The position numbers and the translations under genes were made by a program. 64,000 bases of DNA from Fidelibacterota bacterium. GTDB taxonomy: Bacteria; Fidelibacterota; Marinisomatia; Marinisomatales; TCS55. Shown piece by piece: positions 1 to 64,000 of the stretch. Numbering within the stretch: position 1 is the first letter of the stretch; each line of letters opens with the position of its first letter. The stretch covers positions 212,871 through 276,870 of the forward strand of contig JAAZYX010000033.1 of the NCBI GenBank assembly GCA_014239435.1. The letters run 5' to 3'. Below the pieces are notes generated by a model. That model did no database searches. It saw only the letters and a program-made list of their open reading frames with translations, and was not told where the DNA came from.

Positions 1-820
1 TCGCAGAGGACACTTTTACCTCGTACTGCCGTGTACCGATTTGCTTGGGTCGGAATTGAAAAGAAATTTCTTTCTCTGAGCCACCGCCGAGGATTCGGAC
101 ACGCTTTGAACCCAGTAACTTCGAACCGTGATACAAAGAAACATTAACAGGCTTATCCACCTTGCCTGCTGCCTGAACAATCACATCCGCGTTTACATCC
201 TCTCCTTTAATGGCTACCGTCGGAGCATCGAGAGACTTGACAGCAATGTCGACTAACGGGACAGAATCCCCTACTGCAACGATATGAATCGGAACTGAAC
301 TTTTTTCAAATGAGGCTGGATGTTTTCCCTGGGTTAACTGTCCATCTGTTATAATGATTGCGCCCGCTAGACTTTCCTGATTGGTTAAGATATGATTCAT
401 AACAGCACCTAAGTCAGTCGCGGATCCTTCTGCAGTAGCAGAAAGATTTGAGACATCTTGTATATCTCTTGAAAATTGCAGAAAAGTAACATGATCACTT
501 TTTGCCTTTATCTCATCCTCTATGGATACCACACCGTTTGCAAAGGATTGAATGGAAAGGGACTGATGGTACCTCATGCTCACAGAATTATCCAGATAGA
601 TATTCCATTCAAGCTGCAATTCTGATTTCTGCTTCCAGTGAAGAACCGGCTGAAATAATAAAAGAACCAACATAATCAAACTCAGAACTCTCAATCCTAC
701 CAGAATATGAAATTGAGGATGCCGTCGGAGTTTATGAAATCCAAGAAATAATGAAAGTGATACACCGATAACTGCAACCCAGAAAAATGGATCTAAGCCT
801 TTTAGAATTTCAATTTGCAA
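1..820 (-). CDS. von Willebrand factor A domain membrane protein (C-terminus cut by window edge)
   Basis: This frame runs open from the left edge back to a stop shared with tsaD, so the 3' end of the gene lies outside the window. No ATG is available at the start; the first usable codon is TTG at 820, three bases after the tsaD stop, so translation probably follows tsaD by coupling. Two hydrophobic segments lie at about residues 12-26 and 36-54, followed by a VWA domain with a MIDAS-type D-x-S-x-S motif (DNSVS, near residue 77) and a later TDG. After the VWA domain comes an Ig-like region. This order resembles BatA/YfbK-like or glutamine-amidotransferase-like membrane proteins of FCB bacteria. 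The specific family is uncertain because the C-terminus is missing; the VWA assignment itself is firm. Confidence 0.75.
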   Translation of the reverse strand, partial: MQIEILKGLDPFFWVAVIGVSLSLFLGFHKLRRHPQFHILVGLRVLSLIMLVLLLFQPVLHWKQKSELQLEWNIYLDNSVSMRYHQSLSIQSFANGVVSIEDEIKAKSDHVTFLQFSRDIQDVSNLSATAEGSATDLGAVMNHILTNQESLAGAIIITDGQLTQGKHPASFEKSSVPIHIVAVGDSVPLVDIAVKSLDAPTVAIKGEDVNADVIVQAAGKVDKPVNVSLYHGSKLLGSKRVRILGGGSEKEISFQFRPKQIGTRQYEVKVSSA

Positions 821-823
821 GGT

Positions 824-1819
824 TTAGGCTAACGTAAGGTTTGGGAATATGGGAAAATCGATGGCTGCCCGCTTTCCCATCACCAAGTATTTTTCACCTA
901 AAAATGCGATCATGGCAGCATTGTCCGTACATAAAGGTAAATCAGGATACAAAATACGGCAATCAGCCAGCGTATCTTTAACCATTGCTCTCAGCTTTTT
1001 ATTTGCTGCAACTCCTCCGGCAATGACTAAAGTCTGTACTCCAGTTTCTGTTACTGCTAATTCACATTTTGAGATTAACGCCTCAATGATAGCTTTTTGA
1101 TAACTTGCAGCAATATCATTTTGGGATAGCGTATTCGTTTTTGAATTATCTTCGGATTGCATCCTATACAAGAGAGACGTTTTTAATCCGCTGAAGCTGA
1201 ATTCAATTGTATTCGAATGGAAAAAAGCCTTTGGAAATGAAATTGAATTCTCATCGCCTGTTTTGGCGCAAGATTCGATCGCTGGACCTCCGGGATAACT
1301 GAGCCCTAAAATCCGAGCACCCTTATCAAACGCTTCCCCAGCGGCATCATCTCGAGTTTCGCCTAACAATGTGTATTCTTCCAATGCTTTCACATGCCAA
1401 AGTTGTGTATGTCCGCCTGAAACCAGAAGACAAACGAACGGATATTCCAACGCCGGATACGCAAGAAAGTTCGCGTAGATATGAGCTTCAAGATGGTTTA
1501 CTCCTATGATGGGAACATCTAATCCCTGTGAAAGACCTTTTGCAAAACAAGAGCCGGCTAGTAATGCGCCTGCCAAACCCGGTCCTTGCGTAACGGCAAT
1601 TCCATCAATATCTGATAAGGTCATTTTTGATTCGTTCATCGTTTCATGAACTAACTGATTCAATAAACGCTCATGCTCTCGAGACGACAACTCAGGAACA
1701 ACACCTCCATATTCTCTGTGAATGATATGGGAACTGACATGGGAAGATAAAATTGACCCATCTCTGCATACGGCTGCGGCAGTTTCATCACACGATGTTT
1801 CAATACCTAAAACGATCAT
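824..1819 (-). CDS. tsaD: tRNA N6-adenosine threonylcarbamoyltransferase TsaD
   Basis: TsaD transfers threonylcarbamoyl to A37 of ANN-decoding tRNAs, working in the cytoplasm with TsaB, TsaE and TsaC/Sua5. The protein begins MIVLGIETSCDE, the invariant TsaD N-terminus. Metal ligands H109 and H113 sit in the HLEAH motif, and SGGHT follows at about 134. At 331 residues the length is normal. The frame is open for 18 more codons upstream, but the start at 1819 fits the family and overlaps the preceding stop as ATGA, the arrangement used several times in this gene run. TsaB and TsaE are not in the window. Essential housekeeping gene; no odd features. Confidence 0.97.
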   Translation of the reverse strand: MIVLGIETSCDETAAAVCRDGSILSSHVSSHIIHREYGGVVPELSSREHERLLNQLVHETMNESKMTLSDIDGIAVTQGPGLAGALLAGSCFAKGLSQGLDVPIIGVNHLEAHIYANFLAYPALEYPFVCLLVSGGHTQLWHVKALEEYTLLGETRDDAAGEAFDKGARILGLSYPGGPAIESCAKTGDENSISFPKAFFHSNTIEFSFSGLKTSLLYRMQSEDNSKTNTLSQNDIAASYQKAIIEALISKCELAVTETGVQTLVIAGGVAANKKLRAMVKDTLADCRILYPDLPLCTDNAAMIAFLGEKYLVMGKRAAIDFPIFPNLTLA

Positions 1820-2802
1820 TGACTTTTGCGGGTAACAACCAGTTCTATGTTTCGAGGCGATAAATCCATCCACTCAATAACATGATCCGGAACACGAACC
1901 TCAGGTTCGTACCATGTTTGCCCCGGGTTCCACCGTTTGTTAAAATCTATCGAAACCTGAATGTCTTTAGGCTGGATATTCGCAATATAATCCGCACCGC
2001 CAATGACGGTTAAAGAAACACTTTGGGGACTGGGGAAAACCCGTACATCCGGTCGTATATTCAATATGGCAACCTGCACATCGCTGATAATCCGCTCTGT
2101 AATCGGTTGGATATCTGCACGCACGGAAACTTGATTGGGTGTGTATTCAACCAGCTTATTGGGAAGGACTTCAAACTGTAATGTTTTGGTAATGGACGAA
2201 ACTGCATTTGCTATGGTGTCTCTTACTGTGGAAATAAATTCAATCGATTCAACGATTTCACGCGATCCTGCAATTTGCACCTGTTTCGGTTTTATGACAG
2301 GGTCTCCCACCATTGTATATCCGGCGGCAGGATGCACCAATAATCTCTGCTTAACAGAAACAACTTTTTCTCTGTAGGCATCAAGACTGATATGAATGGA
2401 GTCAGGATATATTACTTCAATGTATTCCACCTCAAGTAAAGGCGCAATCACGACCTTTTGAGGGTAACGCTCAAAATAATCATTCAGGTAAAAATCATAT
2501 TCCTCCGAAATGCGTTCCAGGTCGAGAACAAGCTTAAATTCAGACATGAAGCTTTTTAGCAAAAGCGTTTTAAAAAGAGCTCTGCCGGTTCCCTTTAGTT
2601 TAATGCGGGCATGCTCCGGAACTTCCTCTTTGAGAGCTTTCCGCGCTGGGAGGTTTCGCCCTTCAATGGGAATATTAACATCCAAAGAATAGGTATTGCC
2701 ACTGACGACAAATACCCAAAGCAGACATGCCAACCCAATCGGTCCAAGGGCCAGAATAATTTTCTGCTTGTTGAAGAAGGCCTTTATATCAAGCATTCGC
2801 AA
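1816..2802 (-). CDS. CdaR/YbbR-like membrane-anchored protein
   Basis: A 328-residue protein with a short cytoplasmic N-terminus, one transmembrane segment at about residues 14-34, and an extracytoplasmic part of repeated YbbR-type beta domains. In Firmicutes and many FCB bacteria, YbbR proteins (CdaR) regulate the membrane di-adenylate cyclase CdaA, usually encoded next door. Here no cyclase gene adjoins it: the upstream neighbour is rpsA, 15 bases away, and the downstream neighbour tsaD overlaps by four bases. Control of c-di-AMP synthesis is therefore an inference from the family, not from context. An alternative start is the second methionine, two codons in. Confidence 0.8.
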   Translation of the reverse strand: MRMLDIKAFFNKQKIILALGPIGLACLLWVFVVSGNTYSLDVNIPIEGRNLPARKALKEEVPEHARIKLKGTGRALFKTLLLKSFMSEFKLVLDLERISEEYDFYLNDYFERYPQKVVIAPLLEVEYIEVIYPDSIHISLDAYREKVVSVKQRLLVHPAAGYTMVGDPVIKPKQVQIAGSREIVESIEFISTVRDTIANAVSSITKTLQFEVLPNKLVEYTPNQVSVRADIQPITERIISDVQVAILNIRPDVRVFPSPQSVSLTVIGGADYIANIQPKDIQVSIDFNKRWNPGQTWYEPEVRVPDHVIEWMDLSPRNIELVVTRKSQ

Positions 2803-2817
2803 GGCCCATAAGTTGGT

Positions 2818-4758
2818 TTACTCCGTTTCGGATTCTTCGGGAGATTCGTCAGTTGCTTCAGGCTCAACTGTTTCAGGATCTCCATCCTGCGGAATTTCGA
2901 TTTTTTCGCCTGCAGGAGCATCCTGCGAATCGAGAAATGATTGGACATCATCCAATACATCTGCTTTGTTGGAAGTTCCGACCTCCTCGGATAACAGAAC
3001 GATCTTCTTATCATCCGGCCTTACTTCCATTACAACTCCTTTCAGGGTGCCGCCTTTTTCGTATTTCCCCATCAAAGATTTACGCTCTTTTTTACTTTTT
3101 CTTGAGAAGGGAATGATACCTTCAATTCCTTTATCCAGTTTCAAGATGATTCCCTTTTCCAAGACCCGGATGATTTCCCCTTCTACCTCTTTCCCGCTTG
3201 CAAATTCTTTTACGATTTCGGGCCATGGATCATCTCCCACTTGTTTGACACCGAGAGATATTCTCCTGTTTTCTCTTGAGATTTCCAAAATCCGGACTTC
3301 TATTTCCTGATCCTTTTCCACAAATTCCTTCGGATGGCGGACAACCGTTGTCCAGGAAAGGTCAGAAATATGGACCAATCCTTCGATTCCTTCTTCTAAT
3401 TCAACAAAAGCACCAAATTGGGTCAGGTTAATCACTTTACCTTTATGTACTTCGCCTATGGTGAATTTATCCTGAAGTGCATCCCACGGATCATCCTGAA
3501 GCTGCTTGATGCCAAGACTGATTTTTCGTTCATCCGAATCCACTCCAAGCACGACGGCTTCAACTTCTTCATCCATGGAATAAATTTCTGACGGATTTTT
3601 TACATGACGCGTCCATGAAATTTCGGATACGTGGATAAGCCCTTCCACTCCAGGTTCAAGTTCGACAAATGCACCGTAATTTTTCATGCTGACTATTTTA
3701 CCATTGATTTTTGTTCCTTCGGGATATTTATCAGCCACATTGTCCCACGGATGTGGCGTGAGCTGTTTTAATCCAAGAGAAATCCTCTGTTTATCACGGT
3801 CATAATCAATGATTTTTACCGTAATGGTTTCATCCAGAGACACCACTTCAGAAGGATGACCAACTCTCCCCCAGGTTAGGTCGGTGATGTGAAGCAATCC
3901 GTCAATGCCGCCAAGGTCTATGAAAGCGCCAAAGTCAGTAATATTTTTAACTCTACCTTCCATAATTTGATCTACATCCAGATCTTCAAATAAAGCATCT
4001 CTCTGTTCTTTCATGCTTTCTTCCATGATGACCTTATGGGATACGACAATGTTTTTACGCGCTTCATTCAATTTAACAATTCGCAAGTCAATCGGATTGC
4101 CAACAAATTGATCAAAATCGCGCACGGGCCTTAAGTCAATTTGAGATCCCGGCAAAAAGGCCTGAACGCCTTCCAAATCCACTGCCATTCCGCCTTTAAT
4201 TCTTTTTGTGATTTTTCCTTGAATGACCGTCTCATTATCAAAAACTTCACGCAGTTTTTTCCATCGCCGCATAAAATCTGCTTTTTCTTTCGATAGAACC
4301 GTTCTCCCGCTTCTGTCTTCAAGATATTCCAGATAGACTTCCAGGGATTCGCCAACTTTTGGAAGTTCTTCCTCAGAAAATTCGCTGCGGTCAATAATAC
4401 CTTCAGATTTAAATCCAATATCAATTAGGATTTCTTTTTCGTTCATTCCGATAACACGGCCTTTAATCAGCTGGTTTTCAGAAATATCTGAAAATGTATC
4501 TAAATAGCTGTCAAGCAATTCTTGCTCAAGACTGCCCTCTTCCGGCTCAACGGATAAATCTTCCGCGCCAACGCGTTTAATATCCTTAAATAAATCCGCG
4601 TTTAAATAATTAAAGTGTATTATCTGTTCTCCATTGGATGACACAGGTGCCTCTTCCGCAGATGCGGTTTCAACACTGGCGTCCGGCACTGTTTCTTCTG
4701 CGGGAATTTCCACAGCAGCTTCCGTCGTCTGTTCTCTCGTCAGTTCTTCGTTGCTCAT
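2818..4758 (-). CDS. rpsA: 30S ribosomal protein S1
   Basis: Six consecutive S1 OB-fold repeats lie between about residues 90 and 590 of 646, as in canonical bacterial S1, which binds mRNA upstream of the start codon on the small subunit. Repeats 3-6 show the usual RNA-binding pattern (GAFIDL/GAFVEL, GLxHxSxxSW, KISLGxKQ). Both ends carry long acidic tails rich in E, D, S and A: about 70 residues at the N-terminus and 55 at the C-terminus. These tails are not part of the fold and are seen in other FCB homologues. The start codon overlaps the cmk stop as ATGA, and cmk-rpsA is a widely conserved gene pair. Confidence 0.97.
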   Translation of the reverse strand: MSNEELTREQTTEAAVEIPAEETVPDASVETASAEEAPVSSNGEQIIHFNYLNADLFKDIKRVGAEDLSVEPEEGSLEQELLDSYLDTFSDISENQLIKGRVIGMNEKEILIDIGFKSEGIIDRSEFSEEELPKVGESLEVYLEYLEDRSGRTVLSKEKADFMRRWKKLREVFDNETVIQGKITKRIKGGMAVDLEGVQAFLPGSQIDLRPVRDFDQFVGNPIDLRIVKLNEARKNIVVSHKVIMEESMKEQRDALFEDLDVDQIMEGRVKNITDFGAFIDLGGIDGLLHITDLTWGRVGHPSEVVSLDETITVKIIDYDRDKQRISLGLKQLTPHPWDNVADKYPEGTKINGKIVSMKNYGAFVELEPGVEGLIHVSEISWTRHVKNPSEIYSMDEEVEAVVLGVDSDERKISLGIKQLQDDPWDALQDKFTIGEVHKGKVINLTQFGAFVELEEGIEGLVHISDLSWTTVVRHPKEFVEKDQEIEVRILEISRENRRISLGVKQVGDDPWPEIVKEFASGKEVEGEIIRVLEKGIILKLDKGIEGIIPFSRKSKKERKSLMGKYEKGGTLKGVVMEVRPDDKKIVLLSEEVGTSNKADVLDDVQSFLDSQDAPAGEKIEIPQDGDPETVEPEATDESPEESETE

Positions 4759-5432
4759 AGTTTTTCGTTATTTTCTTTTTGTTGGTTCACAATTTCAATC
4801 ATCTTTGATACCTGTTCGTCGATCGTCATATTGCTTGTATCGATTTCAATGGCATCCTCTGCTTTTTGAAGTGGTGAATGTTCTCGAGTGGAATCATACG
4901 CATCCCGTGCCTCGATTTCTTTCACCAATTCTTCTACCGATTTCATTTCGCCAAGTGCGCGAAGATCATCCTGTCTACGCTTTGCTCTAATTTCGGCATC
5001 GGCAACCAGAAAAATTTTCACATCTGCGTTCGGAAATACAACAGTACCGATATCCCGGCCTTCCATCACACAGTCGGATTTGGATGCAATTTTTCTCTGA
5101 AGACGAACCATTGCTGTCCGAACTTCCCGGATGGCGCTCACGGGGCTCACATTGGATGTAATCTCCACAGACCGAATTTTGTCCGTCACATTTTTTCCAT
5201 TTACGTAGGCAGCAGGTTCTCCATTTTCATCTGAAAGGTTAACCTCAATGGATTCCAAAATTCTCTCTACCGCAGCTAAATCAGAGAAGGCAATTCCCTG
5301 ATCCAGAAATGCCAGCGTAACACACCGGTACATTGCGCCTGTATCCAGATATAAGAAGTCCAATTGCTTTGCCACGCGGCGCGCGCTTGTACTTTTTCCG
5401 GACGCTGCCGGACCGTCTATAGCGATAATCAT
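4755..5432 (-). CDS. cmk: Cytidylate kinase
   Basis: Cmk phosphorylates CMP and dCMP using ATP in pyrimidine salvage. The 225-residue protein starts with a P-loop, GPAASGKS at residues 7-14, followed by LDTGAMYR (residues 29-36) and MEGRDIGTVVFP (near 123), all diagnostic of the CMP kinase family and involved in binding the nucleotide monophosphate. Length is normal. It overlaps rpsA by four bases. Upstream, an 87-base gap separates it from rluB; I see no terminator there, so the run may continue as one transcript. Confidence 0.97.
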   Translation of the reverse strand: MIIAIDGPAASGKSTSARRVAKQLDFLYLDTGAMYRCVTLAFLDQGIAFSDLAAVERILESIEVNLSDENGEPAAYVNGKNVTDKIRSVEITSNVSPVSAIREVRTAMVRLQRKIASKSDCVMEGRDIGTVVFPNADVKIFLVADAEIRAKRRQDDLRALGEMKSVEELVKEIEARDAYDSTREHSPLQKAEDAIEIDTSNMTIDEQVSKMIEIVNQQKENNEKL

Positions 5433-5519
5433 AGTTTTAGATTCTCAAAAAGCCGAGGAATTTAGTTTTAGAACCATAGAAAACCAACAGAATGACTCCT
5501 TCCTTTTGACAGAGATTTT

Positions 5520-6239
5520 TTATCTTTTTTTGATTCTGCAAAGCGCCTGCAATTTTTCAATTTCTTTTTCTGATAAAGGTCTCGTCTCTCCGGTTTTTAA
5601 TTTTCCCAATGAAAGAGGACCAAAATGCGTCCTATGCAGCGAAAATAATTTAATCTTGAGTCGGCCCATTATTCGTCTGATTTCTCTCTTTTTACCTTCG
5701 GTAAGTTCCAATACAACGGTCGTCCGTTTTTTGACTGTTTTCTGGCTGATAACCTTTGCTTTTCCTTTTTCACCGTCCCATACATGAATTCCTCTTTTCA
5801 GCTTTTGGATTTCTATTGGCTGAATTGAGCGGTCAATAACGGCCTCATATTGACGTGTAATTTTAAATTTCGGATGCAACAAAGCCTGAGACAATGCCCC
5901 ATCGTTTGTCAATAAAAGCAATCCCGTTGTATCTTTATCCAGCCTCCCAACCGGAAACACCCTTTCCCTAACAAAAATCAATTCCATTACCGTTCGTCGG
6001 CCGTCAGGGTCTCCTACAGATGTGATGTATCCTTTGGGTTTATGAAGCATGAACGCTACCGTTTCTTCCGATACTTTTATTCGGGAACCGTCAAAATACA
6101 CTTTATCAGAAGTGCTTACATCCAGAGCGGGATCGGTCACAATTTTGCCGTTTACTGTGGTCGTTGCAGAACGAATCAATTCATCCGCTTTTCTGCGGGA
6201 AGCGACTCCTGCATGTGCTAGAAATTTATTCAGCCGCAC
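5520..6239 (-). CDS. rluB: Pseudouridine synthase of the RsuA/RluB family
   Basis: This enzyme isomerises uridine to pseudouridine in rRNA. An S4 RNA-binding domain occupies residues 1-60. The catalytic domain follows, with GRLDKDTTGLLLLTNDG at about residues 98-114; D101 is the expected catalytic aspartate. A basic C-terminal motif EGKKREIRRIMG is typical of the RluB/RluE/RsuA group. RluB is favoured over RsuA by its place directly after scpB, a common bacterial arrangement, but the target base cannot be read from sequence. Its start lies 14 bases inside the scpB coding region, suggesting translational coupling. Confidence 0.92.
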   Translation of the reverse strand: MRLNKFLAHAGVASRRKADELIRSATTTVNGKIVTDPALDVSTSDKVYFDGSRIKVSEETVAFMLHKPKGYITSVGDPDGRRTVMELIFVRERVFPVGRLDKDTTGLLLLTNDGALSQALLHPKFKITRQYEAVIDRSIQPIEIQKLKRGIHVWDGEKGKAKVISQKTVKKRTTVVLELTEGKKREIRRIMGRLKIKLFSLHRTHFGPLSLGKLKTGETRPLSEKEIEKLQALCRIKKR

Positions 6240-6792
6240 GTTCGGGATCGGCCGAAGACTCTTCTGCAGCAGTAAGTTCAGTAATTTCTCGGAGTCGCGG
6301 AAGATCAGAGAGTCGATCTAAACCGAAATGCTCAAGGAAATCACGAGTGGTGCCGTATAAAAGCGGACGGCCCGGACCTTCGGCTCTTCCTGCTATTTTT
6401 AATAATTGGCGCGATAACAGTGTTTTTAATACTCCCGAACAATCCACGCCTCGGATGGATTCAATCTCAAATCTGCTCAAAGGTTGTTTATACGCAACAA
6501 TGGCAAGCGATTCCAATGCCGCTGCCGAAAGCTTTAATTTCGACGGATTTTGAATAAGGCGCTTTACCCACGGACTGAATTCCGCTCGAGTAGCGAATTG
6601 ATACCCACCGGCAACTTTTCTGACTTCAAACCCGTGTTTTTCCTTTTCATATTTTTCTCGAAGCTTTTTGACGAGATCAGATAATTTAGGTGCATCTTCA
6701 TCGAAAACATTTTTTAATCTCGATTGATTCAATGGTTCGGGGCTTGCAAATAATAATGCCTCCACAATTTGAAGTTGTTCACTTTTGCGCAT
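6226..6792 (-). CDS. scpB: Segregation and condensation protein B
   Basis: ScpB is the winged-helix partner of the Smc-ScpA condensin and helps compact and separate replicated chromosomes. The 188-residue sequence shows the family pattern: an N-terminal helix (IVEALLFASPEPL), LAIVAYKQPLSR near residue 96, IRGVDCSGVLKTLL, and GRPLLYGTT before an acidic tail. It overlaps scpA by one base (stop and start share an A) and rluB by 14 bases, so scpA-scpB-rluB is almost certainly one translation-coupled unit. Smc is not in the window. Confidence 0.96.
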   Translation of the reverse strand: MRKSEQLQIVEALLFASPEPLNQSRLKNVFDEDAPKLSDLVKKLREKYEKEKHGFEVRKVAGGYQFATRAEFSPWVKRLIQNPSKLKLSAAALESLAIVAYKQPLSRFEIESIRGVDCSGVLKTLLSRQLLKIAGRAEGPGRPLLYGTTRDFLEHFGLDRLSDLPRLREITELTAAEESSADPERAAE

Positions 6793-7523
6793 CAGCCCAT
6801 GACGACTTTATGAATTTCCAGATCGTCAAATAATTCATTTTGGTACACGACTACTGCATTTATGCGAATCAGATCCAGTAGAGCAAGAAAGGCTACAATC
6901 ATTTCAATTTTAAATTCGTATTTATTGATAAGAGCTGAAAATCTGAGTTTCCCTTCACCGTCAAATGATGCCAAAATTGCATTTTTTTGTTCATCTAAAC
7001 TTGCGATCTCTCGATGAAGTTCAATTGGCTTCATAACTGGGCGATTTTCTAATGCAGTTTTAAAATGAGCTGCAAGATCAAACAGCGATACCGCTTTTAG
7101 ATACATCCCCGGATTTTCTACTTCATCCTCTATAGACTCTTCTTCCAAACGTTTAAACAATTGACTTTCTTCTTCGGCTAGAAAATCCAAATTTGATGCT
7201 GCATCTTTGAATCGTGTATATTCCTGAAGCTGAAGCATGAGTTCAATCCTCGGATCAATAATTTCCCCATCGTCATCCAAATCTGGGCGAGGCAGCAACA
7301 TTTTTGCTTTGATCCTCATTAAGGTTGCGGCCATGACTACAAATTCACCTGCAATGCCCAAATTGGAAGATCGGGCATGATCCAGTGTAGTTAAATATTC
7401 CTCGGTAATTTTGGCAATCGGTATGTCGTAAACATCCATTTCGTCCCGCCTAATGAAATACAGCAAGAGGTCTAATGGCCCTTCAAAATTATCCAAGCGA
7501 ATTTGATAGGCATTAGCTGCCAT
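6792..7523 (-). CDS. scpA: Segregation and condensation protein A (kleisin)
   Basis: ScpA is the kleisin that closes the Smc ring. It begins with the typical FEGPLDLLLYFIRRDEMD-type N-terminus, which binds the Smc neck, then has YLTTLDHA, EFVVMAATLMRIKAKMLLP and a C-terminal winged-helix (near residues 165-243) that contacts the Smc cap. At 243 residues it is normal size. The start overlaps the 3' end of trpS by 11 bases. Residues 125-150 are acidic, as expected for the linker that binds ScpB. Confidence 0.96.
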   Translation of the reverse strand: MAANAYQIRLDNFEGPLDLLLYFIRRDEMDVYDIPIAKITEEYLTTLDHARSSNLGIAGEFVVMAATLMRIKAKMLLPRPDLDDDGEIIDPRIELMLQLQEYTRFKDAASNLDFLAEEESQLFKRLEEESIEDEVENPGMYLKAVSLFDLAAHFKTALENRPVMKPIELHREIASLDEQKNAILASFDGEGKLRFSALINKYEFKIEMIVAFLALLDLIRINAVVVYQNELFDDLEIHKVVMG

Positions 7524-8484
7524 ATGAAATGCCAGTGGCGATTCTCGCCTTTTCTAAATATTCCTCAGCGACATCCGATGCTTTTTGCGCTCCCATTTTC
7601 AGCATATCCAATACATCATCCTTGCGGTTCATTAAAACTTCCCGTTTACTCCGGGCTGATTCAAATTCGGCCAGGATAGTTTCAAATAGTGATAATTTTA
7701 CATCTCCAAATCCCAATCCGGGCTTAGATGCTGTTGATTTCAATTCTGCAATTCCCTCTTCATCCAGAAATAAAGATAATAACTGAAAGACAGGCGCAGA
7801 AAAATCTTTGGGTTCATCAACCTGCGTGGAATCAGTAACGATGGACATCACCTTCTTTTTTATAGCTTTTTCTTCCCCAAAGATGGGAATGATATTATCA
7901 TAAGATTTGCTCATTTTTTGCCCGTCCGTTCCTGGAACCATTTGCAGTTCTTTTGATATGTCAGGCTCCGGAATAATGAAAACATCACCAAAAGTCTGGT
8001 TAAACTTTTGAGCAATATCGCGAGTCATTTCCAAATGCTGTTTCTGATCTTTGCCAACCGGCACCAGTTCACCACCAAACAAGAGAATATCTGAAGCCAT
8101 TAATATCGGATAATTAAATAACCCCATATTTGGCGTCAGTCCCCGTGCAAGTTTATCTTTATACGATGTTCCGCGTTCCATCAACCCTACACCTGTAACA
8201 GTCGAAATTAACCACGTTAATTCGGTGACTTGCGGAACATCGCCCTGAATCCAAAATGTTGATTTTTCAGGATCCATTCCCAGAGCGATAAAATCAATTG
8301 CAGCCTGAAGTGTATTCTCACTCAGCACATTGGAATCGCGCACTGATGTAAGCGCATGATAATTTACGATACAGCAAAAAAGATCATTTTCTTCCTGATA
8401 CCGAATCATCCTCTTCATCATGCCAAAATAATTGCCAAGATGCAATTGCCCTGAAGGCTGGATTCCACTGAGAACTCTTTTCAT
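7513..8484 (-). CDS. trpS: Tryptophanyl-tRNA synthetase
   Basis: TrpRS charges tRNA-Trp. This is a class I synthetase of 323 residues with the HIGH-type motif HLGN at residues 15-18 after GIQPSGQ, and an intact KMSKS at 190-194 after PGTDGQ. The intermediate motifs GLMERGTSYKDK and PILMASDILLF are also typical. Length and motif spacing match the bacterial enzyme. It lies between the HNH gene (19-base gap) and scpA (11-base overlap). There is no tRNA-sensing leader visible upstream, so it appears to be expressed with the operon. Confidence 0.97.
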   Translation of the reverse strand: MKRVLSGIQPSGQLHLGNYFGMMKRMIRYQEENDLFCCIVNYHALTSVRDSNVLSENTLQAAIDFIALGMDPEKSTFWIQGDVPQVTELTWLISTVTGVGLMERGTSYKDKLARGLTPNMGLFNYPILMASDILLFGGELVPVGKDQKQHLEMTRDIAQKFNQTFGDVFIIPEPDISKELQMVPGTDGQKMSKSYDNIIPIFGEEKAIKKKVMSIVTDSTQVDEPKDFSAPVFQLLSLFLDEEGIAELKSTASKPGLGFGDVKLSLFETILAEFESARSKREVLMNRKDDVLDMLKMGAQKASDVAEEYLEKARIATGISYGS

Positions 8485-8503
8485 ATCCGAGGGATTGCTT
8501 TCT

Positions 8504-9049
8504 TTAAAACGGTTCTAAAAATAAATAAGGGCGCCAGGATGTCTGATGGTCCTTAATGAACTGCTGAAAATAATGAATTCTATTCGGTTTTCTCGGGTGC
8601 CTTTTTAAAGGCATATTTGCCTCATCCGGCGTGCGGTTCCCTTTTGTCCTGTTGCAGGGCTGACAGGCCGTAACCAAATTTTCCCACGCATCCGATCCTC
8701 CACGTTCTTTCGGAACAATATGATCAATCGTAAATGGCCCGGACTTTGTAGCGCAATATTGACAGTTATGATCATCCCGAAGGAGAATATTCCTTCTGCT
8801 TAGGGCAACACCCATGCTGTTGAAATTCACGAAATCTCTTAGTTTTACAATGCTCGGCAAATGACGCGTAACGGAGGGAGAATGCACCTCTTCGCCATAG
8901 GATTCCAGAACATCCACCTTATCCAGATAGTCTAAACAAATGGCGCGCCGGGCAGTACAGATCGTCAGCGGTGTATAATTGGTATTCAGTACCAAAACCG
9001 AACGATTCAAAAGTGAACCGTTTTTCTGATGTCCATTGTGCATCGTCAT
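8504..9049 (-). CDS. HNH endonuclease family protein
   Basis: A 181-residue protein with a complete HNH core: CxxC at residues 96-99, the D109-H110 pair, N124 and a second CxxC at 129-132 followed by N133 and K136. The cysteines should bind a structural zinc, and H110 would be the general base. Stand-alone HNH proteins of this length are common chromosomal genes in FCB bacteria and often lie among housekeeping genes. No intein, intron or restriction-modification partner is near. The start overlaps the previous stop as ATGA. Substrate and cellular role are unknown; DNA nicking or repair is only a guess. Confidence 0.88.
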   Translation of the reverse strand: MTMHNGHQKNGSLLNRSVLVLNTNYTPLTICTARRAICLDYLDKVDVLESYGEEVHSPSVTRHLPSIVKLRDFVNFNSMGVALSRRNILLRDDHNCQYCATKSGPFTIDHIVPKERGGSDAWENLVTACQPCNRTKGNRTPDEANMPLKRHPRKPNRIHYFQQFIKDHQTSWRPYLFLEPF

Positions 9050-9843
9050 GAAGGTATTACCTCTCTAACGGAACAGGTTGCTACCCGTTTCTCAATTAAG
9101 TTTGAATTAGCGATATCAGAATTTTTATCAAGGGATTCTTCTTTCACAAATCCCTGAGAATGAATGAAGGAATTTCCTCCTATTGAAATTGCTACATGGG
9201 TAATGGATGTTTCCGTACCAAAAAAATGCAAGTCACCCAATTCAGCGTTATTGAGTTCTATGCACGCAAGCTTGAAATAATCGTATTGCTGATGCGCATC
9301 CCTCGGAAAATCTATCCCTGCCGAATGAAACACCGTCTGCACAAATCCTGAGCAATCAAACCCTTTCGGGGATTTCCCGCCCCACACATACGGAGAACCC
9401 AAAAAGCGCTTCGCAGTCAACACTATGTGCTCACGGGTAGGTTCGGATTTAGTTTCCATTAAATCTCCCGTATAATAACCACTGAGTCCATCTGGCAGTT
9501 GAACGGAGTATGTGTTTGCTTCATCCATAATTTCAGCATTCAATTTGGATCCAAAGGTTACGTCCCTGAGCGGAATCGTTTGCGCAATATTCTGGAATAC
9601 GATGCCGTGGATATCTAACACTGTATGCGATCCTGCATAATCTCTGCCATTAGTGAAACCAAAAAACCTATGCATCCAACTTTCATATCCATCCCACTGG
9701 CGCACTTTAACCCAATTTTCTTTTTCATCAAGGGTAACGCACGTTTCACCCATGAAACCTTGGGTGACCACCGGAGAATTGAAATCAGGCTTTTCATAGA
9801 GATTGGCGACTGAAACATTTATGATGTATAGGCTGGATTGCAT
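9046..9843 (-). CDS. NlpC/P60 cysteine peptidase with N-terminal SH3 domains
   Basis: A 265-residue probable cell-wall peptidase. Residues 1-130 form two bacterial SH3-like modules that would bind wall peptides. The NlpC/P60 domain follows, with catalytic C164 in the signature GFDCSGF, H216 in THVAIS, and a further conserved histidine at 228. Such enzymes cleave the gamma-D-glutamyl-diaminopimelate bond of peptidoglycan stem peptides. No signal peptide is evident: the protein starts directly in the SH3 domain. This resembles the cytoplasmic YkfC-type enzymes that recycle L-Ala-gamma-D-Glu-DAP, which would fit the recycling theme at the other end of the window. It begins the leftward gene run. 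Confidence 0.9.
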   Translation of the reverse strand: MQSSLYIINVSVANLYEKPDFNSPVVTQGFMGETCVTLDEKENWVKVRQWDGYESWMHRFFGFTNGRDYAGSHTVLDIHGIVFQNIAQTIPLRDVTFGSKLNAEIMDEANTYSVQLPDGLSGYYTGDLMETKSEPTREHIVLTAKRFLGSPYVWGGKSPKGFDCSGFVQTVFHSAGIDFPRDAHQQYDYFKLACIELNNAELGDLHFFGTETSITHVAISIGGNSFIHSQGFVKEESLDKNSDIANSNLIEKRVATCSVREVIPS

Positions 9844-9975
9844 TTCATTTCATCTCAAATATAGAAGGTAAATTTATTGCGGGTATCTTTTGAAACACAA
9901 CCCTTCTTCGTCGGAAATTACCCAGAAAGTCCTTGCGCAAATTTTAGTGCATTTGTAACCTTTATGGACTATTTG

Positions 9976-10209
9976 ACACGGTTACACGTCAGGGAAGCCG
10001 GTGAAAATCCGACACAGTTCCCGCTACTGTAATTGCTGTGGAAATCCAAAACGCCATCCTAAAAAATTCGGGAGAAGGCAAGGACCATCCTAAACGGCAA
10101 AAGTCAGGAGACCTGAGCGCAATCGTGTATCCACTAACTTTCGGGACAAAGGTTATGATACGTTTGGGATTTCCTTCGTACATAACCCCTTGATGAAAGG
10201 GGTTTTTTT
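9976..10209 (+). promoter_or_regulatory. Cobalamin (AdoCbl) riboswitch with expression platform
   Basis: The aptamer has the hallmark sequences of the cobalamin class: AGGGAAGCCGGTGAAAATCC at 9991, a cACAGTTCCCGCTACTGTAA-type segment ending near 10032, and the B12 box AAGTCAGGAGACCTG at 10101-10115. A P1 helix can form between ACACG (9976-9980) and CGTGT (10124-10128). Downstream lie three mutually exclusive hairpins: TAACTTT (10135-10141) with AAAGGTTA (10148-10155); GGTTATG (10151-10157) with CATAACC (10181-10187); and the terminator stem at 10184-10204. The second would act as antiterminator and the first as anti-antiterminator, so bound B12 should stop expression of the receptor gene that follows. 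Confidence 0.93.
10184..10209 (+). terminator. Riboswitch-controlled terminator overlapping the ribosome binding site
   Basis: AACCCCTT (10184-10191) pairs perfectly with AAGGGGTT (10197-10204) around a five-base loop and is followed by seven T residues. The 3' arm AAGGGG lies seven bases before the ATG at 10210 and is the only Shine-Dalgarno candidate, so the hairpin can end transcription and also hide the ribosome binding site. Confidence 0.9.
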
Positions 10210-12255
10210 ATGCTCAGTATTTTGAGAATTTTTCTTATTTCAGGATTAGCAATTGCTCTCCTTCCGGGGGTACAGGGATTGACCGGGATCGTGTTAGATC
10301 ATCAAAATCACCCAATTGGTTTTGCATCTGTACTGCATTCAAAATCCCAATCATGGACACTTTCTGACGAACGTGGATATTTTTTATTCCCATCTGGAAT
10401 CAATCAGGGCGACAGCCTCCTCATTTCCAGAATCGGATTTAAAACTGCTACCATGGCCCTCGGCCAGTCAAATGCGGTTATCATTCATTTGAATCGAGAT
10501 ATTATTTCTATAGACGCTGTTGATGTCGAGGGATCATTCTCATTCGGAAATACGGATTGGAAAAAAGAATCCTTATCCAGCACAGATCAAATGTCGCGGA
10601 ACTCGATGCTTCAATCTGTCCCTGGTTCTATAATAAAAACCTACGGTGGAAAGGCAGGCGTAATTTTACAAACGCTTGATGGAGGAACACCTGAACACAC
10701 TAAAATTGTTTTAGACGGCATTGATCTCACCAGTCCTCAAAATGGGCTTACGGATTTATCAGAAATACCAAAATTATTTTATCAGCAAGTTTTTCTGTCA
10801 AAAAATCCCGGAATTGAATTTGGCTCCGGCGCAATGGATGGCGTCATTCACTTGCGTCCATGGATGAATCAATCCAGCATCATGTTTAGCATGGGTTCTT
10901 TCGGAGAAGAAAATGAAGCAGTCGCCTATACTTTCCCAGGGTCAAAAACCACTTTTCATCTTTTGGGAGGGCGTTCGAAAGAAAAAGGGAATTACGCATA
11001 TTCAAGCGGCGATTCATCAGCAATTCGAATGAATAATGATTTTAATCAAGTATTCGGCGGATGCCAGATTCGGTATTTACATGATCCAAACACCTTGATA
11101 AACGGATCGCTATTTCTCTCAGATTCTGACAGAGGCGCCGCTGGATCAATTTCATATCCTTCATCCGAGTCGCGGCGCTCAAATGAACTCATTCTGGCTA
11201 ATGCAAGGGTGGTGCACCTGTTTCCCTTTGGAAACATTAGCGCCAATCTGAGTCATCGATTTAATGATGAGCATTATTTAGACTCCAGTTCTGAAATAAA
11301 CGAACATCATGTGTCATCTGATAAAATGTCAGTGGACTGGACTCAAAAATGGACAGAAAAACTTTCAACCGTTTCTTCCGTAAGTATCCGTCAGGAGGCG
11401 ATTTTAAAAAGTACAAATGTAGGTTCTCAAAAACGGAAACACTTGGAAAGCAGATTTGTAGCACATTTTTTACCACTGCCTCTATTTTCGATTCGAACCG
11501 GCGTGCGTTTCGATAAGTCCATAAAGCAGAATACAACCTATCACATTCAATGCAAACTCGGGCTTCCATTTTCGGGGCAGCTCACAGTCGGAACTGGTAC
11601 AGGATTTCGTTTGCCGACATTTAACGACCTGTATTGGCCCGACGGTGCCTATACAGCAGGAAACACATCCCTCGTTGCGGAAGAAAATTCCATGAAATCT
11701 CTAGGCATTGATTTTCCGTTAATCAAAAATGGTTCAGTAGGAATGCAGTGGCGAATACGGAAAAGCACAAATCTGATTAAGTGGGCAGCCGGATCTGACT
11801 GGATTTGGAGGCCGGAAAATCTGGATAAAACTTCCCGTGAAACGGCAACGATTTCAGTCACAATTCCCCAATGGATTCGCGGACTTTCCATTTCGGGCAA
11901 CGTTTCTATAATTGACACGAAAGATGAATCCACCGGTAATAGTTTAGAATATGTACCGGACCAAACTGCGTTTATTCAATTCGGGTACACCCGTGAATTC
12001 GTGAGTGTTGATATTCAAGGTCATTTTACCGGGGAAAGAACCTATACCGGATACGATTCAAATTTTAATTCGATTGAGAAAACCATTGATCCCATTTCAA
12101 ATGTTACGTTGGGAATACATGCCGCGATTCCGTGGATGCGATCTGCTCAGTGCCATTTTGTCATCAACAATGTATTGGATCGGGATATTGCATTTTTCCC
12201 GGATTATCCTGAACCGGGCACAAGTGTTACCGCCGGAATGTCAATCAATTTTTAA
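10210..12255 (+). CDS. BtuB-like TonB-dependent outer membrane receptor
   Basis: A 681-residue outer membrane receptor, probably for cobalamin or a corrinoid because a cobalamin riboswitch ends at its start codon. A signal peptide covers about residues 1-23. A carboxypeptidase-regulatory-like domain follows (about 24-105), then a plug with LDGGTPEHTKIVLDGIDL and the FGSGAMDGVIHL region (to about 215), then a beta barrel ending in a terminal phenylalanine. The start is fixed by the terminator: ATG at 10210 directly follows the T-run. The periplasmic binding protein and BtuCD permease are not in the window; import across the inner membrane may instead use the ECF-type protein encoded at 13871-14395. 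Confidence 0.88.
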   Translation: MLSILRIFLISGLAIALLPGVQGLTGIVLDHQNHPIGFASVLHSKSQSWTLSDERGYFLFPSGINQGDSLLISRIGFKTATMALGQSNAVIIHLNRDIISIDAVDVEGSFSFGNTDWKKESLSSTDQMSRNSMLQSVPGSIIKTYGGKAGVILQTLDGGTPEHTKIVLDGIDLTSPQNGLTDLSEIPKLFYQQVFLSKNPGIEFGSGAMDGVIHLRPWMNQSSIMFSMGSFGEENEAVAYTFPGSKTTFHLLGGRSKEKGNYAYSSGDSSAIRMNNDFNQVFGGCQIRYLHDPNTLINGSLFLSDSDRGAAGSISYPSSESRRSNELILANARVVHLFPFGNISANLSHRFNDEHYLDSSSEINEHHVSSDKMSVDWTQKWTEKLSTVSSVSIRQEAILKSTNVGSQKRKHLESRFVAHFLPLPLFSIRTGVRFDKSIKQNTTYHIQCKLGLPFSGQLTVGTGTGFRLPTFNDLYWPDGAYTAGNTSLVAEENSMKSLGIDFPLIKNGSVGMQWRIRKSTNLIKWAAGSDWIWRPENLDKTSRETATISVTIPQWIRGLSISGNVSIIDTKDESTGNSLEYVPDQTAFIQFGYTREFVSVDIQGHFTGERTYTGYDSNFNSIEKTIDPISNVTLGIHAAIPWMRSAQCHFVINNVLDRDIAFFPDYPEPGTSVTAGMSINF

Positions 12256-12258
12256 GGT

Positions 12259-13881
12259 TCAATCCTGAAACTGCCAGGTAATGGAAAAACTGACTCTGCG
12301 CCCCATTTTGGGCAGATATGGATTCGGACGCATAAATGTTGATTCTTCACTGAAATCCGAAAACCATCCGCTGAGTGTCGGATAAGCCGCATGTAATACA
12401 TTCAAAATCTGATATCGAATTCGTACGGATGAAATAACGGCATCCATCCGAAAATTCAGGATTCCATAATCTTCCACGCTCGTTTCATTTCCGATAGAAA
12501 CCGGTTTTTGAAAGAATGGATGAAACACAGATGTTTTGCTACGCATCCCTGCGCCTTCGGCCCACACATAAAACGTGGTTTTCATATTATCTCTAAACAG
12601 CCATTCGGTGCCTTGAATGCCAATATGTGCTTTTAATCCAATGCCGTCTGATTCCCGAATCGGATTCGGAGCATAATGAAGTTTTCCGCTCAATATCCAT
12701 CGGCGGAACGGTTCCCATTTCATTGTAGGACCAAGAGAAATGAAAGGCGTTTCAAATCCATCTTCTTCCCGGATACCGGCGGAAATAGTTCCTGCCATTT
12801 CAAAGGATTGCCATGTTTTCGCGATGGACATATGTGCGGTATACCAAGTTTCATAATCCAATTTGGGGTTGTCGAGCCATTCCATATAATGGCGCGGTGA
12901 GGATTCCACCAATGCGTTTGAGCTAATGTGCCAACCATTCAGTAGAGTTACATGATTCAATTCCCCATAGACTTGCGCTTCTTCTAGAACACTTGGAAGC
13001 GTAAATCCCACATTCGCATTCCACACCTCACCTTCCCATCCTGTGTACACCGTGTTCCAAGCCAAGGAACGGATGGAGGTATCGCCGACGCTTTGCGATT
13101 GAATATTGATTCCAAAATAATCGACTGGTAAAAAAGTATTTTTGGGAATCAATCGCCCGTGTAACTGCGACCGATTCAAGCGCAAAGAACCCAAAGTAGG
13201 ATAAGCAGTGATTTCCATCATCAATTTTTGATTGAACTGGCTACCTTGAAATATCCAATCCCATTGATCCGACTTGCCTTTCCAGAGCATGCCACCAGAC
13301 AAGATTTCATCGGTATATCTTCCTGTTTCTGTAGAAGAATCATCCGGCATTCCCACATCGGTAATAAGCCGTATTACAGAGACATCAATATCATTTTGCG
13401 AATCATGAGATCGGTAATCCATTTTATAGGATTGCTGAATGGGAAGTTCGGTGTAGGGAATCAAGTATTGCCCTTCCCTGCCGGCAAAATCACGTTTAAA
13501 CATTCCCAAAGAAACACTGGAATTCGCCTGGGCTGAACGGACGCCAATCCCGAGTTTATCCAGCAGAAAATCTCCACGGGTATAATCCAGATAACTGGTC
13601 ACTGTCTCAGTGTCAGGCAAGGTTCTGAACAATGGGAATGATCCGCTTTTTGCCGATGAAAATTCTTCAGAAATAAGGCGTCCGTACCTTGCGGGAAAGT
13701 ACGCAAATGTACCATCCATAATGATCGGCCCAGATGTCCATGATCGGTTCCACAACAATCTGCCTTTTTCCGTTTCCAGACCAAACTGCCCTGACCAGTC
13801 GAACATCAGTGATTGAGAAAAAACGAATCCGGTAAAGGCGCATCCAATCAGAAAACAGGCTTGAGATAATTTATGGTGCAA
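12259..13881 (-). CDS. Exported plugless beta-barrel protein, TonB-receptor-like
   Basis: I do not recognise a named family. The 540-residue sequence has a signal peptide (about 1-22, ending near VFSQS) and then alternating polar and aromatic segments throughout, as in outer membrane strands. Its end, YQILNVLHAAYP...MGRRVSFSITWQF, closely resembles the last two strands of TonB-dependent receptors, yet there is no TonB box and no plug domain, and the N-terminal region is too short to hold one. It overlaps the 3' end of the ECF-type gene by 11 bases and is convergent with the BtuB-like gene, three bases apart. It may be a passive channel or a partner for B12 uptake; this is inference from context. 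Confidence 0.65.
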   Translation of the reverse strand: MHHKLSQACFLIGCAFTGFVFSQSLMFDWSGQFGLETEKGRLLWNRSWTSGPIIMDGTFAYFPARYGRLISEEFSSAKSGSFPLFRTLPDTETVTSYLDYTRGDFLLDKLGIGVRSAQANSSVSLGMFKRDFAGREGQYLIPYTELPIQQSYKMDYRSHDSQNDIDVSVIRLITDVGMPDDSSTETGRYTDEILSGGMLWKGKSDQWDWIFQGSQFNQKLMMEITAYPTLGSLRLNRSQLHGRLIPKNTFLPVDYFGINIQSQSVGDTSIRSLAWNTVYTGWEGEVWNANVGFTLPSVLEEAQVYGELNHVTLLNGWHISSNALVESSPRHYMEWLDNPKLDYETWYTAHMSIAKTWQSFEMAGTISAGIREEDGFETPFISLGPTMKWEPFRRWILSGKLHYAPNPIRESDGIGLKAHIGIQGTEWLFRDNMKTTFYVWAEGAGMRSKTSVFHPFFQKPVSIGNETSVEDYGILNFRMDAVISSVRIRYQILNVLHAAYPTLSGWFSDFSEESTFMRPNPYLPKMGRRVSFSITWQFQD

Positions 13882-14395
13882 GGTGCCGAGTTACCTTTGG
13901 GACACCCAAAATAAATACAAGGGTATTGGACACCTGATGCAGCACCGTCATTCCCATTCCTGAAATATAAAGGGTCAATGTTTGCTGCCATTCAAATCCG
14001 GCAGAAACGGGGTAGCTGAGTGTGGTAAGGGAATCATAAATAAAGGTTAGAGAAAATCCGCAAATGCCCAGCATTGCAACTTGCAACGCTGTAAGATATT
14101 TAGTAAACAAAATGGGTTTCAGCATCCCTCCCATCAGGCCGACGAATGCCATGGAAATGATTTGCGCTGAAAATAACGGCGGAAATGCAAGGCCGGATCC
14201 GAGAGGATTCATCCCGGAATAAATCGATTCTGATGTAATGCCGACCAAAACGCCCCACGCAGGACCCAAGGTCAATCCGGATAGAAAAATGACGACTGTT
14301 ACCAGTTCAACATTCGGAATAAACACAAGCGCAAATCCGAGGCCGGCTGCCAATGCCGCAAAAATTGCAGCCTGCACCAATCGATCCATTTTCAT
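13871..14395 (-). CDS. ECF transporter S-component-like membrane protein
   Basis: A 174-residue, very hydrophobic protein with five or six membrane helices. The arrangement of an N-terminal AAIFAALAAGLGFAL helix, a glycine-rich LTLGPAWGVLVGITSES loop and MAFVGLMGGML resembles S components of energy-coupling factor transporters, the small subunits that bind vitamins. Position beside a riboswitch-controlled BtuB-like gene suggests cobalamin or a precursor as substrate. The frame is open 27 codons further upstream, but those lie inside the previous gene; ATG at 14395 is preferred and 14389 is possible. No ECF ATPases or T component are nearby, so it would need shared subunits from elsewhere. Confidence 0.72.
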   Translation of the reverse strand: MKMDRLVQAAIFAALAAGLGFALVFIPNVELVTVVIFLSGLTLGPAWGVLVGITSESIYSGMNPLGSGLAFPPLFSAQIISMAFVGLMGGMLKPILFTKYLTALQVAMLGICGFSLTFIYDSLTTLSYPVSAGFEWQQTLTLYISGMGMTVLHQVSNTLVFILGVPKVTRHLAP

Positions 14396-14402
14396 AGGGT
14401 GA

Positions 14403-15371
14403 TTATTTTGAAGAAGATTTCGGCCCGCGATAGAGAGGCATTCGGAAATAATTCCGTCTGTCAGTCCATTCGCCATCTTCCGAATCTTCTTCTAAAATCC
14501 TGTCCATCAAATTGACCTGCGCATCCATATAATCGATCAAATGCAGCAAAAGCGCTTCCGTAAACATGGGACGCCTTGGACTTTGCCATTCTCGTTTCCC
14601 CTGATGCGATAATATCATGTGTTCCACTTTTGCCGCCAATTCTTTCGGGAAACCTTTCACTTTTTTGATGGCCGACCGAACCATATCCCTGCCTAGGACA
14701 ATATGGCCTATGAAATGTCCTTCGTCCGTATAGTCAAATTCCATTCCGTCGGATAATTCTTTCAATTTCCCAATGTCGTGTAGCAGTACACCCGTCATTA
14801 ATAAATCTAAATCTGCCTTATAATGCGGGCCGACCGATTTTGCTATGCCAGCCATGGAAAGTGTATGTTCCAAAAGGCCGGAACGGTATGCATGATGCAG
14901 GAATGCCGATCCAGGATGCACAAGGATTTTATCTTTGTTGGTTTTATAAATCAAAGTAACCAACTGTTTTAAATGTGCCGATTTAATTCCTTTTACATGA
15001 TTCATCAGAGATTTCCACATTGCCTGTGGATCTTCTTGGGATGCAGGGACTATCATTGCCGGATCGTAACCGTAGCGACCGTAAGATTGAACAGAAGCGC
15101 GGTTGATCTTTTTAATAACAAGTTGGGGACGATCCTGGAATGTGTCCACTTCTCCAGCAACGGCAACCGGATCGCCCGGATCAAATTTTTCGTGGAATTT
15201 CGTAATATTATCCCAGACCTTTGCATTCACTTGCCCGGTTCTATCGCGCAAAATAAGATCAAGGTACAAATCGCCGCCGCGTGTGTGACGTAAATGTTTT
15301 TCCACACAAAGGAAAAAACCCTGAATGGTTTGGCCTTCTTTAAAATCAGTTATGGTTGAAATTTTTTTCAT
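14403..15371 (-). CDS. YhaM-like 3'-5' exoribonuclease with OB-fold and HD domains
   Basis: A 322-residue protein with an N-terminal nucleic-acid-binding OB fold (about 15-95, including DLILRDRTGQVNAKVWDN) and an HD phosphohydrolase domain starting near residue 160. The HD metal site is intact: FLHHAYRSGLLEHTLSM supplies the first histidines and LLHDIGK the HD pair. This order matches YhaM/Cbf1 family nucleases, which shorten single-stranded RNA or DNA from the 3' end using metal ions. It is the first gene of the leftward set that includes the ECF-type gene eight bases further on. A link to B12 is not expected; co-transcription may be incidental. Confidence 0.88.
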   Translation of the reverse strand: MKKISTITDFKEGQTIQGFFLCVEKHLRHTRGGDLYLDLILRDRTGQVNAKVWDNITKFHEKFDPGDPVAVAGEVDTFQDRPQLVIKKINRASVQSYGRYGYDPAMIVPASQEDPQAMWKSLMNHVKGIKSAHLKQLVTLIYKTNKDKILVHPGSAFLHHAYRSGLLEHTLSMAGIAKSVGPHYKADLDLLMTGVLLHDIGKLKELSDGMEFDYTDEGHFIGHIVLGRDMVRSAIKKVKGFPKELAAKVEHMILSHQGKREWQSPRRPMFTEALLLHLIDYMDAQVNLMDRILEEDSEDGEWTDRRNYFRMPLYRGPKSSSK

Positions 15372-15439
15372 AAAGTCTCAGTCAAATTAAACGGATAGCA
15401 TTTTGCCTCCGGATACTCTGCTTTGTAAACTTAGGTGTT

Positions 15440-15916
15440 ATGCAAACTACGATTCAAACCATTTCTTACGAACGTCCGGAAGAAAAGCGAATTTTGAAAG
15501 CGTGCTTAAGCACATGGTTTCAAAATCCAAAAGACCTCAATTTGACAGATCCAAATATGAAATATCCTTTTCGATTTGAAACATGGGTAAAGCGGACGTA
15601 TTCAAAACAGGATGTCACATCTTTTGTTGCCAAAGAAAACGATTGGATCATTGGATATATCGGCATTTTTATTGTCCAAACTAAAATGGCGGGACACCTT
15701 TTTCATTTATTTACAGATCCTGAATTCAGAAACAAAGGTGTAGCAAGTTCTCTCATAAAACACGCGGAATCCTTTGCATCCGAAGGAGGCGTAATCAACA
15801 TGTCGCTAAACGTTGCTAAGAAGAATGACAGAGCAATCCGTTTATATTCACATTTAGGTTACGAGCCGGCAGGAACAGCCTCCTCAGGTAGTTTTATTTA
15901 CAGTAAACGGCTTTAA
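15440..15916 (+). CDS. GNAT-family N-acetyltransferase
   Basis: A 158-residue GCN5-related acetyltransferase. The acetyl-CoA motif A is clear: FTDPEFRNKGVASSLIKHAE, with the R/Q-x-x-G-x-A/G pattern as RNKGVA, followed by motif B, NVAKKNDRAIRLYSHLGYEP. Proteins of this type acetylate amino groups on small molecules, antibiotics or protein N-termini; the substrate cannot be told from sequence. It is a single gene on the plus strand, divergent from the YhaM-like gene and converging on fur, with which its 3' end overlaps by four bases. Confidence 0.87.
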   Translation: MQTTIQTISYERPEEKRILKACLSTWFQNPKDLNLTDPNMKYPFRFETWVKRTYSKQDVTSFVAKENDWIIGYIGIFIVQTKMAGHLFHLFTDPEFRNKGVASSLIKHAESFASEGGVINMSLNVAKKNDRAIRLYSHLGYEPAGTASSGSFIYSKRL

Positions 15917-16341
15917 CTAGTACAGTCACCGCAAAGGCCAAAGAGCTGGTGAATGTGTCGAATCAGCTTAAAGCCAAACTGATCTGCAACGCGATCCTGA
16001 AGTTTTTCGATTTCTTCCACCATAAATTCCTCGATCCTTCCACACCGAATACACACAAGATGATCGTGATGACTGGGGTCTATTTTATGCTCGTACAAAG
16101 AACGTCCGTCTCCCAAATCAAGTTTTCGGACAAGATTGTTTTTTACGAGAACATCAATGGTACGGTACACGGTCGCGCGGGACACATTGACCCCTGATTG
16201 GCGAATGGATAAATAAATCGCTTCCGCATCCCGATGATCATCGTTCGAACAGAGTTCATCCCAAATGGCTTGTCGCTGTCCTGTATATCTGAGCCCTTCC
16301 TTTTTTAGGATACTTTTCAGTTGATCGCTTACTTGGCTCAT
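15913..16341 (-). CDS. Fur-family transcriptional regulator
   Basis: A 142-residue metal- or peroxide-sensing repressor. An N-terminal winged helix contains SRATVYRTIDVLVKNNLV (about 54-71). The C-terminal metal domain has HHDH (91-94) and two CxxC pairs (97/100 and 137/140) that form a structural zinc site. These features are common to Fur, PerR and Zur, so the sensed signal stays open. The start overlaps the stop of the helicase gene by four bases on the same strand in the order mltG, pcrA, fur, indicating co-transcription. No obvious Fur box was identified upstream. Confidence 0.92.
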   Translation of the reverse strand: MSQVSDQLKSILKKEGLRYTGQRQAIWDELCSNDDHRDAEAIYLSIRQSGVNVSRATVYRTIDVLVKNNLVRKLDLGDGRSLYEHKIDPSHHDHLVCIRCGRIEEFMVEEIEKLQDRVADQFGFKLIRHIHQLFGLCGDCTS

Positions 16342-18515
16342 GATTCTGGGCCGATAACCTTTTTCAGATTCGCAAAACGGACAATCAGCTTTTTCTTCAG
16401 TCCACCTTTAAATACAACACCCACACGTTGATTTTCACCCGAGCCGCTTAATGCCATAATTTTTCCTATGCCGAAGATGGCGTGCTCAACACTATCTCCA
16501 ACTTGGAAATCATCAAAAATTGTTACGGTTCGCTTGAGTTCCATTCGAACCTTGCCTTTTGAGGTAACAAGTTTTCGGGTAACTGCAGATGAAAAATTTA
16601 TTTTTTCAAGACTATCTTCCGGGATTTCGTGAATAAACCGCGATACCATTCCATAAAAACTTTCGCCTCCGTAGCGCCTGCGATTTTTCGCATAAAGCAA
16701 ATACACTTTATCTTCTGCCCGTGTTAATCCGACGTAAAAAAGCCTACGTTCCTCTTCCAACTGATCATTCTCCTCAAGCGCCTGATACATTGGAAATAAT
16801 CCGTCCTCAAGTCCCGCCAAAAAAACAACCGGGAATTCAAGGCCTTTGGCAGCATGCACCGTCATCAGGGTAACCCTATTTTCTTCATCATTCCATTGGT
16901 CGATATCTGTCAATAGAGACACCTCCTCAAGAAATTCCGGAATGACGGCATCCGGATTGCGGGACATGAATTCATCCACACCGCTCAAGAATTCCATGAT
17001 ATTCTCAAACCTATCCCTATCATCCAATAGATCGCCATTCTTATAATGCCGTACAACACCGGTATCTTCCGCAAGCGCTCGGACGAGTTCGCCTGCGCTG
17101 AGTTTTTCCAACAACTCAGAATATTTTGTAACCACACCGTGGAAATCTTTAAGCGCATCGGCCTGTTTCCCGCGGATATCCATTCCTTCCGGATCGTTTA
17201 AAATATCAAAAAGGTCTTTCTTCCTTTTCTCGGCATAGGCGACACATTTATCCAGCGTTTTGCTGCCGATCCCTCTCGGAGGAAAATTGATCACGCGCCG
17301 CAAGGAAACAGTATCTTTCCGGTTTACGATCAACTTTAAATACGCCATGATATCTTTGATTTCTTTCCGCGAGTAAAACCTGACACCGCCAATAATATTG
17401 TATGGAATTCCGTTTCTCCGGAAACTGTCTTCCAAGGCGCGTGACTGAGCATTGGTTCGGTACAGCACCGCAAAATTGTTGAACGGACGTTTGTTCAGTT
17501 TAATTTCTTTTTCAAGAGCGTTTACTACCGCGTCTGCCTCTTCACCCTCATCATTGGTTTCAATAAGGCCGAGCTTTTCGCCTTCGCCATTGTGCGCCAG
17601 AAGTTCTTTTTCCGCACGCTTCAAATTGTTTTTGACCACCGTTGTTGCTGCTTTTATAATTTCACCGGTGGACCGATAATTTGTTTCAAGTGTGTACGTT
17701 TCACATCCGGGAAACGCTTTTTCAAAATCAAGAATATTTCGAATATCAGCACCACGCCAGCCGTAAATGGACTGATCATCATCACCGACGACACAAATTT
17801 GTTTATGTTTTTCCGCTAGCGTTTTAATGAAAAGAAACTGCGGGCGGTTGGTATCCTGATACTCATCCACCAAAACATATTTCCACTGCTCACGATATTT
17901 TGTAAGCACTTCGGGATGTTTTGTAAATAATTGAATTGGCAACAGAAGTAAGTCATCGAAATCAACTGCATTGTTTTTTTTAAGCGCTTTTTCATACGCT
18001 TCGTAGATTTCTGCTAATCGTTTATCCAAAACGGTTCGCGCTTGCGATTTAGCTTTCTTAATCGGAATCATGCGGTTTTTAAACAAACTGATATTCTGCC
18101 CTGCGCCTGCCGGCGAAATATCCGTTTTCGGAATATCGAGTCCGTCCAGAATGGTTTTTAACAAGGCATTCTGATCCTGAATATCGTAAATCACAAAATC
18201 GCGGGTGTAGCCAAGTTTATGAATTTCATTCCTAAGGAGTCGCGCGCAGATGGAATGAAACGTACCAATTGAGACTGCGGATGTTTTTCCTTTGATAAGT
18301 TTACGTACCCGTTCCTTCATTTCTTTTGCCGCTTTATTGGTAAAGGTAACGGCGAGAATATTTTCCGGATTTACAATTTTTTCTGTAACCAGATAGGCAA
18401 TTTTATGTGTGAGTACGCGTGTTTTTCCGCTTCCGGCGCCTGCAAAAATGAGAACCGGATTCCCGACTGCCTCAACTGCGGCTTTTTGGGATGAGTTCAA
18501 TCGTTCGCTTTTCAT
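16338..18515 (-). CDS. pcrA: UvrD/PcrA-type superfamily 1 DNA helicase
   Basis: A 725-residue 3'-5' DNA helicase for repair and for removing proteins such as RecA from DNA. Motifs of superfamily 1A are present in order: Q motif LNSSQKAAV, Walker A AGAGSGKT (25-32), TFTNKAAKEM, VDEYQDTN (motif II), GDDDQSIYGWRGAD (motif III), ETNYRS (IV), MTVHAAKGLEFPVVFL (V) and EEERRLFYVGLTRA (VI). The basic C-terminal segment ends in a Tudor-like fold (FQVGDSVEHAIFGIGKI), which in PcrA contacts RNA polymerase. Length is normal. It overlaps both neighbours by four bases. PcrA is preferred over UvrD only by C-terminal form; the names are nearly interchangeable here. Confidence 0.96.
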   Translation of the reverse strand: MKSERLNSSQKAAVEAVGNPVLIFAGAGSGKTRVLTHKIAYLVTEKIVNPENILAVTFTNKAAKEMKERVRKLIKGKTSAVSIGTFHSICARLLRNEIHKLGYTRDFVIYDIQDQNALLKTILDGLDIPKTDISPAGAGQNISLFKNRMIPIKKAKSQARTVLDKRLAEIYEAYEKALKKNNAVDFDDLLLLPIQLFTKHPEVLTKYREQWKYVLVDEYQDTNRPQFLFIKTLAEKHKQICVVGDDDQSIYGWRGADIRNILDFEKAFPGCETYTLETNYRSTGEIIKAATTVVKNNLKRAEKELLAHNGEGEKLGLIETNDEGEEADAVVNALEKEIKLNKRPFNNFAVLYRTNAQSRALEDSFRRNGIPYNIIGGVRFYSRKEIKDIMAYLKLIVNRKDTVSLRRVINFPPRGIGSKTLDKCVAYAEKRKKDLFDILNDPEGMDIRGKQADALKDFHGVVTKYSELLEKLSAGELVRALAEDTGVVRHYKNGDLLDDRDRFENIMEFLSGVDEFMSRNPDAVIPEFLEEVSLLTDIDQWNDEENRVTLMTVHAAKGLEFPVVFLAGLEDGLFPMYQALEENDQLEEERRLFYVGLTRAEDKVYLLYAKNRRRYGGESFYGMVSRFIHEIPEDSLEKINFSSAVTRKLVTSKGKVRMELKRTVTIFDDFQVGDSVEHAIFGIGKIMALSGSGENQRVGVVFKGGLKKKLIVRFANLKKVIGPES

Positions 18516-19573
18516 GAAGTTTCCTTACTTAAATTGTTTTTACGTTTGGCCTTTTTGACTTCTCGTCGAATTTTTTGAAATTTTCTCTTTGCTATGTTGT
18601 GCTCTTTTTCCGTCTTTGAAAATGTATGATATCCGTCACCGCGGGCGACAAAAAATAAATAGGCATTCTGTTCAGGATACAGCGCCGCCACAATGGATGC
18701 CTTCCCCGGACTATTAATCGGTCCCGGCGGAAGTCCCGGATTCAGGTACGTGTTGTACGGCGATTTAATTTTTAAATCTTCGTTCAACAACCTGCGCGGA
18801 CTATCCTCAATAATATACTGAATGGTCGGATCGGCCTGCAGCCGCATTCCTTTTTTCATTCTATTATGATACACACCGGAAATGGCGGCTCTTTCATCAT
18901 TGTATAGAGCTTCACCCTCTATTATAGATGCAAGTGTTATTGTTTCCAGCTCTGTCAATCCAATTTCATTCATTCTGTCTTTCATATGAGGAGATAAGTT
19001 TCCCCTGAATTCAGACGCCATGGATCGAACAACAAACTCCGGATCTTCACCTTCCGGGAAAAAATAAGTCTCAGGAAAAAGGTATCCTTCAAATGAATTG
19101 GCTTGCACGCCAAAATCATTCAGGAGACTTTTGTTTCTGCAGGCACGCATAAATTTTCGTTCGCTCATACCAAGCTTTTGGTTGAGCTCCGCCGCAATAT
19201 TTTTCAATGTCCAACCTTCAAGGATGGTAACACGCTTGAGAACCGGCGCACCATTCACGAGTTGATCAATAATCCTGTAATTACTGTTTGCATGAATTAG
19301 CCTGTAAGACCCGGCCGGAAAATCCGTTTCTACGCCAAGCGCCCTCACACCCCAGAGGAATGCCTTTTCACTGCGGATAACGCTGCGTGCATGTAATACA
19401 TGACCTATTTCTTTCACTGAACTTCCTTTGGATATATCAATGGTTATCGAATCGTAAGGGTTTCCCTGAGGCCAAAATAGAATGAGCCCGTAAAATGCGA
19501 GCATACTTCCAATAAGGACTCCTGAGACAACTCCTCCGATTTTGGCTGTTGGCTTAAGATGGTGTAATTCCAT
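18512..19573 (-). CDS. mltG: Endolytic murein transglycosylase MltG
   Basis: MltG cuts nascent glycan strands next to the inner membrane and sets their length. The 353-residue protein has an N-terminal transmembrane anchor (about 12-34), a LysM-like domain (about 42-110), and the YceG catalytic domain. The catalytic glutamate is E219 in LASIIEGEA, and the conserved AISGVYHNRMKKGMRLQADPTIQY and SPYNTYLNPGLPPGPINSPG motifs follow. A basic C-terminal tail is extra. It is the first gene of an mltG-pcrA-fur unit; a divergent promoter region is expected at 19574-19717. Confidence 0.95.
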   Translation of the reverse strand: MELHHLKPTAKIGGVVSGVLIGSMLAFYGLILFWPQGNPYDSITIDISKGSSVKEIGHVLHARSVIRSEKAFLWGVRALGVETDFPAGSYRLIHANSNYRIIDQLVNGAPVLKRVTILEGWTLKNIAAELNQKLGMSERKFMRACRNKSLLNDFGVQANSFEGYLFPETYFFPEGEDPEFVVRSMASEFRGNLSPHMKDRMNEIGLTELETITLASIIEGEALYNDERAAISGVYHNRMKKGMRLQADPTIQYIIEDSPRRLLNEDLKIKSPYNTYLNPGLPPGPINSPGKASIVAALYPEQNAYLFFVARGDGYHTFSKTEKEHNIAKRKFQKIRREVKKAKRKNNLSKETS

Positions 19574-19717
19574 GGAATAATGGGGGCGAAGTTAATGCGA
19601 ATTACCGACGTGCTCCAAACAATAAAGGATAATGAAGACCTTAACGAGACCCCAATGGAATCAGACGAGAAAATGGTTTTGTTTCCGGGGATGCCGTGCC
19701 TTAATTTTTCCGCCGCA

Positions 19718-19957
19718 ATGAGCAAAGAAAATGCACAGGAAAAAGCCCACTTATTTGAAGGGTGGGCATTTACAAAAACCAATTACCTCATATTCGGATT
19801 CGGATTGGTACTGATCGGAGGAGGATATTTGGTGATGTATTCAGGTACGGTAAATAGTTTTCGCAGCTTGTCCCTTGCACCTGTCATGCTATTTCTCGGA
19901 TATGTAGTCTTCATTCCTGCGGCATTAATTTATCGGGATAAAAAGAAATCCCATTAA
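19718..19957 (+). CDS. Small DUF3098-like membrane protein
   Basis: A protein of 79 residues with two predicted membrane helices. The text FEGWAFTKTNYLIFGFGLVLIGGGY followed by LSLAPVMLFLGYVVFIPAALI matches the compact DUF3098 pattern common in Bacteroidetes-related genomes, often near cell-division genes; its function is unknown. The frame is open to 19580, but the family begins just before FGWAF, so I prefer ATG at 19718 (MSKENAQEK); ATG at 19691 is an alternative. The ribosome binding site is weak. It lies divergently from mltG. Confidence 0.75.
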   Translation: MSKENAQEKAHLFEGWAFTKTNYLIFGFGLVLIGGGYLVMYSGTVNSFRSLSLAPVMLFLGYVVFIPAALIYRDKKKSH

Positions 19958-20029
19958 TTTGGAATCACCCATCTGCTCTGCCGGCTGGTGGATACCATGG
20001 GTAAATAATTCCCTGCAAAGACGGACAGG

Positions 20030-20130
20030 CAGTTGGTTACCTGCCCACTGCAATACAGTTATGTCGGGAAGGTCGAGGGTGAAGTCTGAAAGACTTTGAA
20101 CCCGAATTTTGAAAAAGTTTATTAACAATT
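20030..20130 (+). repeat. Degenerate copy of a tRNA-Asp-derived repeat
   Basis: This stretch opens with CAGTTGGTTACCTGCC, a D-arm fragment shared with the next copy, and from 20065 is identical to 20205-20270 except for one base (C at 20126, T at 20266). It includes a hairpin, AAGTCT-GAA-AGACTT flanked by GGGT and ACCC, and ends in an AT-rich spacer that leads into the next tRNA-like 5' end. No complete tRNA can be drawn from it. Confidence 0.8.
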
Positions 20131-20270
20131 GGGATCGTAGTTCAGTTGGTTACCTGCCAGCCCTCCCACTGGTCGGGGGCAGGCTGGGAACGTCCCGCAA
20201 AGTGCGGGAAGGTCGAGGGTGAAGTCTGAAAGACTTTGAACCCGAATTTTGAAAAAGTTTATTAATAATT
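20131..20270 (+). repeat. Chimeric tRNA-Asp 5'-half repeat unit
   Basis: A 140-base unit. Its first 22 bases equal the 5' end of the real tRNA-Asp at 20271 (acceptor strand and D arm). The anticodon region is replaced by inverted repeats (CCTGCC...GGCAGG, and TCCCGC-AAAGT-GCGGGA), followed by GGTCGAGGGT as in the tRNA variable and T arm, then the AAGTCT/AGACTT hairpin and an AT-rich spacer. The direct repeat 20065-20152 versus 20205-20292 is 88 bases with one mismatch. It looks like a tRNA pseudogene unit produced by tandem duplication or repeat insertion. Confidence 0.8.
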
Positions 20271-20344
<74 letters not shown>

Positions 20345-20350
20345 CTACAA

Positions 20351-20376
20351 AAAAGCCCTCTTTCGAGGGCTTTTTT
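20351..20376 (+). terminator. Rho-independent terminator after tRNA-Asp
   Basis: GCCCTC (20355-20360) pairs with GAGGGC (20365-20370) around TTTC, with A residues before and six T residues after. The A/T symmetry means it can also serve the convergent gene that ends at 20379. Confidence 0.92.
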
Positions 20377-20378
20377 CA

Positions 20379-22184
20379 TTATTTCAGTAAAACCATTTTC
20401 TTAACCTGGTGGAAATCTCCAGCACTGATTCTATACAAATACATTCCGGCACTGACAGGTTCCCCTAAATCATTGGTCGCGTCCCAAATGACTGAATTAA
20501 ATCCTGCAGTTTGTTGCTGATTGACTAATGTTCGAACTTCTCTTCCCATAATGTCATAAATCAGAATACGCACTTGTGTATCTTCCTGTAAATCATACTG
20601 TAGCGTGGTTGTGGGATTGAAGGGGTTTGGGAAATTATCATATAATTTGAAAGAAACAGCCAAAGTGAGAGTTTCGTTTATATTACTTAATTCTGTTTCA
20701 TCCTTAATACATCTTACACAATTACCATCCGCTCTTTCTCGAGTTCCCATTTGAGCACTATTGATTCCAATCCCCATCACACGAGATGCAACGCCACTCA
20801 CTGTGCTTGTTCGATATCCAGCAAAAGTGCCTACATTCCCAATTTGTCCGCTCATACGAGATCTCGCCCCCGTTAATGTCAATTTTAAGGGCGAGTTAAA
20901 TGCGCCTGCAGCATCGCCACTTTCCCAACTTTGATAATCTGCTTCAAATTCTGATTCTGTTGGTAATCTAAATCCTGGAGGGCATGGATTATTTAAACCA
21001 TCCACGCCTTGCCATAAGTTGTCATTTGCCGGTGATCGCCAATCATTACTTGCTAATATGAATAAGGAATGTCCAGGATCATCTGTATTGGACGAATTAT
21101 TTGTCGTTGTAGAAGTTCGTGATTCATGACCATCTGCATCTCTGCCCCATTGGAACAGTGAGCCAAATGCCTCTGAATCTGTTGAGGATGTTGCCACTTG
21201 ACTGGCGCCTAAATTTCTATCCATCCAGGTTCTACCTGTAATTGGATTTAATACCGTAGGAGTGGCTATTATAGTCGATAAATTATATCGGAAAACACCT
21301 TGGTTGTGCGTTGCGGCAACGATATAATTGTTTGAAAGTGATAAATCAAAAATAGTTAAGTCTGTTAATCCCTCATTTATTTCAGTCCAAGAATCACCAT
21401 CATTGATAGAATAGAATACACCTGCACCCGTTGAACCCGCAACAATTAAATCATTATTGTGTGCAAACCCTCTGAATGAACTTGATGCAATACCGTTAGA
21501 TAATAGTTCCCAAGAATCCCCGAAATTTGTTGATCGAAAAACGCCCGTTCCATTCTGTCCACCTGCAAAAAGGATATTCCCCGTACTTTCAATTGCGCGG
21601 AAATTAGAGGAGGTGCTTCCATTATTAATCTCAATCCATGTCGACCCCCAATCGCCGCTTTTATAAAGTCCTTGCCCATTTGTACCTACATATAGAGTAT
21701 CCTGTATATGAGTTACACAACGTACATCCGTTCCTGTTAATCCCGCTGCCGTCCAACTTTCGCCATGATCGTTTGAAGTGGAAACGCCTCCCGGACCAAC
21801 ATGGACCAATCGAGAACCAGTATGGATAATTCCATGGGATAATAGATTGCCCAGCCCCTCATTTTTTGGTGTCCAAGATTCGCCATTATCGGAGCTCCGA
21901 AATACGCCCTGACTGGTACATGTATAAACATAAAGGCTGTCAAAAGTAAAGCCTCTTGTGGGACCGTTAGAATCATTGCCTGTATTTGAAAAAATAAAAC
22001 TTTCAGCATCATCAGTAGATTTATATGTTCCTGTTTGTCCTCCAGCAAAAATGGTAGTTCCGGTTGAAATCACTGCTTGCATATCAAGCCCCTCTGTGCC
22101 GGATGCTTGTTCCCACTGGCCGATTAATTGCGTAACAAGCATTGAACATAGAATAATCACCAGTTTGATTTTTTGGCAATCCAT
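20379..22184 (-). CDS. Exported beta-propeller / FISUMP-like protein with T9SS sorting domain
   Basis: A 601-residue surface or secreted protein. A signal peptide covers about residues 1-22. Residues 25-300 contain six repeats with Asp-box text such as S-x-D-x-G-x-S-W (RSSDNGESW, STNDHGESW variants), expected to fold as a beta-propeller like BNR/YCF48 proteins. Residues 305-495 match the FISUMP layout known from Fibrobacter and other FCB bacteria (GRTWMDRNLGA, NPCPPGFRLPTESEFE, CVRCI). The last 85 residues are a T9SS-type sorting domain with NFPNPFNPTT and a final KMVLLK. The repeats suggest ligand binding rather than catalysis: I see no sialidase RIP motif or active-site set. It is monocistronic. 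Confidence 0.87.
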   Translation of the reverse strand: MDCQKIKLVIILCSMLVTQLIGQWEQASGTEGLDMQAVISTGTTIFAGGQTGTYKSTDDAESFIFSNTGNDSNGPTRGFTFDSLYVYTCTSQGVFRSSDNGESWTPKNEGLGNLLSHGIIHTGSRLVHVGPGGVSTSNDHGESWTAAGLTGTDVRCVTHIQDTLYVGTNGQGLYKSGDWGSTWIEINNGSTSSNFRAIESTGNILFAGGQNGTGVFRSTNFGDSWELLSNGIASSSFRGFAHNNDLIVAGSTGAGVFYSINDGDSWTEINEGLTDLTIFDLSLSNNYIVAATHNQGVFRYNLSTIIATPTVLNPITGRTWMDRNLGASQVATSSTDSEAFGSLFQWGRDADGHESRTSTTTNNSSNTDDPGHSLFILASNDWRSPANDNLWQGVDGLNNPCPPGFRLPTESEFEADYQSWESGDAAGAFNSPLKLTLTGARSRMSGQIGNVGTFAGYRTSTVSGVASRVMGIGINSAQMGTRERADGNCVRCIKDETELSNINETLTLAVSFKLYDNFPNPFNPTTTLQYDLQEDTQVRILIYDIMGREVRTLVNQQQTAGFNSVIWDATNDLGEPVSAGMYLYRISAGDFHQVKKMVLLK

Positions 22185-22255
22185 TAATTTCCTCTTTTTT
22201 TTATTAATGATAATATATAGATAAGAATTAATGGACGCATGAAATTATGGTTTAG

Positions 22256-22440
22256 TTAAAAATAACTATCAAAATAATATTTTACCAATACGATAAAAAG
22301 AGTTTTTTGAGTGTTCCGCCTACAGCGGATAAAAACGCGTGTCCGGCTCTTGTGTGCCTGCAACTAGATAAGAATGTAGGCTGGTCCACCCAGCTATAAA
22401 AACCTCACCAAGATGCGAGGTTTTTTGTTTTTTTGCCTAT
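22256..22440 (+). other. Orphan terminator with short open frame, possible gene remnant
   Basis: The gap 22185-22455 contains a plus-strand reading frame open from 22256 to a TAA at 22397 but without an ATG or GTG start. It reads SVPPTADKNACPALVCLQ and on to the stop. The DNA starts with a small palindrome, TCCGC-CTACA-GCGGA (22315-22329). Directly after the stop is a rho-independent terminator: AAAACCTC (22399-22406) with GAGGTTTT (22417-22424) and a T-rich tail. No complete gene precedes it, so this may be the eroded tail of a gene or an inserted repeat. The next gene begins at 22456. Confidence 0.45.
22399..22434 (+). terminator. Rho-independent terminator without an intact upstream gene
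   Basis: A stem of CCTC/GAGG extended by A-T pairs is followed by TTTTTTGTTTTTTT. It points along the plus strand, where the nearest complete upstream plus-strand gene is tRNA-Asp, which already has its own terminator. Confidence 0.8.
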
Positions 22441-22455
22441 TGTTAGATTGAGCAA

Positions 22456-22776
22456 ATGAAACGGTATTATGTCTATGTGATTGAGTTGGATCCCGTTGTG
22501 GCAGATCTTCGAAAGTTTCGAGTAAAAAATCCAAAATACATCAAAGGGAACGGATGTGTTTATGTGGGGCAATCTTCCCGAAAGCCGGAAATCCGGTTTG
22601 AACAACATAAGGAAGAATACAAATCCAATAAATATGCAAAACAGTTTGGAATCAAACTCAGGCCCGATCTGTATGAAAAATACAATCCCATTCCAACCCG
22701 AAAAGATGCAGAAGACATCGAAGAAATGCTGGGTAAAACATTAAGAAATCGCGGTATTGGAGTGTGGTTTAATTAA
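22456..22776 (+). CDS. Small GIY-YIG-like protein
   Basis: A 106-residue protein. The start KRYYVYVIELD and the later CVYVGQSSRKPEIRFEQHK resemble the two strands of a GIY-YIG nuclease (VYV in place of GIY, YVG in place of YIG), followed by the conserved arginine and histidine positions and a glutamate further on (LYEKY). Short proteins of this form occur in many bacteria without a defined role. Because the core residues are present but the motif is divergent, nuclease activity is plausible but unproven. It is preceded by the orphan terminator and followed after 49 bases by an exported hydrolase gene. Confidence 0.65.
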   Translation: MKRYYVYVIELDPVVADLRKFRVKNPKYIKGNGCVYVGQSSRKPEIRFEQHKEEYKSNKYAKQFGIKLRPDLYEKYNPIPTRKDAEDIEEMLGKTLRNRGIGVWFN

Positions 22777-22825
22777 TAATTATTCTACGGATTCTATTTT
22801 TGATAATTACCGTAAATTTGATTCA

Positions 22826-24226
22826 ATGCGTCAGATACTCCTCGCCATCCTAATAACAGTAAGTGTATCCCATGCTCAAAGTGAGGGATTTGCACATGAT
22901 ATCCGCCAATTAAACGTCTTCAAAACTGCTTTGGACGATATGTTTCGGGAAATGCTAGTTCAGAAAAAAACAACATCCCGGCAGGAACACGGGTACATAT
23001 CCAATATCGAACATGATCAAATTGAGAATCTTTTGTTTCGATTTTTGATCTGTAGGAATTCCCTGTGGGAAATCATCCAGCGCTACCGCGGGTATCAAAA
23101 TATGTACGATGATCCGGAAGCCAATATGAAAGCTTTTGTAATCGGTTACAATGCTGCCCTAACCCTCTATAAATACAGCGGGATTTTGATTACAACCTAT
23201 ATGAATGACGGACAGATCGTAGATAAACTGAATGAATCCTATTACCGCATTGGAATTGCAGAAGGAACATTTACTAAGATATTCGACAGCCTCACAGACC
23301 CGGAAAACCTGAAAGATTTGGACATAGCACGAGAACTTATTTCCCAAGAATTACGCGCGGAAGAAACACCGTTGAATGCGCTTCTTGCACACCCGGATTT
23401 TTCAACGCTTTTGAGTGAATTGGACGCCCTCCATGAAGTCCATCAGAGAATGAGAAACAGAATTCTAACACATTATGTCCTGTTCACGCCCAAATTAACC
23501 AATGCTCTTCGCCACAGTGAAATACAAAAAAAGGTTGAAAAATTGATTGAAAAGTTCGGCAGCCGTTATCAAACGCTCAAGGCTATTGCCTTTACGGAAG
23601 TAGGAGATTTGAAAGATCCAGTCAGCCGGGGAATTCAATTTAGTGATTCCCAGAGAAAGCAACTCTATTCCCTACTGAAGCCGGGTGATATTATTCTAAC
23701 ATATTCAGAAGGTTATATGAGTAATATCTTTTTGCCGGGGACATTTAAACACGGAATTGTATATACAGGAAAATGGGCCAATCCAAAAGAAGAAAACGAT
23801 TTAATCGAGGCCGTTTCTGAAGGTGTAGTTTCAGGGACTTTAAACCGCGTACTCGACAAGCATGTTAACAGGTTGGTCATTTTTCGTCTGCTTAAGGATT
23901 CTGTTCAGGTTTCCAAAGCACTTCAGAACACCCAATCTTTTCTGGGAAACAATTATGATTTCTCTTTTGATTTCAATGACGCATCCAGCCAAGTCTGTAC
24001 GGAACTTATTTACCGGTCATACAGCGGGCTCAGTGAAATTCAATTTGATTTGACAAAACGTGCCGGAGTGATGACGCTCAGCGCAGATGATATATGTTAT
24101 TTTGCATTGGAATCAGAACAAATTGATTTTATCCTGTTGGCCATGGAAGACAAAAAAAATCCCGGGGAAGCCATGTTGTTAACCGAGAAAAATGGGATTT
24201 CCGCTCTTCGGGAAATGATGTATTAA
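22826..24226 (+). CDS. Exported YiiX/YebB-like permuted NlpC/P60 hydrolase
   Basis: A 466-residue protein starting at ATG 22826, which gives a clean signal peptide (MRQILLAILITVSVSHAQ); the frame is open 23 codons further upstream without one. The N-terminal 280 residues are helical with no family I recognise. The C-terminal domain is a circularly permuted papain-like fold: LLKPGDIILTYS, then H309 in FKHGIVYTG, a glutamate in LIEAVSEGVV, and the nucleophile C391 in SQVCTELIYRSY. Such domains hydrolyse amide or ester bonds, often in lipid or wall metabolism; the substrate here is unknown. It could be processed into two parts, but nothing in the sequence demands this. Confidence 0.78.
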   Translation: MRQILLAILITVSVSHAQSEGFAHDIRQLNVFKTALDDMFREMLVQKKTTSRQEHGYISNIEHDQIENLLFRFLICRNSLWEIIQRYRGYQNMYDDPEANMKAFVIGYNAALTLYKYSGILITTYMNDGQIVDKLNESYYRIGIAEGTFTKIFDSLTDPENLKDLDIARELISQELRAEETPLNALLAHPDFSTLLSELDALHEVHQRMRNRILTHYVLFTPKLTNALRHSEIQKKVEKLIEKFGSRYQTLKAIAFTEVGDLKDPVSRGIQFSDSQRKQLYSLLKPGDIILTYSEGYMSNIFLPGTFKHGIVYTGKWANPKEENDLIEAVSEGVVSGTLNRVLDKHVNRLVIFRLLKDSVQVSKALQNTQSFLGNNYDFSFDFNDASSQVCTELIYRSYSGLSEIQFDLTKRAGVMTLSADDICYFALESEQIDFILLAMEDKKNPGEAMLLTEKNGISALREMMY

Positions 24227-24368
24227 TTACCCTTCAGCAACAATACAAAATTGATCCCTAAAATTATTTTTCATGCGTAATGACCGAGCTACTCTTTATA
24301 TATCCTGTATACAAGCGGTTTATTCGTTCAATGAAGAGTAGATTGAAAATAACAAAAGGATTCCTAAA

Positions 24369-25229
24369 ATGATTATAGATATTATTCTTCCGCTTTCGCT
24401 GGTTTTTATCATGTTCACCCTCGGCCTGGGTTTGACCACAAATGACTTTATCAATGTCGTAAAAGAACCAAAAGCATTCGCTGTCGGATTACTGAATCAA
24501 ATGGTACTGCTTCCGGCTGTTGCATTTGGAATTGTCACGGTTAGCGGACTCACTCAAGAAATGGCAGTTGGGATGATGATTCTAGCATCCTGTCCCGGCG
24601 GCGTTACCTCAAATATCATCACGAAACTCGCCAAGGGCGATACGGCATTGTCTATTTCTTATACGGCTGTTGGCAGCATTGCAACCGTAGTCTCGCTCCC
24701 GCTAATTACTACTTTTTCGATGCAGCATTTTATGGGAGCCGACGCCCCGCCAATTGATTTGCTGTCGTTGGGATTTACGATGTTTCTGATCACTGCATTG
24801 CCAGTCGGAATCGGACTGTTTGTACATTCAAAATTTTCAAATTTCGCTAAATCATTTGAGCCGTTAGCGTCCAAAATATCCACCATATTATTCATTATTA
24901 TTGTATTCGGTGCTCTAGCAAGCGAATGGGATGCATTTATCCAAAATGTGTTTGCTTTGGGACCTGCTATTATAGGATTAATAATTGCCATGCTGTTTAT
25001 CGGTTATAAAAGTACACAGTTGTTCAAGATGAGCAATGCACGCGCTGTTACTGTTGCAATAGAATCCGGCATTCAGAATGCTACTGTCGGAATTACAATT
25101 GGAAATCTAATCATGAATACTGAGGCCGGGTTATCTCCGCTCAGTCTTCCATCCGGTGTTTACGGAATTCTGATGTATGTAGTGTGCCTGCCTTTTGTGT
25201 TTTGGTTTCTCAGAAGCAGGACACCATAA
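24369..25229 (+). CDS. Bile acid:sodium symporter (BASS) family transporter
   Basis: A 286-residue inner membrane protein with nine or ten hydrophobic segments. Family motifs are clear: MILASCPGGVTSNIITKLAKGD near residue 75, which forms one of the crossed helices that bind sodium, and AVTVAIESGIQNATVGITI near 225, the second. Bacterial members use the sodium gradient to take up organic anions such as pyruvate, pantoate or keto acids; the substrate is not predictable here. It converges on the next gene with only three bases between. The preceding 142 bases contain an eight-base inverted repeat of unknown meaning. Confidence 0.92.
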   Translation: MIIDIILPLSLVFIMFTLGLGLTTNDFINVVKEPKAFAVGLLNQMVLLPAVAFGIVTVSGLTQEMAVGMMILASCPGGVTSNIITKLAKGDTALSISYTAVGSIATVVSLPLITTFSMQHFMGADAPPIDLLSLGFTMFLITALPVGIGLFVHSKFSNFAKSFEPLASKISTILFIIIVFGALASEWDAFIQNVFALGPAIIGLIIAMLFIGYKSTQLFKMSNARAVTVAIESGIQNATVGITIGNLIMNTEAGLSPLSLPSGVYGILMYVVCLPFVFWFLRSRTP

Positions 25230-25232
25230 TTT

Positions 25233-26393
25233 CTATTTTAGAAAAACGAGCTTTTCTGTCTGACTGAATTGTCCCGCATCCAAACGGACAAAATAAATTC
25301 CTGTCGTTTTTTCGGACGCGTTCCATTGGAATGCATGTAATCCTGATTCAATCAATCCGTCAACCAGTGTTTCCACCAAACGTCCGGTAACATCGTAAAT
25401 ATGTAAACGTAGGGGCCTCGCTCCTACGGGAATTTGCAACCGAATGTTTGTAACCGGATTAAACGGATTCGGATATGCCGGGTACAATTCAAAATCATGA
25501 AGAATAGACGCATCATCTACACTAGCGTTTGCCGGACAATAATTCCCGTCCGGTGCCAATTGAGGAAGTAAATAAGTCGTATCCGTAATCAGATTGTACA
25601 CCAGCGTGTCGGTGGACTGAAGCAGTTCCGGTGTGCACGGTTCCCATTCATTTGCAATTCCATTGCATGTTTCTTCATCGGCCAATATTCCCATGTTTGA
25701 CACAAGCGCCCAGTACACATATTCAATCGCCATACATTCGTAATCGCAGGTTGCGTCATCATAATGATACCATGCATCGCTTGGATATGAACTAGGATGG
25801 CTAATCCATTGCCCTCCGCGGGCGACATCCATAGCCGCGCTTAATAGTGAAGAGTTTGGGGACATGCCAAATGCCGAAGGGTAAACAAAAGTATGTCCAA
25901 CATGGTTTATCGTATGCAGTATTTCTTCTACCGTAGCATCGTCGCCCCAGTGCCCAGGTTGCGAGGGATCAATTTCGTTGTTGTACAACACCGCGCTTAC
26001 GCCATTACCGTTATAATTGTCAAAAAAAGCATCCTCTCCGGAAGATCCTTCAGAAGCGAAGAGCGGCATTAATGCATTGCTGGATATTAATTGATTTTTA
26101 ATGGATTGGTCATCTACGATTCCGTCCTCATTGTTGTCCAATAATTCGGCCGCAACCGCTGCTGCATGCAGTACTTTAGCGTCAGAAATACCAGATTCAG
26201 CATAAATTCCAAAACAGTCAAGCACATTTACATATTTAGTAAACGAGCCAAGTGCCGCATCGTTTGGATTTGGATTAGATTCCACATCAAAGCAAACCGT
26301 ATTTTGAGCTTGAATCGGAAGAGTCAGCCACCCAAAAATCAGAATTGTGAAAATGAATTCATGTATGGAGGGAACCATTAGTGTTTGTTTCAT
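25233..26393 (-). CDS. Exported putative metallohydrolase with T9SS sorting domain
   Basis: A 386-residue secreted protein that I cannot assign to a named family. A signal peptide lies at about 10-30. The middle domain (about 35-285) contains E156-E157-x-x-H160-x-x-x-H164-x-x-H167, a residue set well suited to a metal site, followed by AAMDVARGG (about 186) and CMAIEYVYWAL (about 220). It also holds a DNNEDGIVDD calcium-type loop. The C-terminal 85 residues are a T9SS sorting domain (YPNPFNPVT, ending KLVFLK). Zinc protease activity is inference; the motif is not the standard HExxH. It is monocistronic. Confidence 0.65.
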   Translation of the reverse strand: MKQTLMVPSIHEFIFTILIFGWLTLPIQAQNTVCFDVESNPNPNDAALGSFTKYVNVLDCFGIYAESGISDAKVLHAAAVAAELLDNNEDGIVDDQSIKNQLISSNALMPLFASEGSSGEDAFFDNYNGNGVSAVLYNNEIDPSQPGHWGDDATVEEILHTINHVGHTFVYPSAFGMSPNSSLLSAAMDVARGGQWISHPSSYPSDAWYHYDDATCDYECMAIEYVYWALVSNMGILADEETCNGIANEWEPCTPELLQSTDTLVYNLITDTTYLLPQLAPDGNYCPANASVDDASILHDFELYPAYPNPFNPVTNIRLQIPVGARPLRLHIYDVTGRLVETLVDGLIESGLHAFQWNASEKTTGIYFVRLDAGQFSQTEKLVFLK

Positions 26394-26487
26394 AAATTCA
26401 ACTTAATGAGACAGCAAAGAAATCCAAATATATTTCTACAGCCTGCATTAATTTCCCGACTCTCTTAACCAACCAAATAAGATCCAA

Positions 26488-27759
26488 ATGAAGAAAATCA
26501 CATTTATTCTATTAATCCTGCCCCTGATGCTGTCAGCCGGCGATTCCATCGACAAAGCAGTTGCCAAGCATATTGCCGGCACCCTAGAGCTCCGCCACCA
26601 AATCCATCAATATCCGGAATTGGGGAATAGGGAATTCAAAACAGCAAAACTCGTTGCCGATCATTTGAGAAACCTCGGCTTCGATGATGTGCAAACCGGC
26701 ATTGCCTACACCGGAGTGGTGGGAATTTTAAAAGGAGGAAAACCCGGCGGCGTTGTGGCGGTGCGCGCAGATATGGACGGGCTGCCCGTTACCGAAGACA
26801 CTGACCTTCCGTTCAAATCCACGGTGAAAACTACCTATTTGGATAAAGAAGTGGGAGTGATGCACGCATGCGGACACGATATTCATACGTCGGTTCAGCT
26901 TGGCGTAGCCAGTGTATTGGCCTCCATCCGCGATGAAATTCCGGGAACGATTAAATTTATTTTTCAGCCGGCGGAAGAAGGTCCACCTCCGGGAGAAGAA
27001 GGTGGAGCCGATTTGATGCTGAGAGAAGGTGTATTCAATGAGCCAACCCCAAGTGCAGTGTTCGGACTGCATGCTCATTCCGGATTGGAAGTCGGCCAAA
27101 TCGGCATGACCATCGGCCCGGCCATGGCTGCCGTGGACCATTTTATTATTACCATTAAAGGCAAACAGTCCCACGGCGCTTATCCGCATAAATCAGTAGA
27201 TCCCATTGTAATGGCTAGCGAAATCGTGGACGCGTTTCAGACAATTCGATCCCGATCGCTCTCTCCTCTTGAACCAAGCGTAGTTACGGTTGGAATCATC
27301 CGTGGCGGCGAGCGATTCAATATAATTCCTTCCGAAGTTTACATGGAAGGAACCGTCCGAACCTACAATCCGGAAACCCGGGACAAAGTGGAGCAAAGGA
27401 TGAATGAGATTTTGAATGGTATTACCATGGCATACGGCGGTTCATTTGAACTCAATTACAACCGCGGAACGCCGGCAACCATCAACAATCCCGAATTATC
27501 AGAACAAATGATTCCAACGCTTAAACGGGCAGTCGGCGATGAGAATGTCTTTATGATGGAGCCTGTAATGGGCGGTGAAGATTTTGCGCATTTCGCGAAT
27601 GCGGTTCCGGGAATGTATTATCGGCTTGGCGTGGTAAAGCCCGGAACAACATCCGGCTGGGTGCACACACCTACTTTTCGAGCTGACGACAGTTGTGTAG
27701 AAATCGGTGTACGCGCCATGAGCAATGTGCTTTTGGATTATTTGAAATCCGTGGAATAG
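26488..27759 (+). CDS. Exported M20D-family amidohydrolase / carboxypeptidase
   Basis: A 423-residue metallohydrolase with a signal peptide (about 1-18), so it probably acts in the periplasm. The M20D signature is present: ADMDGLPVTE (94-103), HACGHDIH with metal ligands C128 and H130, FQPAEEG (the catalytic and metal glutamates), GLHAH, and a late GGEDFAHFA motif. Relatives include hippurate hydrolase, amino-acid amidohydrolases and thermostable carboxypeptidases, which remove N-acyl groups or C-terminal amino acids. The export signal is less usual for this family. Its 3' end is 11 bases before the start of the DUF885 gene, suggesting an operon. Confidence 0.93.
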   Translation: MKKITFILLILPLMLSAGDSIDKAVAKHIAGTLELRHQIHQYPELGNREFKTAKLVADHLRNLGFDDVQTGIAYTGVVGILKGGKPGGVVAVRADMDGLPVTEDTDLPFKSTVKTTYLDKEVGVMHACGHDIHTSVQLGVASVLASIRDEIPGTIKFIFQPAEEGPPPGEEGGADLMLREGVFNEPTPSAVFGLHAHSGLEVGQIGMTIGPAMAAVDHFIITIKGKQSHGAYPHKSVDPIVMASEIVDAFQTIRSRSLSPLEPSVVTVGIIRGGERFNIIPSEVYMEGTVRTYNPETRDKVEQRMNEILNGITMAYGGSFELNYNRGTPATINNPELSEQMIPTLKRAVGDENVFMMEPVMGGEDFAHFANAVPGMYYRLGVVKPGTTSGWVHTPTFRADDSCVEIGVRAMSNVLLDYLKSVE

Positions 27760-27770
27760 AAATAGAAAAA

Positions 27771-29477
27771 ATGAACGTGAAGCACTCCATTTTATTATGG
27801 ATTATACTAACAGGGAGTTTAATGACTATGAATAGCTGTGATACGCAAGCATCCGAATTTGAATCTTTTATTGATGAATTTATCGAAACCGCATTTGAGC
27901 TTGAGCCGACGTTTGGTATTTATATGGGACGGCATGAATACGACGGACAGCTTCCGGACTGGTCCAAAGCCGGCATTTCAAAACGAGTTCGAAAACTCAA
28001 GGAAGCGCATGTAAAAGCAAATGGCTTTTCAGATGAATATTTAGACGACGCACAGCGTTTTGATAAACAGTATATCCTTGCAGTCATAGATGAACAGCTA
28101 TTTGCGCTGGACGAAGCTCGGCTTCCGTTTACCAATCCTTCATTCTATACGTGGGCGATGGGACCCGATGTGTACCTCTCCCGCGAATACGCTCCATTGG
28201 AAGACCGAATGAAAGCCTATACATCTTACGCGGGAAATATCCCCGAAGCGGTTGAGCAAATCATGGAAAATATGGAAACGCCCATGCCGAAGACCTTTGC
28301 CGAACTCGGGATGCGCTCGGCTCATGGCATGGTGACCTACTTTCGGAATGATGTGCCCGGAATCTTTACATCCATAACGGATGAATCTCTGAATGCCGCA
28401 TTTTCGAATGCCAATGAATCTGCTGCGGTAGCCATGCAAACATTAGGTGATTGGTACAAAGATCAGATTGAATCCGGAACGGACGATTATGCGCTGGGAG
28501 AAGAATTGTACAAGAAAATGCTCTGGATGAATGAGCGTGTGGATACACCACTGGATGAGCTGGAAAAAATCGCATACGCAGATTTGGAGCGAAACACGGC
28601 AAACCTGAAAAAAGCCTGTGAAGAATTCGCTCCGGAGAAATCGGTGATGGATTGTGTTGCTGAGGCTCAGGATGATAAACCTGAAGGCGGCGCTGTGGAA
28701 GGCGCTCGGGCCCAACTCGCCGGACTAAAAGCATTTATTATTGAAAAAGATCTTGTCACGATTCCCGGAACGGAAGAGGCGCTAGTGGATGAGGCGCCGC
28801 CGCACAACCGATGGAATTTTGCTTATATCGAAATTCCCGGACCGTATGAGAAAAACCTTCCCTCCGTGTATTACATCGCACCGCCTGACCCAACCTGGTC
28901 AGAAGAAGATCAGCGGAATTTCATTCCCGGGAAAACCGATCTCATGTTCACCTCCGTCCATGAAGTCTGGCCGGGGCACTTTCTGCATTTTCTTCATGCA
29001 AACCGCGTGAAGCGAATGATGGGCAGAATCTTTCAAGGCTATGCCTACACCGAAGGCTGGGCACATTATACGGAAGAACTCATGATAGAAGCCGGCCTTG
29101 GAGACGGCGATCCCGCGTACCGAATCGGACAGATTTTGAATGCAACCTTACGGAACGTCCGCTTTATTTCATCCCTGAAACTCCACACCCTAGGTATGAG
29201 TGTTGCCGAATCGGAAAAAATGTTCATGGAACTTGGATTTCAGGACGCTGGAAATGCCAAACAGCAAGGCGCCCGCGGAACCTTTGATCCGGGATATTTG
29301 AATTACAATATCGGGAAACTGATGATACAAAAAATGCGCTCGGATTGGTGCTCTGATAAAGGAGGCGAAAAGGCGTGGAAAGAATTCCACGATCTATATT
29401 TGTCATATGGAGGACCTCCAATCCCGCTGGTGCGAAAACATATGCTCGGTGATAAAGACGACGGAAAATTGTTTTAA
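27771..29477 (+). CDS. DUF885-family metallopeptidase-like lipoprotein
   Basis: A 568-residue protein of the DUF885 family. The N-terminus has a hydrophobic segment ending LMTMNSC, compatible with a lipoprotein cleavage site at the cysteine. The zinc motif is seen as HEVWPGH (in FTSVHEVWPGHFLHFLH), followed by EGWAHYTEELM, the matching downstream glutamate region. The family is thought to contain dipeptidyl carboxypeptidase-like enzymes but few members are characterised. The frame is open upstream into the M20D gene; ATG at 27771 is chosen because it gives the export signal and lies after that gene's stop. Together with its neighbours it suggests extracytoplasmic peptide breakdown. Confidence 0.9.
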   Translation: MNVKHSILLWIILTGSLMTMNSCDTQASEFESFIDEFIETAFELEPTFGIYMGRHEYDGQLPDWSKAGISKRVRKLKEAHVKANGFSDEYLDDAQRFDKQYILAVIDEQLFALDEARLPFTNPSFYTWAMGPDVYLSREYAPLEDRMKAYTSYAGNIPEAVEQIMENMETPMPKTFAELGMRSAHGMVTYFRNDVPGIFTSITDESLNAAFSNANESAAVAMQTLGDWYKDQIESGTDDYALGEELYKKMLWMNERVDTPLDELEKIAYADLERNTANLKKACEEFAPEKSVMDCVAEAQDDKPEGGAVEGARAQLAGLKAFIIEKDLVTIPGTEEALVDEAPPHNRWNFAYIEIPGPYEKNLPSVYYIAPPDPTWSEEDQRNFIPGKTDLMFTSVHEVWPGHFLHFLHANRVKRMMGRIFQGYAYTEGWAHYTEELMIEAGLGDGDPAYRIGQILNATLRNVRFISSLKLHTLGMSVAESEKMFMELGFQDAGNAKQQGARGTFDPGYLNYNIGKLMIQKMRSDWCSDKGGEKAWKEFHDLYLSYGGPPIPLVRKHMLGDKDDGKLF

Positions 29478-29563
29478 TGAAATAAATTTTGGTCATTAGA
29501 TTATTTTTTTGTTTCAAATAATACCTTCTATAATTATACGATAAATTATTAGAGTCACGGCGG

Positions 29564-30322
29564 ATGCATCAACTGTACAAAAAATCGCTTTTGTTAAATA
29601 ATGCCCTGAGGGCATCCATCCTTTTCACCTTCGGGTTCGCCTCACTTTCGGCCAATCCATCTGATTCGATTTTCTTCTCTAACATAGAATTTAGAGTCGT
29701 TGAAAATGCAGTATCTTCTCACAATTATATCTGGATTCATGGAGACGAAAAAACTGCCGAAATGGCGCTGAAGTATCACCTTCAGCATTATCCCGGAAAG
29801 GGATTTTTCATTCAGTCGGAACACCGAGAAGTTTCCGTTGCCGGAACCATCGTTGACCCCAACCGTCTGTTTTCACGAAAAGGTGCCGCCAAGGCACTTC
29901 GTCATTTTAAGACCGACTGGCAAGAAGGTGATTTAAAATATGTATTGGATCTGCTGGATACGGCTCGAATTCCGTTTTTAGATGCAGTGTTCCCGGGCAA
30001 AGGCGGACTGTTGATTGCCGTACATAATAATTCTCAGGGATACAATGTGAAGAAGGAAATTCCTAACAGCAGGATGAGATCGATCAAGCCAGAACAAAAC
30101 CCAAGAGACTTTATTTTATGCACCGATGAAGCTGATTTTCACCAACTTTCAAACGGGCCATTTACCGTGATTCTTCAGGATGAAATGCCGGCCGAAGACA
30201 ATGGATCACTGTCGTGGGCGGCTATTCGGAAGGGTATTCGATATGTGAATATTGAAACGCGGCTCGGGTGGCTGAGCCAGCAAAAGAAAATGTTAAAGTT
30301 CGTTGAGGATACTTTAAAGTAA
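29564..30322 (+). CDS. Probable exported M14-type metallopeptidase (unannotated family)
   Basis: A 252-residue protein with a possible signal peptide (to about residue 30). No family name comes to mind, but the spacing of residues fits the M14 carboxypeptidase / AstE-AspA fold: H59-G-D-E62 as the HxxE zinc pair, N100-R101 in VDPNRLFS as the substrate-binding pair, H154 in AVHNNS as the third zinc ligand, and E231 in YVNIET as the catalytic glutamate. It follows the M20D and DUF885 genes on the same strand, 86 bases after the latter. The proposal rests on motif recognition only; a structural search would settle it. Confidence 0.6.
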   Translation: MHQLYKKSLLLNNALRASILFTFGFASLSANPSDSIFFSNIEFRVVENAVSSHNYIWIHGDEKTAEMALKYHLQHYPGKGFFIQSEHREVSVAGTIVDPNRLFSRKGAAKALRHFKTDWQEGDLKYVLDLLDTARIPFLDAVFPGKGGLLIAVHNNSQGYNVKKEIPNSRMRSIKPEQNPRDFILCTDEADFHQLSNGPFTVILQDEMPAEDNGSLSWAAIRKGIRYVNIETRLGWLSQQKKMLKFVEDTLK

Positions 30323-30331
30323 AGTAGAGTC

Positions 30332-30880
30332 TTATGACTCAGTTTCGGATGTATCGGGCGGGGTAGGATTTGAACCCCAGTAGGCTGGATTGGGTTGAAG
30401 CTGAAAGATGATACTTATATCGGTTTGGTACACGTTTGGATCATCTCCGAACCGTACATAATTCCGGGAAAAATCTGACTTGGACGTCCCAAAAACTGCC
30501 GTTCCTGCATCCTTCCCGTCTCCATCCAAAACGCTTAATGTGGTTCCCAGAATATCATTCACAGAATAGGTAGACCATTTTTCAGGATTTTTTGAAACGA
30601 TTGACCCTTTTCTCACTGTAAGGGTTCGATCCAGAAAATTGTCCATGATTTTTTCTTTCACTACGAGAGAATCATGACCATCAATGGTCCAAACATCCAC
30701 AAGCTGCAGCGTAAGGCTGTCTTGACCTTTGTGGAGTGTAAATGCGGAAATATTAGATCGGTCAGCATTGAAAATAATATCCGGAGAAATGCGTCGGCTT
30801 TTTTGCGCATAGGAATTCAGGAAATAAGCTGCCAATAAAACAGCCAATCCAATGAGTATAATTTTCATATTATTCGTCAT
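30332..30880 (-). CDS. DUF4340-like membrane-anchored protein of the Gld-type ABC operon
   Basis: A 182-residue protein with an N-terminal membrane helix (about 6-22) and an extracytoplasmic domain of the DUF4340 type: phylogenetically it follows GldG-like genes in many bacteria. I chose ATG at 30880 because GGAAG lies six bases upstream; this start overlaps the GldG-like stop by 11 bases. ATG at 30868, one base past that stop, is the alternative. The role is unknown, but invariable linkage to GldF/GldG transporters suggests that it works with them. The C-terminal tail is proline- and threonine-rich. Confidence 0.75.
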   Translation of the reverse strand: MTNNMKIILIGLAVLLAAYFLNSYAQKSRRISPDIIFNADRSNISAFTLHKGQDSLTLQLVDVWTIDGHDSLVVKEKIMDNFLDRTLTVRKGSIVSKNPEKWSTYSVNDILGTTLSVLDGDGKDAGTAVFGTSKSDFSRNYVRFGDDPNVYQTDISIIFQLQPNPAYWGSNPTPPDTSETES

Positions 30881-32381
30881 ACAATTCTTCCAAACGCCTT
30901 GCCTGAGTTTTTTGCTTTCTGCTTCTGAATAATCCAAACCCAACTACCAATACTGTCGGCATGAAGATATTCAGCCATTTCCAATTCCGCCGCTCACCAT
31001 CGGAAAGATCCAGAAGCGGCCGGCTGGTAATTTGCCTTGAACGAAGTTCAATCAACCCGCGATCGCCCATCAGGTAATCCACGGCATTCATCAAGAAAAC
31101 ATGATTTTCCGCAGATTCAGCTCCTGAGCCATCATTCAGAAATCTCATGTCAGAAATAAGGATGATCTGACTAAGCAGACCGCTGGATGGATCTACTTTT
31201 TCTGACCTTGCGCCAATGATTTTTCCCGTATCGTTTAACCTGCTAAATATTTGATTTTGCTGTGGTTCCGGACTCAGGTTGTAAAATCCGCTCATAATTC
31301 CCGAATGGTCTGAACTCGAAAAAAGCGGACTAACGGTTACATCTGAAAGCGAGGAATCCTTAAGAATAATTTCACTTGGGAAAAAGAGTAACATCTGTTC
31401 AAGGCCGCTGACGAGCAATTCAGCTTCGTTAAATGACCTTACCATTGGTAAAAATGGATATTCCATCGGGACATTCATACGAATAAATCCCATATTCCGA
31501 CCAACATTAACGCGTGAGCAAGTTCGGTCGAGAACAAGATTTTTCTGTAAATGCAGACCGTAGGAATCGAGAATGTCAAAAATATCAGATTCAATATCGG
31601 ATGCCTGCTGTGTTTCCAAACTGGCGTTCACCTGCGACTGCGCCAAAATCATATTCCCGCTGCGGGCAAGGAATGCGTCAAGATTGATTCTGGCTGAATC
31701 TGACAAGGTATCGGTTACTCCACGAGCAAGCATTACATTTATATCTGCGGGAACAGGATTTGCCAAATCAACCGGGCGAACGGAGTACCGTTCCGAAAGG
31801 AGTCTTTGCACATTTTCAAATTGATCGCTTTTCCCATCCAGCGCTGCAAGTCCAACCGATTCTTTATTCTCATCAACCAACTTCATAATTTTGGTGGTGA
31901 TCTCATATTCGAGTCCTGCCGTTGTTTGAATAACCGGTAGTGCTTCGCGTCTATCTTCGTATAAAATGGCCAAACCCATAAATACTTTTTTTACTTCTAT
32001 TTTATCGTTTTCAACTACCTGAACCTGCACGGGAATGATACCTGATTTTTGGGCATCTTCTTCCAATTCTTCATCTGTTTCGGGAGTATAAAATTCAAAC
32101 CGTACATTGTTGTTCCCATACGCTTCGTATTCCTCTAAAATATCCTGAAGAAAACGCCGGGTGTTCCCAAGTTCCCCGGGGAGATTATCGGAAAAATACA
32201 CCTTCATCGTCAGCAAATCATCTATGCTTTTCAGCACATCTTTGCTGGATTGAGACAATGTGAACTGATCATTTTCTGTAAGGTCAAGCCTCTTAAACTG
32301 ATCTCGGGAAATCACATTCAAAATGACAAGCCCGACCACCAGAATTACCGGCGCTAAATAAACTGATTTTTTTAAATCCAT
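30870..32381 (-). CDS. GldG-like ABC transporter auxiliary protein
   Basis: A 503-residue protein with a transmembrane helix at each end (about 8-26 and 473-492) and a large periplasmic domain between. The text LPGELGNTRRFLQDILEEYEAYGNNNVRFEFYTPE and FMGLAILYEDRREALPVIQ is typical of the GldG/ABC-type uncharacterised transport family. In Flavobacterium, GldA, GldF and GldG are needed for gliding, but homologues occur in many non-gliding bacteria. It follows the GldF-like gene by one base and is part of a four-gene operon. The transported substrate is unknown. Confidence 0.88.
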   Translation of the reverse strand: MDLKKSVYLAPVILVVGLVILNVISRDQFKRLDLTENDQFTLSQSSKDVLKSIDDLLTMKVYFSDNLPGELGNTRRFLQDILEEYEAYGNNNVRFEFYTPETDEELEEDAQKSGIIPVQVQVVENDKIEVKKVFMGLAILYEDRREALPVIQTTAGLEYEITTKIMKLVDENKESVGLAALDGKSDQFENVQRLLSERYSVRPVDLANPVPADINVMLARGVTDTLSDSARINLDAFLARSGNMILAQSQVNASLETQQASDIESDIFDILDSYGLHLQKNLVLDRTCSRVNVGRNMGFIRMNVPMEYPFLPMVRSFNEAELLVSGLEQMLLFFPSEIILKDSSLSDVTVSPLFSSSDHSGIMSGFYNLSPEPQQNQIFSRLNDTGKIIGARSEKVDPSSGLLSQIILISDMRFLNDGSGAESAENHVFLMNAVDYLMGDRGLIELRSRQITSRPLLDLSDGERRNWKWLNIFMPTVLVVGFGLFRSRKQKTQARRLEELYDE

Positions 32382-32382
32382 C

Positions 32383-33108
32383 CTAACCGGCTTTCCACTT
32401 TCTCAAATCAAGTGTATGAATTGTGAGAAACAAAAAGAACCCGATGAACGAAAAGAAATACACGAGATTTCGAGTATCAATCACACCCCGGGAAATATTG
32501 GACAAATGGTATTCCACTGCAAGGTACTGCACCAATCCTGAAATGCCGGAAGGAATAAAAATGAGCATTTTATCCATCAGCCAAAATGTGAGCACAATGA
32601 ATACACCGATAATAAAGGCTACCACCTGATTTTCGGAGAGGCTGCTAGCAAATGTTCCGACAGAAGTATACAGTGCGCCGACAAGCGCAAGGCCGATATA
32701 TCCGCTGATGACGGCACCGGTGTCAACCGTATCGCTAACCTGAAGCAGTGTAAAGAAATGTACCGATGTTACAGCCAGTGCTGCCAAAATCAAGGTCAGT
32801 GCCGCAAGATATTTTCCGATGACGAATTCCCTTGTTTTCAGCGGCAGCGTACTCATGATTTCTATCGTGCCGATATTCCGTTCTCTGGCAATGAGCCCCA
32901 TCGAAACGGCGGGAATAAAAAAGAGATACACAAGCGGAACTGTGCTGAACAAAGTCCTGAGATCAGATTGGCCGATAAGGAAAAATGTATTGGTAAAAAA
33001 GTAACCGTTTACGAGCGCGAAAATAACGAGGAAAATGTACGCCATTGGGCTGTTGAAATATCCGCGCAGTTCTTTTAGGAATATGGCTTTTATATTACCC
33101 ATTGCCAC
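32383..33108 (-). CDS. GldF-like ABC-2 permease
   Basis: A 241-residue integral membrane protein with six hydrophobic segments and the ABC-2 family text FLKELRGYFNSPMAYIF at the N-terminus and GLIARERNIGTIEIMSTLPLKTREFVIGKYLAA in the first cytoplasmic loop. It pairs with the ATPase encoded just upstream, with which it overlaps by 14 bases. The probable role is the membrane channel of a GldAFG-like transporter. Confidence 0.92.
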   Translation of the reverse strand: MAMGNIKAIFLKELRGYFNSPMAYIFLVIFALVNGYFFTNTFFLIGQSDLRTLFSTVPLVYLFFIPAVSMGLIARERNIGTIEIMSTLPLKTREFVIGKYLAALTLILAALAVTSVHFFTLLQVSDTVDTGAVISGYIGLALVGALYTSVGTFASSLSENQVVAFIIGVFIVLTFWLMDKMLIFIPSGISGLVQYLAVEYHLSNISRGVIDTRNLVYFFSFIGFFLFLTIHTLDLRKWKAG

Positions 33109-34039
33109 CCTCGGAAGCTGTCATAGTCCGGAACACATCTTCAAGATTGGCGGTTTGAGGTGTCATATTCACGATCACCCAACCGGATTCAACCGCATAA
33201 TGAAACAGTGCTTCACGCGGATCAAATTCTCTGGAATATTCAAGATTGAGCCGGTGAACATCATCCGTCTTTTCAGAGGATTTTACCGTCAATTCAGGGA
33301 TTTTTGCACTTAATCCTGCTACACTTTCGTCATCTGCATTCTTAGCTTCAACCTTCAGCTTTACATTTCCCATAAAATTATTCATCAATTCTTCGCTTGT
33401 GCCGTCTGCTATAATTTCACCTTTGTCTATAATGAGAATCCTGTCAACGGTTGCCTGTATTTCCTGCAAAATATGGCTCGACATCAGCACCAATTTTTCT
33501 TTTCCTAGATCTTTGATGAGTTCTCGGATTTCCACAATCTGGTTCGGATCCAAGCCGGTAACAGGCTCATCGAGAATCAGAATATCGGGATCATGAATCA
33601 TGGCAGCGGCAAGGCCTATCCGCTGACGATACCCTTTAGAACAGGACGATATGGATTTATGGACTACGCCTTTGAGCCCGCATTTATCCACAACACGACG
33701 AAGCGCAGTTGTAAAATCTTTTCCTGTTATATTTCGAATCTGCGCAATGAAATCTAAATATTCATGCACAGACATTTCACCGTAGAGCGGATTGGTCTCA
33801 GGAAGGTAGCCGATTTGCTGCTGAATCTCGAGCTGTGATTCCCCAATATCCAATCCGTTTATTTCGACGGTTCCGGAGGTCGGCGCAAGATAACCCGTTA
33901 TCATTTTCAATGTTGTGGTCTTTCCGGCGCCGTTTGCACCGAGGAAACCCACAATTTCACCGTCGTTGATCTCAAAATCTATGGACTTTACCGCCTCAAC
34001 GCTGCCGTAGTTTTTTCTCAGATTGCTTATTTTAATCAT
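33095..34039 (-). CDS. GldA-like ABC transporter ATP-binding protein
   Basis: A 314-residue ATPase that powers the permease encoded next to it. Walker A is GANGAGKTT (about 34-42), the signature is SCSKGYRQR (in place of LSGGQ), and Walker B is ILILDEPVTGLDP. The C-terminal extension of about 90 residues beyond the nucleotide-binding domain is typical of the GldA/CcmA/NatA group. It is the first gene of the four-gene operon; the 200 bases upstream separate it from the divergent lipoprotein gene and should contain both promoters. Confidence 0.94.
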   Translation of the reverse strand: MIKISNLRKNYGSVEAVKSIDFEINDGEIVGFLGANGAGKTTTLKMITGYLAPTSGTVEINGLDIGESQLEIQQQIGYLPETNPLYGEMSVHEYLDFIAQIRNITGKDFTTALRRVVDKCGLKGVVHKSISSCSKGYRQRIGLAAAMIHDPDILILDEPVTGLDPNQIVEIRELIKDLGKEKLVLMSSHILQEIQATVDRILIIDKGEIIADGTSEELMNNFMGNVKLKVEAKNADDESVAGLSAKIPELTVKSSEKTDDVHRLNLEYSREFDPREALFHYAVESGWVIVNMTPQTANLEDVFRTMTASEGGNG

Positions 34040-34239
34040 GGTATGTATTACAAATTCATTAGAATTAACGGGGGCAAACTTAATTAATTATTAAAAATTC
34101 CAAAAAGATTTCTTCATTTACTTGTCCCGCCTATACGTTGGAATTGTGAGACGAATCACTACGTACACTTTTCCTTTGATTTGCTTCCCTTAATTCCCTT
34201 AGTTTGAATAAAGGAATTTATAAAAACGAAAGGAATATC

Positions 34240-35586
34240 ATGAAACCGATTAAAATTATTGCAGGCTTAATGCTGACATCACTTTTATTCTGGTCCTGTG
34301 AGGAACTCCTCAAGGATGAAGAATCCATCACGAGCAACCCGGAAGACCTGGTCGGCACATGGACACGCGACAGTGTACAGATTTCCATGGAAGCAACGGT
34401 AAGTTCGGAACAAACTCTCTACCACTTTTTTGAAGAAGGTACCGGCGAAGTGGCTGTTACAGGCGACCAAACTGCCTCGCTCACCTATCTTTGGCCTCTT
34501 TCTTATTTCGAATCTTTTGATGATCGGGATAACTACAGATGCAACGATGACGGCAGTTGGTATGAATCCTTAGAACAATGTCAGGATAATTGTTCCAGCA
34601 CATGTGAATTCGATAGCAGCAGTGGCGGTAATGATCCTAGCATTTTGGTTTCTAATGTGGATATGATTTCCATGATGAAAGCACTTTTCGAGGGAAGCAC
34701 TACGGCACAGACGATTACGGTATTCGGTATCAATTCTGACCGGGATAGCTCAGGAATTGAAACGGAACATGCATTTTTTGAAGTATTAAACATTCCGGCA
34801 ATGTCGTCCTTGGATGAGCTCGAGGAATTTGATCCAGACTCTTTTAGAGTTGCGGAATATGTTTCTGATAATCCAACCTACACGTACGACTCTTCCAATT
34901 TTTCGCTCACGGTTTCCGCAATAACGATGTACAAGGTTACAAGAACGGACTCAACGTGGTCCGTGGATTCCACAACGACAGTTTCTGTTAGTGGATCGCT
35001 GGCGCTGACATCCCTCACTATTCCGGCAAACACTTCAACAGAAATTGCCTTCATCTTTGATCCAACAAAGTTTGAAGATGACAGCGACGGGCCGACACAG
35101 CTTACGATGAATGCTGACGGCACATTCAGCGGAGTCAGCCAGGAAACCCATCAAGATTCAACAGGAAATGAGACTACAATGACGGATACGTTCAGTGGAA
35201 CGTGGACGGCGGACAGTGTGGATATTACCGTCATCCAAGAAATAACTGAGGACGGGAGTACGTTTATCGACACCATGACACTCCGGTACTATGTCGTCGG
35301 AAACAATGCCACCTTCATTCTTGAGGAAAGCCCCTGCGGAGATGACCGAATGGATGATCAAGGCAATCTCATGAGTGAAGATGAATGCCTAGATGAAATG
35401 GAAAGTGCACTGCTTTTTGATGAGGGAAGTCTCACGGCAATGACGGCGAAGATGCGCTATTATTTTCAGAGGTCCAGCAGTTCACGTCCGTTTATTCCAA
35501 TGTTCGTTCAAGAAAACAGCAATGATCGGATTAACCTGAATAGAGAAGCCATCAGAACGTGGGAAAGGATCATTGCAAATAGGTAA
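34240..35586 (+). CDS. Lipoprotein of unknown function
   Basis: A 448-residue putative lipoprotein. Start at 34240 gives a signal ending LLFWSC with the lipid-modified cysteine and a good ribosome site (GAAAGGA, six bases upstream). The body repeats lipocalin-like text, such as LVGTWTRDSVQ and, later, FSGTWTADSVDITV, suggesting beta-sheet domains that may bind a ligand. Two short cysteine-rich segments (NCSSTCEF-like at about 115, and SPCGDDRMDDQG near 365) resemble calcium- or disulfide-stabilised loops. Similar proteins are found in FCB genomes without assigned function. It is divergent from the ABC operon. Confidence 0.7.
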   Translation: MKPIKIIAGLMLTSLLFWSCEELLKDEESITSNPEDLVGTWTRDSVQISMEATVSSEQTLYHFFEEGTGEVAVTGDQTASLTYLWPLSYFESFDDRDNYRCNDDGSWYESLEQCQDNCSSTCEFDSSSGGNDPSILVSNVDMISMMKALFEGSTTAQTITVFGINSDRDSSGIETEHAFFEVLNIPAMSSLDELEEFDPDSFRVAEYVSDNPTYTYDSSNFSLTVSAITMYKVTRTDSTWSVDSTTTVSVSGSLALTSLTIPANTSTEIAFIFDPTKFEDDSDGPTQLTMNADGTFSGVSQETHQDSTGNETTMTDTFSGTWTADSVDITVIQEITEDGSTFIDTMTLRYYVVGNNATFILEESPCGDDRMDDQGNLMSEDECLDEMESALLFDEGSLTAMTAKMRYYFQRSSSSRPFIPMFVQENSNDRINLNREAIRTWERIIANR

Positions 35587-35719
35587 TAATTTGATCCTGA
35601 GATAAGAGGCAGGTTGTCTCAAGAATGCCTGCAAACTGCCAATTTAACTTACAGTATCAGAAATAAGCAATTTCTCTGGGAGTGCCGACGTGCGTAAAAA
35701 GCTAAAAAGGGATAACCCA

Positions 35720-38700
35720 ATGAGCAGACGAAGACAAAAATTGCTATTTAGCAATATTTTTCTACCATCCATAATGATCGCCGCAACGATCAATGTTCCG
35801 GCTGATTATGCAACCATCCAGGGAGCAATCGATGCATCCATTAGCGGAGACTCTGTGGTAGTAGCAGCCGGCACATATACAGAAAACATCAATTTCAACG
35901 GGAAGAATATTGCAGTAGTATCGTTATTATCCTCGACTAACGACTATTCCTACATCGACTCAACAATCATCGACGGCGGCGGAAGTGGATCAGTCGTCAC
36001 GATGAGCAACAGTGAAAACGTCAATACAGTATTGGCAGGATTCACCATTCAAAACGGTTCAGCCTTGAACGGCGGCGGTATTTATCTTTACGGCTCAACA
36101 CCTCAGCTCCATAACCTCACAATTAAAAATAATATAGCAAGCTCTAAAGGAGCTGGTATGTACCTGTATAATGCCGATGCAACCATTCAGAGTATTAATG
36201 TTGAGAACAATACGTGCAATGCTGCGAACTATACTGAAGGCGGAGGCGGGATTTATATTGAATTTTGCGATCCTACGTTTTACAATATTGAAGTGTACAA
36301 TAATTCTACCGGCGGCAGTGGGGGCGGAATTTTCATAAATCAATTTTCAAACCCTACATTCAACGTTGTTTACATTGATACCAACAGTGCACAAAAAATG
36401 GGCGGCGGTGTGTATATAAATTCGAATTACAGCTCTCCTTCCTTCATGAATTTTTATATCAGAAATAACAGTGTATCCGTTTCAAGCTGGAGTAATGTTA
36501 TGGGCGGCGGCGGAGTGCATTGCTATTATGCCGACGCGACATTTGACACGGGAGTTATAACGGGAAATTCCACAACCGGCTACGGAGGCGGCGTTCATTT
36601 ATATTACAACGCCAATGCAACCTTTAACAATGTGACGATAGCAAATAATTCGTCAGGAGGCACAACAACCGGCGGTGGAATTCATTCAAACACCGGAACA
36701 GGAATTTCTCACCCAACACTAACAAACTGCATCATCGCACGAAACAGCCCAAAAGATTTTAAAACCAGCAATTCCACTTGGGAATCGTATTACAATATTA
36801 CGTATTCCCTGATTACAGATGGATTTGCCGGCGAAGGGAATATATCCGGGAATCCGCTTTTTTGCGATATGAATTCATCCGATTACACCCTCGCGTCGAA
36901 TTCACCGTGCATCGGTTCGGATGAAGACGGAGGCAACATGGGATTTTATGATGTAGGCTGCACCGATTTGTACGCCGGGCCGACTTGGCATGTTGACACC
37001 GCAGGATCGGATGCATCGGGTTACGGATCTGAAACAGAACCGTATGCAACAATTGAATTTGCCATATCGCTGGCCACCGCGGGCGATACCATTTTGGTAG
37101 GCCCCGGCACTTACACCGATAATATTCAAATTTCAAATGCAAAGCGATTAACGATTGGTTCACATTATCTCACCACATTGGATACATCTTATATTTCCAG
37201 CACTATTCTTGATGGAGGTGGGAGTACGTCGAGCCCTGTATTACAATTTAAAGCCAATTCCGACTCTACCCATTTTAGCGGGTTTACGCTCACAAACAGT
37301 GCTTATGCCGGAGTATACTGCAATACGTCAACATCGCTGCATTTGGTAAAAACAAATAAAGTGTCTCATTCCATCATTTCCAACAATTCAGGCAACGGTG
37401 GAGTACAGATTGAATATTCGAATCTTATCCTCTCCAATGTAGTCATTAAGGATAACAGCGACAAAGGCGGCCTCGTCGTTTACTATAATTCCCACGCAGA
37501 TGTTTCAAACAGCATCATAGAAAACAATTCGGGGTCCGGGAATTACACCGCCGGTATTACGACGACCACATATGCGGATTTGGATATCAGCAACAGCATC
37601 ATCAGGAATAATTCTGGGGAAGGCATTGACGCATATTTAGGCACAATCACAGCGGAAAACCTGACGATCGAGGGAAACGGCGGAAACGGTATTTACGTAA
37701 ACAATGCCAGTATTTCCATCAATAGAGGAAGCATATCAAATAATGGTGGTACCGGGTATTATGGAAATGATAATTCTGCGAATTTTGACAGTCTTACTGT
37801 TATAAATAATGGAGGAGACGGGTTGGTATTCAGCTTTCAGAATGCTACTGTTAGAAATTCAGTGGTTGCTGATAATGATGATGAAGGGATTGTGGGACAA
37901 TTTCATATTAACTTGAATATTGACAGCACAACCATCGCAAACAACAGTTCTAATGAAATCTACCTTCGAAGCAATGTTACACTAGATCTTGGAAGCTCCA
38001 TCATTTATGATGATGAATCCGTGCCGCACATTGTTTTTGATCCTAACACAAATTATACGGCAAGCAATATGACGGTTCATAACAGCAACATTTACGGAGG
38101 GAGTGGAGGAATTAATACCAACAACCACGGTACGCTTACCTGGGGAACAGGAAACATTGATGATAATCCCTGGTTTTGCGACGCTGACAGCGGTGATTAT
38201 ACGCTTGCTGCAAATTCCGCCTGTATCGGCGCAGGTGAAAACGGAGGCTACATGGGTGCACACGGCGCGGGCTGTTCTGCGATCATCGGCCCTGTTTTAT
38301 CCGCAATTTCAGATCAGGAAATTCAGGAAGATGATACATTGAATATTACCGTTACTGCGGTGTCTGATATCGGCGATGAGGTAGAAATATCCGCATTCGG
38401 AGATACCGCAGACATTTCGGTAACCGTGACAGATTCTACCCTGCTCGTTATTCCGGCAGAGGATTGGAACGGATACTCGGTGATCACAGTAATAGCTGAG
38501 GATGAATTTGACCTTTCTGATTCCACTACATTTGTTTTAACGGTCACTCCCGTGAATGATGCGCCGGCAATTACTCTTCCGCAACTTTTCGCTCTGAACG
38601 AAGACGATTCTTCAGAAGTAGATTTCCTTTCCTATATCAGCGATGTGGATGGCGATTCTTCTCTCCTGCTGACATATTCCGGCAACATGCATATTGATGT

Positions 38701-40039
38701 CAGCATTGATTCCTTTAAGGTGACATTTTCCGCAGATTCCAATTGGAACGGCCAGGAACAAATTGCATTCACGATTGATGATCAGGTCCAGCGCTTAACG
38801 GAAGTTGACACCGTTACTGTGTCTGTATTGGCAGTGAATGATCCTCCGGAAATCTTTGAATTGTCAGACCTTACCATGGATGAGGACAGTGTGGAAGATA
38901 TCATCCTTTCAGCAATGGACATTGATGGAGATTCAATTTTTACATACACAGCATCTTCGGATGATGAAAATGTAATTCTGGATGTGAATCTCGATACGTT
39001 GATAGTTAGCCTTGCAGAAGACTGGAGCGGAAACGCGTCAGTTATGGTTGTGGTGATGGATGCGTCCCTCTACGATTCTACAACATTCTCCCTGACGGTG
39101 AATTCTGTAAACGATCCGCCGAATTTGGATGATATAGAGGTGGCCGTCAATGAAGATGATTCTGTTGAAATCGTATTCACAGCTTTGGATGTGGACGGCG
39201 ATTCATTAACATTTTCTACGCTGGATGATCCTCGATTCGGGGATTATGCCGACGGTGTTTACACTCCGGAAGAAAATTTTAATGGAGTGGACACTTTTGC
39301 CGTTCGCGCTACCGACGGAGTCTATCATGATACAGCATCTGTTATTATTACAGTAAATCCTGTCAATGATGCTCCGGAGAGTTTTTCATTGCTTTACCCG
39401 GCGGATAATGACACCATTTTTATAACAGAAGAAAATATAGATGATACGCTTCGGTTTGTGTGGAAATCGACAAATGATGTAGATGAAGATTCATTGACAT
39501 ATCAGCTCTGGTGGTATTCCGGTACAGGATTGCTAATTGTTTTTTGGGATTCGAATTTCGAGACGGAAAATGATACAACAGTCTGGATGCTGTTAGCCGA
39601 TGTTCCTGATATTCTTACAGCTCAAGGGTGGACGTCTGCTTCTGGGGAATGGACATCCCGGGTAAGAGATGGAATTGACACCACTTTTGCAGACAGTCCG
39701 TTTTTTCTGACTTTCGATATTTCTGCGCTATTATCGGTTGATGCCTCGGATGTATTGCCCGAATTTTTTTCCCTTCATCAGAATTATCCGAATCCGTTCA
39801 ATCCGACGACGGTCCTGAAATACGATCTCCCGGAAGATGCTTTTGTCTCAATTACCATTTACGATATTACAGGCAGGATTGTACAAACAATGGTGAATGC
39901 TCACCAGAATGCCGGATTTAAATCGATACTCTGGAACGGAACAAACAGTAGCAACGAAACTGTATCAGCCGGAATGTATTTTTATACGATTGAAGCAGGG
40001 AATTTCAGGGATACCAAGAAAATGATTCTGCTGAAGTAG
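35720..40039 (+). CDS. Giant exported beta-helix / cadherin-like protein with T9SS sorting domain
   Basis: A 1439-residue surface protein. ATG at 35720 is preferred because AAGGGA lies eight bases before it; a GTG at 35690 in the same frame is possible. After a signal peptide come two right-handed parallel beta-helix modules (about 20-415 and 420-855), rich in N-N-S and G-G-G-I repeats. The second starts WHVDTAGSDASGYGS and repeats the layout of the first. Next come about four cadherin- or Ig-like repeats with VNDAP/VNDPP linkers (about 860-1240), a fibronectin-like domain, and a T9SS sorting domain (NYPNPFNPTT, ending KMILLK). The function is probably polysaccharide or surface adhesion; no pectate lyase catalytic residues were identified. 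Confidence 0.87.
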   Translation: MSRRRQKLLFSNIFLPSIMIAATINVPADYATIQGAIDASISGDSVVVAAGTYTENINFNGKNIAVVSLLSSTNDYSYIDSTIIDGGGSGSVVTMSNSENVNTVLAGFTIQNGSALNGGGIYLYGSTPQLHNLTIKNNIASSKGAGMYLYNADATIQSINVENNTCNAANYTEGGGGIYIEFCDPTFYNIEVYNNSTGGSGGGIFINQFSNPTFNVVYIDTNSAQKMGGGVYINSNYSSPSFMNFYIRNNSVSVSSWSNVMGGGGVHCYYADATFDTGVITGNSTTGYGGGVHLYYNANATFNNVTIANNSSGGTTTGGGIHSNTGTGISHPTLTNCIIARNSPKDFKTSNSTWESYYNITYSLITDGFAGEGNISGNPLFCDMNSSDYTLASNSPCIGSDEDGGNMGFYDVGCTDLYAGPTWHVDTAGSDASGYGSETEPYATIEFAISLATAGDTILVGPGTYTDNIQISNAKRLTIGSHYLTTLDTSYISSTILDGGGSTSSPVLQFKANSDSTHFSGFTLTNSAYAGVYCNTSTSLHLVKTNKVSHSIISNNSGNGGVQIEYSNLILSNVVIKDNSDKGGLVVYYNSHADVSNSIIENNSGSGNYTAGITTTTYADLDISNSIIRNNSGEGIDAYLGTITAENLTIEGNGGNGIYVNNASISINRGSISNNGGTGYYGNDNSANFDSLTVINNGGDGLVFSFQNATVRNSVVADNDDEGIVGQFHINLNIDSTTIANNSSNEIYLRSNVTLDLGSSIIYDDESVPHIVFDPNTNYTASNMTVHNSNIYGGSGGINTNNHGTLTWGTGNIDDNPWFCDADSGDYTLAANSACIGAGENGGYMGAHGAGCSAIIGPVLSAISDQEIQEDDTLNITVTAVSDIGDEVEISAFGDTADISVTVTDSTLLVIPAEDWNGYSVITVIAEDEFDLSDSTTFVLTVTPVNDAPAITLPQLFALNEDDSSEVDFLSYISDVDGDSSLLLTYSGNMHIDVSIDSFKVTFSADSNWNGQEQIAFTIDDQVQRLTEVDTVTVSVLAVNDPPEIFELSDLTMDEDSVEDIILSAMDIDGDSIFTYTASSDDENVILDVNLDTLIVSLAEDWSGNASVMVVVMDASLYDSTTFSLTVNSVNDPPNLDDIEVAVNEDDSVEIVFTALDVDGDSLTFSTLDDPRFGDYADGVYTPEENFNGVDTFAVRATDGVYHDTASVIITVNPVNDAPESFSLLYPADNDTIFITEENIDDTLRFVWKSTNDVDEDSLTYQLWWYSGTGLLIVFWDSNFETENDTTVWMLLADVPDILTAQGWTSASGEWTSRVRDGIDTTFADSPFFLTFDISALLSVDASDVLPEFFSLHQNYPNPFNPTTVLKYDLPEDAFVSITIYDITGRIVQTMVNAHQNAGFKSILWNGTNSSNETVSAGMYFYTIEAGNFRDTKKMILLK

Positions 40040-40058
40040 GATATACTGAAGAGAAAAT

Positions 40059-40089
40059 AAAAAACCCCTGCATACTGCGGGGGTTTTTT
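40059..40089. terminator. Bidirectional rho-independent terminator
   Basis: CCCCTGCA (40065-40072) pairs with TGCGGGGG (40076-40083) around TAC with one G-T wobble. It has a run of A residues before and six T residues after, so it can serve both convergent genes, the beta-helix protein on the plus strand and kdsD on the minus strand. Confidence 0.93.
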
Positions 40090-40091
40090 AT

Positions 40092-41069
40092 TTAGGTAAG
40101 GGTCGTCTGGTAAATATCGTGAATTCGGATTAATCCTGTGCAAGTCCCGGTGTCTGTAACGACCGGAAGGACGGAAATCTGGGAGGTCCGGTCTTCCATG
40201 AGGCTGACTGCATCGCTGAGCGGTGATGATTCCAAGACGGATACCGGACTTTCTGTCATCACTTCGGCGGCGGTAAGGGCATCTATATCTCCGTTTTCCG
40301 CGAGGCAGCGACGGAGGTCGCCTTCTGTTACAATGCCTGAAAGTGATTGATCTTCATTCAGAACAAGAGCGGCGCCTTGCGGTTTTTCTGTCATCTGGAT
40401 GACAACATTTCTCAATTTTTCGCCAGCGCCAACTACGGCACAGTCGCCCAGCGGCTGCATAATATCCTGAATATTCAATCTCAATTTTTTTCCAAGATCG
40501 CCGCCCGGATGATAGCGCGCAAAATCTTCATGCTTAAATCCATTGGCGGTCATCAATACTGCCGCCAGCGCATCACCGATTGCCATCGTCAGCGTCGTGC
40601 TTGAGGTCGGCACAATGCCCAGCGGATCGGCTTCTCTGCTTACGGAGGCGTCTAATACAATATCCACTTTTTCAGTTAGCCTCGAATTCGGATTCCCAAG
40701 GATTCCAATTAAAGGCGATTTGAAATCTCTTAAGATTGGGATAAGCCGCAGAAGTTCATCCGTGCTTCCGCTTTTGGAAATGAGAATGGTTGGATCGCCG
40801 GGGTGGTAGATTCCAAGATCGCCGTGCAGTGCTTCGGCTGCGTGTAAAAATACTGCCTGCGTTCCGGTGCTGCAGAATGTGGCAACTATCTTCTGAGCAA
40901 TAAGTCCCGATTTTCCGAGTCCGCATACAACCACTTTCCCATCGTGGGTTTGAATAAGATCGGCTGCTTTTACCACATCGCCGGCAACCCGCGCAGAAGC
41001 TTGGGTTAATTCTTCGGCTTCTGCAGTAAAAATTTGCTCGGCAACTTTGGTTAAATCGGTATTACTCAC
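40092..41069 (-). CDS. kdsD: D-arabinose-5-phosphate isomerase
   Basis: KdsD converts ribulose-5-phosphate to arabinose-5-phosphate, the first committed step towards KDO of lipopolysaccharide. A SIS domain lies at about residues 45-175 with VCGLGKSG and ISKSGSTDEL. Two CBS domains follow (about 205-320), giving the standard length of 325. The HPGGDLG motif between SIS and CBS is typical of KdsD. This implies that the organism makes a KDO-containing outer membrane. It is co-directional with the PAP2 gene 53 bases upstream. No kdsA, kdsB or kdsC is in the window. Confidence 0.95.
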   Translation of the reverse strand: MSNTDLTKVAEQIFTAEAEELTQASARVAGDVVKAADLIQTHDGKVVVCGLGKSGLIAQKIVATFCSTGTQAVFLHAAEALHGDLGIYHPGDPTILISKSGSTDELLRLIPILRDFKSPLIGILGNPNSRLTEKVDIVLDASVSREADPLGIVPTSSTTLTMAIGDALAAVLMTANGFKHEDFARYHPGGDLGKKLRLNIQDIMQPLGDCAVVGAGEKLRNVVIQMTEKPQGAALVLNEDQSLSGIVTEGDLRRCLAENGDIDALTAAEVMTESPVSVLESSPLSDAVSLMEDRTSQISVLPVVTDTGTCTGLIRIHDIYQTTLT

Positions 41070-41122
41070 AGAATTTTCTCATGATTGGTTTCATATTAAA
41101 GTGAAAATAAACCAAATTCGGG

Positions 41123-41836
41123 TTAAAACCGAACCGACAATTTTAATTGCCCGTCCAAAGTTGGCTGTAAAGATGTTGCTAATTTCTCTTTATTATAAAC
41201 CATTCCGAATCCTCGTCCGATAACGGTTCCAATCCCGGCACCAAAAATAACATCACTCAGATAATGCTTATTGTCTTGAATTCTGCTGAGGCCAACTACA
41301 GCGGCCATCGCGTAAGCCGGCACGCCGACTTTATACCCGAACAATTCCTGCGAAACGGCGGCAATCGTAAAGCTATGCGATGTGTGTCCCGATGGAAAAG
41401 ACCGTGTATTGGATTGGTTGGGTCTCTCGCGTCCAACACCAAACTTGAATCCATACGTTATAACGGTTGATGCCGCCATGGATGTAAAAGCATATTGCAG
41501 TTTTCGATGCAAATCTAATTTGGATTGATCGGATAAATAGTGTTCTGCCGTTAGTCCGCCTGCCAATAAACCAATGGACCATCCGTCCATTACATAATTG
41601 TCGGCAAGCCGTGCAAATGATTCGGGCATGAATCCTTTTCTTTGAGCGTATTTTTGAAAATCCTTATCAAATTGAGATGCGATGGCTGCACCAATAACAG
41701 ATGTACCAAAAATCATTCGATTGGTTTTATTGTGAATGGCTTCATGAATGCCGGAATTGAGATATTCGGAAAAGTTCTTTCCGTTTGGGTACACGAAATT
41801 GATGCCTAAAAGTAATAGTATTAGAAGCCGAGCCAT
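41123..41836 (-). CDS. PAP2-family phosphatase, exported
   Basis: A 237-residue membrane or periplasmic phosphatase with an N-terminal signal segment. The three phosphatase motifs are present: KFGVGRERPN (KxxxxxxRP), RSFPSGHTSHSF (PSGH) and SRIQDNKHYLSDVIFGAGIG (SRxxxxxHxxxD). Enzymes of this type remove phosphate from phosphatidic acid, undecaprenyl pyrophosphate or lipid A. The position between kdsD and a GlmU-like gene favours an envelope role such as lipid-carrier recycling, which is an inference. The motifs occur late in the chain as expected. Confidence 0.9.
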   Translation of the reverse strand: MARLLILLLLGINFVYPNGKNFSEYLNSGIHEAIHNKTNRMIFGTSVIGAAIASQFDKDFQKYAQRKGFMPESFARLADNYVMDGWSIGLLAGGLTAEHYLSDQSKLDLHRKLQYAFTSMAASTVITYGFKFGVGRERPNQSNTRSFPSGHTSHSFTIAAVSQELFGYKVGVPAYAMAAVVGLSRIQDNKHYLSDVIFGAGIGTVIGRGFGMVYNKEKLATSLQPTLDGQLKLSVRF

Positions 41837-41855
41837 ATCAGAATAGATGAATTGT

Positions 41856-43073
41856 TTACAAAATCGATTTACGGTCGGCAGAGGAAAAATCGAATACAGA
41901 CTGAAACAATGACTTATCTTCCGCTGTCATCGGTACATCTCTCCTGCCCATAACTTTTTCCGCTACTTCAATCGCTTTATTCAATCGGTATTCCGTATAA
42001 TCAGTATCAGCCCCTCCCCATGTAAACGATGGAACCGATTTTATATGAAATCCACTGCCAAAGAGATTGCAGACCGAGCCGACAACAGTACCCGTAGTAA
42101 ACATGGTGCTTATACCGGATTTGGAATGATCGCCCATGATGAGCCCAATGTGCTTGCTTCCTGAATCTATCATTTCGCCTCCGCAATGAACCTTGACATT
42201 TCCGTAATCATTTTTCAAATCACTTGTATTTGTATTCGCCCCAAGATTTACCCAGGAACCGAGGTAAGAATGCCCGAGAAATCCATCGTGCTGCTTATTG
42301 GAATAGGAATGAATAATGGAATTTTCCACTTCGCCGCCGACTTTGCACATTTCACCGATGGATGATCCTCCATAAATTTTAGCGCCCGCTTTAATGATGG
42401 TGTTTTTCCCAATAAACGCAGGACCTTCGATGAAAGTGTTTGCCATGACTGTCGCATTTTCATCTATATATACAGATCCATTTTCAGCATTTATAACAAC
42501 GCCAGCCTGAATATCCGAACTGTCAGAAATATGTATATTTTCACGATGGACCAAACGTGCATCAGCGGATATGTGTCCGTTTAAGGATGGACTTTCTAGT
42601 GTCAGGATTTGGAAATCCGATTCAATTTGAGACCCATTTTCGGCAATTAATTCCCAGATATATTTGACCAAGACTGCATTGCATTTTACGGAATGGGAAA
42701 AATCCAGGTTTTTGAGATCAAATGAATCCGCATTCGTTCGTGCTGCTACGACATCGCCGCTGCAGACAAGAGCCTGCCCGATATCCAGATTCTCTATCGC
42801 CGACTTAACGGATGCATCCATGAGCAGGCGTCCATTGATAAATAAAATGTCTTCCTCGCCATCGAGTGCGTTCACCGATGCTTCAGGATTGGCTGCCTGA
42901 ACAGATGGCAACATAGCGTCCCTGACAAAATAAGAAATATCCGCATCTGGGAAAGCGGACGCTATTTTTTCCCGGATTAAAAGCGATCCCGCCCGTAAAT
43001 CGAATACGGGGCGGAAATCCACCATCGGGCTCAAGGTTTTTACACCCTCGTCTTCAAATATGCAGATATTCAT
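41856..43073 (-). CDS. GlmU-like left-handed beta-helix protein
   Basis: A 405-residue protein. The N-terminal half is a divergent sugar-nucleotidyltransferase-like region starting MNICIFEDEGV, and the usual GlmU LAAGxGTRM motif is absent. The C-terminal half carries hexapeptide repeats of a left-handed beta helix (VINAENGSVYIDENATVMANTFIEGP and following). Bacteroidetes have similar 'GlmU family' proteins, believed to act in amino-sugar or nucleotide-sugar metabolism. Loss of the classical pyrophosphorylase motif makes the first activity doubtful, so I would not call it glmU. It is followed by the PAP2 and kdsD genes in the same direction. Confidence 0.75.
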   Translation of the reverse strand: MNICIFEDEGVKTLSPMVDFRPVFDLRAGSLLIREKIASAFPDADISYFVRDAMLPSVQAANPEASVNALDGEEDILFINGRLLMDASVKSAIENLDIGQALVCSGDVVAARTNADSFDLKNLDFSHSVKCNAVLVKYIWELIAENGSQIESDFQILTLESPSLNGHISADARLVHRENIHISDSSDIQAGVVINAENGSVYIDENATVMANTFIEGPAFIGKNTIIKAGAKIYGGSSIGEMCKVGGEVENSIIHSYSNKQHDGFLGHSYLGSWVNLGANTNTSDLKNDYGNVKVHCGGEMIDSGSKHIGLIMGDHSKSGISTMFTTGTVVGSVCNLFGSGFHIKSVPSFTWGGADTDYTEYRLNKAIEVAEKVMGRRDVPMTAEDKSLFQSVFDFSSADRKSIL

Positions 43074-43204
43074 GATGATTCATTCATTTGTTATTTAATC
43101 TAATTTTACGATATGTGAATAAAAACATAAAACCCTCAAAAAGTTTCAATTAGATTTCGAACAAATTCACAGTCAAATTTAGTCTTAAAATAATTACATC
43201 AAAT

Positions 43205-44455
43205 ATGGCTCATCCTCTTTTACATATCGCCAACGACAAAAATCTGATGGAATCCCTTGCGGAAGAGTATGGTACTCCGCTTTATGTGTATTCCGCGCAA
43301 CGTATCTCAGAGAATATTCAACGCTTCAACAATGCATTACAATTGTCCTTTAATAAATATCACCTGTGTTATGCCGTTAAGGCAAATAATAATCCGAATC
43401 TTGTTTCCTATATGAAATCGCAGCTTCCCTTGCTAGGCGGCGATTGTTCCAGCCCAGGCGAATTATGTGTTGTAAAGCAGGCAGGCATGAGCGGTGAAGA
43501 ATGTATTTATTCGGGCAATTATGAATCTGCCGAAGATTTACAATCTGCTTTATCCAGTAATGCCTGGATCAATCTGGATGATATCACTTCTTTTGACAGA
43601 TTAAAAAGAATCGGCCTGCCCAAGAGATTATCTTTCCGGATAAATCCGGGATTCGGGAAAGGGACATTTTCACAAGTAGTAACGGGCGGGAAAGATGCAA
43701 AATTTGGCGTCCCAAAAGAAAAAATAGTCGAAGCATATCGAACCGCCGCCGCAGAAGGCATTGCTCGTTTTGGATTACACTGCATGACGGGATCCGGTGT
43801 ATTGGAGAAAGCTTATTTTGAAAATATGTTCAATGCATTGTTGGCAGCCGCACGTGAAATTGAAGCCGCTATTCAATGCAGTCTTGAGTTCATTAGCGTC
43901 GGCGGTGGATTTGGAATTCCTTACAAAAATGAAGAACCATCATTGAATATCGAAAAAGTGATGGAAAATCTCAGTACTATTTTTTATCAACAATATCCGG
44001 ATCGTGCACAAGCACCATCTTTCTGGTGCGAGCCGGGGAAATTTCTGGTAGGAGATGCCGGGATTCTTCTGACCAAAGTAACAGGGTTAAAAGAAGGATA
44101 CCGAAATTTCATCGGATTGGATGCCGGTATGGAAACGCTCATGCGTCCCGGATTATATGGCGCATATCATAGGATTTATAAAGTGGGCGATGTTGATGCA
44201 GAGCACAGCCAAGTTGTGGACATCACCGGTAGAATTTGTGAAAATACGGATCGGCTTGCGGTGGACCGTCCCTTTCCAAAAGTTGGCGAAGGAGACTTAG
44301 TCGGTATAATGGATGTTGGTGCCTATGGCTATGCGATGGCACATCAGTTTAATACACGTCCGCGGCCGGCCGAAGTATTGCTGCATGAAAACCATTCAGA
44401 ATTGATTCGAAAACGAGAAACCATTGAAGATATTTTTCAGAATTGCAATGTATAA
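43205..44455 (+). CDS. lysA: Diaminopimelate decarboxylase
   Basis: LysA forms L-lysine from meso-diaminopimelate with pyridoxal phosphate. The 416-residue enzyme has the cofactor lysine K59 in CYAVKANNNPN, HCMTGSG-like text near residue 195, FISVGGGFGIPY for phosphate binding, WCEPGKFLV (EPGR-like), and a C-terminal DVGAYGYAMAHQFN where the tyrosine contributes to the dimer active site. Length and motifs are normal. Its 3' end overlaps the start of the exported GH18 gene by eight bases, an odd partner for lysine synthesis, unless free diaminopimelate comes from peptidoglycan breakdown. Confidence 0.95.
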   Translation: MAHPLLHIANDKNLMESLAEEYGTPLYVYSAQRISENIQRFNNALQLSFNKYHLCYAVKANNNPNLVSYMKSQLPLLGGDCSSPGELCVVKQAGMSGEECIYSGNYESAEDLQSALSSNAWINLDDITSFDRLKRIGLPKRLSFRINPGFGKGTFSQVVTGGKDAKFGVPKEKIVEAYRTAAAEGIARFGLHCMTGSGVLEKAYFENMFNALLAAAREIEAAIQCSLEFISVGGGFGIPYKNEEPSLNIEKVMENLSTIFYQQYPDRAQAPSFWCEPGKFLVGDAGILLTKVTGLKEGYRNFIGLDAGMETLMRPGLYGAYHRIYKVGDVDAEHSQVVDITGRICENTDRLAVDRPFPKVGEGDLVGIMDVGAYGYAMAHQFNTRPRPAEVLLHENHSELIRKRETIEDIFQNCNV

Positions 44456-46886
44456 GTTGTGTCTGACACTGCTTTTGATTGGATTTGGATTTAGCCAATC
44501 CTATCAAAGTATTCACGAACTTCAGTTAGAATATTTCAATCAACATTATGTTCCGGAAGAAATAGATGATAATGCACTATCTGAAATTTTTGGTAAGAGT
44601 AGAAGAAACATGACTCCAACCGCTGAAATATTCGGATATCACCCGTATTGGATGGGGACTGCTTGGCAGAACTACAATTACAGCCTACTGAGCACAATCG
44701 CTTATTTTAGCGCAGAAGCTACAGCGACAGGCGGGTTGAGTAATTTGCACAGCTGGCCGATTAGCGGATTGATTAATATGGCCCATTCCAATGGTGTTGA
44801 TGTTGTTTTGGTTGTAACCCTATTTAATAATTCGGATTTAATTACACTTTTATCCAGCAGTACGAATCGTCAGAATTTGATTAACAATTTAATCACTCAG
44901 GTCCAGGCTGGGAATGCAGATGGTGTAAATGTTGATTTTGAATCAATGCCATCATCCCAAAGGGATAATATGGTTACATTTATCACCGACCTTACGGCAG
45001 CATTTCATTCTGCAATTCCCGGATCTCAAGTCACGATTGCAATGCCGGCAGTGGATTGGAACAATGCATGGGATTTTCAAGCCTTAGCGCAGACGAGTGA
45101 TGGACTGTTCATCATGGGGTATGATTATCATTACAGCGGAAGTTCCACCACCGGAGCAAATGCACCCTTGACTGGTGGTTCGTACAATGTTACTAATACA
45201 ATAAATACTTACCTGAATGAAACGGGAGGTTTAGCAAATAAAATAATTTTAGGGTGTCCTTATTTTGGGTTTGAATGGCCCTCTACCACCGGCTCTTCTG
45301 GGTCGTCCACTACTGGGAGTGGATCGGCAAAATTTTATTCCGCACAGGAACCTCTGGCTCAATCCTATGGAAAACTTTGGGATTCCAACTCACAAACACC
45401 GTGGTATAAATACCAAAACCCAAGTTGGTATCAAGGATGGTACGACGACAGCCTCTCTTTATCTCTGAAATACGATTTTGCGATTCAGAACAATTTGAAA
45501 GGTGTCGGAATGTGGGCACTGGGCTATGATGGATCTAATCCCGAATTATGGGAAGCATTGGCAGATAAATTTGGAGCAGAATCTGCGCCGACTATTCCTA
45601 CAAACATTTCCATGGAAAACATAAACAATGGCTCTGTTATTATAGAATTCACAGGAGCCGCTGGAGCGGACAGCATTACCATTTTAAGAGAATATTTAAA
45701 TTCAACCGCCGTTGACACACTTGGAACATTTAGCCAGCGTCCGGTAGTATTAACTGAATTAAATGCGGATGAAACATATTTCATCCGCATTTTTGGGTCG
45801 AATGCGTTTGGACAAAGCCCATCATCAGAAATGTTAGGATTCGTTCCAACCTTGGAAGCGGTAAGGGTATTAGTCGTAAATGGATTCGATCGTATAAGCG
45901 GTACAAACAATACATTTGATTTTATTCGCCAGCACGGGAGCGCTATTTATTCTGTTGGATATGCATTTAACAGCGCCAATAATGAAGCCGTCATTTCAGG
46001 ATCAGTAAGTTTAGAAGATTACGAAATCGTGGACTGGATTTTAGGCGAAGAAGGAACCGCAACCAGTACACTCACCGCAACGGAGCAATCCCTGTTAGCC
46101 GAATTTTTGGATAATGGCGGGCGATTGTTTATTTCTGGATCGGAAATAGGATATGATTTATCAAGTCATGGAAATGTTCAGGATCAGCAGTTTTATCATC
46201 AATACCTCAAGGCACAGTACATTAGCGATGCGGCAGGCGGGCAACAGGGTGTGTATAGTGGATATGGAGTTTCAACCACTTTATTTGATGAAATAAATAC
46301 AGTATACTTTGATGATGGAAGTCATGGAACCTATGACGTGGATTGGCCGGATGGAATTAAACCGTTAACTGGAGCTACGTCCTGCGCCAAATTTACTGGA
46401 GTGGATTATGGGTCAAGAGGCGGAATGGGAATTTCTTTTGATGGTTCATTTAGCATCGACGGAGGACATGGTGCAGTGGTGTATTTATCTGTTGGGTTTG
46501 AATCGATTTACCCTGAGAATTCAAGAAATCTTATCATGAGCAATGTCCTGAACTATTTTGATGAACTTCCAACTGTTTCTACAACATCAGAAAATTTTAT
46601 TCCGAGTAATTTCGGGATAACATCAGTTTATCCGAATCCCGCGAATTCTAAAATTACAATGTCCATTGTCCTACCTCCGAATAAGAACAATTCTACAATT
46701 TCCATAATTGATTTAGCAGGGCGAACAATATTTACAGAACGCATTTCTTCCTCTTCATCTGGGAATGTAATATGGACCTGGGACGGCAAAACACATACTG
46801 GAGAACCCGCTCCTTCCGGTGTATTCCTCGGAGTCCTATCCAATGAGGAAAGTTCTAGTGTTTACAAATTCAGTCTATTGAAATGA
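44448..46886 (+). CDS. Exported GH18-type glycosidase with T9SS-like sorting domain
   Basis: An 812-residue exported protein. ATG at 44448 gives a clean signal (MYKLCLTLLLIGFGFSQ). The GH18 barrel spans about residues 60-380; its catalytic motif is D158-G-V-N-V-D163-F-E165, where E165 is the acid. IMGYDYHYSG and VGMWALGYDG are further GH18 signatures. A fibronectin-like domain follows (about 390-470), then an unassigned alpha/beta domain (VRVLVVNGFDR, LFISGSEIGYDL; about 475-710), then a divergent sorting domain (VYPNPANSKIT, ending KFSLLK). GH18 enzymes hydrolyse chitin or peptidoglycan. Overlap with NamZ (four bases) favours peptidoglycan here. Confidence 0.87.
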   Translation: MYKLCLTLLLIGFGFSQSYQSIHELQLEYFNQHYVPEEIDDNALSEIFGKSRRNMTPTAEIFGYHPYWMGTAWQNYNYSLLSTIAYFSAEATATGGLSNLHSWPISGLINMAHSNGVDVVLVVTLFNNSDLITLLSSSTNRQNLINNLITQVQAGNADGVNVDFESMPSSQRDNMVTFITDLTAAFHSAIPGSQVTIAMPAVDWNNAWDFQALAQTSDGLFIMGYDYHYSGSSTTGANAPLTGGSYNVTNTINTYLNETGGLANKIILGCPYFGFEWPSTTGSSGSSTTGSGSAKFYSAQEPLAQSYGKLWDSNSQTPWYKYQNPSWYQGWYDDSLSLSLKYDFAIQNNLKGVGMWALGYDGSNPELWEALADKFGAESAPTIPTNISMENINNGSVIIEFTGAAGADSITILREYLNSTAVDTLGTFSQRPVVLTELNADETYFIRIFGSNAFGQSPSSEMLGFVPTLEAVRVLVVNGFDRISGTNNTFDFIRQHGSAIYSVGYAFNSANNEAVISGSVSLEDYEIVDWILGEEGTATSTLTATEQSLLAEFLDNGGRLFISGSEIGYDLSSHGNVQDQQFYHQYLKAQYISDAAGGQQGVYSGYGVSTTLFDEINTVYFDDGSHGTYDVDWPDGIKPLTGATSCAKFTGVDYGSRGGMGISFDGSFSIDGGHGAVVYLSVGFESIYPENSRNLIMSNVLNYFDELPTVSTTSENFIPSNFGITSVYPNPANSKITMSIVLPPNKNNSTISIIDLAGRTIFTERISSSSSGNVIWTWDGKTHTGEPAPSGVFLGVLSNEESSSVYKFSLLK

Positions 46887-48160
46887 CAAAACCCATTCAA
46901 TCTTTATTATGGATTGGATTCTTCTCTATTTTATGGAGTCAAGAGACATCAACCCATCAGGAACAATCAGAAAAATATAAAAACAAAAGTGTACCACCGA
47001 TAGAAATTGTGGATACACGTACCGGATTGGATATTTTATTATCAGAAAAAGAGAATCTATTAATAGGGAAAAGAATTGCCCTTGTCACCAATCACACCGG
47101 TGTCGACAATAATGGTATTCCTAATTATAAACGGATAATGGAAATACGAGGAGTGGATTTAAAAATAATCTTTTCACCCGAACATGGATTATTCGGGGAA
47201 GCCGCGGCAGGAGAAAAAGTACATTATGAAGGGAAAGAAATTCATTTTCCAAAAGTGATAAGCCTTTACGGAAAAAGCAGAAAGCCGGACCCGGAGTTAT
47301 TGAATGGATTGGATTGGGTAATTTATGATATTCAGGATGTTGGGGTTCGCTTTTACACATACATATCTACTTTGGGGCTCGTTATGGAATCTGCTGCAGA
47401 AGCCGGCGTTCCGGTCATGGTCTTGGATCGCCCAAACCCAATTAGAGGAGATAAAATAGGAGGCCCTGTTCTCAATCTCGAATTTCAATCTTTTGTGGGG
47501 TTTTATCCAATTCCTATTCGATATGGGTTAACTGTTGGAGAATTGGCAAAAATGATTGCCGGTGAACGTTGGATTCATCATATACCTGAATTAGAAATAA
47601 TTAAAATGAAAGGATGGGAAAGGAATCGATGGTTTAATGAAACATCCATAGTTTGGACAAATCCTTCGCCGAATATTCCAACTCTTGAAACCGCAATTGT
47701 ATATCCCGGTACCTGTTTACTTGAAGCGACAAATTTGAGTGAAGGGCGTGGTACAAAAAAACCGTTTATTTGGATGGGTTCCCCTTGGATAGATGGGAAA
47801 AAACTATCAGCATTCTTAAATAAGCGAAATTTACCTGGCGCAGTATTTAAGCCAATTACTTTTACACCTGTTGCGAAAGTAGGAGTTGCGGCTAACCCAA
47901 AATTTAAAGGCGAAATATGTAGTGGTATTGAAATTGTAATAATGAATAAAAATGAGTACCAATCTGTCCGGACTGGAGTTGAGTTGCTGCAATCTGTAAA
48001 CAAGTTATTCCCGGGAAAATTAGAAATAAGAGAGTCCAGCATGAACAAGTTGTGGGGAAATACTGAGTTATCTTCTCATTTAAATGACGGAGATAAAATT
48101 ATAATTGAAAAAGAGAATTCTGAATTCCTTCAGCTTTCTTCTAAATACTTCCTGTATTAA
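46883..48160 (+). CDS. namZ: NamZ-like exo-beta-N-acetylmuramidase (DUF1343)
   Basis: A 425-residue protein of the DUF1343 family, shown in Bacillus subtilis and Tannerella to release MurNAc from the non-reducing end of peptidoglycan fragments. It has a signal peptide (about 1-18). Family motifs are ALVTNHTGVD (about 71), FSPEHGLFGEAAAGEKV (about 96), YDIQDVGVRFYTYISTLG (about 149), LDRPNPI and SEGRGTKKPFIWMGSPW. The start overlaps the GH18 stop as ATGA, so the two should be made together. In B. subtilis namZ lies with nagZ and an amidase gene; equivalents here lie about 10-16 kb downstream. Confidence 0.92.
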   Translation: MTKPIQSLLWIGFFSILWSQETSTHQEQSEKYKNKSVPPIEIVDTRTGLDILLSEKENLLIGKRIALVTNHTGVDNNGIPNYKRIMEIRGVDLKIIFSPEHGLFGEAAAGEKVHYEGKEIHFPKVISLYGKSRKPDPELLNGLDWVIYDIQDVGVRFYTYISTLGLVMESAAEAGVPVMVLDRPNPIRGDKIGGPVLNLEFQSFVGFYPIPIRYGLTVGELAKMIAGERWIHHIPELEIIKMKGWERNRWFNETSIVWTNPSPNIPTLETAIVYPGTCLLEATNLSEGRGTKKPFIWMGSPWIDGKKLSAFLNKRNLPGAVFKPITFTPVAKVGVAANPKFKGEICSGIEIVIMNKNEYQSVRTGVELLQSVNKLFPGKLEIRESSMNKLWGNTELSSHLNDGDKIIIEKENSEFLQLSSKYFLY

Positions 48161-48223
48161 TACAGTTTTAGTGAACAGTTGGCGGCTTTATTCAGCAATT
48201 TGGATAATAGATTTATGTTTGGT

Positions 48224-49267
48224 TCAAAAAACAATACCTAAAGAAATACGCTGCAAATTTTCCAATCTTCCATAATTTTGGAAACAATAATCAACTTTTA
48301 ATCTGGCGGAGCTTCTCCACAATCTTGTTTTTAAACCTCCGCCAAAACTAATCGCCTCTTCAGAGTTCCCTTTAAAAAGTGATGCAAAACCGGTTCTGAG
48401 AAAAATTGTTTCTCCCATAGCAATCTCTACCCCAGTATTGACCGATTCATTGTTGTCATTTGGATGAATTGCATCCAAGCCAAATGTAATTCGAAACAGA
48501 TTTGTTTTTACCAATTCATTCGAAATTCCGACCCTAAACAACAGGGGTAATGGGAAAGATTCAGTTTCGTATAACGCATTTACGAATTCTACATTTCCTT
48601 GGTTATTAGGATCGGGGTCGACACTTAATTTTTGATCACGGCCTGAAAGACTCATATCATTTCCATAATTTGAAAGGGAGGCGCCAATACGCGTGCCGGC
48701 AAAGGGTGTAATAAAAAGAACGCCTAAATCTCCCGCAATGGATGTTGCTGAGGTATGCCAGATTTTTTGTTGAATAAATTTGAAATTTCCTCCGATAGAA
48801 AACCTATCCGTTAATTTTTTAGCATATGAAAGCTGAATTGCCATATCCGAGGCTTCCCAGAATTCTCCTGTACCTTCAGGCTTACTGATGGTACGTACAA
48901 TATCTTTCGGAACTGAAAGCTGCGTAACACTAATTCCAAGTACTCCGAAATTTCGAATCGGAATACCAATTCCAATGTGCTGGAGTTGGGTCTCTGCAAT
49001 CCAGTTACTATTTATAAATGCGACTTCAATTCTATCAAGATTTGATAATCCTGCGGCATTCCAAAAAACCGATCCTAAATTCCCGGGCATGCTTACAGAC
49101 GCACCGCCCATCGACGGGCCGACAGCATCAAAAGGGATTTTCAAAAATTGTGCGGATGTTGTTCCTGATTTGGAATTTGTTTGCGTATTATCGAGCTGCG
49201 CCAAACTTATGCTAACCGTTAAACCGGCAAGCAAAAAGTGTAAAAAAATGTATTGGACCTGTTTCAT
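48224..49267 (-). CDS. PorV/PorQ-family outer membrane protein
   Basis: A 347-residue FadL-like barrel of the PorV family. After the signal peptide (about 1-23) come AQFLKIPFDAVGPSMGGASVSMPGNLGSVFWNAAGL and MAIQLSYAKKLTDRFSIGGNFKFIQQ, typical of the UPF0164/PorV group, ending in an outer-membrane-type FxxxLGIVF. PorV escorts T9SS cargo to the attachment complex in Porphyromonas. Here the gene comes last in an operon with a large T9SS-type protein and a TonB receptor. Its start overlaps the preceding stop by four bases, so it may be a dedicated partner of that cargo. Confidence 0.88.
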   Translation of the reverse strand: MKQVQYIFLHFLLAGLTVSISLAQLDNTQTNSKSGTTSAQFLKIPFDAVGPSMGGASVSMPGNLGSVFWNAAGLSNLDRIEVAFINSNWIAETQLQHIGIGIPIRNFGVLGISVTQLSVPKDIVRTISKPEGTGEFWEASDMAIQLSYAKKLTDRFSIGGNFKFIQQKIWHTSATSIAGDLGVLFITPFAGTRIGASLSNYGNDMSLSGRDQKLSVDPDPNNQGNVEFVNALYETESFPLPLLFRVGISNELVKTNLFRITFGLDAIHPNDNNESVNTGVEIAMGETIFLRTGFASLFKGNSEEAISFGGGLKTRLWRSSARLKVDYCFQNYGRLENLQRISLGIVF

Positions 49268-52200
49268 TTTATGACGGCAAATCTTCCAATCTTTTCACCA
49301 AGACTGCCTGCATCAACATGAAATATATATACTCCGTAGGCAATCGGGAAATTATCCATGGTTGTAAGATCCCAAAATTCCTTCCCGTCATCTATTTCAG
49401 AATTATGATATAAAATATTCACCAAAGAACCATCCATCGAGTAAATGCGGATGGTACACTCTTCCGGAAGGTGATTAAAATAAACTCGGCGCGGACCCCT
49501 ATCTCGCGGATTTTGAAGATCTAACCGCTCCAATACATTTGTTACAACATATGGATTGGGAACAACGGATATATTATCGAGCTCATTTTCCGCCTTACTT
49601 TTGTCAATTTTAGAACTATGGCTGATAAATGAATATGTATCTGAATTGGTAAATGGACGTTTTGTTACAATGCTTAAAATATCTCCATCTGTAGGCAGTA
49701 TTTCTGTACCGGCCTGGGGTTCATATAGTGTGAATTCCCATGTCGTTGTCGTTCCGGTTTCTCCCAAAAATATAATGACTCGTTCCCGCGGTGTCCACTG
49801 ACCGTCCGGGTTCACATAATCCAATATCGCAAACCGTTGTTCCTGCGGCACCATTCCGTTTGTAACCTCATAGATTTTAAAATTGGCTTTTATTCCTGCA
49901 TAATCGCCTGTATCAACAATAGTAGATGCAAAATGCACTTCGTAATCTGCAGGGTATTTATTGGATGCAACTCCATCGTATGGACCGACTTGATAGGTAA
50001 AATTCGTTTGAGCAGAAGAATTCCATCCGGTTTTAGCAATATCTAAATCTAATTCTTCATCTTGAACATACAGTTTAATGCCATCAAATACTGGATTGGA
50101 TTCTTCCCAATTATGAAGCTCGCTATCTTTGATGGGGAAATATGTGTATTGTACCAAATATGTTCCTCCGTCCGACAACGCACCACCATTGATTGCTTTC
50201 ACCCTCCCAAATTCAGCATCCAATACATAATCAACATTAGATTGAAAAATGATTTGCCCATCGGAACTGGTAAATAAAAAAGTGGAATCATTGATATTGG
50301 TATGCATTAGACCAATATATTTATCAATATTTGCAATAAACACTTCTTGCGTGAGCTTTAAGTCTTCCACCGAGTAGCGTGTAGGATATTCATAAAAAGT
50401 GATTTGAAAAGTATCTGCTTCTTCTAATGCCATTGGATCAATGATCTCTATATCAAGAGGTCCTGTGGCAATACCAGATGAATGTGTTATAGTTTGGTTT
50501 TCTATATATCCTGATTGGTAGCCTAAGGCTGGTACCCTTGGCGTAATTTGTATAGTATTTAAATCCAGAAATACTTCATTATTTTCCGGATTGACCGTAA
50601 TTAGTTTTGAACATTCTGTTGGGGGGATTTCCAGATCTGCATCACCATGATCATATGAAACAACTGCATAATAATACTGCTGGCCATTCAAGACATTGTT
50701 TGAATCAGTATAGGTATGTTGAATTCCTGTATTATTTCCCAAATAATAGTATACACCTCTTCCTGTGTAAGGAATGGTACTGAGTCCAACATAACTATTA
50801 TCAAGATCAAATTTTGCGGATGCACCATTAGATGTTTTCAAAGGTTCAAATAAAAATTTTGTACCGTAAGCATCGGTAATTGTTTGCTGATCTAAAAATT
50901 GTGGATCTGTGCTTCTGTAAATGACATACCCTTCAAAATCATTTTTTTCAGATATCGGGTCAATTGAAGATTCGGCGACATCATTCCAATACAAGGTTAC
51001 TTTTTGGTCTCCGGGAACGGCCGTTACAGTTGGCTTTTCGGGCGGTTTGGCAAATTGATAATTCTTTTCATAAATACTCTGAGAGGTTACCGCATTTAAT
51101 GTAAGATCATCATAATCTTGTCCAACAATAAGCGCAATAGAGAACCGTCTTGATTCCCCGGCCGGCAACGTAATGGGCCCGCTACTGTAAATAAAGATAT
51201 AATCACCTGCAACTTGTGAATTCGCAGAATCAAACACTCCCGGGGTTAAAAAATTCTGAAATACAAAGTGATCATTAGAAATAGAATTATTCCCGCCGAA
51301 TTGCGGCGCCGAAAACCCGGTTAATCCAATCATATCCGATTCATCTAAGTCCGTCCACTCAAAGTTTGGCTCACCGGGTTGTCTAATATCAAACGGATCT
51401 CCTGCCGTTGGCACTCCATCTCCCTCGCCGGTATCACCCGTATTCGGGAGGCCGTCAATTCCAACATCGTCTTTTTCAGGGTCCCAGTCATTATCATTAT
51501 CAATCCCATCAGTCTGACTTTCATCAACCATTCCATCTTCATCATTGTCTAAACCGTCCAAAGGTTCCCCCGGACTTTCGAGAAATTTATACCCAAAATA
51601 TCCCGGAGGACGGCCAACCACATCACTTAATCCATCTGAATCCCAGCAATAAACCATATTGATATCACGGTCAAAAAAGGACAAATCATCCCGCCAATTG
51701 CTCGGGCCTCCAACATGAGGGTCTCCCCACATCCCAAAAACAGTATTGTTTAAATCTTTAGAACTGACATTTGTTACTTTATAAATGAGGAAAATAATAT
51801 CTTCAGCTAACGGATTTGACCACTGATAATATCGGCATTCAATTTCAATCCCAAGACCTTTTCGGGAAGAATCATCCGAGAAGGGATAATATTCGAATTC
51901 CTTATTTTTTCGATCATCCACAACGAAAAAGGATTCCATATCTGAATTCGAAGCTCCTTGCTTAAGTGCACCCGGCCAAACATATTTTTTTAAATTCTCA
52001 TTATACCATCCCTCCGCCCAACTATCCGGCTTTCCATCACCGTCTCTATCAATATCGTTTGATGTAGGGATATAATCACTGTTTTGGTCGCCATATGGAA
52101 CATTTTGATTATTATATGCAAGTGGCTCCCATCCCCAAAACTCTTTTCCATCAGGAGAAACTTCTCCTCCTAACGAAACTAATCCATCACTAATTGCACG

Positions 52201-52653
52201 TACATGCCACGTTGTATCACCATCCAAATTTACTTTAGCGTATGCATCCTCATGACTTCTGGATTCAATCGGGACTTCTGCGCAAATAAAAGGTCCGAAT
52301 TCATACCCGTATCCTAACCCTTCCCAAACTATATCACTTACGCGGTTTCCCGGACTGGATATTGAACCATAATTCCAGATTTCTGCTGTAATCTTATTAC
52401 CGTTTAGGATTGCTTTTTGTCTTCTTAATACCTGATCAGTTGATGTAGAATTAAATTGGTTTTCTAATATCCGATTCCGCCAATTATAGAAGCGTTGGTG
52501 CTCCCATTTCGACCAATCTTTTTGAGGCCCTTGTTTGTATTCTTCAATTTTTTCCATATTTGAAAAAGGCCAAAACTGTCCTTTGGTCGTATCCATAAGA
52601 AACAGAAATAAGACACTGTATATCAATGTAAAATGCTTTGAAGTAGGACTCAT
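49264..52653 (-). CDS. Large exported protein with T9SS-like sorting domain
   Basis: A 1129-residue secreted protein of unknown function. A signal peptide lies at about 8-25. The text NRDGDGKPDSW and, later, a D/G/N-rich segment at about 355-425 (NDEDGMVDESQTDGIDNDND...) resembles calcium-binding thrombospondin-type loops. Fibronectin-like domains follow (KPTVTAVPGDQKVTLYWND near 530, with YVIYRSTDP). The C-terminal domain is a sorting domain of a different type: VVPNPYVVTN...YFNHLPEECTIRIYSMDG, ending GRFAVIK. Proteins of this build, paired with a TonB receptor and PorV homologue, recur in the FCB group. No catalytic motif was recognised. Confidence 0.8.
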   Translation of the reverse strand: MSPTSKHFTLIYSVLFLFLMDTTKGQFWPFSNMEKIEEYKQGPQKDWSKWEHQRFYNWRNRILENQFNSTSTDQVLRRQKAILNGNKITAEIWNYGSISSPGNRVSDIVWEGLGYGYEFGPFICAEVPIESRSHEDAYAKVNLDGDTTWHVRAISDGLVSLGGEVSPDGKEFWGWEPLAYNNQNVPYGDQNSDYIPTSNDIDRDGDGKPDSWAEGWYNENLKKYVWPGALKQGASNSDMESFFVVDDRKNKEFEYYPFSDDSSRKGLGIEIECRYYQWSNPLAEDIIFLIYKVTNVSSKDLNNTVFGMWGDPHVGGPSNWRDDLSFFDRDINMVYCWDSDGLSDVVGRPPGYFGYKFLESPGEPLDGLDNDEDGMVDESQTDGIDNDNDWDPEKDDVGIDGLPNTGDTGEGDGVPTAGDPFDIRQPGEPNFEWTDLDESDMIGLTGFSAPQFGGNNSISNDHFVFQNFLTPGVFDSANSQVAGDYIFIYSSGPITLPAGESRRFSIALIVGQDYDDLTLNAVTSQSIYEKNYQFAKPPEKPTVTAVPGDQKVTLYWNDVAESSIDPISEKNDFEGYVIYRSTDPQFLDQQTITDAYGTKFLFEPLKTSNGASAKFDLDNSYVGLSTIPYTGRGVYYYLGNNTGIQHTYTDSNNVLNGQQYYYAVVSYDHGDADLEIPPTECSKLITVNPENNEVFLDLNTIQITPRVPALGYQSGYIENQTITHSSGIATGPLDIEIIDPMALEEADTFQITFYEYPTRYSVEDLKLTQEVFIANIDKYIGLMHTNINDSTFLFTSSDGQIIFQSNVDYVLDAEFGRVKAINGGALSDGGTYLVQYTYFPIKDSELHNWEESNPVFDGIKLYVQDEELDLDIAKTGWNSSAQTNFTYQVGPYDGVASNKYPADYEVHFASTIVDTGDYAGIKANFKIYEVTNGMVPQEQRFAILDYVNPDGQWTPRERVIIFLGETGTTTTWEFTLYEPQAGTEILPTDGDILSIVTKRPFTNSDTYSFISHSSKIDKSKAENELDNISVVPNPYVVTNVLERLDLQNPRDRGPRRVYFNHLPEECTIRIYSMDGSLVNILYHNSEIDDGKEFWDLTTMDNFPIAYGVYIFHVDAGSLGEKIGRFAVIK

Positions 52654-52659
52654 TATTTG

Positions 52660-55365
52660 TTAAAACTCTAAACTAATTCCTAGTTGGATTTCTCTTGGTG
52701 ATGTGTAGTACTGCGGACGCGTATAATAATCTTCCCACTCATGAACGCCGGGCTGTCCGTAATGTTTTGTGAGTGCTTCTGTTTCCTGAGATGATCTGTA
52801 TACGAAGGTATATCCGGCGCGCCCAGTATCATTGAAGACATATCGCTCGTTTCTGGTGTCAAAAAGATTGTATGCTTTAATAAAGGCGACCGCGTTAAAA
52901 CGGCCCAGTTTGATATTTTTAAACAATCGTGCATTCACATTTTTTTGCCAGGGTTTTCTATCACTATTTGATTCCGGCACATAATTAGCATTAGGTATGT
53001 TCGGTGTATAAGGCCAACCGCTTGAAAGTTTACCAATTAAACTAATTCCCCATTCTCCGGGTACACTCCAAGACACCGTTGCACTAAATACATGTCTTTG
53101 GTCCCATGAAAGGGGTACAATCTTTTTTTCCTCCTCATTGCCGGTAAGGGAATTAAAATAAAATGACCCAGACGAAACGCTGTTGCCCTCTGTAACTTGA
53201 TAGGCATAATCCAGAAAAGCAGATGTTTTTGTTTTTGGATCATAACGCTTGGTAAGGCTAAACGTTAACCCTTTTATGGACGCATAATCTTTGTTTAAAT
53301 ATATTGCATAAGAGGATGGGCCATAGGTCGGCGATTCATATCGAACAGACTGTACTGCAAGCAAATCTCTGATATCCTTGTAATAGGCACTCATATCAAA
53401 TGCTATTACTTCAGTCAACTGTTGTTGGAGGCCGAATTCGTAAAGAACAGTTTTCTCAGGATTCAGGTCAGCGTAGCCGATTGTCGGGCTTAAACCTGCT
53501 CCAAAAATGCTTTCCTTATATAGCCTTCTTAATGTCGGCATCTGATAAAAATGACCATAAGAAAAATGAAGAATGCCTTTATCAGTAATCGGAAATGAAA
53601 TTCCAAGACGCGGTGAAATCATTTTTTTAACATCAGCTTTCGCTCGTGGCCCCTCCGGATCAACAAGATCTAAAATGTATTCGGAGTTTGGGGCAAATTG
53701 GTCAAAACGAGTTCCAACATTGATAACCATACTGGAATACTCAATTTTATCCTGAATATATCCTGAAAGGAATCTTGCCTCTTTTTGATAATAATTATGG
53801 CTTGGAGATTCATTGGCGGGCAGGACTGTTGGTTCGGGATAATCAAAATCATTGTAGAGAATTGTAAAATTGTCCTCCTCCAATTGGTCTATTCGAAGGC
53901 TTGATCCCAGTTTAATTTCATGCTGAGATGTTAATTGAATCGTTAAATCAAATTTCCCTCCAACGGATTTCGATTCTCTTGAATAATGTCCCATTTGGGT
54001 TCCACCTGTTACAAACATGGAAGTCGGCTGGGATCCCTTAATTAATCCTGTTGATACATATCTTTCATCCATTGGATTTTCAAACACATATTGCTTGTAA
54101 TCCGTCGAAGAGGTAAAAAGGTTTAATTCATAAAACGCCCGCCAAAATGCATGATTAATTTTTACCGAGGAATTGCGGTTGTCTGTCAAATAATTATAGG
54201 TGCCATCTGGATTATATTTATACGAATGCACATAACTTTTCCAATCCCTCTTGTTGTAAATATCCTGTATGGAAATCTTAAATTTAGGCGTGAAGCGGTA
54301 TGTGAGTTTTCCAAGCGTATTTAAACTTTTTGAAGGATTCATCGAGGCAAAAGAACTGTCTCCTCCCATTTCTATATACCAACTGTTAGAAAACCTAAAA
54401 TCAGAAATATCATCAGGAAGGTGCTCTTTTACACCGTAATAGTGACCTCCCTGATCGCTGTATCTGCCAGTAATGTTAAAGGTGAATTTCCCACCACCGG
54501 ATAAGAAGGGTACCGGTCCATTCAATGTTCCATCGATTACCCGATTCGCTTGAAGGTTTACGTTATCAATATTTGGAAAAAGATAATTATCAGACGAAAA
54601 ATAATCTCCCGTATTCGCTGAAATACTACCGTGATAATCTTTACTACCTTCCTTAATTTGTAAATTTACAATTCCGCTCATAGCATTCCCATATTCTGCA
54701 TTAAACGCGCCGCTCACGACACGCATTTCTTCAAGCGCTTTATTTGAAATATTTACAGACAATGCATTCGTAAAAAATGGATTTGAAACCGATACTCCGT
54801 CAATATAATAACCCACTTCATTGCTTCTGCCGCCTCGGATGTGAATCTCTCCTCCCGCACCTTGGTTCACCCCTGCTTGCGTTGTAAGGACACCCAAGAA
54901 TGATTCAACAGGCATATCCTTGATTTCCTCAGATGTTGTTATTTTTTGGGAAGCAGTTAAATCTTTGTGGATCATCGGACGGTCAGCGATTACTGTTACT
55001 TCTTGTCCTTCGAGCACTTCAGATGTCAATGAAAAATCTTGGCGAGTCGTTCTAGCTTGATTAATGCGTAAATTTTGAACGCGCATCGTTGTATAACCAA
55101 TATAGGATGCCTTTAATGTATACGATCCAGGATTAACATTCAGGATTACATAATTACCGTTTAAATCTGTTGCTGCGCCTTGCGATGATTCCTCCAAAAA
55201 AACGTTTACTCCGGGAAGTGGTTCATTTGTTTTGGCACTGATTACTCGACCGGACACTTTCCCGGAACTCCCAAATGCTACTGAGGAAACGATTGCCATT
55301 AAAATTAATAGCCTTCGAAACGAGCCGTTCTTACAGCGTGATTGACTGTTATAGGATGATTTCAT
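52660..55365 (-). CDS. TonB-dependent receptor with carboxypeptidase-like N-terminal domain
   Basis: A 901-residue outer membrane receptor. After the signal peptide (about 15-33) comes a CarboxypepD_reg-like domain (VSGRVISAKTNEPLPGVNVFL..., about 36-115), then a plug (about 140-250) with GGEIHIRGGRSNEVGYYIDGVSV and FNAEYGNAMSGIVNL, and a barrel ending in a terminal phenylalanine. This is the SusC-like form used for large substrates. There is no SusD partner; instead a large exported protein gene follows six bases later, then PorV. It may serve import or secretion support for that protein. No sigma or anti-sigma gene is present. Confidence 0.93.
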   Translation of the reverse strand: MKSSYNSQSRCKNGSFRRLLILMAIVSSVAFGSSGKVSGRVISAKTNEPLPGVNVFLEESSQGAATDLNGNYVILNVNPGSYTLKASYIGYTTMRVQNLRINQARTTRQDFSLTSEVLEGQEVTVIADRPMIHKDLTASQKITTSEEIKDMPVESFLGVLTTQAGVNQGAGGEIHIRGGRSNEVGYYIDGVSVSNPFFTNALSVNISNKALEEMRVVSGAFNAEYGNAMSGIVNLQIKEGSKDYHGSISANTGDYFSSDNYLFPNIDNVNLQANRVIDGTLNGPVPFLSGGGKFTFNITGRYSDQGGHYYGVKEHLPDDISDFRFSNSWYIEMGGDSSFASMNPSKSLNTLGKLTYRFTPKFKISIQDIYNKRDWKSYVHSYKYNPDGTYNYLTDNRNSSVKINHAFWRAFYELNLFTSSTDYKQYVFENPMDERYVSTGLIKGSQPTSMFVTGGTQMGHYSRESKSVGGKFDLTIQLTSQHEIKLGSSLRIDQLEEDNFTILYNDFDYPEPTVLPANESPSHNYYQKEARFLSGYIQDKIEYSSMVINVGTRFDQFAPNSEYILDLVDPEGPRAKADVKKMISPRLGISFPITDKGILHFSYGHFYQMPTLRRLYKESIFGAGLSPTIGYADLNPEKTVLYEFGLQQQLTEVIAFDMSAYYKDIRDLLAVQSVRYESPTYGPSSYAIYLNKDYASIKGLTFSLTKRYDPKTKTSAFLDYAYQVTEGNSVSSGSFYFNSLTGNEEEKKIVPLSWDQRHVFSATVSWSVPGEWGISLIGKLSSGWPYTPNIPNANYVPESNSDRKPWQKNVNARLFKNIKLGRFNAVAFIKAYNLFDTRNERYVFNDTGRAGYTFVYRSSQETEALTKHYGQPGVHEWEDYYTRPQYYTSPREIQLGISLEF

Positions 55366-55548
55366 TGATGTAACTGCGAGGTAAATAGGCTCAAATTTTA
55401 GAATAAATTTTTTAATTATTGTAGTGCTATTTAGAATTAATTATTTTTTCATATTCAAAAGCATACCTTGACTTTGGTCCCCAAGATCAAATAAAATAGA
55501 TGAGCCCAAGATGGGCTATAATCATAAATAATAAACAACGGAGGAAAC

Positions 55549-57294
55549 ATGAGGAAAGTTGTTATTGTTCTTTTCTTACCCGTTTTCGTCTTTGCTACTG
55601 ACTTTACTCAAACTGGCGTAGTTGAGGAATTTACTACCACTGATCCTGTCACTCAATCAGACTCACTTTTTGGTGGACTTCCCTACGACGCAGGAAGAGG
55701 AGCACACGGCGGTACAGATCTTGATGAAGATGGATTAACGGAAGTGTGGATTACCAGCTATGACGGCGGCGGACGGGTGTTCTGTTTTGAAGAAACAACC
55801 GGCGATACGCTTGCATTTGTTTGGGCATCCGACACAATTAACTCAGATTATACCACTCCCAGAGATGTGCATTCCGGGGATTTGGATGGAGATGGAAATG
55901 GTGAAATTATCTTTTTCACCGGCCGATATACATCCAATACTGATAATGGACTCCATGTCTATGAATGGGACGGAAGCACCGATAATGGATATGGATCTTC
56001 ACCTGCGCTTCAAGCAAATTTGCTGACGGCCTTGAATGACAGTCTCTATGAGTCACGTGTAGAAGGATTTTCTGTCGCTGATATTGACGGTGATGGAGAA
56101 GATGAAATTCTGGTAGCCAGTAACGGCACTTCAAATCCAGTCTATGGTACTGACGATGGGTCAACTGCTTATTCTGAAGATAGGTTTATCATTTTAGGCG
56201 TTACAGGTGATATTGGCGGGCTCGGGGCAACATTAACCGAAGAGTATTCCATGTCTCCGCGTGATGTAAATAAAGACGGAACTAGAGGAAATTCTCTTGG
56301 CGGCGGAAGCCCGCAGGATATTGTAGTTTGCGATACGGACGGCGATGGAATGATGGAAGCAGTCTGTATTTCGTGGAACAATCTAGCTGTCTTTTTTATC
56401 GAAGCTACCGATACCAATGCCTACACAATAGGCGATACGAACTACCTGAAATTGGGAGTCGCTGATGACTGGACACTAGGCGCTGCGGCAGCAGATATGG
56501 ATGGAGACGGAAAAGATGAAGTCTATCTTCCAGGATATTATGACGGGAAATTATTCGTCATTACAGATGCTGACAGTGATGCAACAAGTTTGGATACAAC
56601 CGGCGCAGATGCTAAAGACTTTGCGGGAAATAGCGAAGTTGCAATATTAGCTGAACTTGGTGCCTATGCCGGACATGGTGTTTCTGCTAAAGAAGGCTTT
56701 GGTGTTGTTATGGGTGGCGCAGCTGATACAACAGATATCAGATTGTTTTCTTACGGTGGATCTGGATCCGTACTAGACAGTTCAAACTGGACTCATATGG
56801 ATTATGCTTTGAATGATGCAAGCTCCGGTACCATACAGAAAATTTCCATTATTGATTTTGATGGAGATGGATATCCGGATGTATTGGCAGCTTACAAAGG
56901 CGTAAGTGACACTACTAGCACGGGCGGTTTGGATCCTGATGCAAACAGGGTTTTGCGAATTGCAGAATGGGGTACATCATTATCAATTAGAGATTTGACC
57001 CTCATTATGCCGGAGGATTACAAACTCGAGCAAAACTATCCGAACCCGTTTAATCCAAACACAACCATCGGATATACGATGCCGGTAGCGAATGTAATTT
57101 CTCTGACTATTTACAATGTTCTTGGTCAGGAAGTTGTTCGCTTAATAGATAACGAACGTAAAGAAGCTGGTCAATACTCAGTCCTGTGGAATGGATTAGA
57201 CAGCAACGGAAAAGCTATCAGCAGCGGAACCTATTTTTATGAACTTCGTTTCGGAAACCTGACAAAGGTTCGCCAAATGACATTTGTAAAATAA
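55549..57294 (+). CDS. Exported FG-GAP/VCBS repeat protein with T9SS sorting domain
   Basis: A 581-residue secreted protein preceded by a strong ribosome site (GGAGG, four bases before ATG). The signal peptide is MRKVVIVLFLPVFVFA. The body contains repeated calcium-type loops: DLDEDGLTEVW, DLDGDGNGEIIFF, DIDGDGEDEILVA, DTDGDGMMEAVCI, DMDGDGKDEVYLP and DFDGDGYPDVLAA. These are FG-GAP/VCBS beta-propeller repeats (about 50-470) that usually bind ligands or sugars. The C-terminal domain is a canonical T9SS sorting sequence (NYPNPFNPNTT, ending MTFVK). It is divergent from the TonB receptor operon and ends at a strong terminator. Confidence 0.92.
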   Translation: MRKVVIVLFLPVFVFATDFTQTGVVEEFTTTDPVTQSDSLFGGLPYDAGRGAHGGTDLDEDGLTEVWITSYDGGGRVFCFEETTGDTLAFVWASDTINSDYTTPRDVHSGDLDGDGNGEIIFFTGRYTSNTDNGLHVYEWDGSTDNGYGSSPALQANLLTALNDSLYESRVEGFSVADIDGDGEDEILVASNGTSNPVYGTDDGSTAYSEDRFIILGVTGDIGGLGATLTEEYSMSPRDVNKDGTRGNSLGGGSPQDIVVCDTDGDGMMEAVCISWNNLAVFFIEATDTNAYTIGDTNYLKLGVADDWTLGAAAADMDGDGKDEVYLPGYYDGKLFVITDADSDATSLDTTGADAKDFAGNSEVAILAELGAYAGHGVSAKEGFGVVMGGAADTTDIRLFSYGGSGSVLDSSNWTHMDYALNDASSGTIQKISIIDFDGDGYPDVLAAYKGVSDTTSTGGLDPDANRVLRIAEWGTSLSIRDLTLIMPEDYKLEQNYPNPFNPNTTIGYTMPVANVISLTIYNVLGQEVVRLIDNERKEAGQYSVLWNGLDSNGKAISSGTYFYELRFGNLTKVRQMTFVK

Positions 57295-57316
57295 CGGTTA
57301 CTTTTTTAAGTAGATA

Positions 57317-57351
57317 AAAAAAGCCTCCACTTGTAAGTGGAGGCTTTTTTT
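57317..57351. terminator. Strong bidirectional rho-independent terminator
   Basis: GCCTCCACTT (57323-57332) pairs perfectly with AAGTGGAGGC (57335-57344) around GT, flanked by A and T runs on both sides. It lies between two convergent genes ending at 57294 and 57370. Confidence 0.95.
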
Positions 57352-57369
57352 ATATGTTGTATATATTTC

Positions 57370-58686
57370 CTATTTGAGAAGAACCATTTTTAATGATTGA
57401 TCGAAGTTTCCTCCTTCTATTTGGTATATATATAATCCTGACCCCATTTTTTCTCCTGACTCATTTTTCCCGTCCCATTGAATGTTATAATTGTAACCGG
57501 GTGCGTATACATCATTAGCCAATGTCTTAACTGGTCGCCCCAAAATATCCACCACCCTGATTATTATTTCACCTTCTTTTGAAACGTCAAATGGAATTGT
57601 AGTTAAATTATTGAATGGATTGGGATAATTCTGGAATAACCTATATGAACTTGGAATATCTCCGTATTCCAGATAAAGGGTGATATCATCCCGTAAATTG
57701 GGCAACAATGCCCAAATATTATCCCCGGGGCAGGAAGTATATTCATAATCGTAGTAATCCCTGTGCCCCTTGAGAATATGGGGATTATCATATCCATATT
57801 CTTCAGAAATCCATGCGTATAGTTTTACGAGCGTATCTCTTGTGGCAACAGTCATTTCATCGTAACAATAGTAAGATGTGACCGGCGGATGATAACACCC
57901 GAGCACGCAAACGCCGATATTCCCCGTATTTGCACCGGAAGTGTGCGCACCCAAGACAGTCTCAGGTCTAGCTTGATAGATATTCCCTCCTTTATCAACG
58001 ATAAAATGATAACCAATATCAGACCATCCGCGGACATCTTGGTGTAGTTCTTGGATTGCCTGCATCTGGATAATACCTTCCTCGATTGTAGTTGCAGAAA
58101 ATCCAGCAGCATGATGAAGAGTAATTTTATCGTAGTATGGCATTGATGTATAGCCAAAATTCGGCGGTTTTGCGTTCCATTCTTCCCGAGAAATGATATG
58201 AGGTTTTGGAATATGAGGCAAACTCACCTTTTGAAATATCCTTAGAGAGTCAATTATTTCCTCTTGTTCAGATAGAATAATCCCAGTAGTCAAAATTTGG
58301 GAATCAAAATCCGAAGTAATTGTTATTTCAATTTTTTTTGATTGAGTAAATTCGAATCCCCTATACGTAGCGAATAAGCGGTCTGAAAATGGTTCGGGAA
58401 ATATTTTGGCTTCTACCCGATTGGACCACAACCCATTAATATTTAGGAATCTGAATCGAACCGAAATTGGATCCATCCCCTGAATTCTAAAAATAATTCC
58501 CTCAGCATCTTCCCTATTAGGATCTAAATCAGCAATTAATTCCTGAGAGTAAGACGTGCCTGAATACCGGTCATACGATTTTTTAAAATCCAATTCTACG
58601 GGAATAGCCATATCCAAGAATTGCCCTCTCGAAGAGCTGGAAAAAATCACCAGTAATAATAGTAATTGGAATCTTTGTTTATTCAT
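57370..58686 (-). CDS. Exported N-acetylmuramoyl-L-alanine amidase (Amidase_2/PGRP) with T9SS sorting domain
   Basis: A 438-residue enzyme that should cut the bond between MurNAc and the stem peptide. Signal peptide at about 1-21; an Ig-like N-terminal domain (about 25-155); the Amidase_2 domain (about 165-335) with zinc ligands among H191/H192, then H308 in LKGHRDY and C319 in SCPG. Cysteine as third ligand matches PGRP and T7 lysozyme-type amidases. The sorting domain contains NYPNPFNNLTT and ends KMVLLK. Export by T9SS would place it at the cell surface, so it probably acts on foreign or shed peptidoglycan. Convergent with the FG-GAP gene. Confidence 0.93.
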   Translation of the reverse strand: MNKQRFQLLLLLVIFSSSSRGQFLDMAIPVELDFKKSYDRYSGTSYSQELIADLDPNREDAEGIIFRIQGMDPISVRFRFLNINGLWSNRVEAKIFPEPFSDRLFATYRGFEFTQSKKIEITITSDFDSQILTTGIILSEQEEIIDSLRIFQKVSLPHIPKPHIISREEWNAKPPNFGYTSMPYYDKITLHHAAGFSATTIEEGIIQMQAIQELHQDVRGWSDIGYHFIVDKGGNIYQARPETVLGAHTSGANTGNIGVCVLGCYHPPVTSYYCYDEMTVATRDTLVKLYAWISEEYGYDNPHILKGHRDYYDYEYTSCPGDNIWALLPNLRDDITLYLEYGDIPSSYRLFQNYPNPFNNLTTIPFDVSKEGEIIIRVVDILGRPVKTLANDVYAPGYNYNIQWDGKNESGEKMGSGLYIYQIEGGNFDQSLKMVLLK

Positions 58687-58891
58687 TCTTCCATAATTAT
58701 AGTACTGTTAAAATTAAACAACAAATAGAGTAATAAAGTTAATTTGGATTTTGGTTTATAAAAATGACTCACAACAAATCTAAATAATACCTATTTCAAT
58801 AATCAACAGATTGACAAGTTAATCCGGTGTTAGAAAATCATATAGTTTGTTTTAAAATCATGATTCACTCCAACCGACAAATTAAATAAAT

Positions 58892-61228
58892 ATGAATAAC
58901 AACTTCTGCTCACCTGTTGAGTTAACCTTTTTTCAAAAACAGGATAGCCAATCTCAATCTGCCAAGATCCCCTATATCCTTGTAGATAACTTTCCTAATC
59001 TGGGACTTTTAACATCCCTCAGATTTCTGGAATGGGTTTCTGAGAATCCCGAAGGAGTCGTCAGCCTACCTACTGGAAAAACACCGGAATTTTTTATCAA
59101 GTGGACACATCATTTATTAGCTAATTGGGATTCAAATGATTTAACCGCATTTCGAAAAGAGAACGGTTTCAACTCAAATGAAAAGCCGAATCTATCAGAG
59201 TTGACTTTCGTTCAAATTGATGAATTCTATCCTATGGATCCTACCCAACATAATAGTTTCTACCATTATGTTAACAAATATTATCTGGACGGGTTTGGAA
59301 TCCCGGATAAAAATGCATTGCTAATCAATACAGAATCTATTCCACTCTATCAAAACAAGCATTGGTCTGAAATATTCCCAAAAGGCGTTATCGATCTTTC
59401 GCTACGGCATAGAGAACCAAAATCAAATCTGGAAAAGGACCAGAAAAATTCAATTTATCATATTGATCAATGGTGCACAGAGTATGAGAAAAAAATTAGA
59501 GACATTGGAGGGATTGGATTTTTCCTTGGCGGCATTGGTCCCGATGGACATATTGCCTTTAATATTCGCGGGTCGAATCACAACTCTACAACCAGACTGA
59601 TGGAAACCAATTTTGAAACGCAGGCGGCGGCTGCAACTGACTTAGGCGGAATCGAAATCAGTAAAAATCGGCTTGTGATTACAATTGGACTCGGAACAAT
59701 AACATTTAAAAAAGATGCTGTGGCAATTATCACCGCTGCCGGTGAGGCTAAAGCGCCCATTGTAAAGCGATCTCTTGAGTGCGAACCGGATATAAATTAT
59801 CCTGCTTCAGTTTTACAGAATTTAAAAAACAGCAGGTTTTATTTAACCAATGGCGCGGCAAAACATTTAGAGGATGTTGAAAATAGGTATTGGTCAGATA
59901 CAGAATGGAACAATTCAAAAAAGCAGCGTGCACTACTTCAATTAACAAAAAAGGTGAATATATTCGGGAAAAAATTATCAGTTGGCAACCTTAAGAATGA
60001 CCCAATCTGTAAAAATATTCCAAACCTCAATGAAGAGTCAGCTTCAAAAATCATCGAGCAGATTGATGCCAAAGTACAAAAAGGAATTAAGGCCGAAACA
60101 CATCAGATCTTTTATCATACCGGCCCGCACCACGACGATATTATGCTGGGTATGATGCCGCATATTATTCATCTTATCCGCTCTCCCAGCAATACACATC
60201 ATTTTGCAAACATGACTTCAGGGTTCACATCTGTTACGAATGGGTTTATCGCTGAAATCCTAACAGATACAATAAGGCTCTTATCAAATAATGAAATTCA
60301 AATGACACTGTATCACGATTTTTTCTCTGATGGATATAACCGTAAATGGGATAAAGATGTTTTTCATTATCTCGATAATATCGCAGGGAATAGTGCAGAC
60401 GGCCAAAAACGCGGAATGGCACACCGCATTGTTCGCTGTTTAGTGTCAATATATAAAATCAAAAATAAATCTGAATTGGATAATCGGATTAAGGCAATTA
60501 TTGATGAACTAACCCAGTGTTACAGCGGTGAAAAAAACTCGAAAGAAATTCAACAGCTCAAGGGAATGATTCGAGAGTACGAAGAGGAATTGGTTTGGGC
60601 CAACTATGGTGTTAGAGTAAAAGACATTCACCATTTAAGGCTCGGGTTTTATACCGGCGATATTTTTACTGACACTCCTGAAAGGATTCGGGACGTAATG
60701 CCAATTTTGAAACAGCTAAAGGAAATAAATCCAACGGTGATTTCGCTTGCTTTAGACCCGGAAGGCAGCGGTCCGGATACACATTATAAAGTGCTCCAGG
60801 CAATCGCTGAAGCAATACGAATGTGGAGGAAAGATGCAGATCTTTCTCATCTTCGCATTTGGGGTTATCGAAATGTGTGGTACCGCTTTACTTTAGATGA
60901 AGCCGACTTGATAGTTCCTGTTACTTTGAATTCCATGGCTATTTTGAAATCAACCTTTATGAACTGCTATTTAAGTCAAAAAAACGCATCATTCCCAAGT
61001 TATGAGCTCGATGGACCCTTTTGTGATTTATCTCAAAAAATTTGGGTGGAACAGCATCAAGATTTACAATTACTCCTAGGCAGAGATTATTGGTATCAAA
61101 ATGAAAATCCGCATTTGAGAGCAGTGCATGGCGCTATTTATTTAAAAGAAATGAGCGTGGATGCATTCCTTGATTCAGCCAGAAAACTTGAAGAAACTAT
61201 GGAAGGATCAGCTTTAACTACCAATTAA
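58892..61228 (+). CDS. Glucosamine-6-phosphate deaminase-like / PIG-L-like fusion protein
   Basis: A 778-residue two-domain cytoplasmic protein. Residues about 30-340 are a NagB-type aldose-ketose isomerase fold: FLGGIGPDGHIAFN contains the D218-G-H220 active-site set that opens the sugar ring and deaminates glucosamine-6-phosphate to fructose-6-phosphate. Residues about 400-770 resemble PIG-L/LmbE deacetylases, with the metal motif H413-H414-D415-D416 in YHTGPHHDDIM. Fusions of this kind are known in Bacteroidetes (annotated NagB-like). It would feed scavenged amino sugars into glycolysis, possibly after deacetylation. The 3' end overlaps the convergent DUF1460 gene by four bases. Confidence 0.9.
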   Translation: MNNNFCSPVELTFFQKQDSQSQSAKIPYILVDNFPNLGLLTSLRFLEWVSENPEGVVSLPTGKTPEFFIKWTHHLLANWDSNDLTAFRKENGFNSNEKPNLSELTFVQIDEFYPMDPTQHNSFYHYVNKYYLDGFGIPDKNALLINTESIPLYQNKHWSEIFPKGVIDLSLRHREPKSNLEKDQKNSIYHIDQWCTEYEKKIRDIGGIGFFLGGIGPDGHIAFNIRGSNHNSTTRLMETNFETQAAAATDLGGIEISKNRLVITIGLGTITFKKDAVAIITAAGEAKAPIVKRSLECEPDINYPASVLQNLKNSRFYLTNGAAKHLEDVENRYWSDTEWNNSKKQRALLQLTKKVNIFGKKLSVGNLKNDPICKNIPNLNEESASKIIEQIDAKVQKGIKAETHQIFYHTGPHHDDIMLGMMPHIIHLIRSPSNTHHFANMTSGFTSVTNGFIAEILTDTIRLLSNNEIQMTLYHDFFSDGYNRKWDKDVFHYLDNIAGNSADGQKRGMAHRIVRCLVSIYKIKNKSELDNRIKAIIDELTQCYSGEKNSKEIQQLKGMIREYEEELVWANYGVRVKDIHHLRLGFYTGDIFTDTPERIRDVMPILKQLKEINPTVISLALDPEGSGPDTHYKVLQAIAEAIRMWRKDADLSHLRIWGYRNVWYRFTLDEADLIVPVTLNSMAILKSTFMNCYLSQKNASFPSYELDGPFCDLSQKIWVEQHQDLQLLLGRDYWYQNENPHLRAVHGAIYLKEMSVDAFLDSARKLEETMEGSALTTN

Positions 61229-62070
61229 TCAACGAATTCCAAAGGCTCAAACCTATACACCATAATACCGTCAAAAACCGGGCCGGAATCTCTGAAATAA
61301 TATGTCATAAAATCTTCTCTTAAGGTAGTGCCTCTCCCTTGAGATGCATGCAGTATTTCCGCATTATCAATAATCATTCCTTCATGCGCAATAATAATAC
61401 CCTGAGTAAAATAGGATTTTTTGACAAATGCTACTCCGCATACTTCGGGCAATCTTTCCAAAATTTCTACATCGATATTTTCACTGGTGATAAAATTTAC
61501 GATAATATTTTTCGTCCAATTCAAATCAAGAAATTCGCTTCCGTCTGTTTTCTGATTCAGCACTATTTCAACCTGTTCAAGATCGCTTTTATCTGCGACT
61601 TCAGGTGTTATATCAACAGTTGAAGAATGAAATGAAATGCGGTCGGATGTATAATGCCATCGGCTCTTAAATGTAGGTATTTTCTGTCCTAGTCTATCCG
61701 GCTTATAATGAATTTCAATCATCGTTTCCTTTGCATCTTCCCAATCTCTACTTTGAACAAACGCCATGCAGGTTAATATATGCGCAGTACAGTCTGAAAC
61801 ATCCAATCGAATGATGGGATCAAGGTCGGGTTCAGCTTCCTCTCCCAATTTGAAAATTTCGTAAGGAGTTCCAATTCGCCAAAGCGCGAATGCTTTTAAA
61901 CGGTCATGAAAATCCGGATAGCGCTTTTGAAATTCGGGAAGCAGTTCTGACACTTCATCGTGAGATAATGTCCATGGTTTTGGAATGGTTTCAACCCAGT
62001 CCCACCTCTCTTCGACTTGCCCAAAAAGCAAAATCTGGAAAACCAGTAAAAAAGGAATAATGATTTTCAT
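61225..62070 (-). CDS. DUF1460 amidase-like exported protein
   Basis: A 281-residue exported protein (signal peptide about 1-17). It matches the DUF1460 layout: an NlpC/P60-like fold with the candidate nucleophile C94 in RLDVSDCTAHILT, then HYKPDRLG, PTFKSRWHYTSDRI, LPEVCGVAFVKKSYF, and a late histidine in ILHASQGRGTT. Members are N-acetylmuramoyl-L-alanine amidase-like enzymes in Bacteroidetes that act on anhydro- or reducing-end muropeptides. It lies four bases after the GH3/beta-lactamase-fold gene, so the two form an operon for peptidoglycan breakdown. Assignment of the exact bond cut is inference from the family. Confidence 0.88.
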   Translation of the reverse strand: MKIIIPFLLVFQILLFGQVEERWDWVETIPKPWTLSHDEVSELLPEFQKRYPDFHDRLKAFALWRIGTPYEIFKLGEEAEPDLDPIIRLDVSDCTAHILTCMAFVQSRDWEDAKETMIEIHYKPDRLGQKIPTFKSRWHYTSDRISFHSSTVDITPEVADKSDLEQVEIVLNQKTDGSEFLDLNWTKNIIVNFITSENIDVEILERLPEVCGVAFVKKSYFTQGIIIAHEGMIIDNAEILHASQGRGTTLREDFMTYYFRDSGPVFDGIMVYRFEPLEFVD

Positions 62071-62074
62071 GTAA

Positions 62075-64000
62075 TCAGTTTTGGGTTTCGGTTTTCCATC
62101 GATTTCTCATCAATAGATTCGGATTTTGTCCAGACAAACCTACTGCCTCATAGGCGGAGGAGTTTATTTTCTGCTGCCAGTCATAATATTTCGGTTTTTT
62201 CCACGAACGATTAGGATGTACTGCATTAGTCAAAAGAATAACAATCATCTCCTGTTCCGGATCAATCCACAATGATGTTCCCGTAAATCCTGTATGGCCG
62301 AAGCTTGAATCACTTAAAAACACTCCTCCACTGGAAGAATCAGAAGGACTGTCCCATCCTAAGCATCTCGAGCTTCCCTGTACTATTTCTGCCTTTGATG
62401 TGAATTTCTCTATGGTTTGTTTTCGGAAGATTCGTTTCCATCCATACAAACCGCCATTCAATAACATTTGTGAAAAAGTTGCCAAATCCCGCGCAGTGCT
62501 GAAGAGTCCGGCGTGCCCGCTTACTCCGCCGAAATAACGCGCATTTTCATCGTGTACCACACCATGTACTGCTTGACCATTTTCATCTACCTCTGTCGGA
62601 AGGATGCGGTGAAATTTTGTCTGCTGAGGGTTAAATCCTGTTTCTTTCATTCCCAAGGGTTCAAAAATTTCTGCCAAAATATAATTGTCCAAAGGTGTCC
62701 CCGAGGATTGTTCAATGATTTTCCCCAAAATCATAAATCCTATATCCGAATATATCGTTTGTTTCACCGGGCTTATTTCAACCTCCGTAGCGATGACATC
62801 ATCCCAATCAGCCTTCTGTTTATAAAATTGTTTGAAAGGCGGAAGGCCGGACGTGTGGCTCAATAAATGGCGAATGGTAGTCGTCTTTTTACCGGGACCA
62901 TAAAAATTATTCAGAGAGTTTATAACTAGACCATCCAATTTTAATTTTCGCTGGTCCATTAATTTCATAATCCCGGACGTTGTTGCAATTACTTTAGTCA
63001 AGGATGCTACATCGTAAATATCCGATGGCTGGACAGGCTTTTTCTTATCATAGGTGTGAAAGCCAAACGCTTCGTGAATGAATATCTTACCGTTTTTTGC
63101 CGCAAGCAAAACACCGCCCGGCCATGCAGAATCCGATACAGCATCATTCATTAAACTCCTCAGAATAGATACATCAGCACCAATCTCATAAGGCATAACG
63201 CGCTTCAGCAATGTTCCCGGTTTTCCATTAGTTTTCGCAATTTGTCTTTTTGATTTCTCAGTTTGAATTCCAAATCCATAATCAGCCACTCCCGGAATTG
63301 TAATCGGCAAGGTTCCGCTAATTGGATTCTTCCCAAGGAGGGCTTTGGCGCACGCTTCTTGAAGTACAGAATTTCCTTTATACGCGCAAAGGTAAACCGG
63401 AACTTCCGGAAAATCCTGGATGAGGTACGGATTTCCAAAGCTGACCAAAACAAGATTAGTGACCTTATCAGCCAAATTTCTTACAAAATCAGCTTCCGGA
63501 TCCGGTAAGCCGATTCGATCTTTGTGCGCTTTGGGACTGGCAAATGCATTCACAATTACCGTTTGTACTGGGTTAATCTGATTGAGTACCGATCGTAGAT
63601 AATCAGCGCTATCCGATTCGTCAATTTGAAATTGAATAATTTTTTTGCCGCTTTTGCGAATCAGTTTGGACATTAAACTTTCAGAGTGATTATTTGGAGA
63701 ATCATATAGATCTATCACCACCCAACTTTCATCAGAGTTTGCTTCAAGCGGAATGACATTTCCTGCATTTTTGACAAGCGTTAATGATTTTTCGGCAATC
63801 AGAGCAGCTGTTTTTTTGTTTTTAGCCAATCCAAGATTTTGTTGAGCATTTTCCAAATTAATGAAGCGGTTTTGTTGCAGCCCGATTTTTTCTTTCATTT
63901 TCAGCATTTTCAGCGCGGATTCATTGATTTTTGATTCGAGGATGATGCCGTCCTGAACTGCCTTTTCCACCACATCAATTGCTTTTGTTACATTTTGCGC
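62075..64000 (-). CDS. NagZ-type GH3 glycosidase fused to a beta-lactamase-fold domain (N-terminus outside window)
   Basis: The reading frame is open to the right edge, so the N-terminal GH3 catalytic barrel is missing here; only the GH3 C-terminal alpha/beta domain is visible (about residues 40-240 counted from a GTG at 63973: ALIAEKSLTLVKNAGNVIPL, LLGKNPISGTLPITIPG). The rest (about 265-620) is a serine beta-lactamase or esterase fold with S324-L-T-K327, YSDIGF in the place of YxN, and HTGFTG in the place of KTG. This GH3/class C fusion is known in Bacteroidetes and acts on GlcNAc-MurNAc fragments; the second domain may be a peptidase or esterase. The tail ends KTETQN. Confidence 0.9.
   Translation of the reverse strand, partial: AQNVTKAIDVVEKAVQDGIILESKINESALKMLKMKEKIGLQQNRFINLENAQQNLGLAKNKKTAALIAEKSLTLVKNAGNVIPLEANSDESWVVIDLYDSPNNHSESLMSKLIRKSGKKIIQFQIDESDSADYLRSVLNQINPVQTVIVNAFASPKAHKDRIGLPDPEADFVRNLADKVTNLVLVSFGNPYLIQDFPEVPVYLCAYKGNSVLQEACAKALLGKNPISGTLPITIPGVADYGFGIQTEKSKRQIAKTNGKPGTLLKRVMPYEIGADVSILRSLMNDAVSDSAWPGGVLLAAKNGKIFIHEAFGFHTYDKKKPVQPSDIYDVASLTKVIATTSGIMKLMDQRKLKLDGLVINSLNNFYGPGKKTTTIRHLLSHTSGLPPFKQFYKQKADWDDVIATEVEISPVKQTIYSDIGFMILGKIIEQSSGTPLDNYILAEIFEPLGMKETGFNPQQTKFHRILPTEVDENGQAVHGVVHDENARYFGGVSGHAGLFSTARDLATFSQMLLNGGLYGWKRIFRKQTIEKFTSKAEIVQGSSRCLGWDSPSDSSSGGVFLSDSSFGHTGFTGTSLWIDPEQEMIVILLTNAVHPNRSWKKPKYYDWQQKINSSAYEAVGLSGQNPNLLMRNRWKTETQN

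Follow-up and report, generated by a model that had tools for sequence, protein, structure and literature searches.

A predicted muropeptide-salvage locus in a Fidelibacterota genome, with its operon core beyond the edge of the analysed window

The genome under study (G000) is that of a marine member of the Fidelibacterota (Marinimicrobia, SAR406), with an assembly of 1.735 Mb in 33 contigs that is 93.4% complete. The window, i.e. the whole stretch of 64,000 nucleotides that was analysed, corresponds to C21:212871-276870. A GH18 glycosidase, NamZ, an amidase with a type IX secretion system (T9SS) tail, a NagB/PIG-L fusion, DUF1460 and a GH3/beta-lactamase lipoprotein occupy 44.4-64 kb. The original prediction had named these genes as a distributed peptidoglycan-salvage set with surface export, and open reading frames and profile searches confirmed every one of them at the coordinates given. 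Gene families, motifs, order, conservation and the presence or absence of MurQ, NagA, AnmK, MurA and PorU were read directly, while functions were assigned by homology, with several profile matches under curated cut-offs. The relevant features in the window are as follows.

41856-43073: GlmU-type UDP-GlcNAc enzyme (TIGR03991 438 bits, cut-off 225)
44424-46886, + strand: GH18 glycosidase (PF00704 1.4e-35; motif DGVNVDFE; TIGR04183 T9SS type A tail)
46883-48160, + strand: NamZ, exo-beta-N-acetylmuramidase family (NamZ_N 1e-77, NamZ_C 1.5e-40)
48224-55365, - strand: operon of a TonB receptor, a 1129-aa protein and a PorV-family protein
55549-57294, + strand: FG-GAP repeat protein with T9SS tail
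57370-58686, - strand: Amidase_2/PGRP-type amidase (Amidase_2 1.6e-15; TIGR04183 31.3 bits)
58892-61228, + strand: NagB-like/PIG-L fusion (PRK02122 family 4.8e-58, below the model cut-off)
61225-62070, - strand: DUF1460, Pfam AmiA-like amidase (7.3e-18; signal-like N-terminus)
62075-64000, continuing to 64969 past the window, - strand: GH3/beta-lactamase fusion (lipoprotein-like N-terminus)

The reading frame of GH18 overlaps lysA at the latter's end and namZ by 4 bp, and its T9SS tail scores 29.5 bits against a TIGR04183 cut-off of 23. The nearest solved relatives of its catalytic domain include YdhD, YaaH and a cortical-lytic enzyme, which are spore-cortex types, and also chitinases. Both NamZ domains are above their Pfam gathering scores (NamZ_N 260.6 bits, NamZ_C 139.9 bits), predicting an exo-muramidase; the protein has a signal-like N-terminal stretch and the family motifs PEHG and LDRPNP, and it matches 4k05 and 4jja in the PDB. 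GH18 lies near or adjoins NamZ in five loci of relatives (L110, L175, L177, L178 and L182). A glucosaminidase beside NamZ makes sense, as endo-glucosaminidase cleavage gives MurNAc-GlcNAc ends, for example in S. aureus (PMC6262408). The closest solved relatives of the T9SS-tailed amidase are PGRPs, and it carries the HH, GHRD and SCPG motifs expected for zinc ligands. Read from the flanking DNA, the full GH3/beta-lactamase gene encodes 964 aa, with an intact NagZ-type motif, KHFPGHGDTETDSH, and a serine beta-lactamase-like domain with a class C-type SLTK; in relatives, DUF1460 adjoins this fusion. Both Pfam domains of the NagB/PIG-L fusion fall under their gathering scores. For this gene, as for the amidase, linkage to the cluster is inconsistent among relatives.

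The core of the cluster lies outside the window, 1-10 kb from its edge, and is oriented divergently to the GH3 fusion. NagZ, a kinase, SpoIID, AmpG and NagX follow one another in a single run with overlaps of 4-35 bp; the coordinates below extrapolate the window numbering into the flanking DNA.

64948-66075: NagZ (predicted cytoplasmic)
66072-67151 (L003:8943-10022): ROK-fold sugar kinase
67145-68350: SpoIID/LytB protein
68338-69621: AmpG-family permease
69587-70738: NagX-like acetyltransferase
70735-71661: PqqB-like MBL
71658-72425: SDR
72444-73016: BioY

The TTG listed as the start of NagZ probably lies too far upstream, giving 375 aa compared to about 340-350 aa in homologues. The SpoIID/LytB protein, whose start overlaps the kinase gene, is without an evident signal peptide. 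For the permease, the AmpG-family profile gives 2.2e-52 and TIGR00901 scores 178.1 bits against a curated cut-off of 350, yet this is the best-matching family; the NagX profile (1.7e-47) is likewise under its curated cut-off. The kinase matched no Pfam or NCBIfam model, those for ROK proteins included, and a profile search against the PDB returned 3r8e as a weak match. An AlphaFold model of an orthologue (L109, 57% identical) has a pLDDT of 91 and a pTM of 0.87, and its top Foldseek matches are ROK kinases with NagK, NanK and glucokinase folds (E down to 1.2e-15). These include GlcNAc and ManNAc kinases, with TM-scores by query that are moderate at 0.5-0.6; MurK of T. forsythia (8OW9 etc.) is absent among the fold matches listed. 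An invariant Asp of the kinase aligns with the Asp of the ROK 'NDA'. Judged by the predicted fold, we infer a ROK-fold kinase with a putative amino-sugar substrate.

Among 199 genomes of the phylum, the GH3/beta-lactamase protein was matched in 175, NamZ in 170 and MurQ above its cut-off in 152. In at least 29 of 170 genomes of the phylum, 10 kb or less separates NamZ from the GH3 fusion, a lower bound taken from the best matches listed (naive P 9e-17, relatedness ignored), suggesting that their proximity is more than chance. The two are 14 kb apart in G000, while in the marine relative L110 NamZ adjoins the DUF1460-GH3Bla pair, with the order GH18-NamZ-DUF1460-GH3Bla-NagZ-Kin-SpoIID-AmpG-NagX-PqqB-SDR and a putative esterase separating GH3Bla from NagZ. 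In G000 this block is broken by the PorV/TonB, FG-GAP, amidase and NagB-PIG-L genes, and the simplest history would be that the genes at 48224-61228 were inserted in, or moved into, the G000 lineage. The neighbourhood of the GH3 fusion repeatedly contains DUF1460, SpoIID, the kinase and NagX in families f1, f7, f8 and f12 (labels of this type denote kinship groupings without taxonomic names); some loci have a GT2 protein in place of NagZ, and some an SSS symporter in place of AmpG. Gene fusions are also found: in L141, the kinase and SpoIID form one open reading frame, as do DUF1460 and GH3Bla. In nine relatives, the distance between MurQ and NamZ is 26 bp to 1.8 kb, and one locus (L158) reads MurQ-AnmK-NamZ-GT2-Kin-SpoIID-AmpG. 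A search of GTDB genomes for the kinase family yielded 80 loci, spread over Neomarinimicrobiota, Calditrichota, Bacteroidota and a few otherwise-labelled records; GT2 is present at 70, SpoIID at 69, AmpG at 40 and NamZ at 33 of them, and as these contigs often end early, absences there mean little. The set thus co-occurs and clusters in related genomes, both in the contiguity of L110 and in the phylum-wide linkage, which supports the salvage set of the original prediction. Its description as distributed did not hold: it looks like one ancestral cluster (L003, L110) with the core outside the window.

Surface export through the T9SS, as originally claimed, appears plausible from the sequence. 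Sorting tails above the TIGR04183 cut-off are present on GH18 and the amidase, and the genome encodes a PorU sortase (593.5 bits, NCBIfam cut-off 420), which makes export of the two enzymes credible. A suggested role of the TonB/PorV operon in importing the products found no such backing. The operon is absent between NamZ and DUF1460 in L110, and in other relatives it gives weak partial matches; as a candidate importer it was rejected because it is not kept at the matching place. Since the ancestral block is interrupted by these genes, the operon is probably a bystander, and so, probably, is the FG-GAP protein with its T9SS tail. AmpG is the better fit and the likelier inner-membrane importer.

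The genome was searched for the remaining salvage genes that had been proposed as a check. An AmpG-type permease and a ROK-fold kinase of putative substrate were present, as described above, and MurQ is encoded elsewhere, on contig C12 (361 bits, cut-off 302), preceded by an alanine symporter and directly followed by a PgmG/GlmM-like phosphohexomutase. The phosphohexomutase stands beside MurQ, directly or one gene off, in 23 of the 30 top-scoring MurQ loci, and the intervening gene, where read, is AnmK by motif, in agreement with AnmK positions. AnmK itself was not found in G000 (93.4% complete) nor in most of its family, and is present in 113 of the 199 genomes. NagA over the cut-off, also among the genes proposed as a check, was not found in G000 and is present in 40 of the 199; for both enzymes the lack in G000 rests also on their absence in same-family relatives. 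No standalone NagB was found in G000 either, the fusion being the sole NagB-like match in the genome. Its NagB domain scores about 80-86 bits compared to a TIGR00502 cut-off of 236.9. When the catalytic residues D72/D141/H143/E148 were compared, the Asp and His motifs were kept, with Ile or Val at the catalytic Glu148 in all aligned relatives; the PIG-L domain keeps HHDD. The Glu148 replacement weakens the view that the fusion is simply a GlcNAc-6P deacetylase joined to a deaminase. At least nine genomes (e.g. G060, G010 and G054) encode NagA as well as the fusion, which is therefore not simply a NagA substitute, and we found no literature linking NagB-PIG-L proteins to peptidoglycan. With no NagA, no standalone NagB and no catalytic Glu in the fusion, the direct entry into glycolysis that had been predicted is doubtful.

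Gene content and gene context support peptidoglycan salvage, and we consider it likely, at a probability of roughly 0.8, that this is a muropeptide-salvage locus, with which the wall is taken apart, the pieces are imported and the sugars are reused. In the following model, what each protein does and where, which way material flows and where the peptidoglycan comes from are predictions from homology and context. Peptidoglycan would be trimmed extracellularly or in the periplasm by GH18, acting as a glucosaminidase, together with the amidase, DUF1460 and the GH3/beta-lactamase lipoprotein, exposing MurNAc ends for NamZ to remove. AmpG, whose slot is filled by an SSS symporter in many relatives, would carry small sugars or disaccharides over the inner membrane. 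In the cytoplasm, NagZ, and perhaps also the signal-less SpoIID/LytB protein, would complete glycan breakdown, the ROK-fold kinase would yield amino-sugar 6-phosphates, and MurQ, encoded elsewhere, would convert MurNAc-6P to GlcNAc-6P. With NagA missing, GlcNAc-6P would need either the MurQ-linked phosphohexomutase, giving GlcNAc-1P for UDP-GlcNAc, or deacetylation by the PIG-L part. The conserved neighbour of MurQ suggests conversion to GlcNAc-1P instead of glycolysis. A fuller version, which we offer tentatively and think rather less probable than its opposite, is a NagA-independent branch in which MurQ-made GlcNAc-6P would be turned into GlcNAc-1P by the phosphohexomutase and into UDP-GlcNAc by the GlmU-type enzyme at 41856-43073, bypassing glucosamine-6P, and in which a cytoplasmic SpoIID-family enzyme and a new ROK-like MurNAc/GlcNAc kinase would act jointly on fragments after import. 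If so, wall sugars would re-enter the wall without passing through glucosamine-6P. The absence of NagA together with the conserved MurQ-phosphohexomutase pair is a concrete biochemical question, as is the signal-less SpoIID protein beside a kinase without a family.

From sequence alone, feeding on other cells, which the original prediction held possible, looks the same as internal recycling, in which the organism would simply reuse fragments released from its own wall, with no foreign peptidoglycan involved. The genome encodes MurA (548 bits, cut-off 392.7), MurB (341.8 bits, cut-off 259) and an apparently complete dcw cluster with the MurE/F/D/C ligases, MraY, MurG, MurB, FtsW and FtsZ, the members besides MurB and the ligases being recognised from sequence and order; such a cell makes peptidoglycan and will shed fragments. 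However, the T9SS tails on GH18 and the amidase, along with PorU, point outside the cell. Moreover, lineages without MurA (f21, f23 and most of f25) have retained the set: a hand count gives about two dozen genomes of 90% completeness or more in which no MurA passes the cut-off, and all of them have NamZ and nearly all a MurQ above its cut-off. These lineages are where the cultured member of the phylum feeds on exogenous muropeptides (PMC11652737). Conversely, the one genus consistently without the GH3 fusion, NamZ and MurQ, f2/g8, has genomes of 0.7-1.0 Mb and keeps MurA. Recycling confined to the cell's own wall is a serious contender that we nonetheless regard as the less probable. Within this phylum, Fidelibacter multiformis IA91 lives on muropeptides supplied from outside, a dependence shown in this one cultured member (PMC11652737). 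Shared genes and a reported phylum-ancestral reliance on exogenous muropeptides (PMC11652737) could suggest that the G000 organism likewise needs them for wall building, but MurA, MurB, the Mur ligases, MraY and the dcw cluster led us to reject auxotrophy, which is very unlikely here.

Utilisation of amino sugars from chitin or glycoproteins, with a GH18 chitinase, a GH3 hexosaminidase, a GlcNAc kinase, NagX and NagB, would account for the resemblance of GH18 to chitinases, for a kinase fold that is that of GlcNAc kinases among others, and for NagX, known from GlcN/GlcNAc use. It is improbable given that NamZ, DUF1460, SpoIID/LytB, AmpG and the linked MurQ/AnmK are murein-related families and that NagA was not found. 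The interspersed PorV/TonB/FG-GAP genes might even point to a random neighbourhood of unrelated envelope genes, an explanation that is hardly credible in view of the contiguity in L110, the phylum-wide linkage, the gene fusions and a synteny conserved across three phyla. Returning to muropeptide salvage, its genes are widespread in Fidelibacterota. Lineages that have MurA and lineages that do not have both kept them, and a streamlined clade has lost them while retaining MurA. Salvage and self-synthesis can thus be uncoupled, and the place of peptidoglycan in the nutrition of marine SAR406 becomes open to testing.

The cluster represents a variant form of an operon type already known for scavenging, and its closest characterised system is the muropeptide/MurNAc operon of T. 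forsythia. That operon (Tanf_08345-08385), gtf-gtf-lytB-ampG-ybbC(namZ)-murT-murK-murQ, serves muropeptide and MurNAc use (PMC5388701, PMC7670621). It shares GT2, LytB/SpoIID, AmpG, NamZ, a sugar kinase and a linked MurQ with relatives of G000, which show GT2-Kin-SpoIID-AmpG-NamZ-SSS; in G000 itself, LytB/SpoIID adjoins the AmpG-type permease and NamZ is in the cluster. In contrast, G000 has NagZ in the place of GT2, MurQ on a separate contig, and a kinase of another, ROK-like family, and it adds the GH3/beta-lactamase, DUF1460, NagX and GH18. T. forsythia is without MurA and MurB, whereas G000 has both. With F. multiformis IA91, the likeness extends to muropeptide use via MurNAc-6P to GlcNAc-6P and a salvage set common to MurA-negative members of the phylum; IA91 cannot make peptidoglycan, whereas G000 can, by gene content. 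The B. subtilis cluster, namZ-nagZ-amiE-murQRP, follows the same logic of NamZ, NagZ, amidase and MurQ, but relies on PTS uptake and is not known to include AmpG, SpoIID, GH3/beta-lactamase or T9SS. Recycling in E. coli proceeds through AmpG, NagZ, AnmK, MurQ, NagA and NagB; the AmpG, NagZ and MurQ steps are alike, while AnmK, NagA and a standalone NagB are the ones not found in G000. A cultured example of an organism with the kinase family is Maribellus sediminis (L143), where a SIS/MurQ-like protein, GT2, the kinase, SpoIID and an MFS protein are encoded together.

Beside the proposed muropeptide-salvage cluster, the window carries a gene that runs into the GH18 gene:

43205-44455, lysA (diaminopimelate decarboxylase), which shares about 32 bp with the beginning of the GH18 gene.

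In two related loci, L055 and L058, there is likewise a LysA match close to the cluster. In a third, L141, genes of the cluster are joined in single ORFs, one combining the kinase with SpoIID (L141:9929-12484) and the other DUF1460 with GH3/beta-lactamase (L141:1579-3540). AnmK is absent from the window genome, unlike in four relatives (G023, G128, G114, and G134), where it is found 0.7-0.8 kb from the GH3/beta-lactamase gene.

The window genome encodes a second NamZ on contig C12 (L004:10640-13286), which is 35% identical and whose gene overlaps that of a sodium:solute symporter; the two could possibly form a separate MurNAc uptake pair. The NamZ matches in G163, G151, G189, and G198 lie in open frames of 865-897 aa, roughly twice the normal size, which suggests a NamZ fusion in family f16. 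The small genomes of family f2/genus g8 (0.7-1.0 Mb) have kept MurA but no longer carry NamZ, the GH3 fusion, or MurQ, all of which they have lost.

Finally, two cyanophycin-synthetase-like genes stand side by side on contig C16 of the window genome (L073:7232-11728), one being full length and the other resembling the ligase half only.
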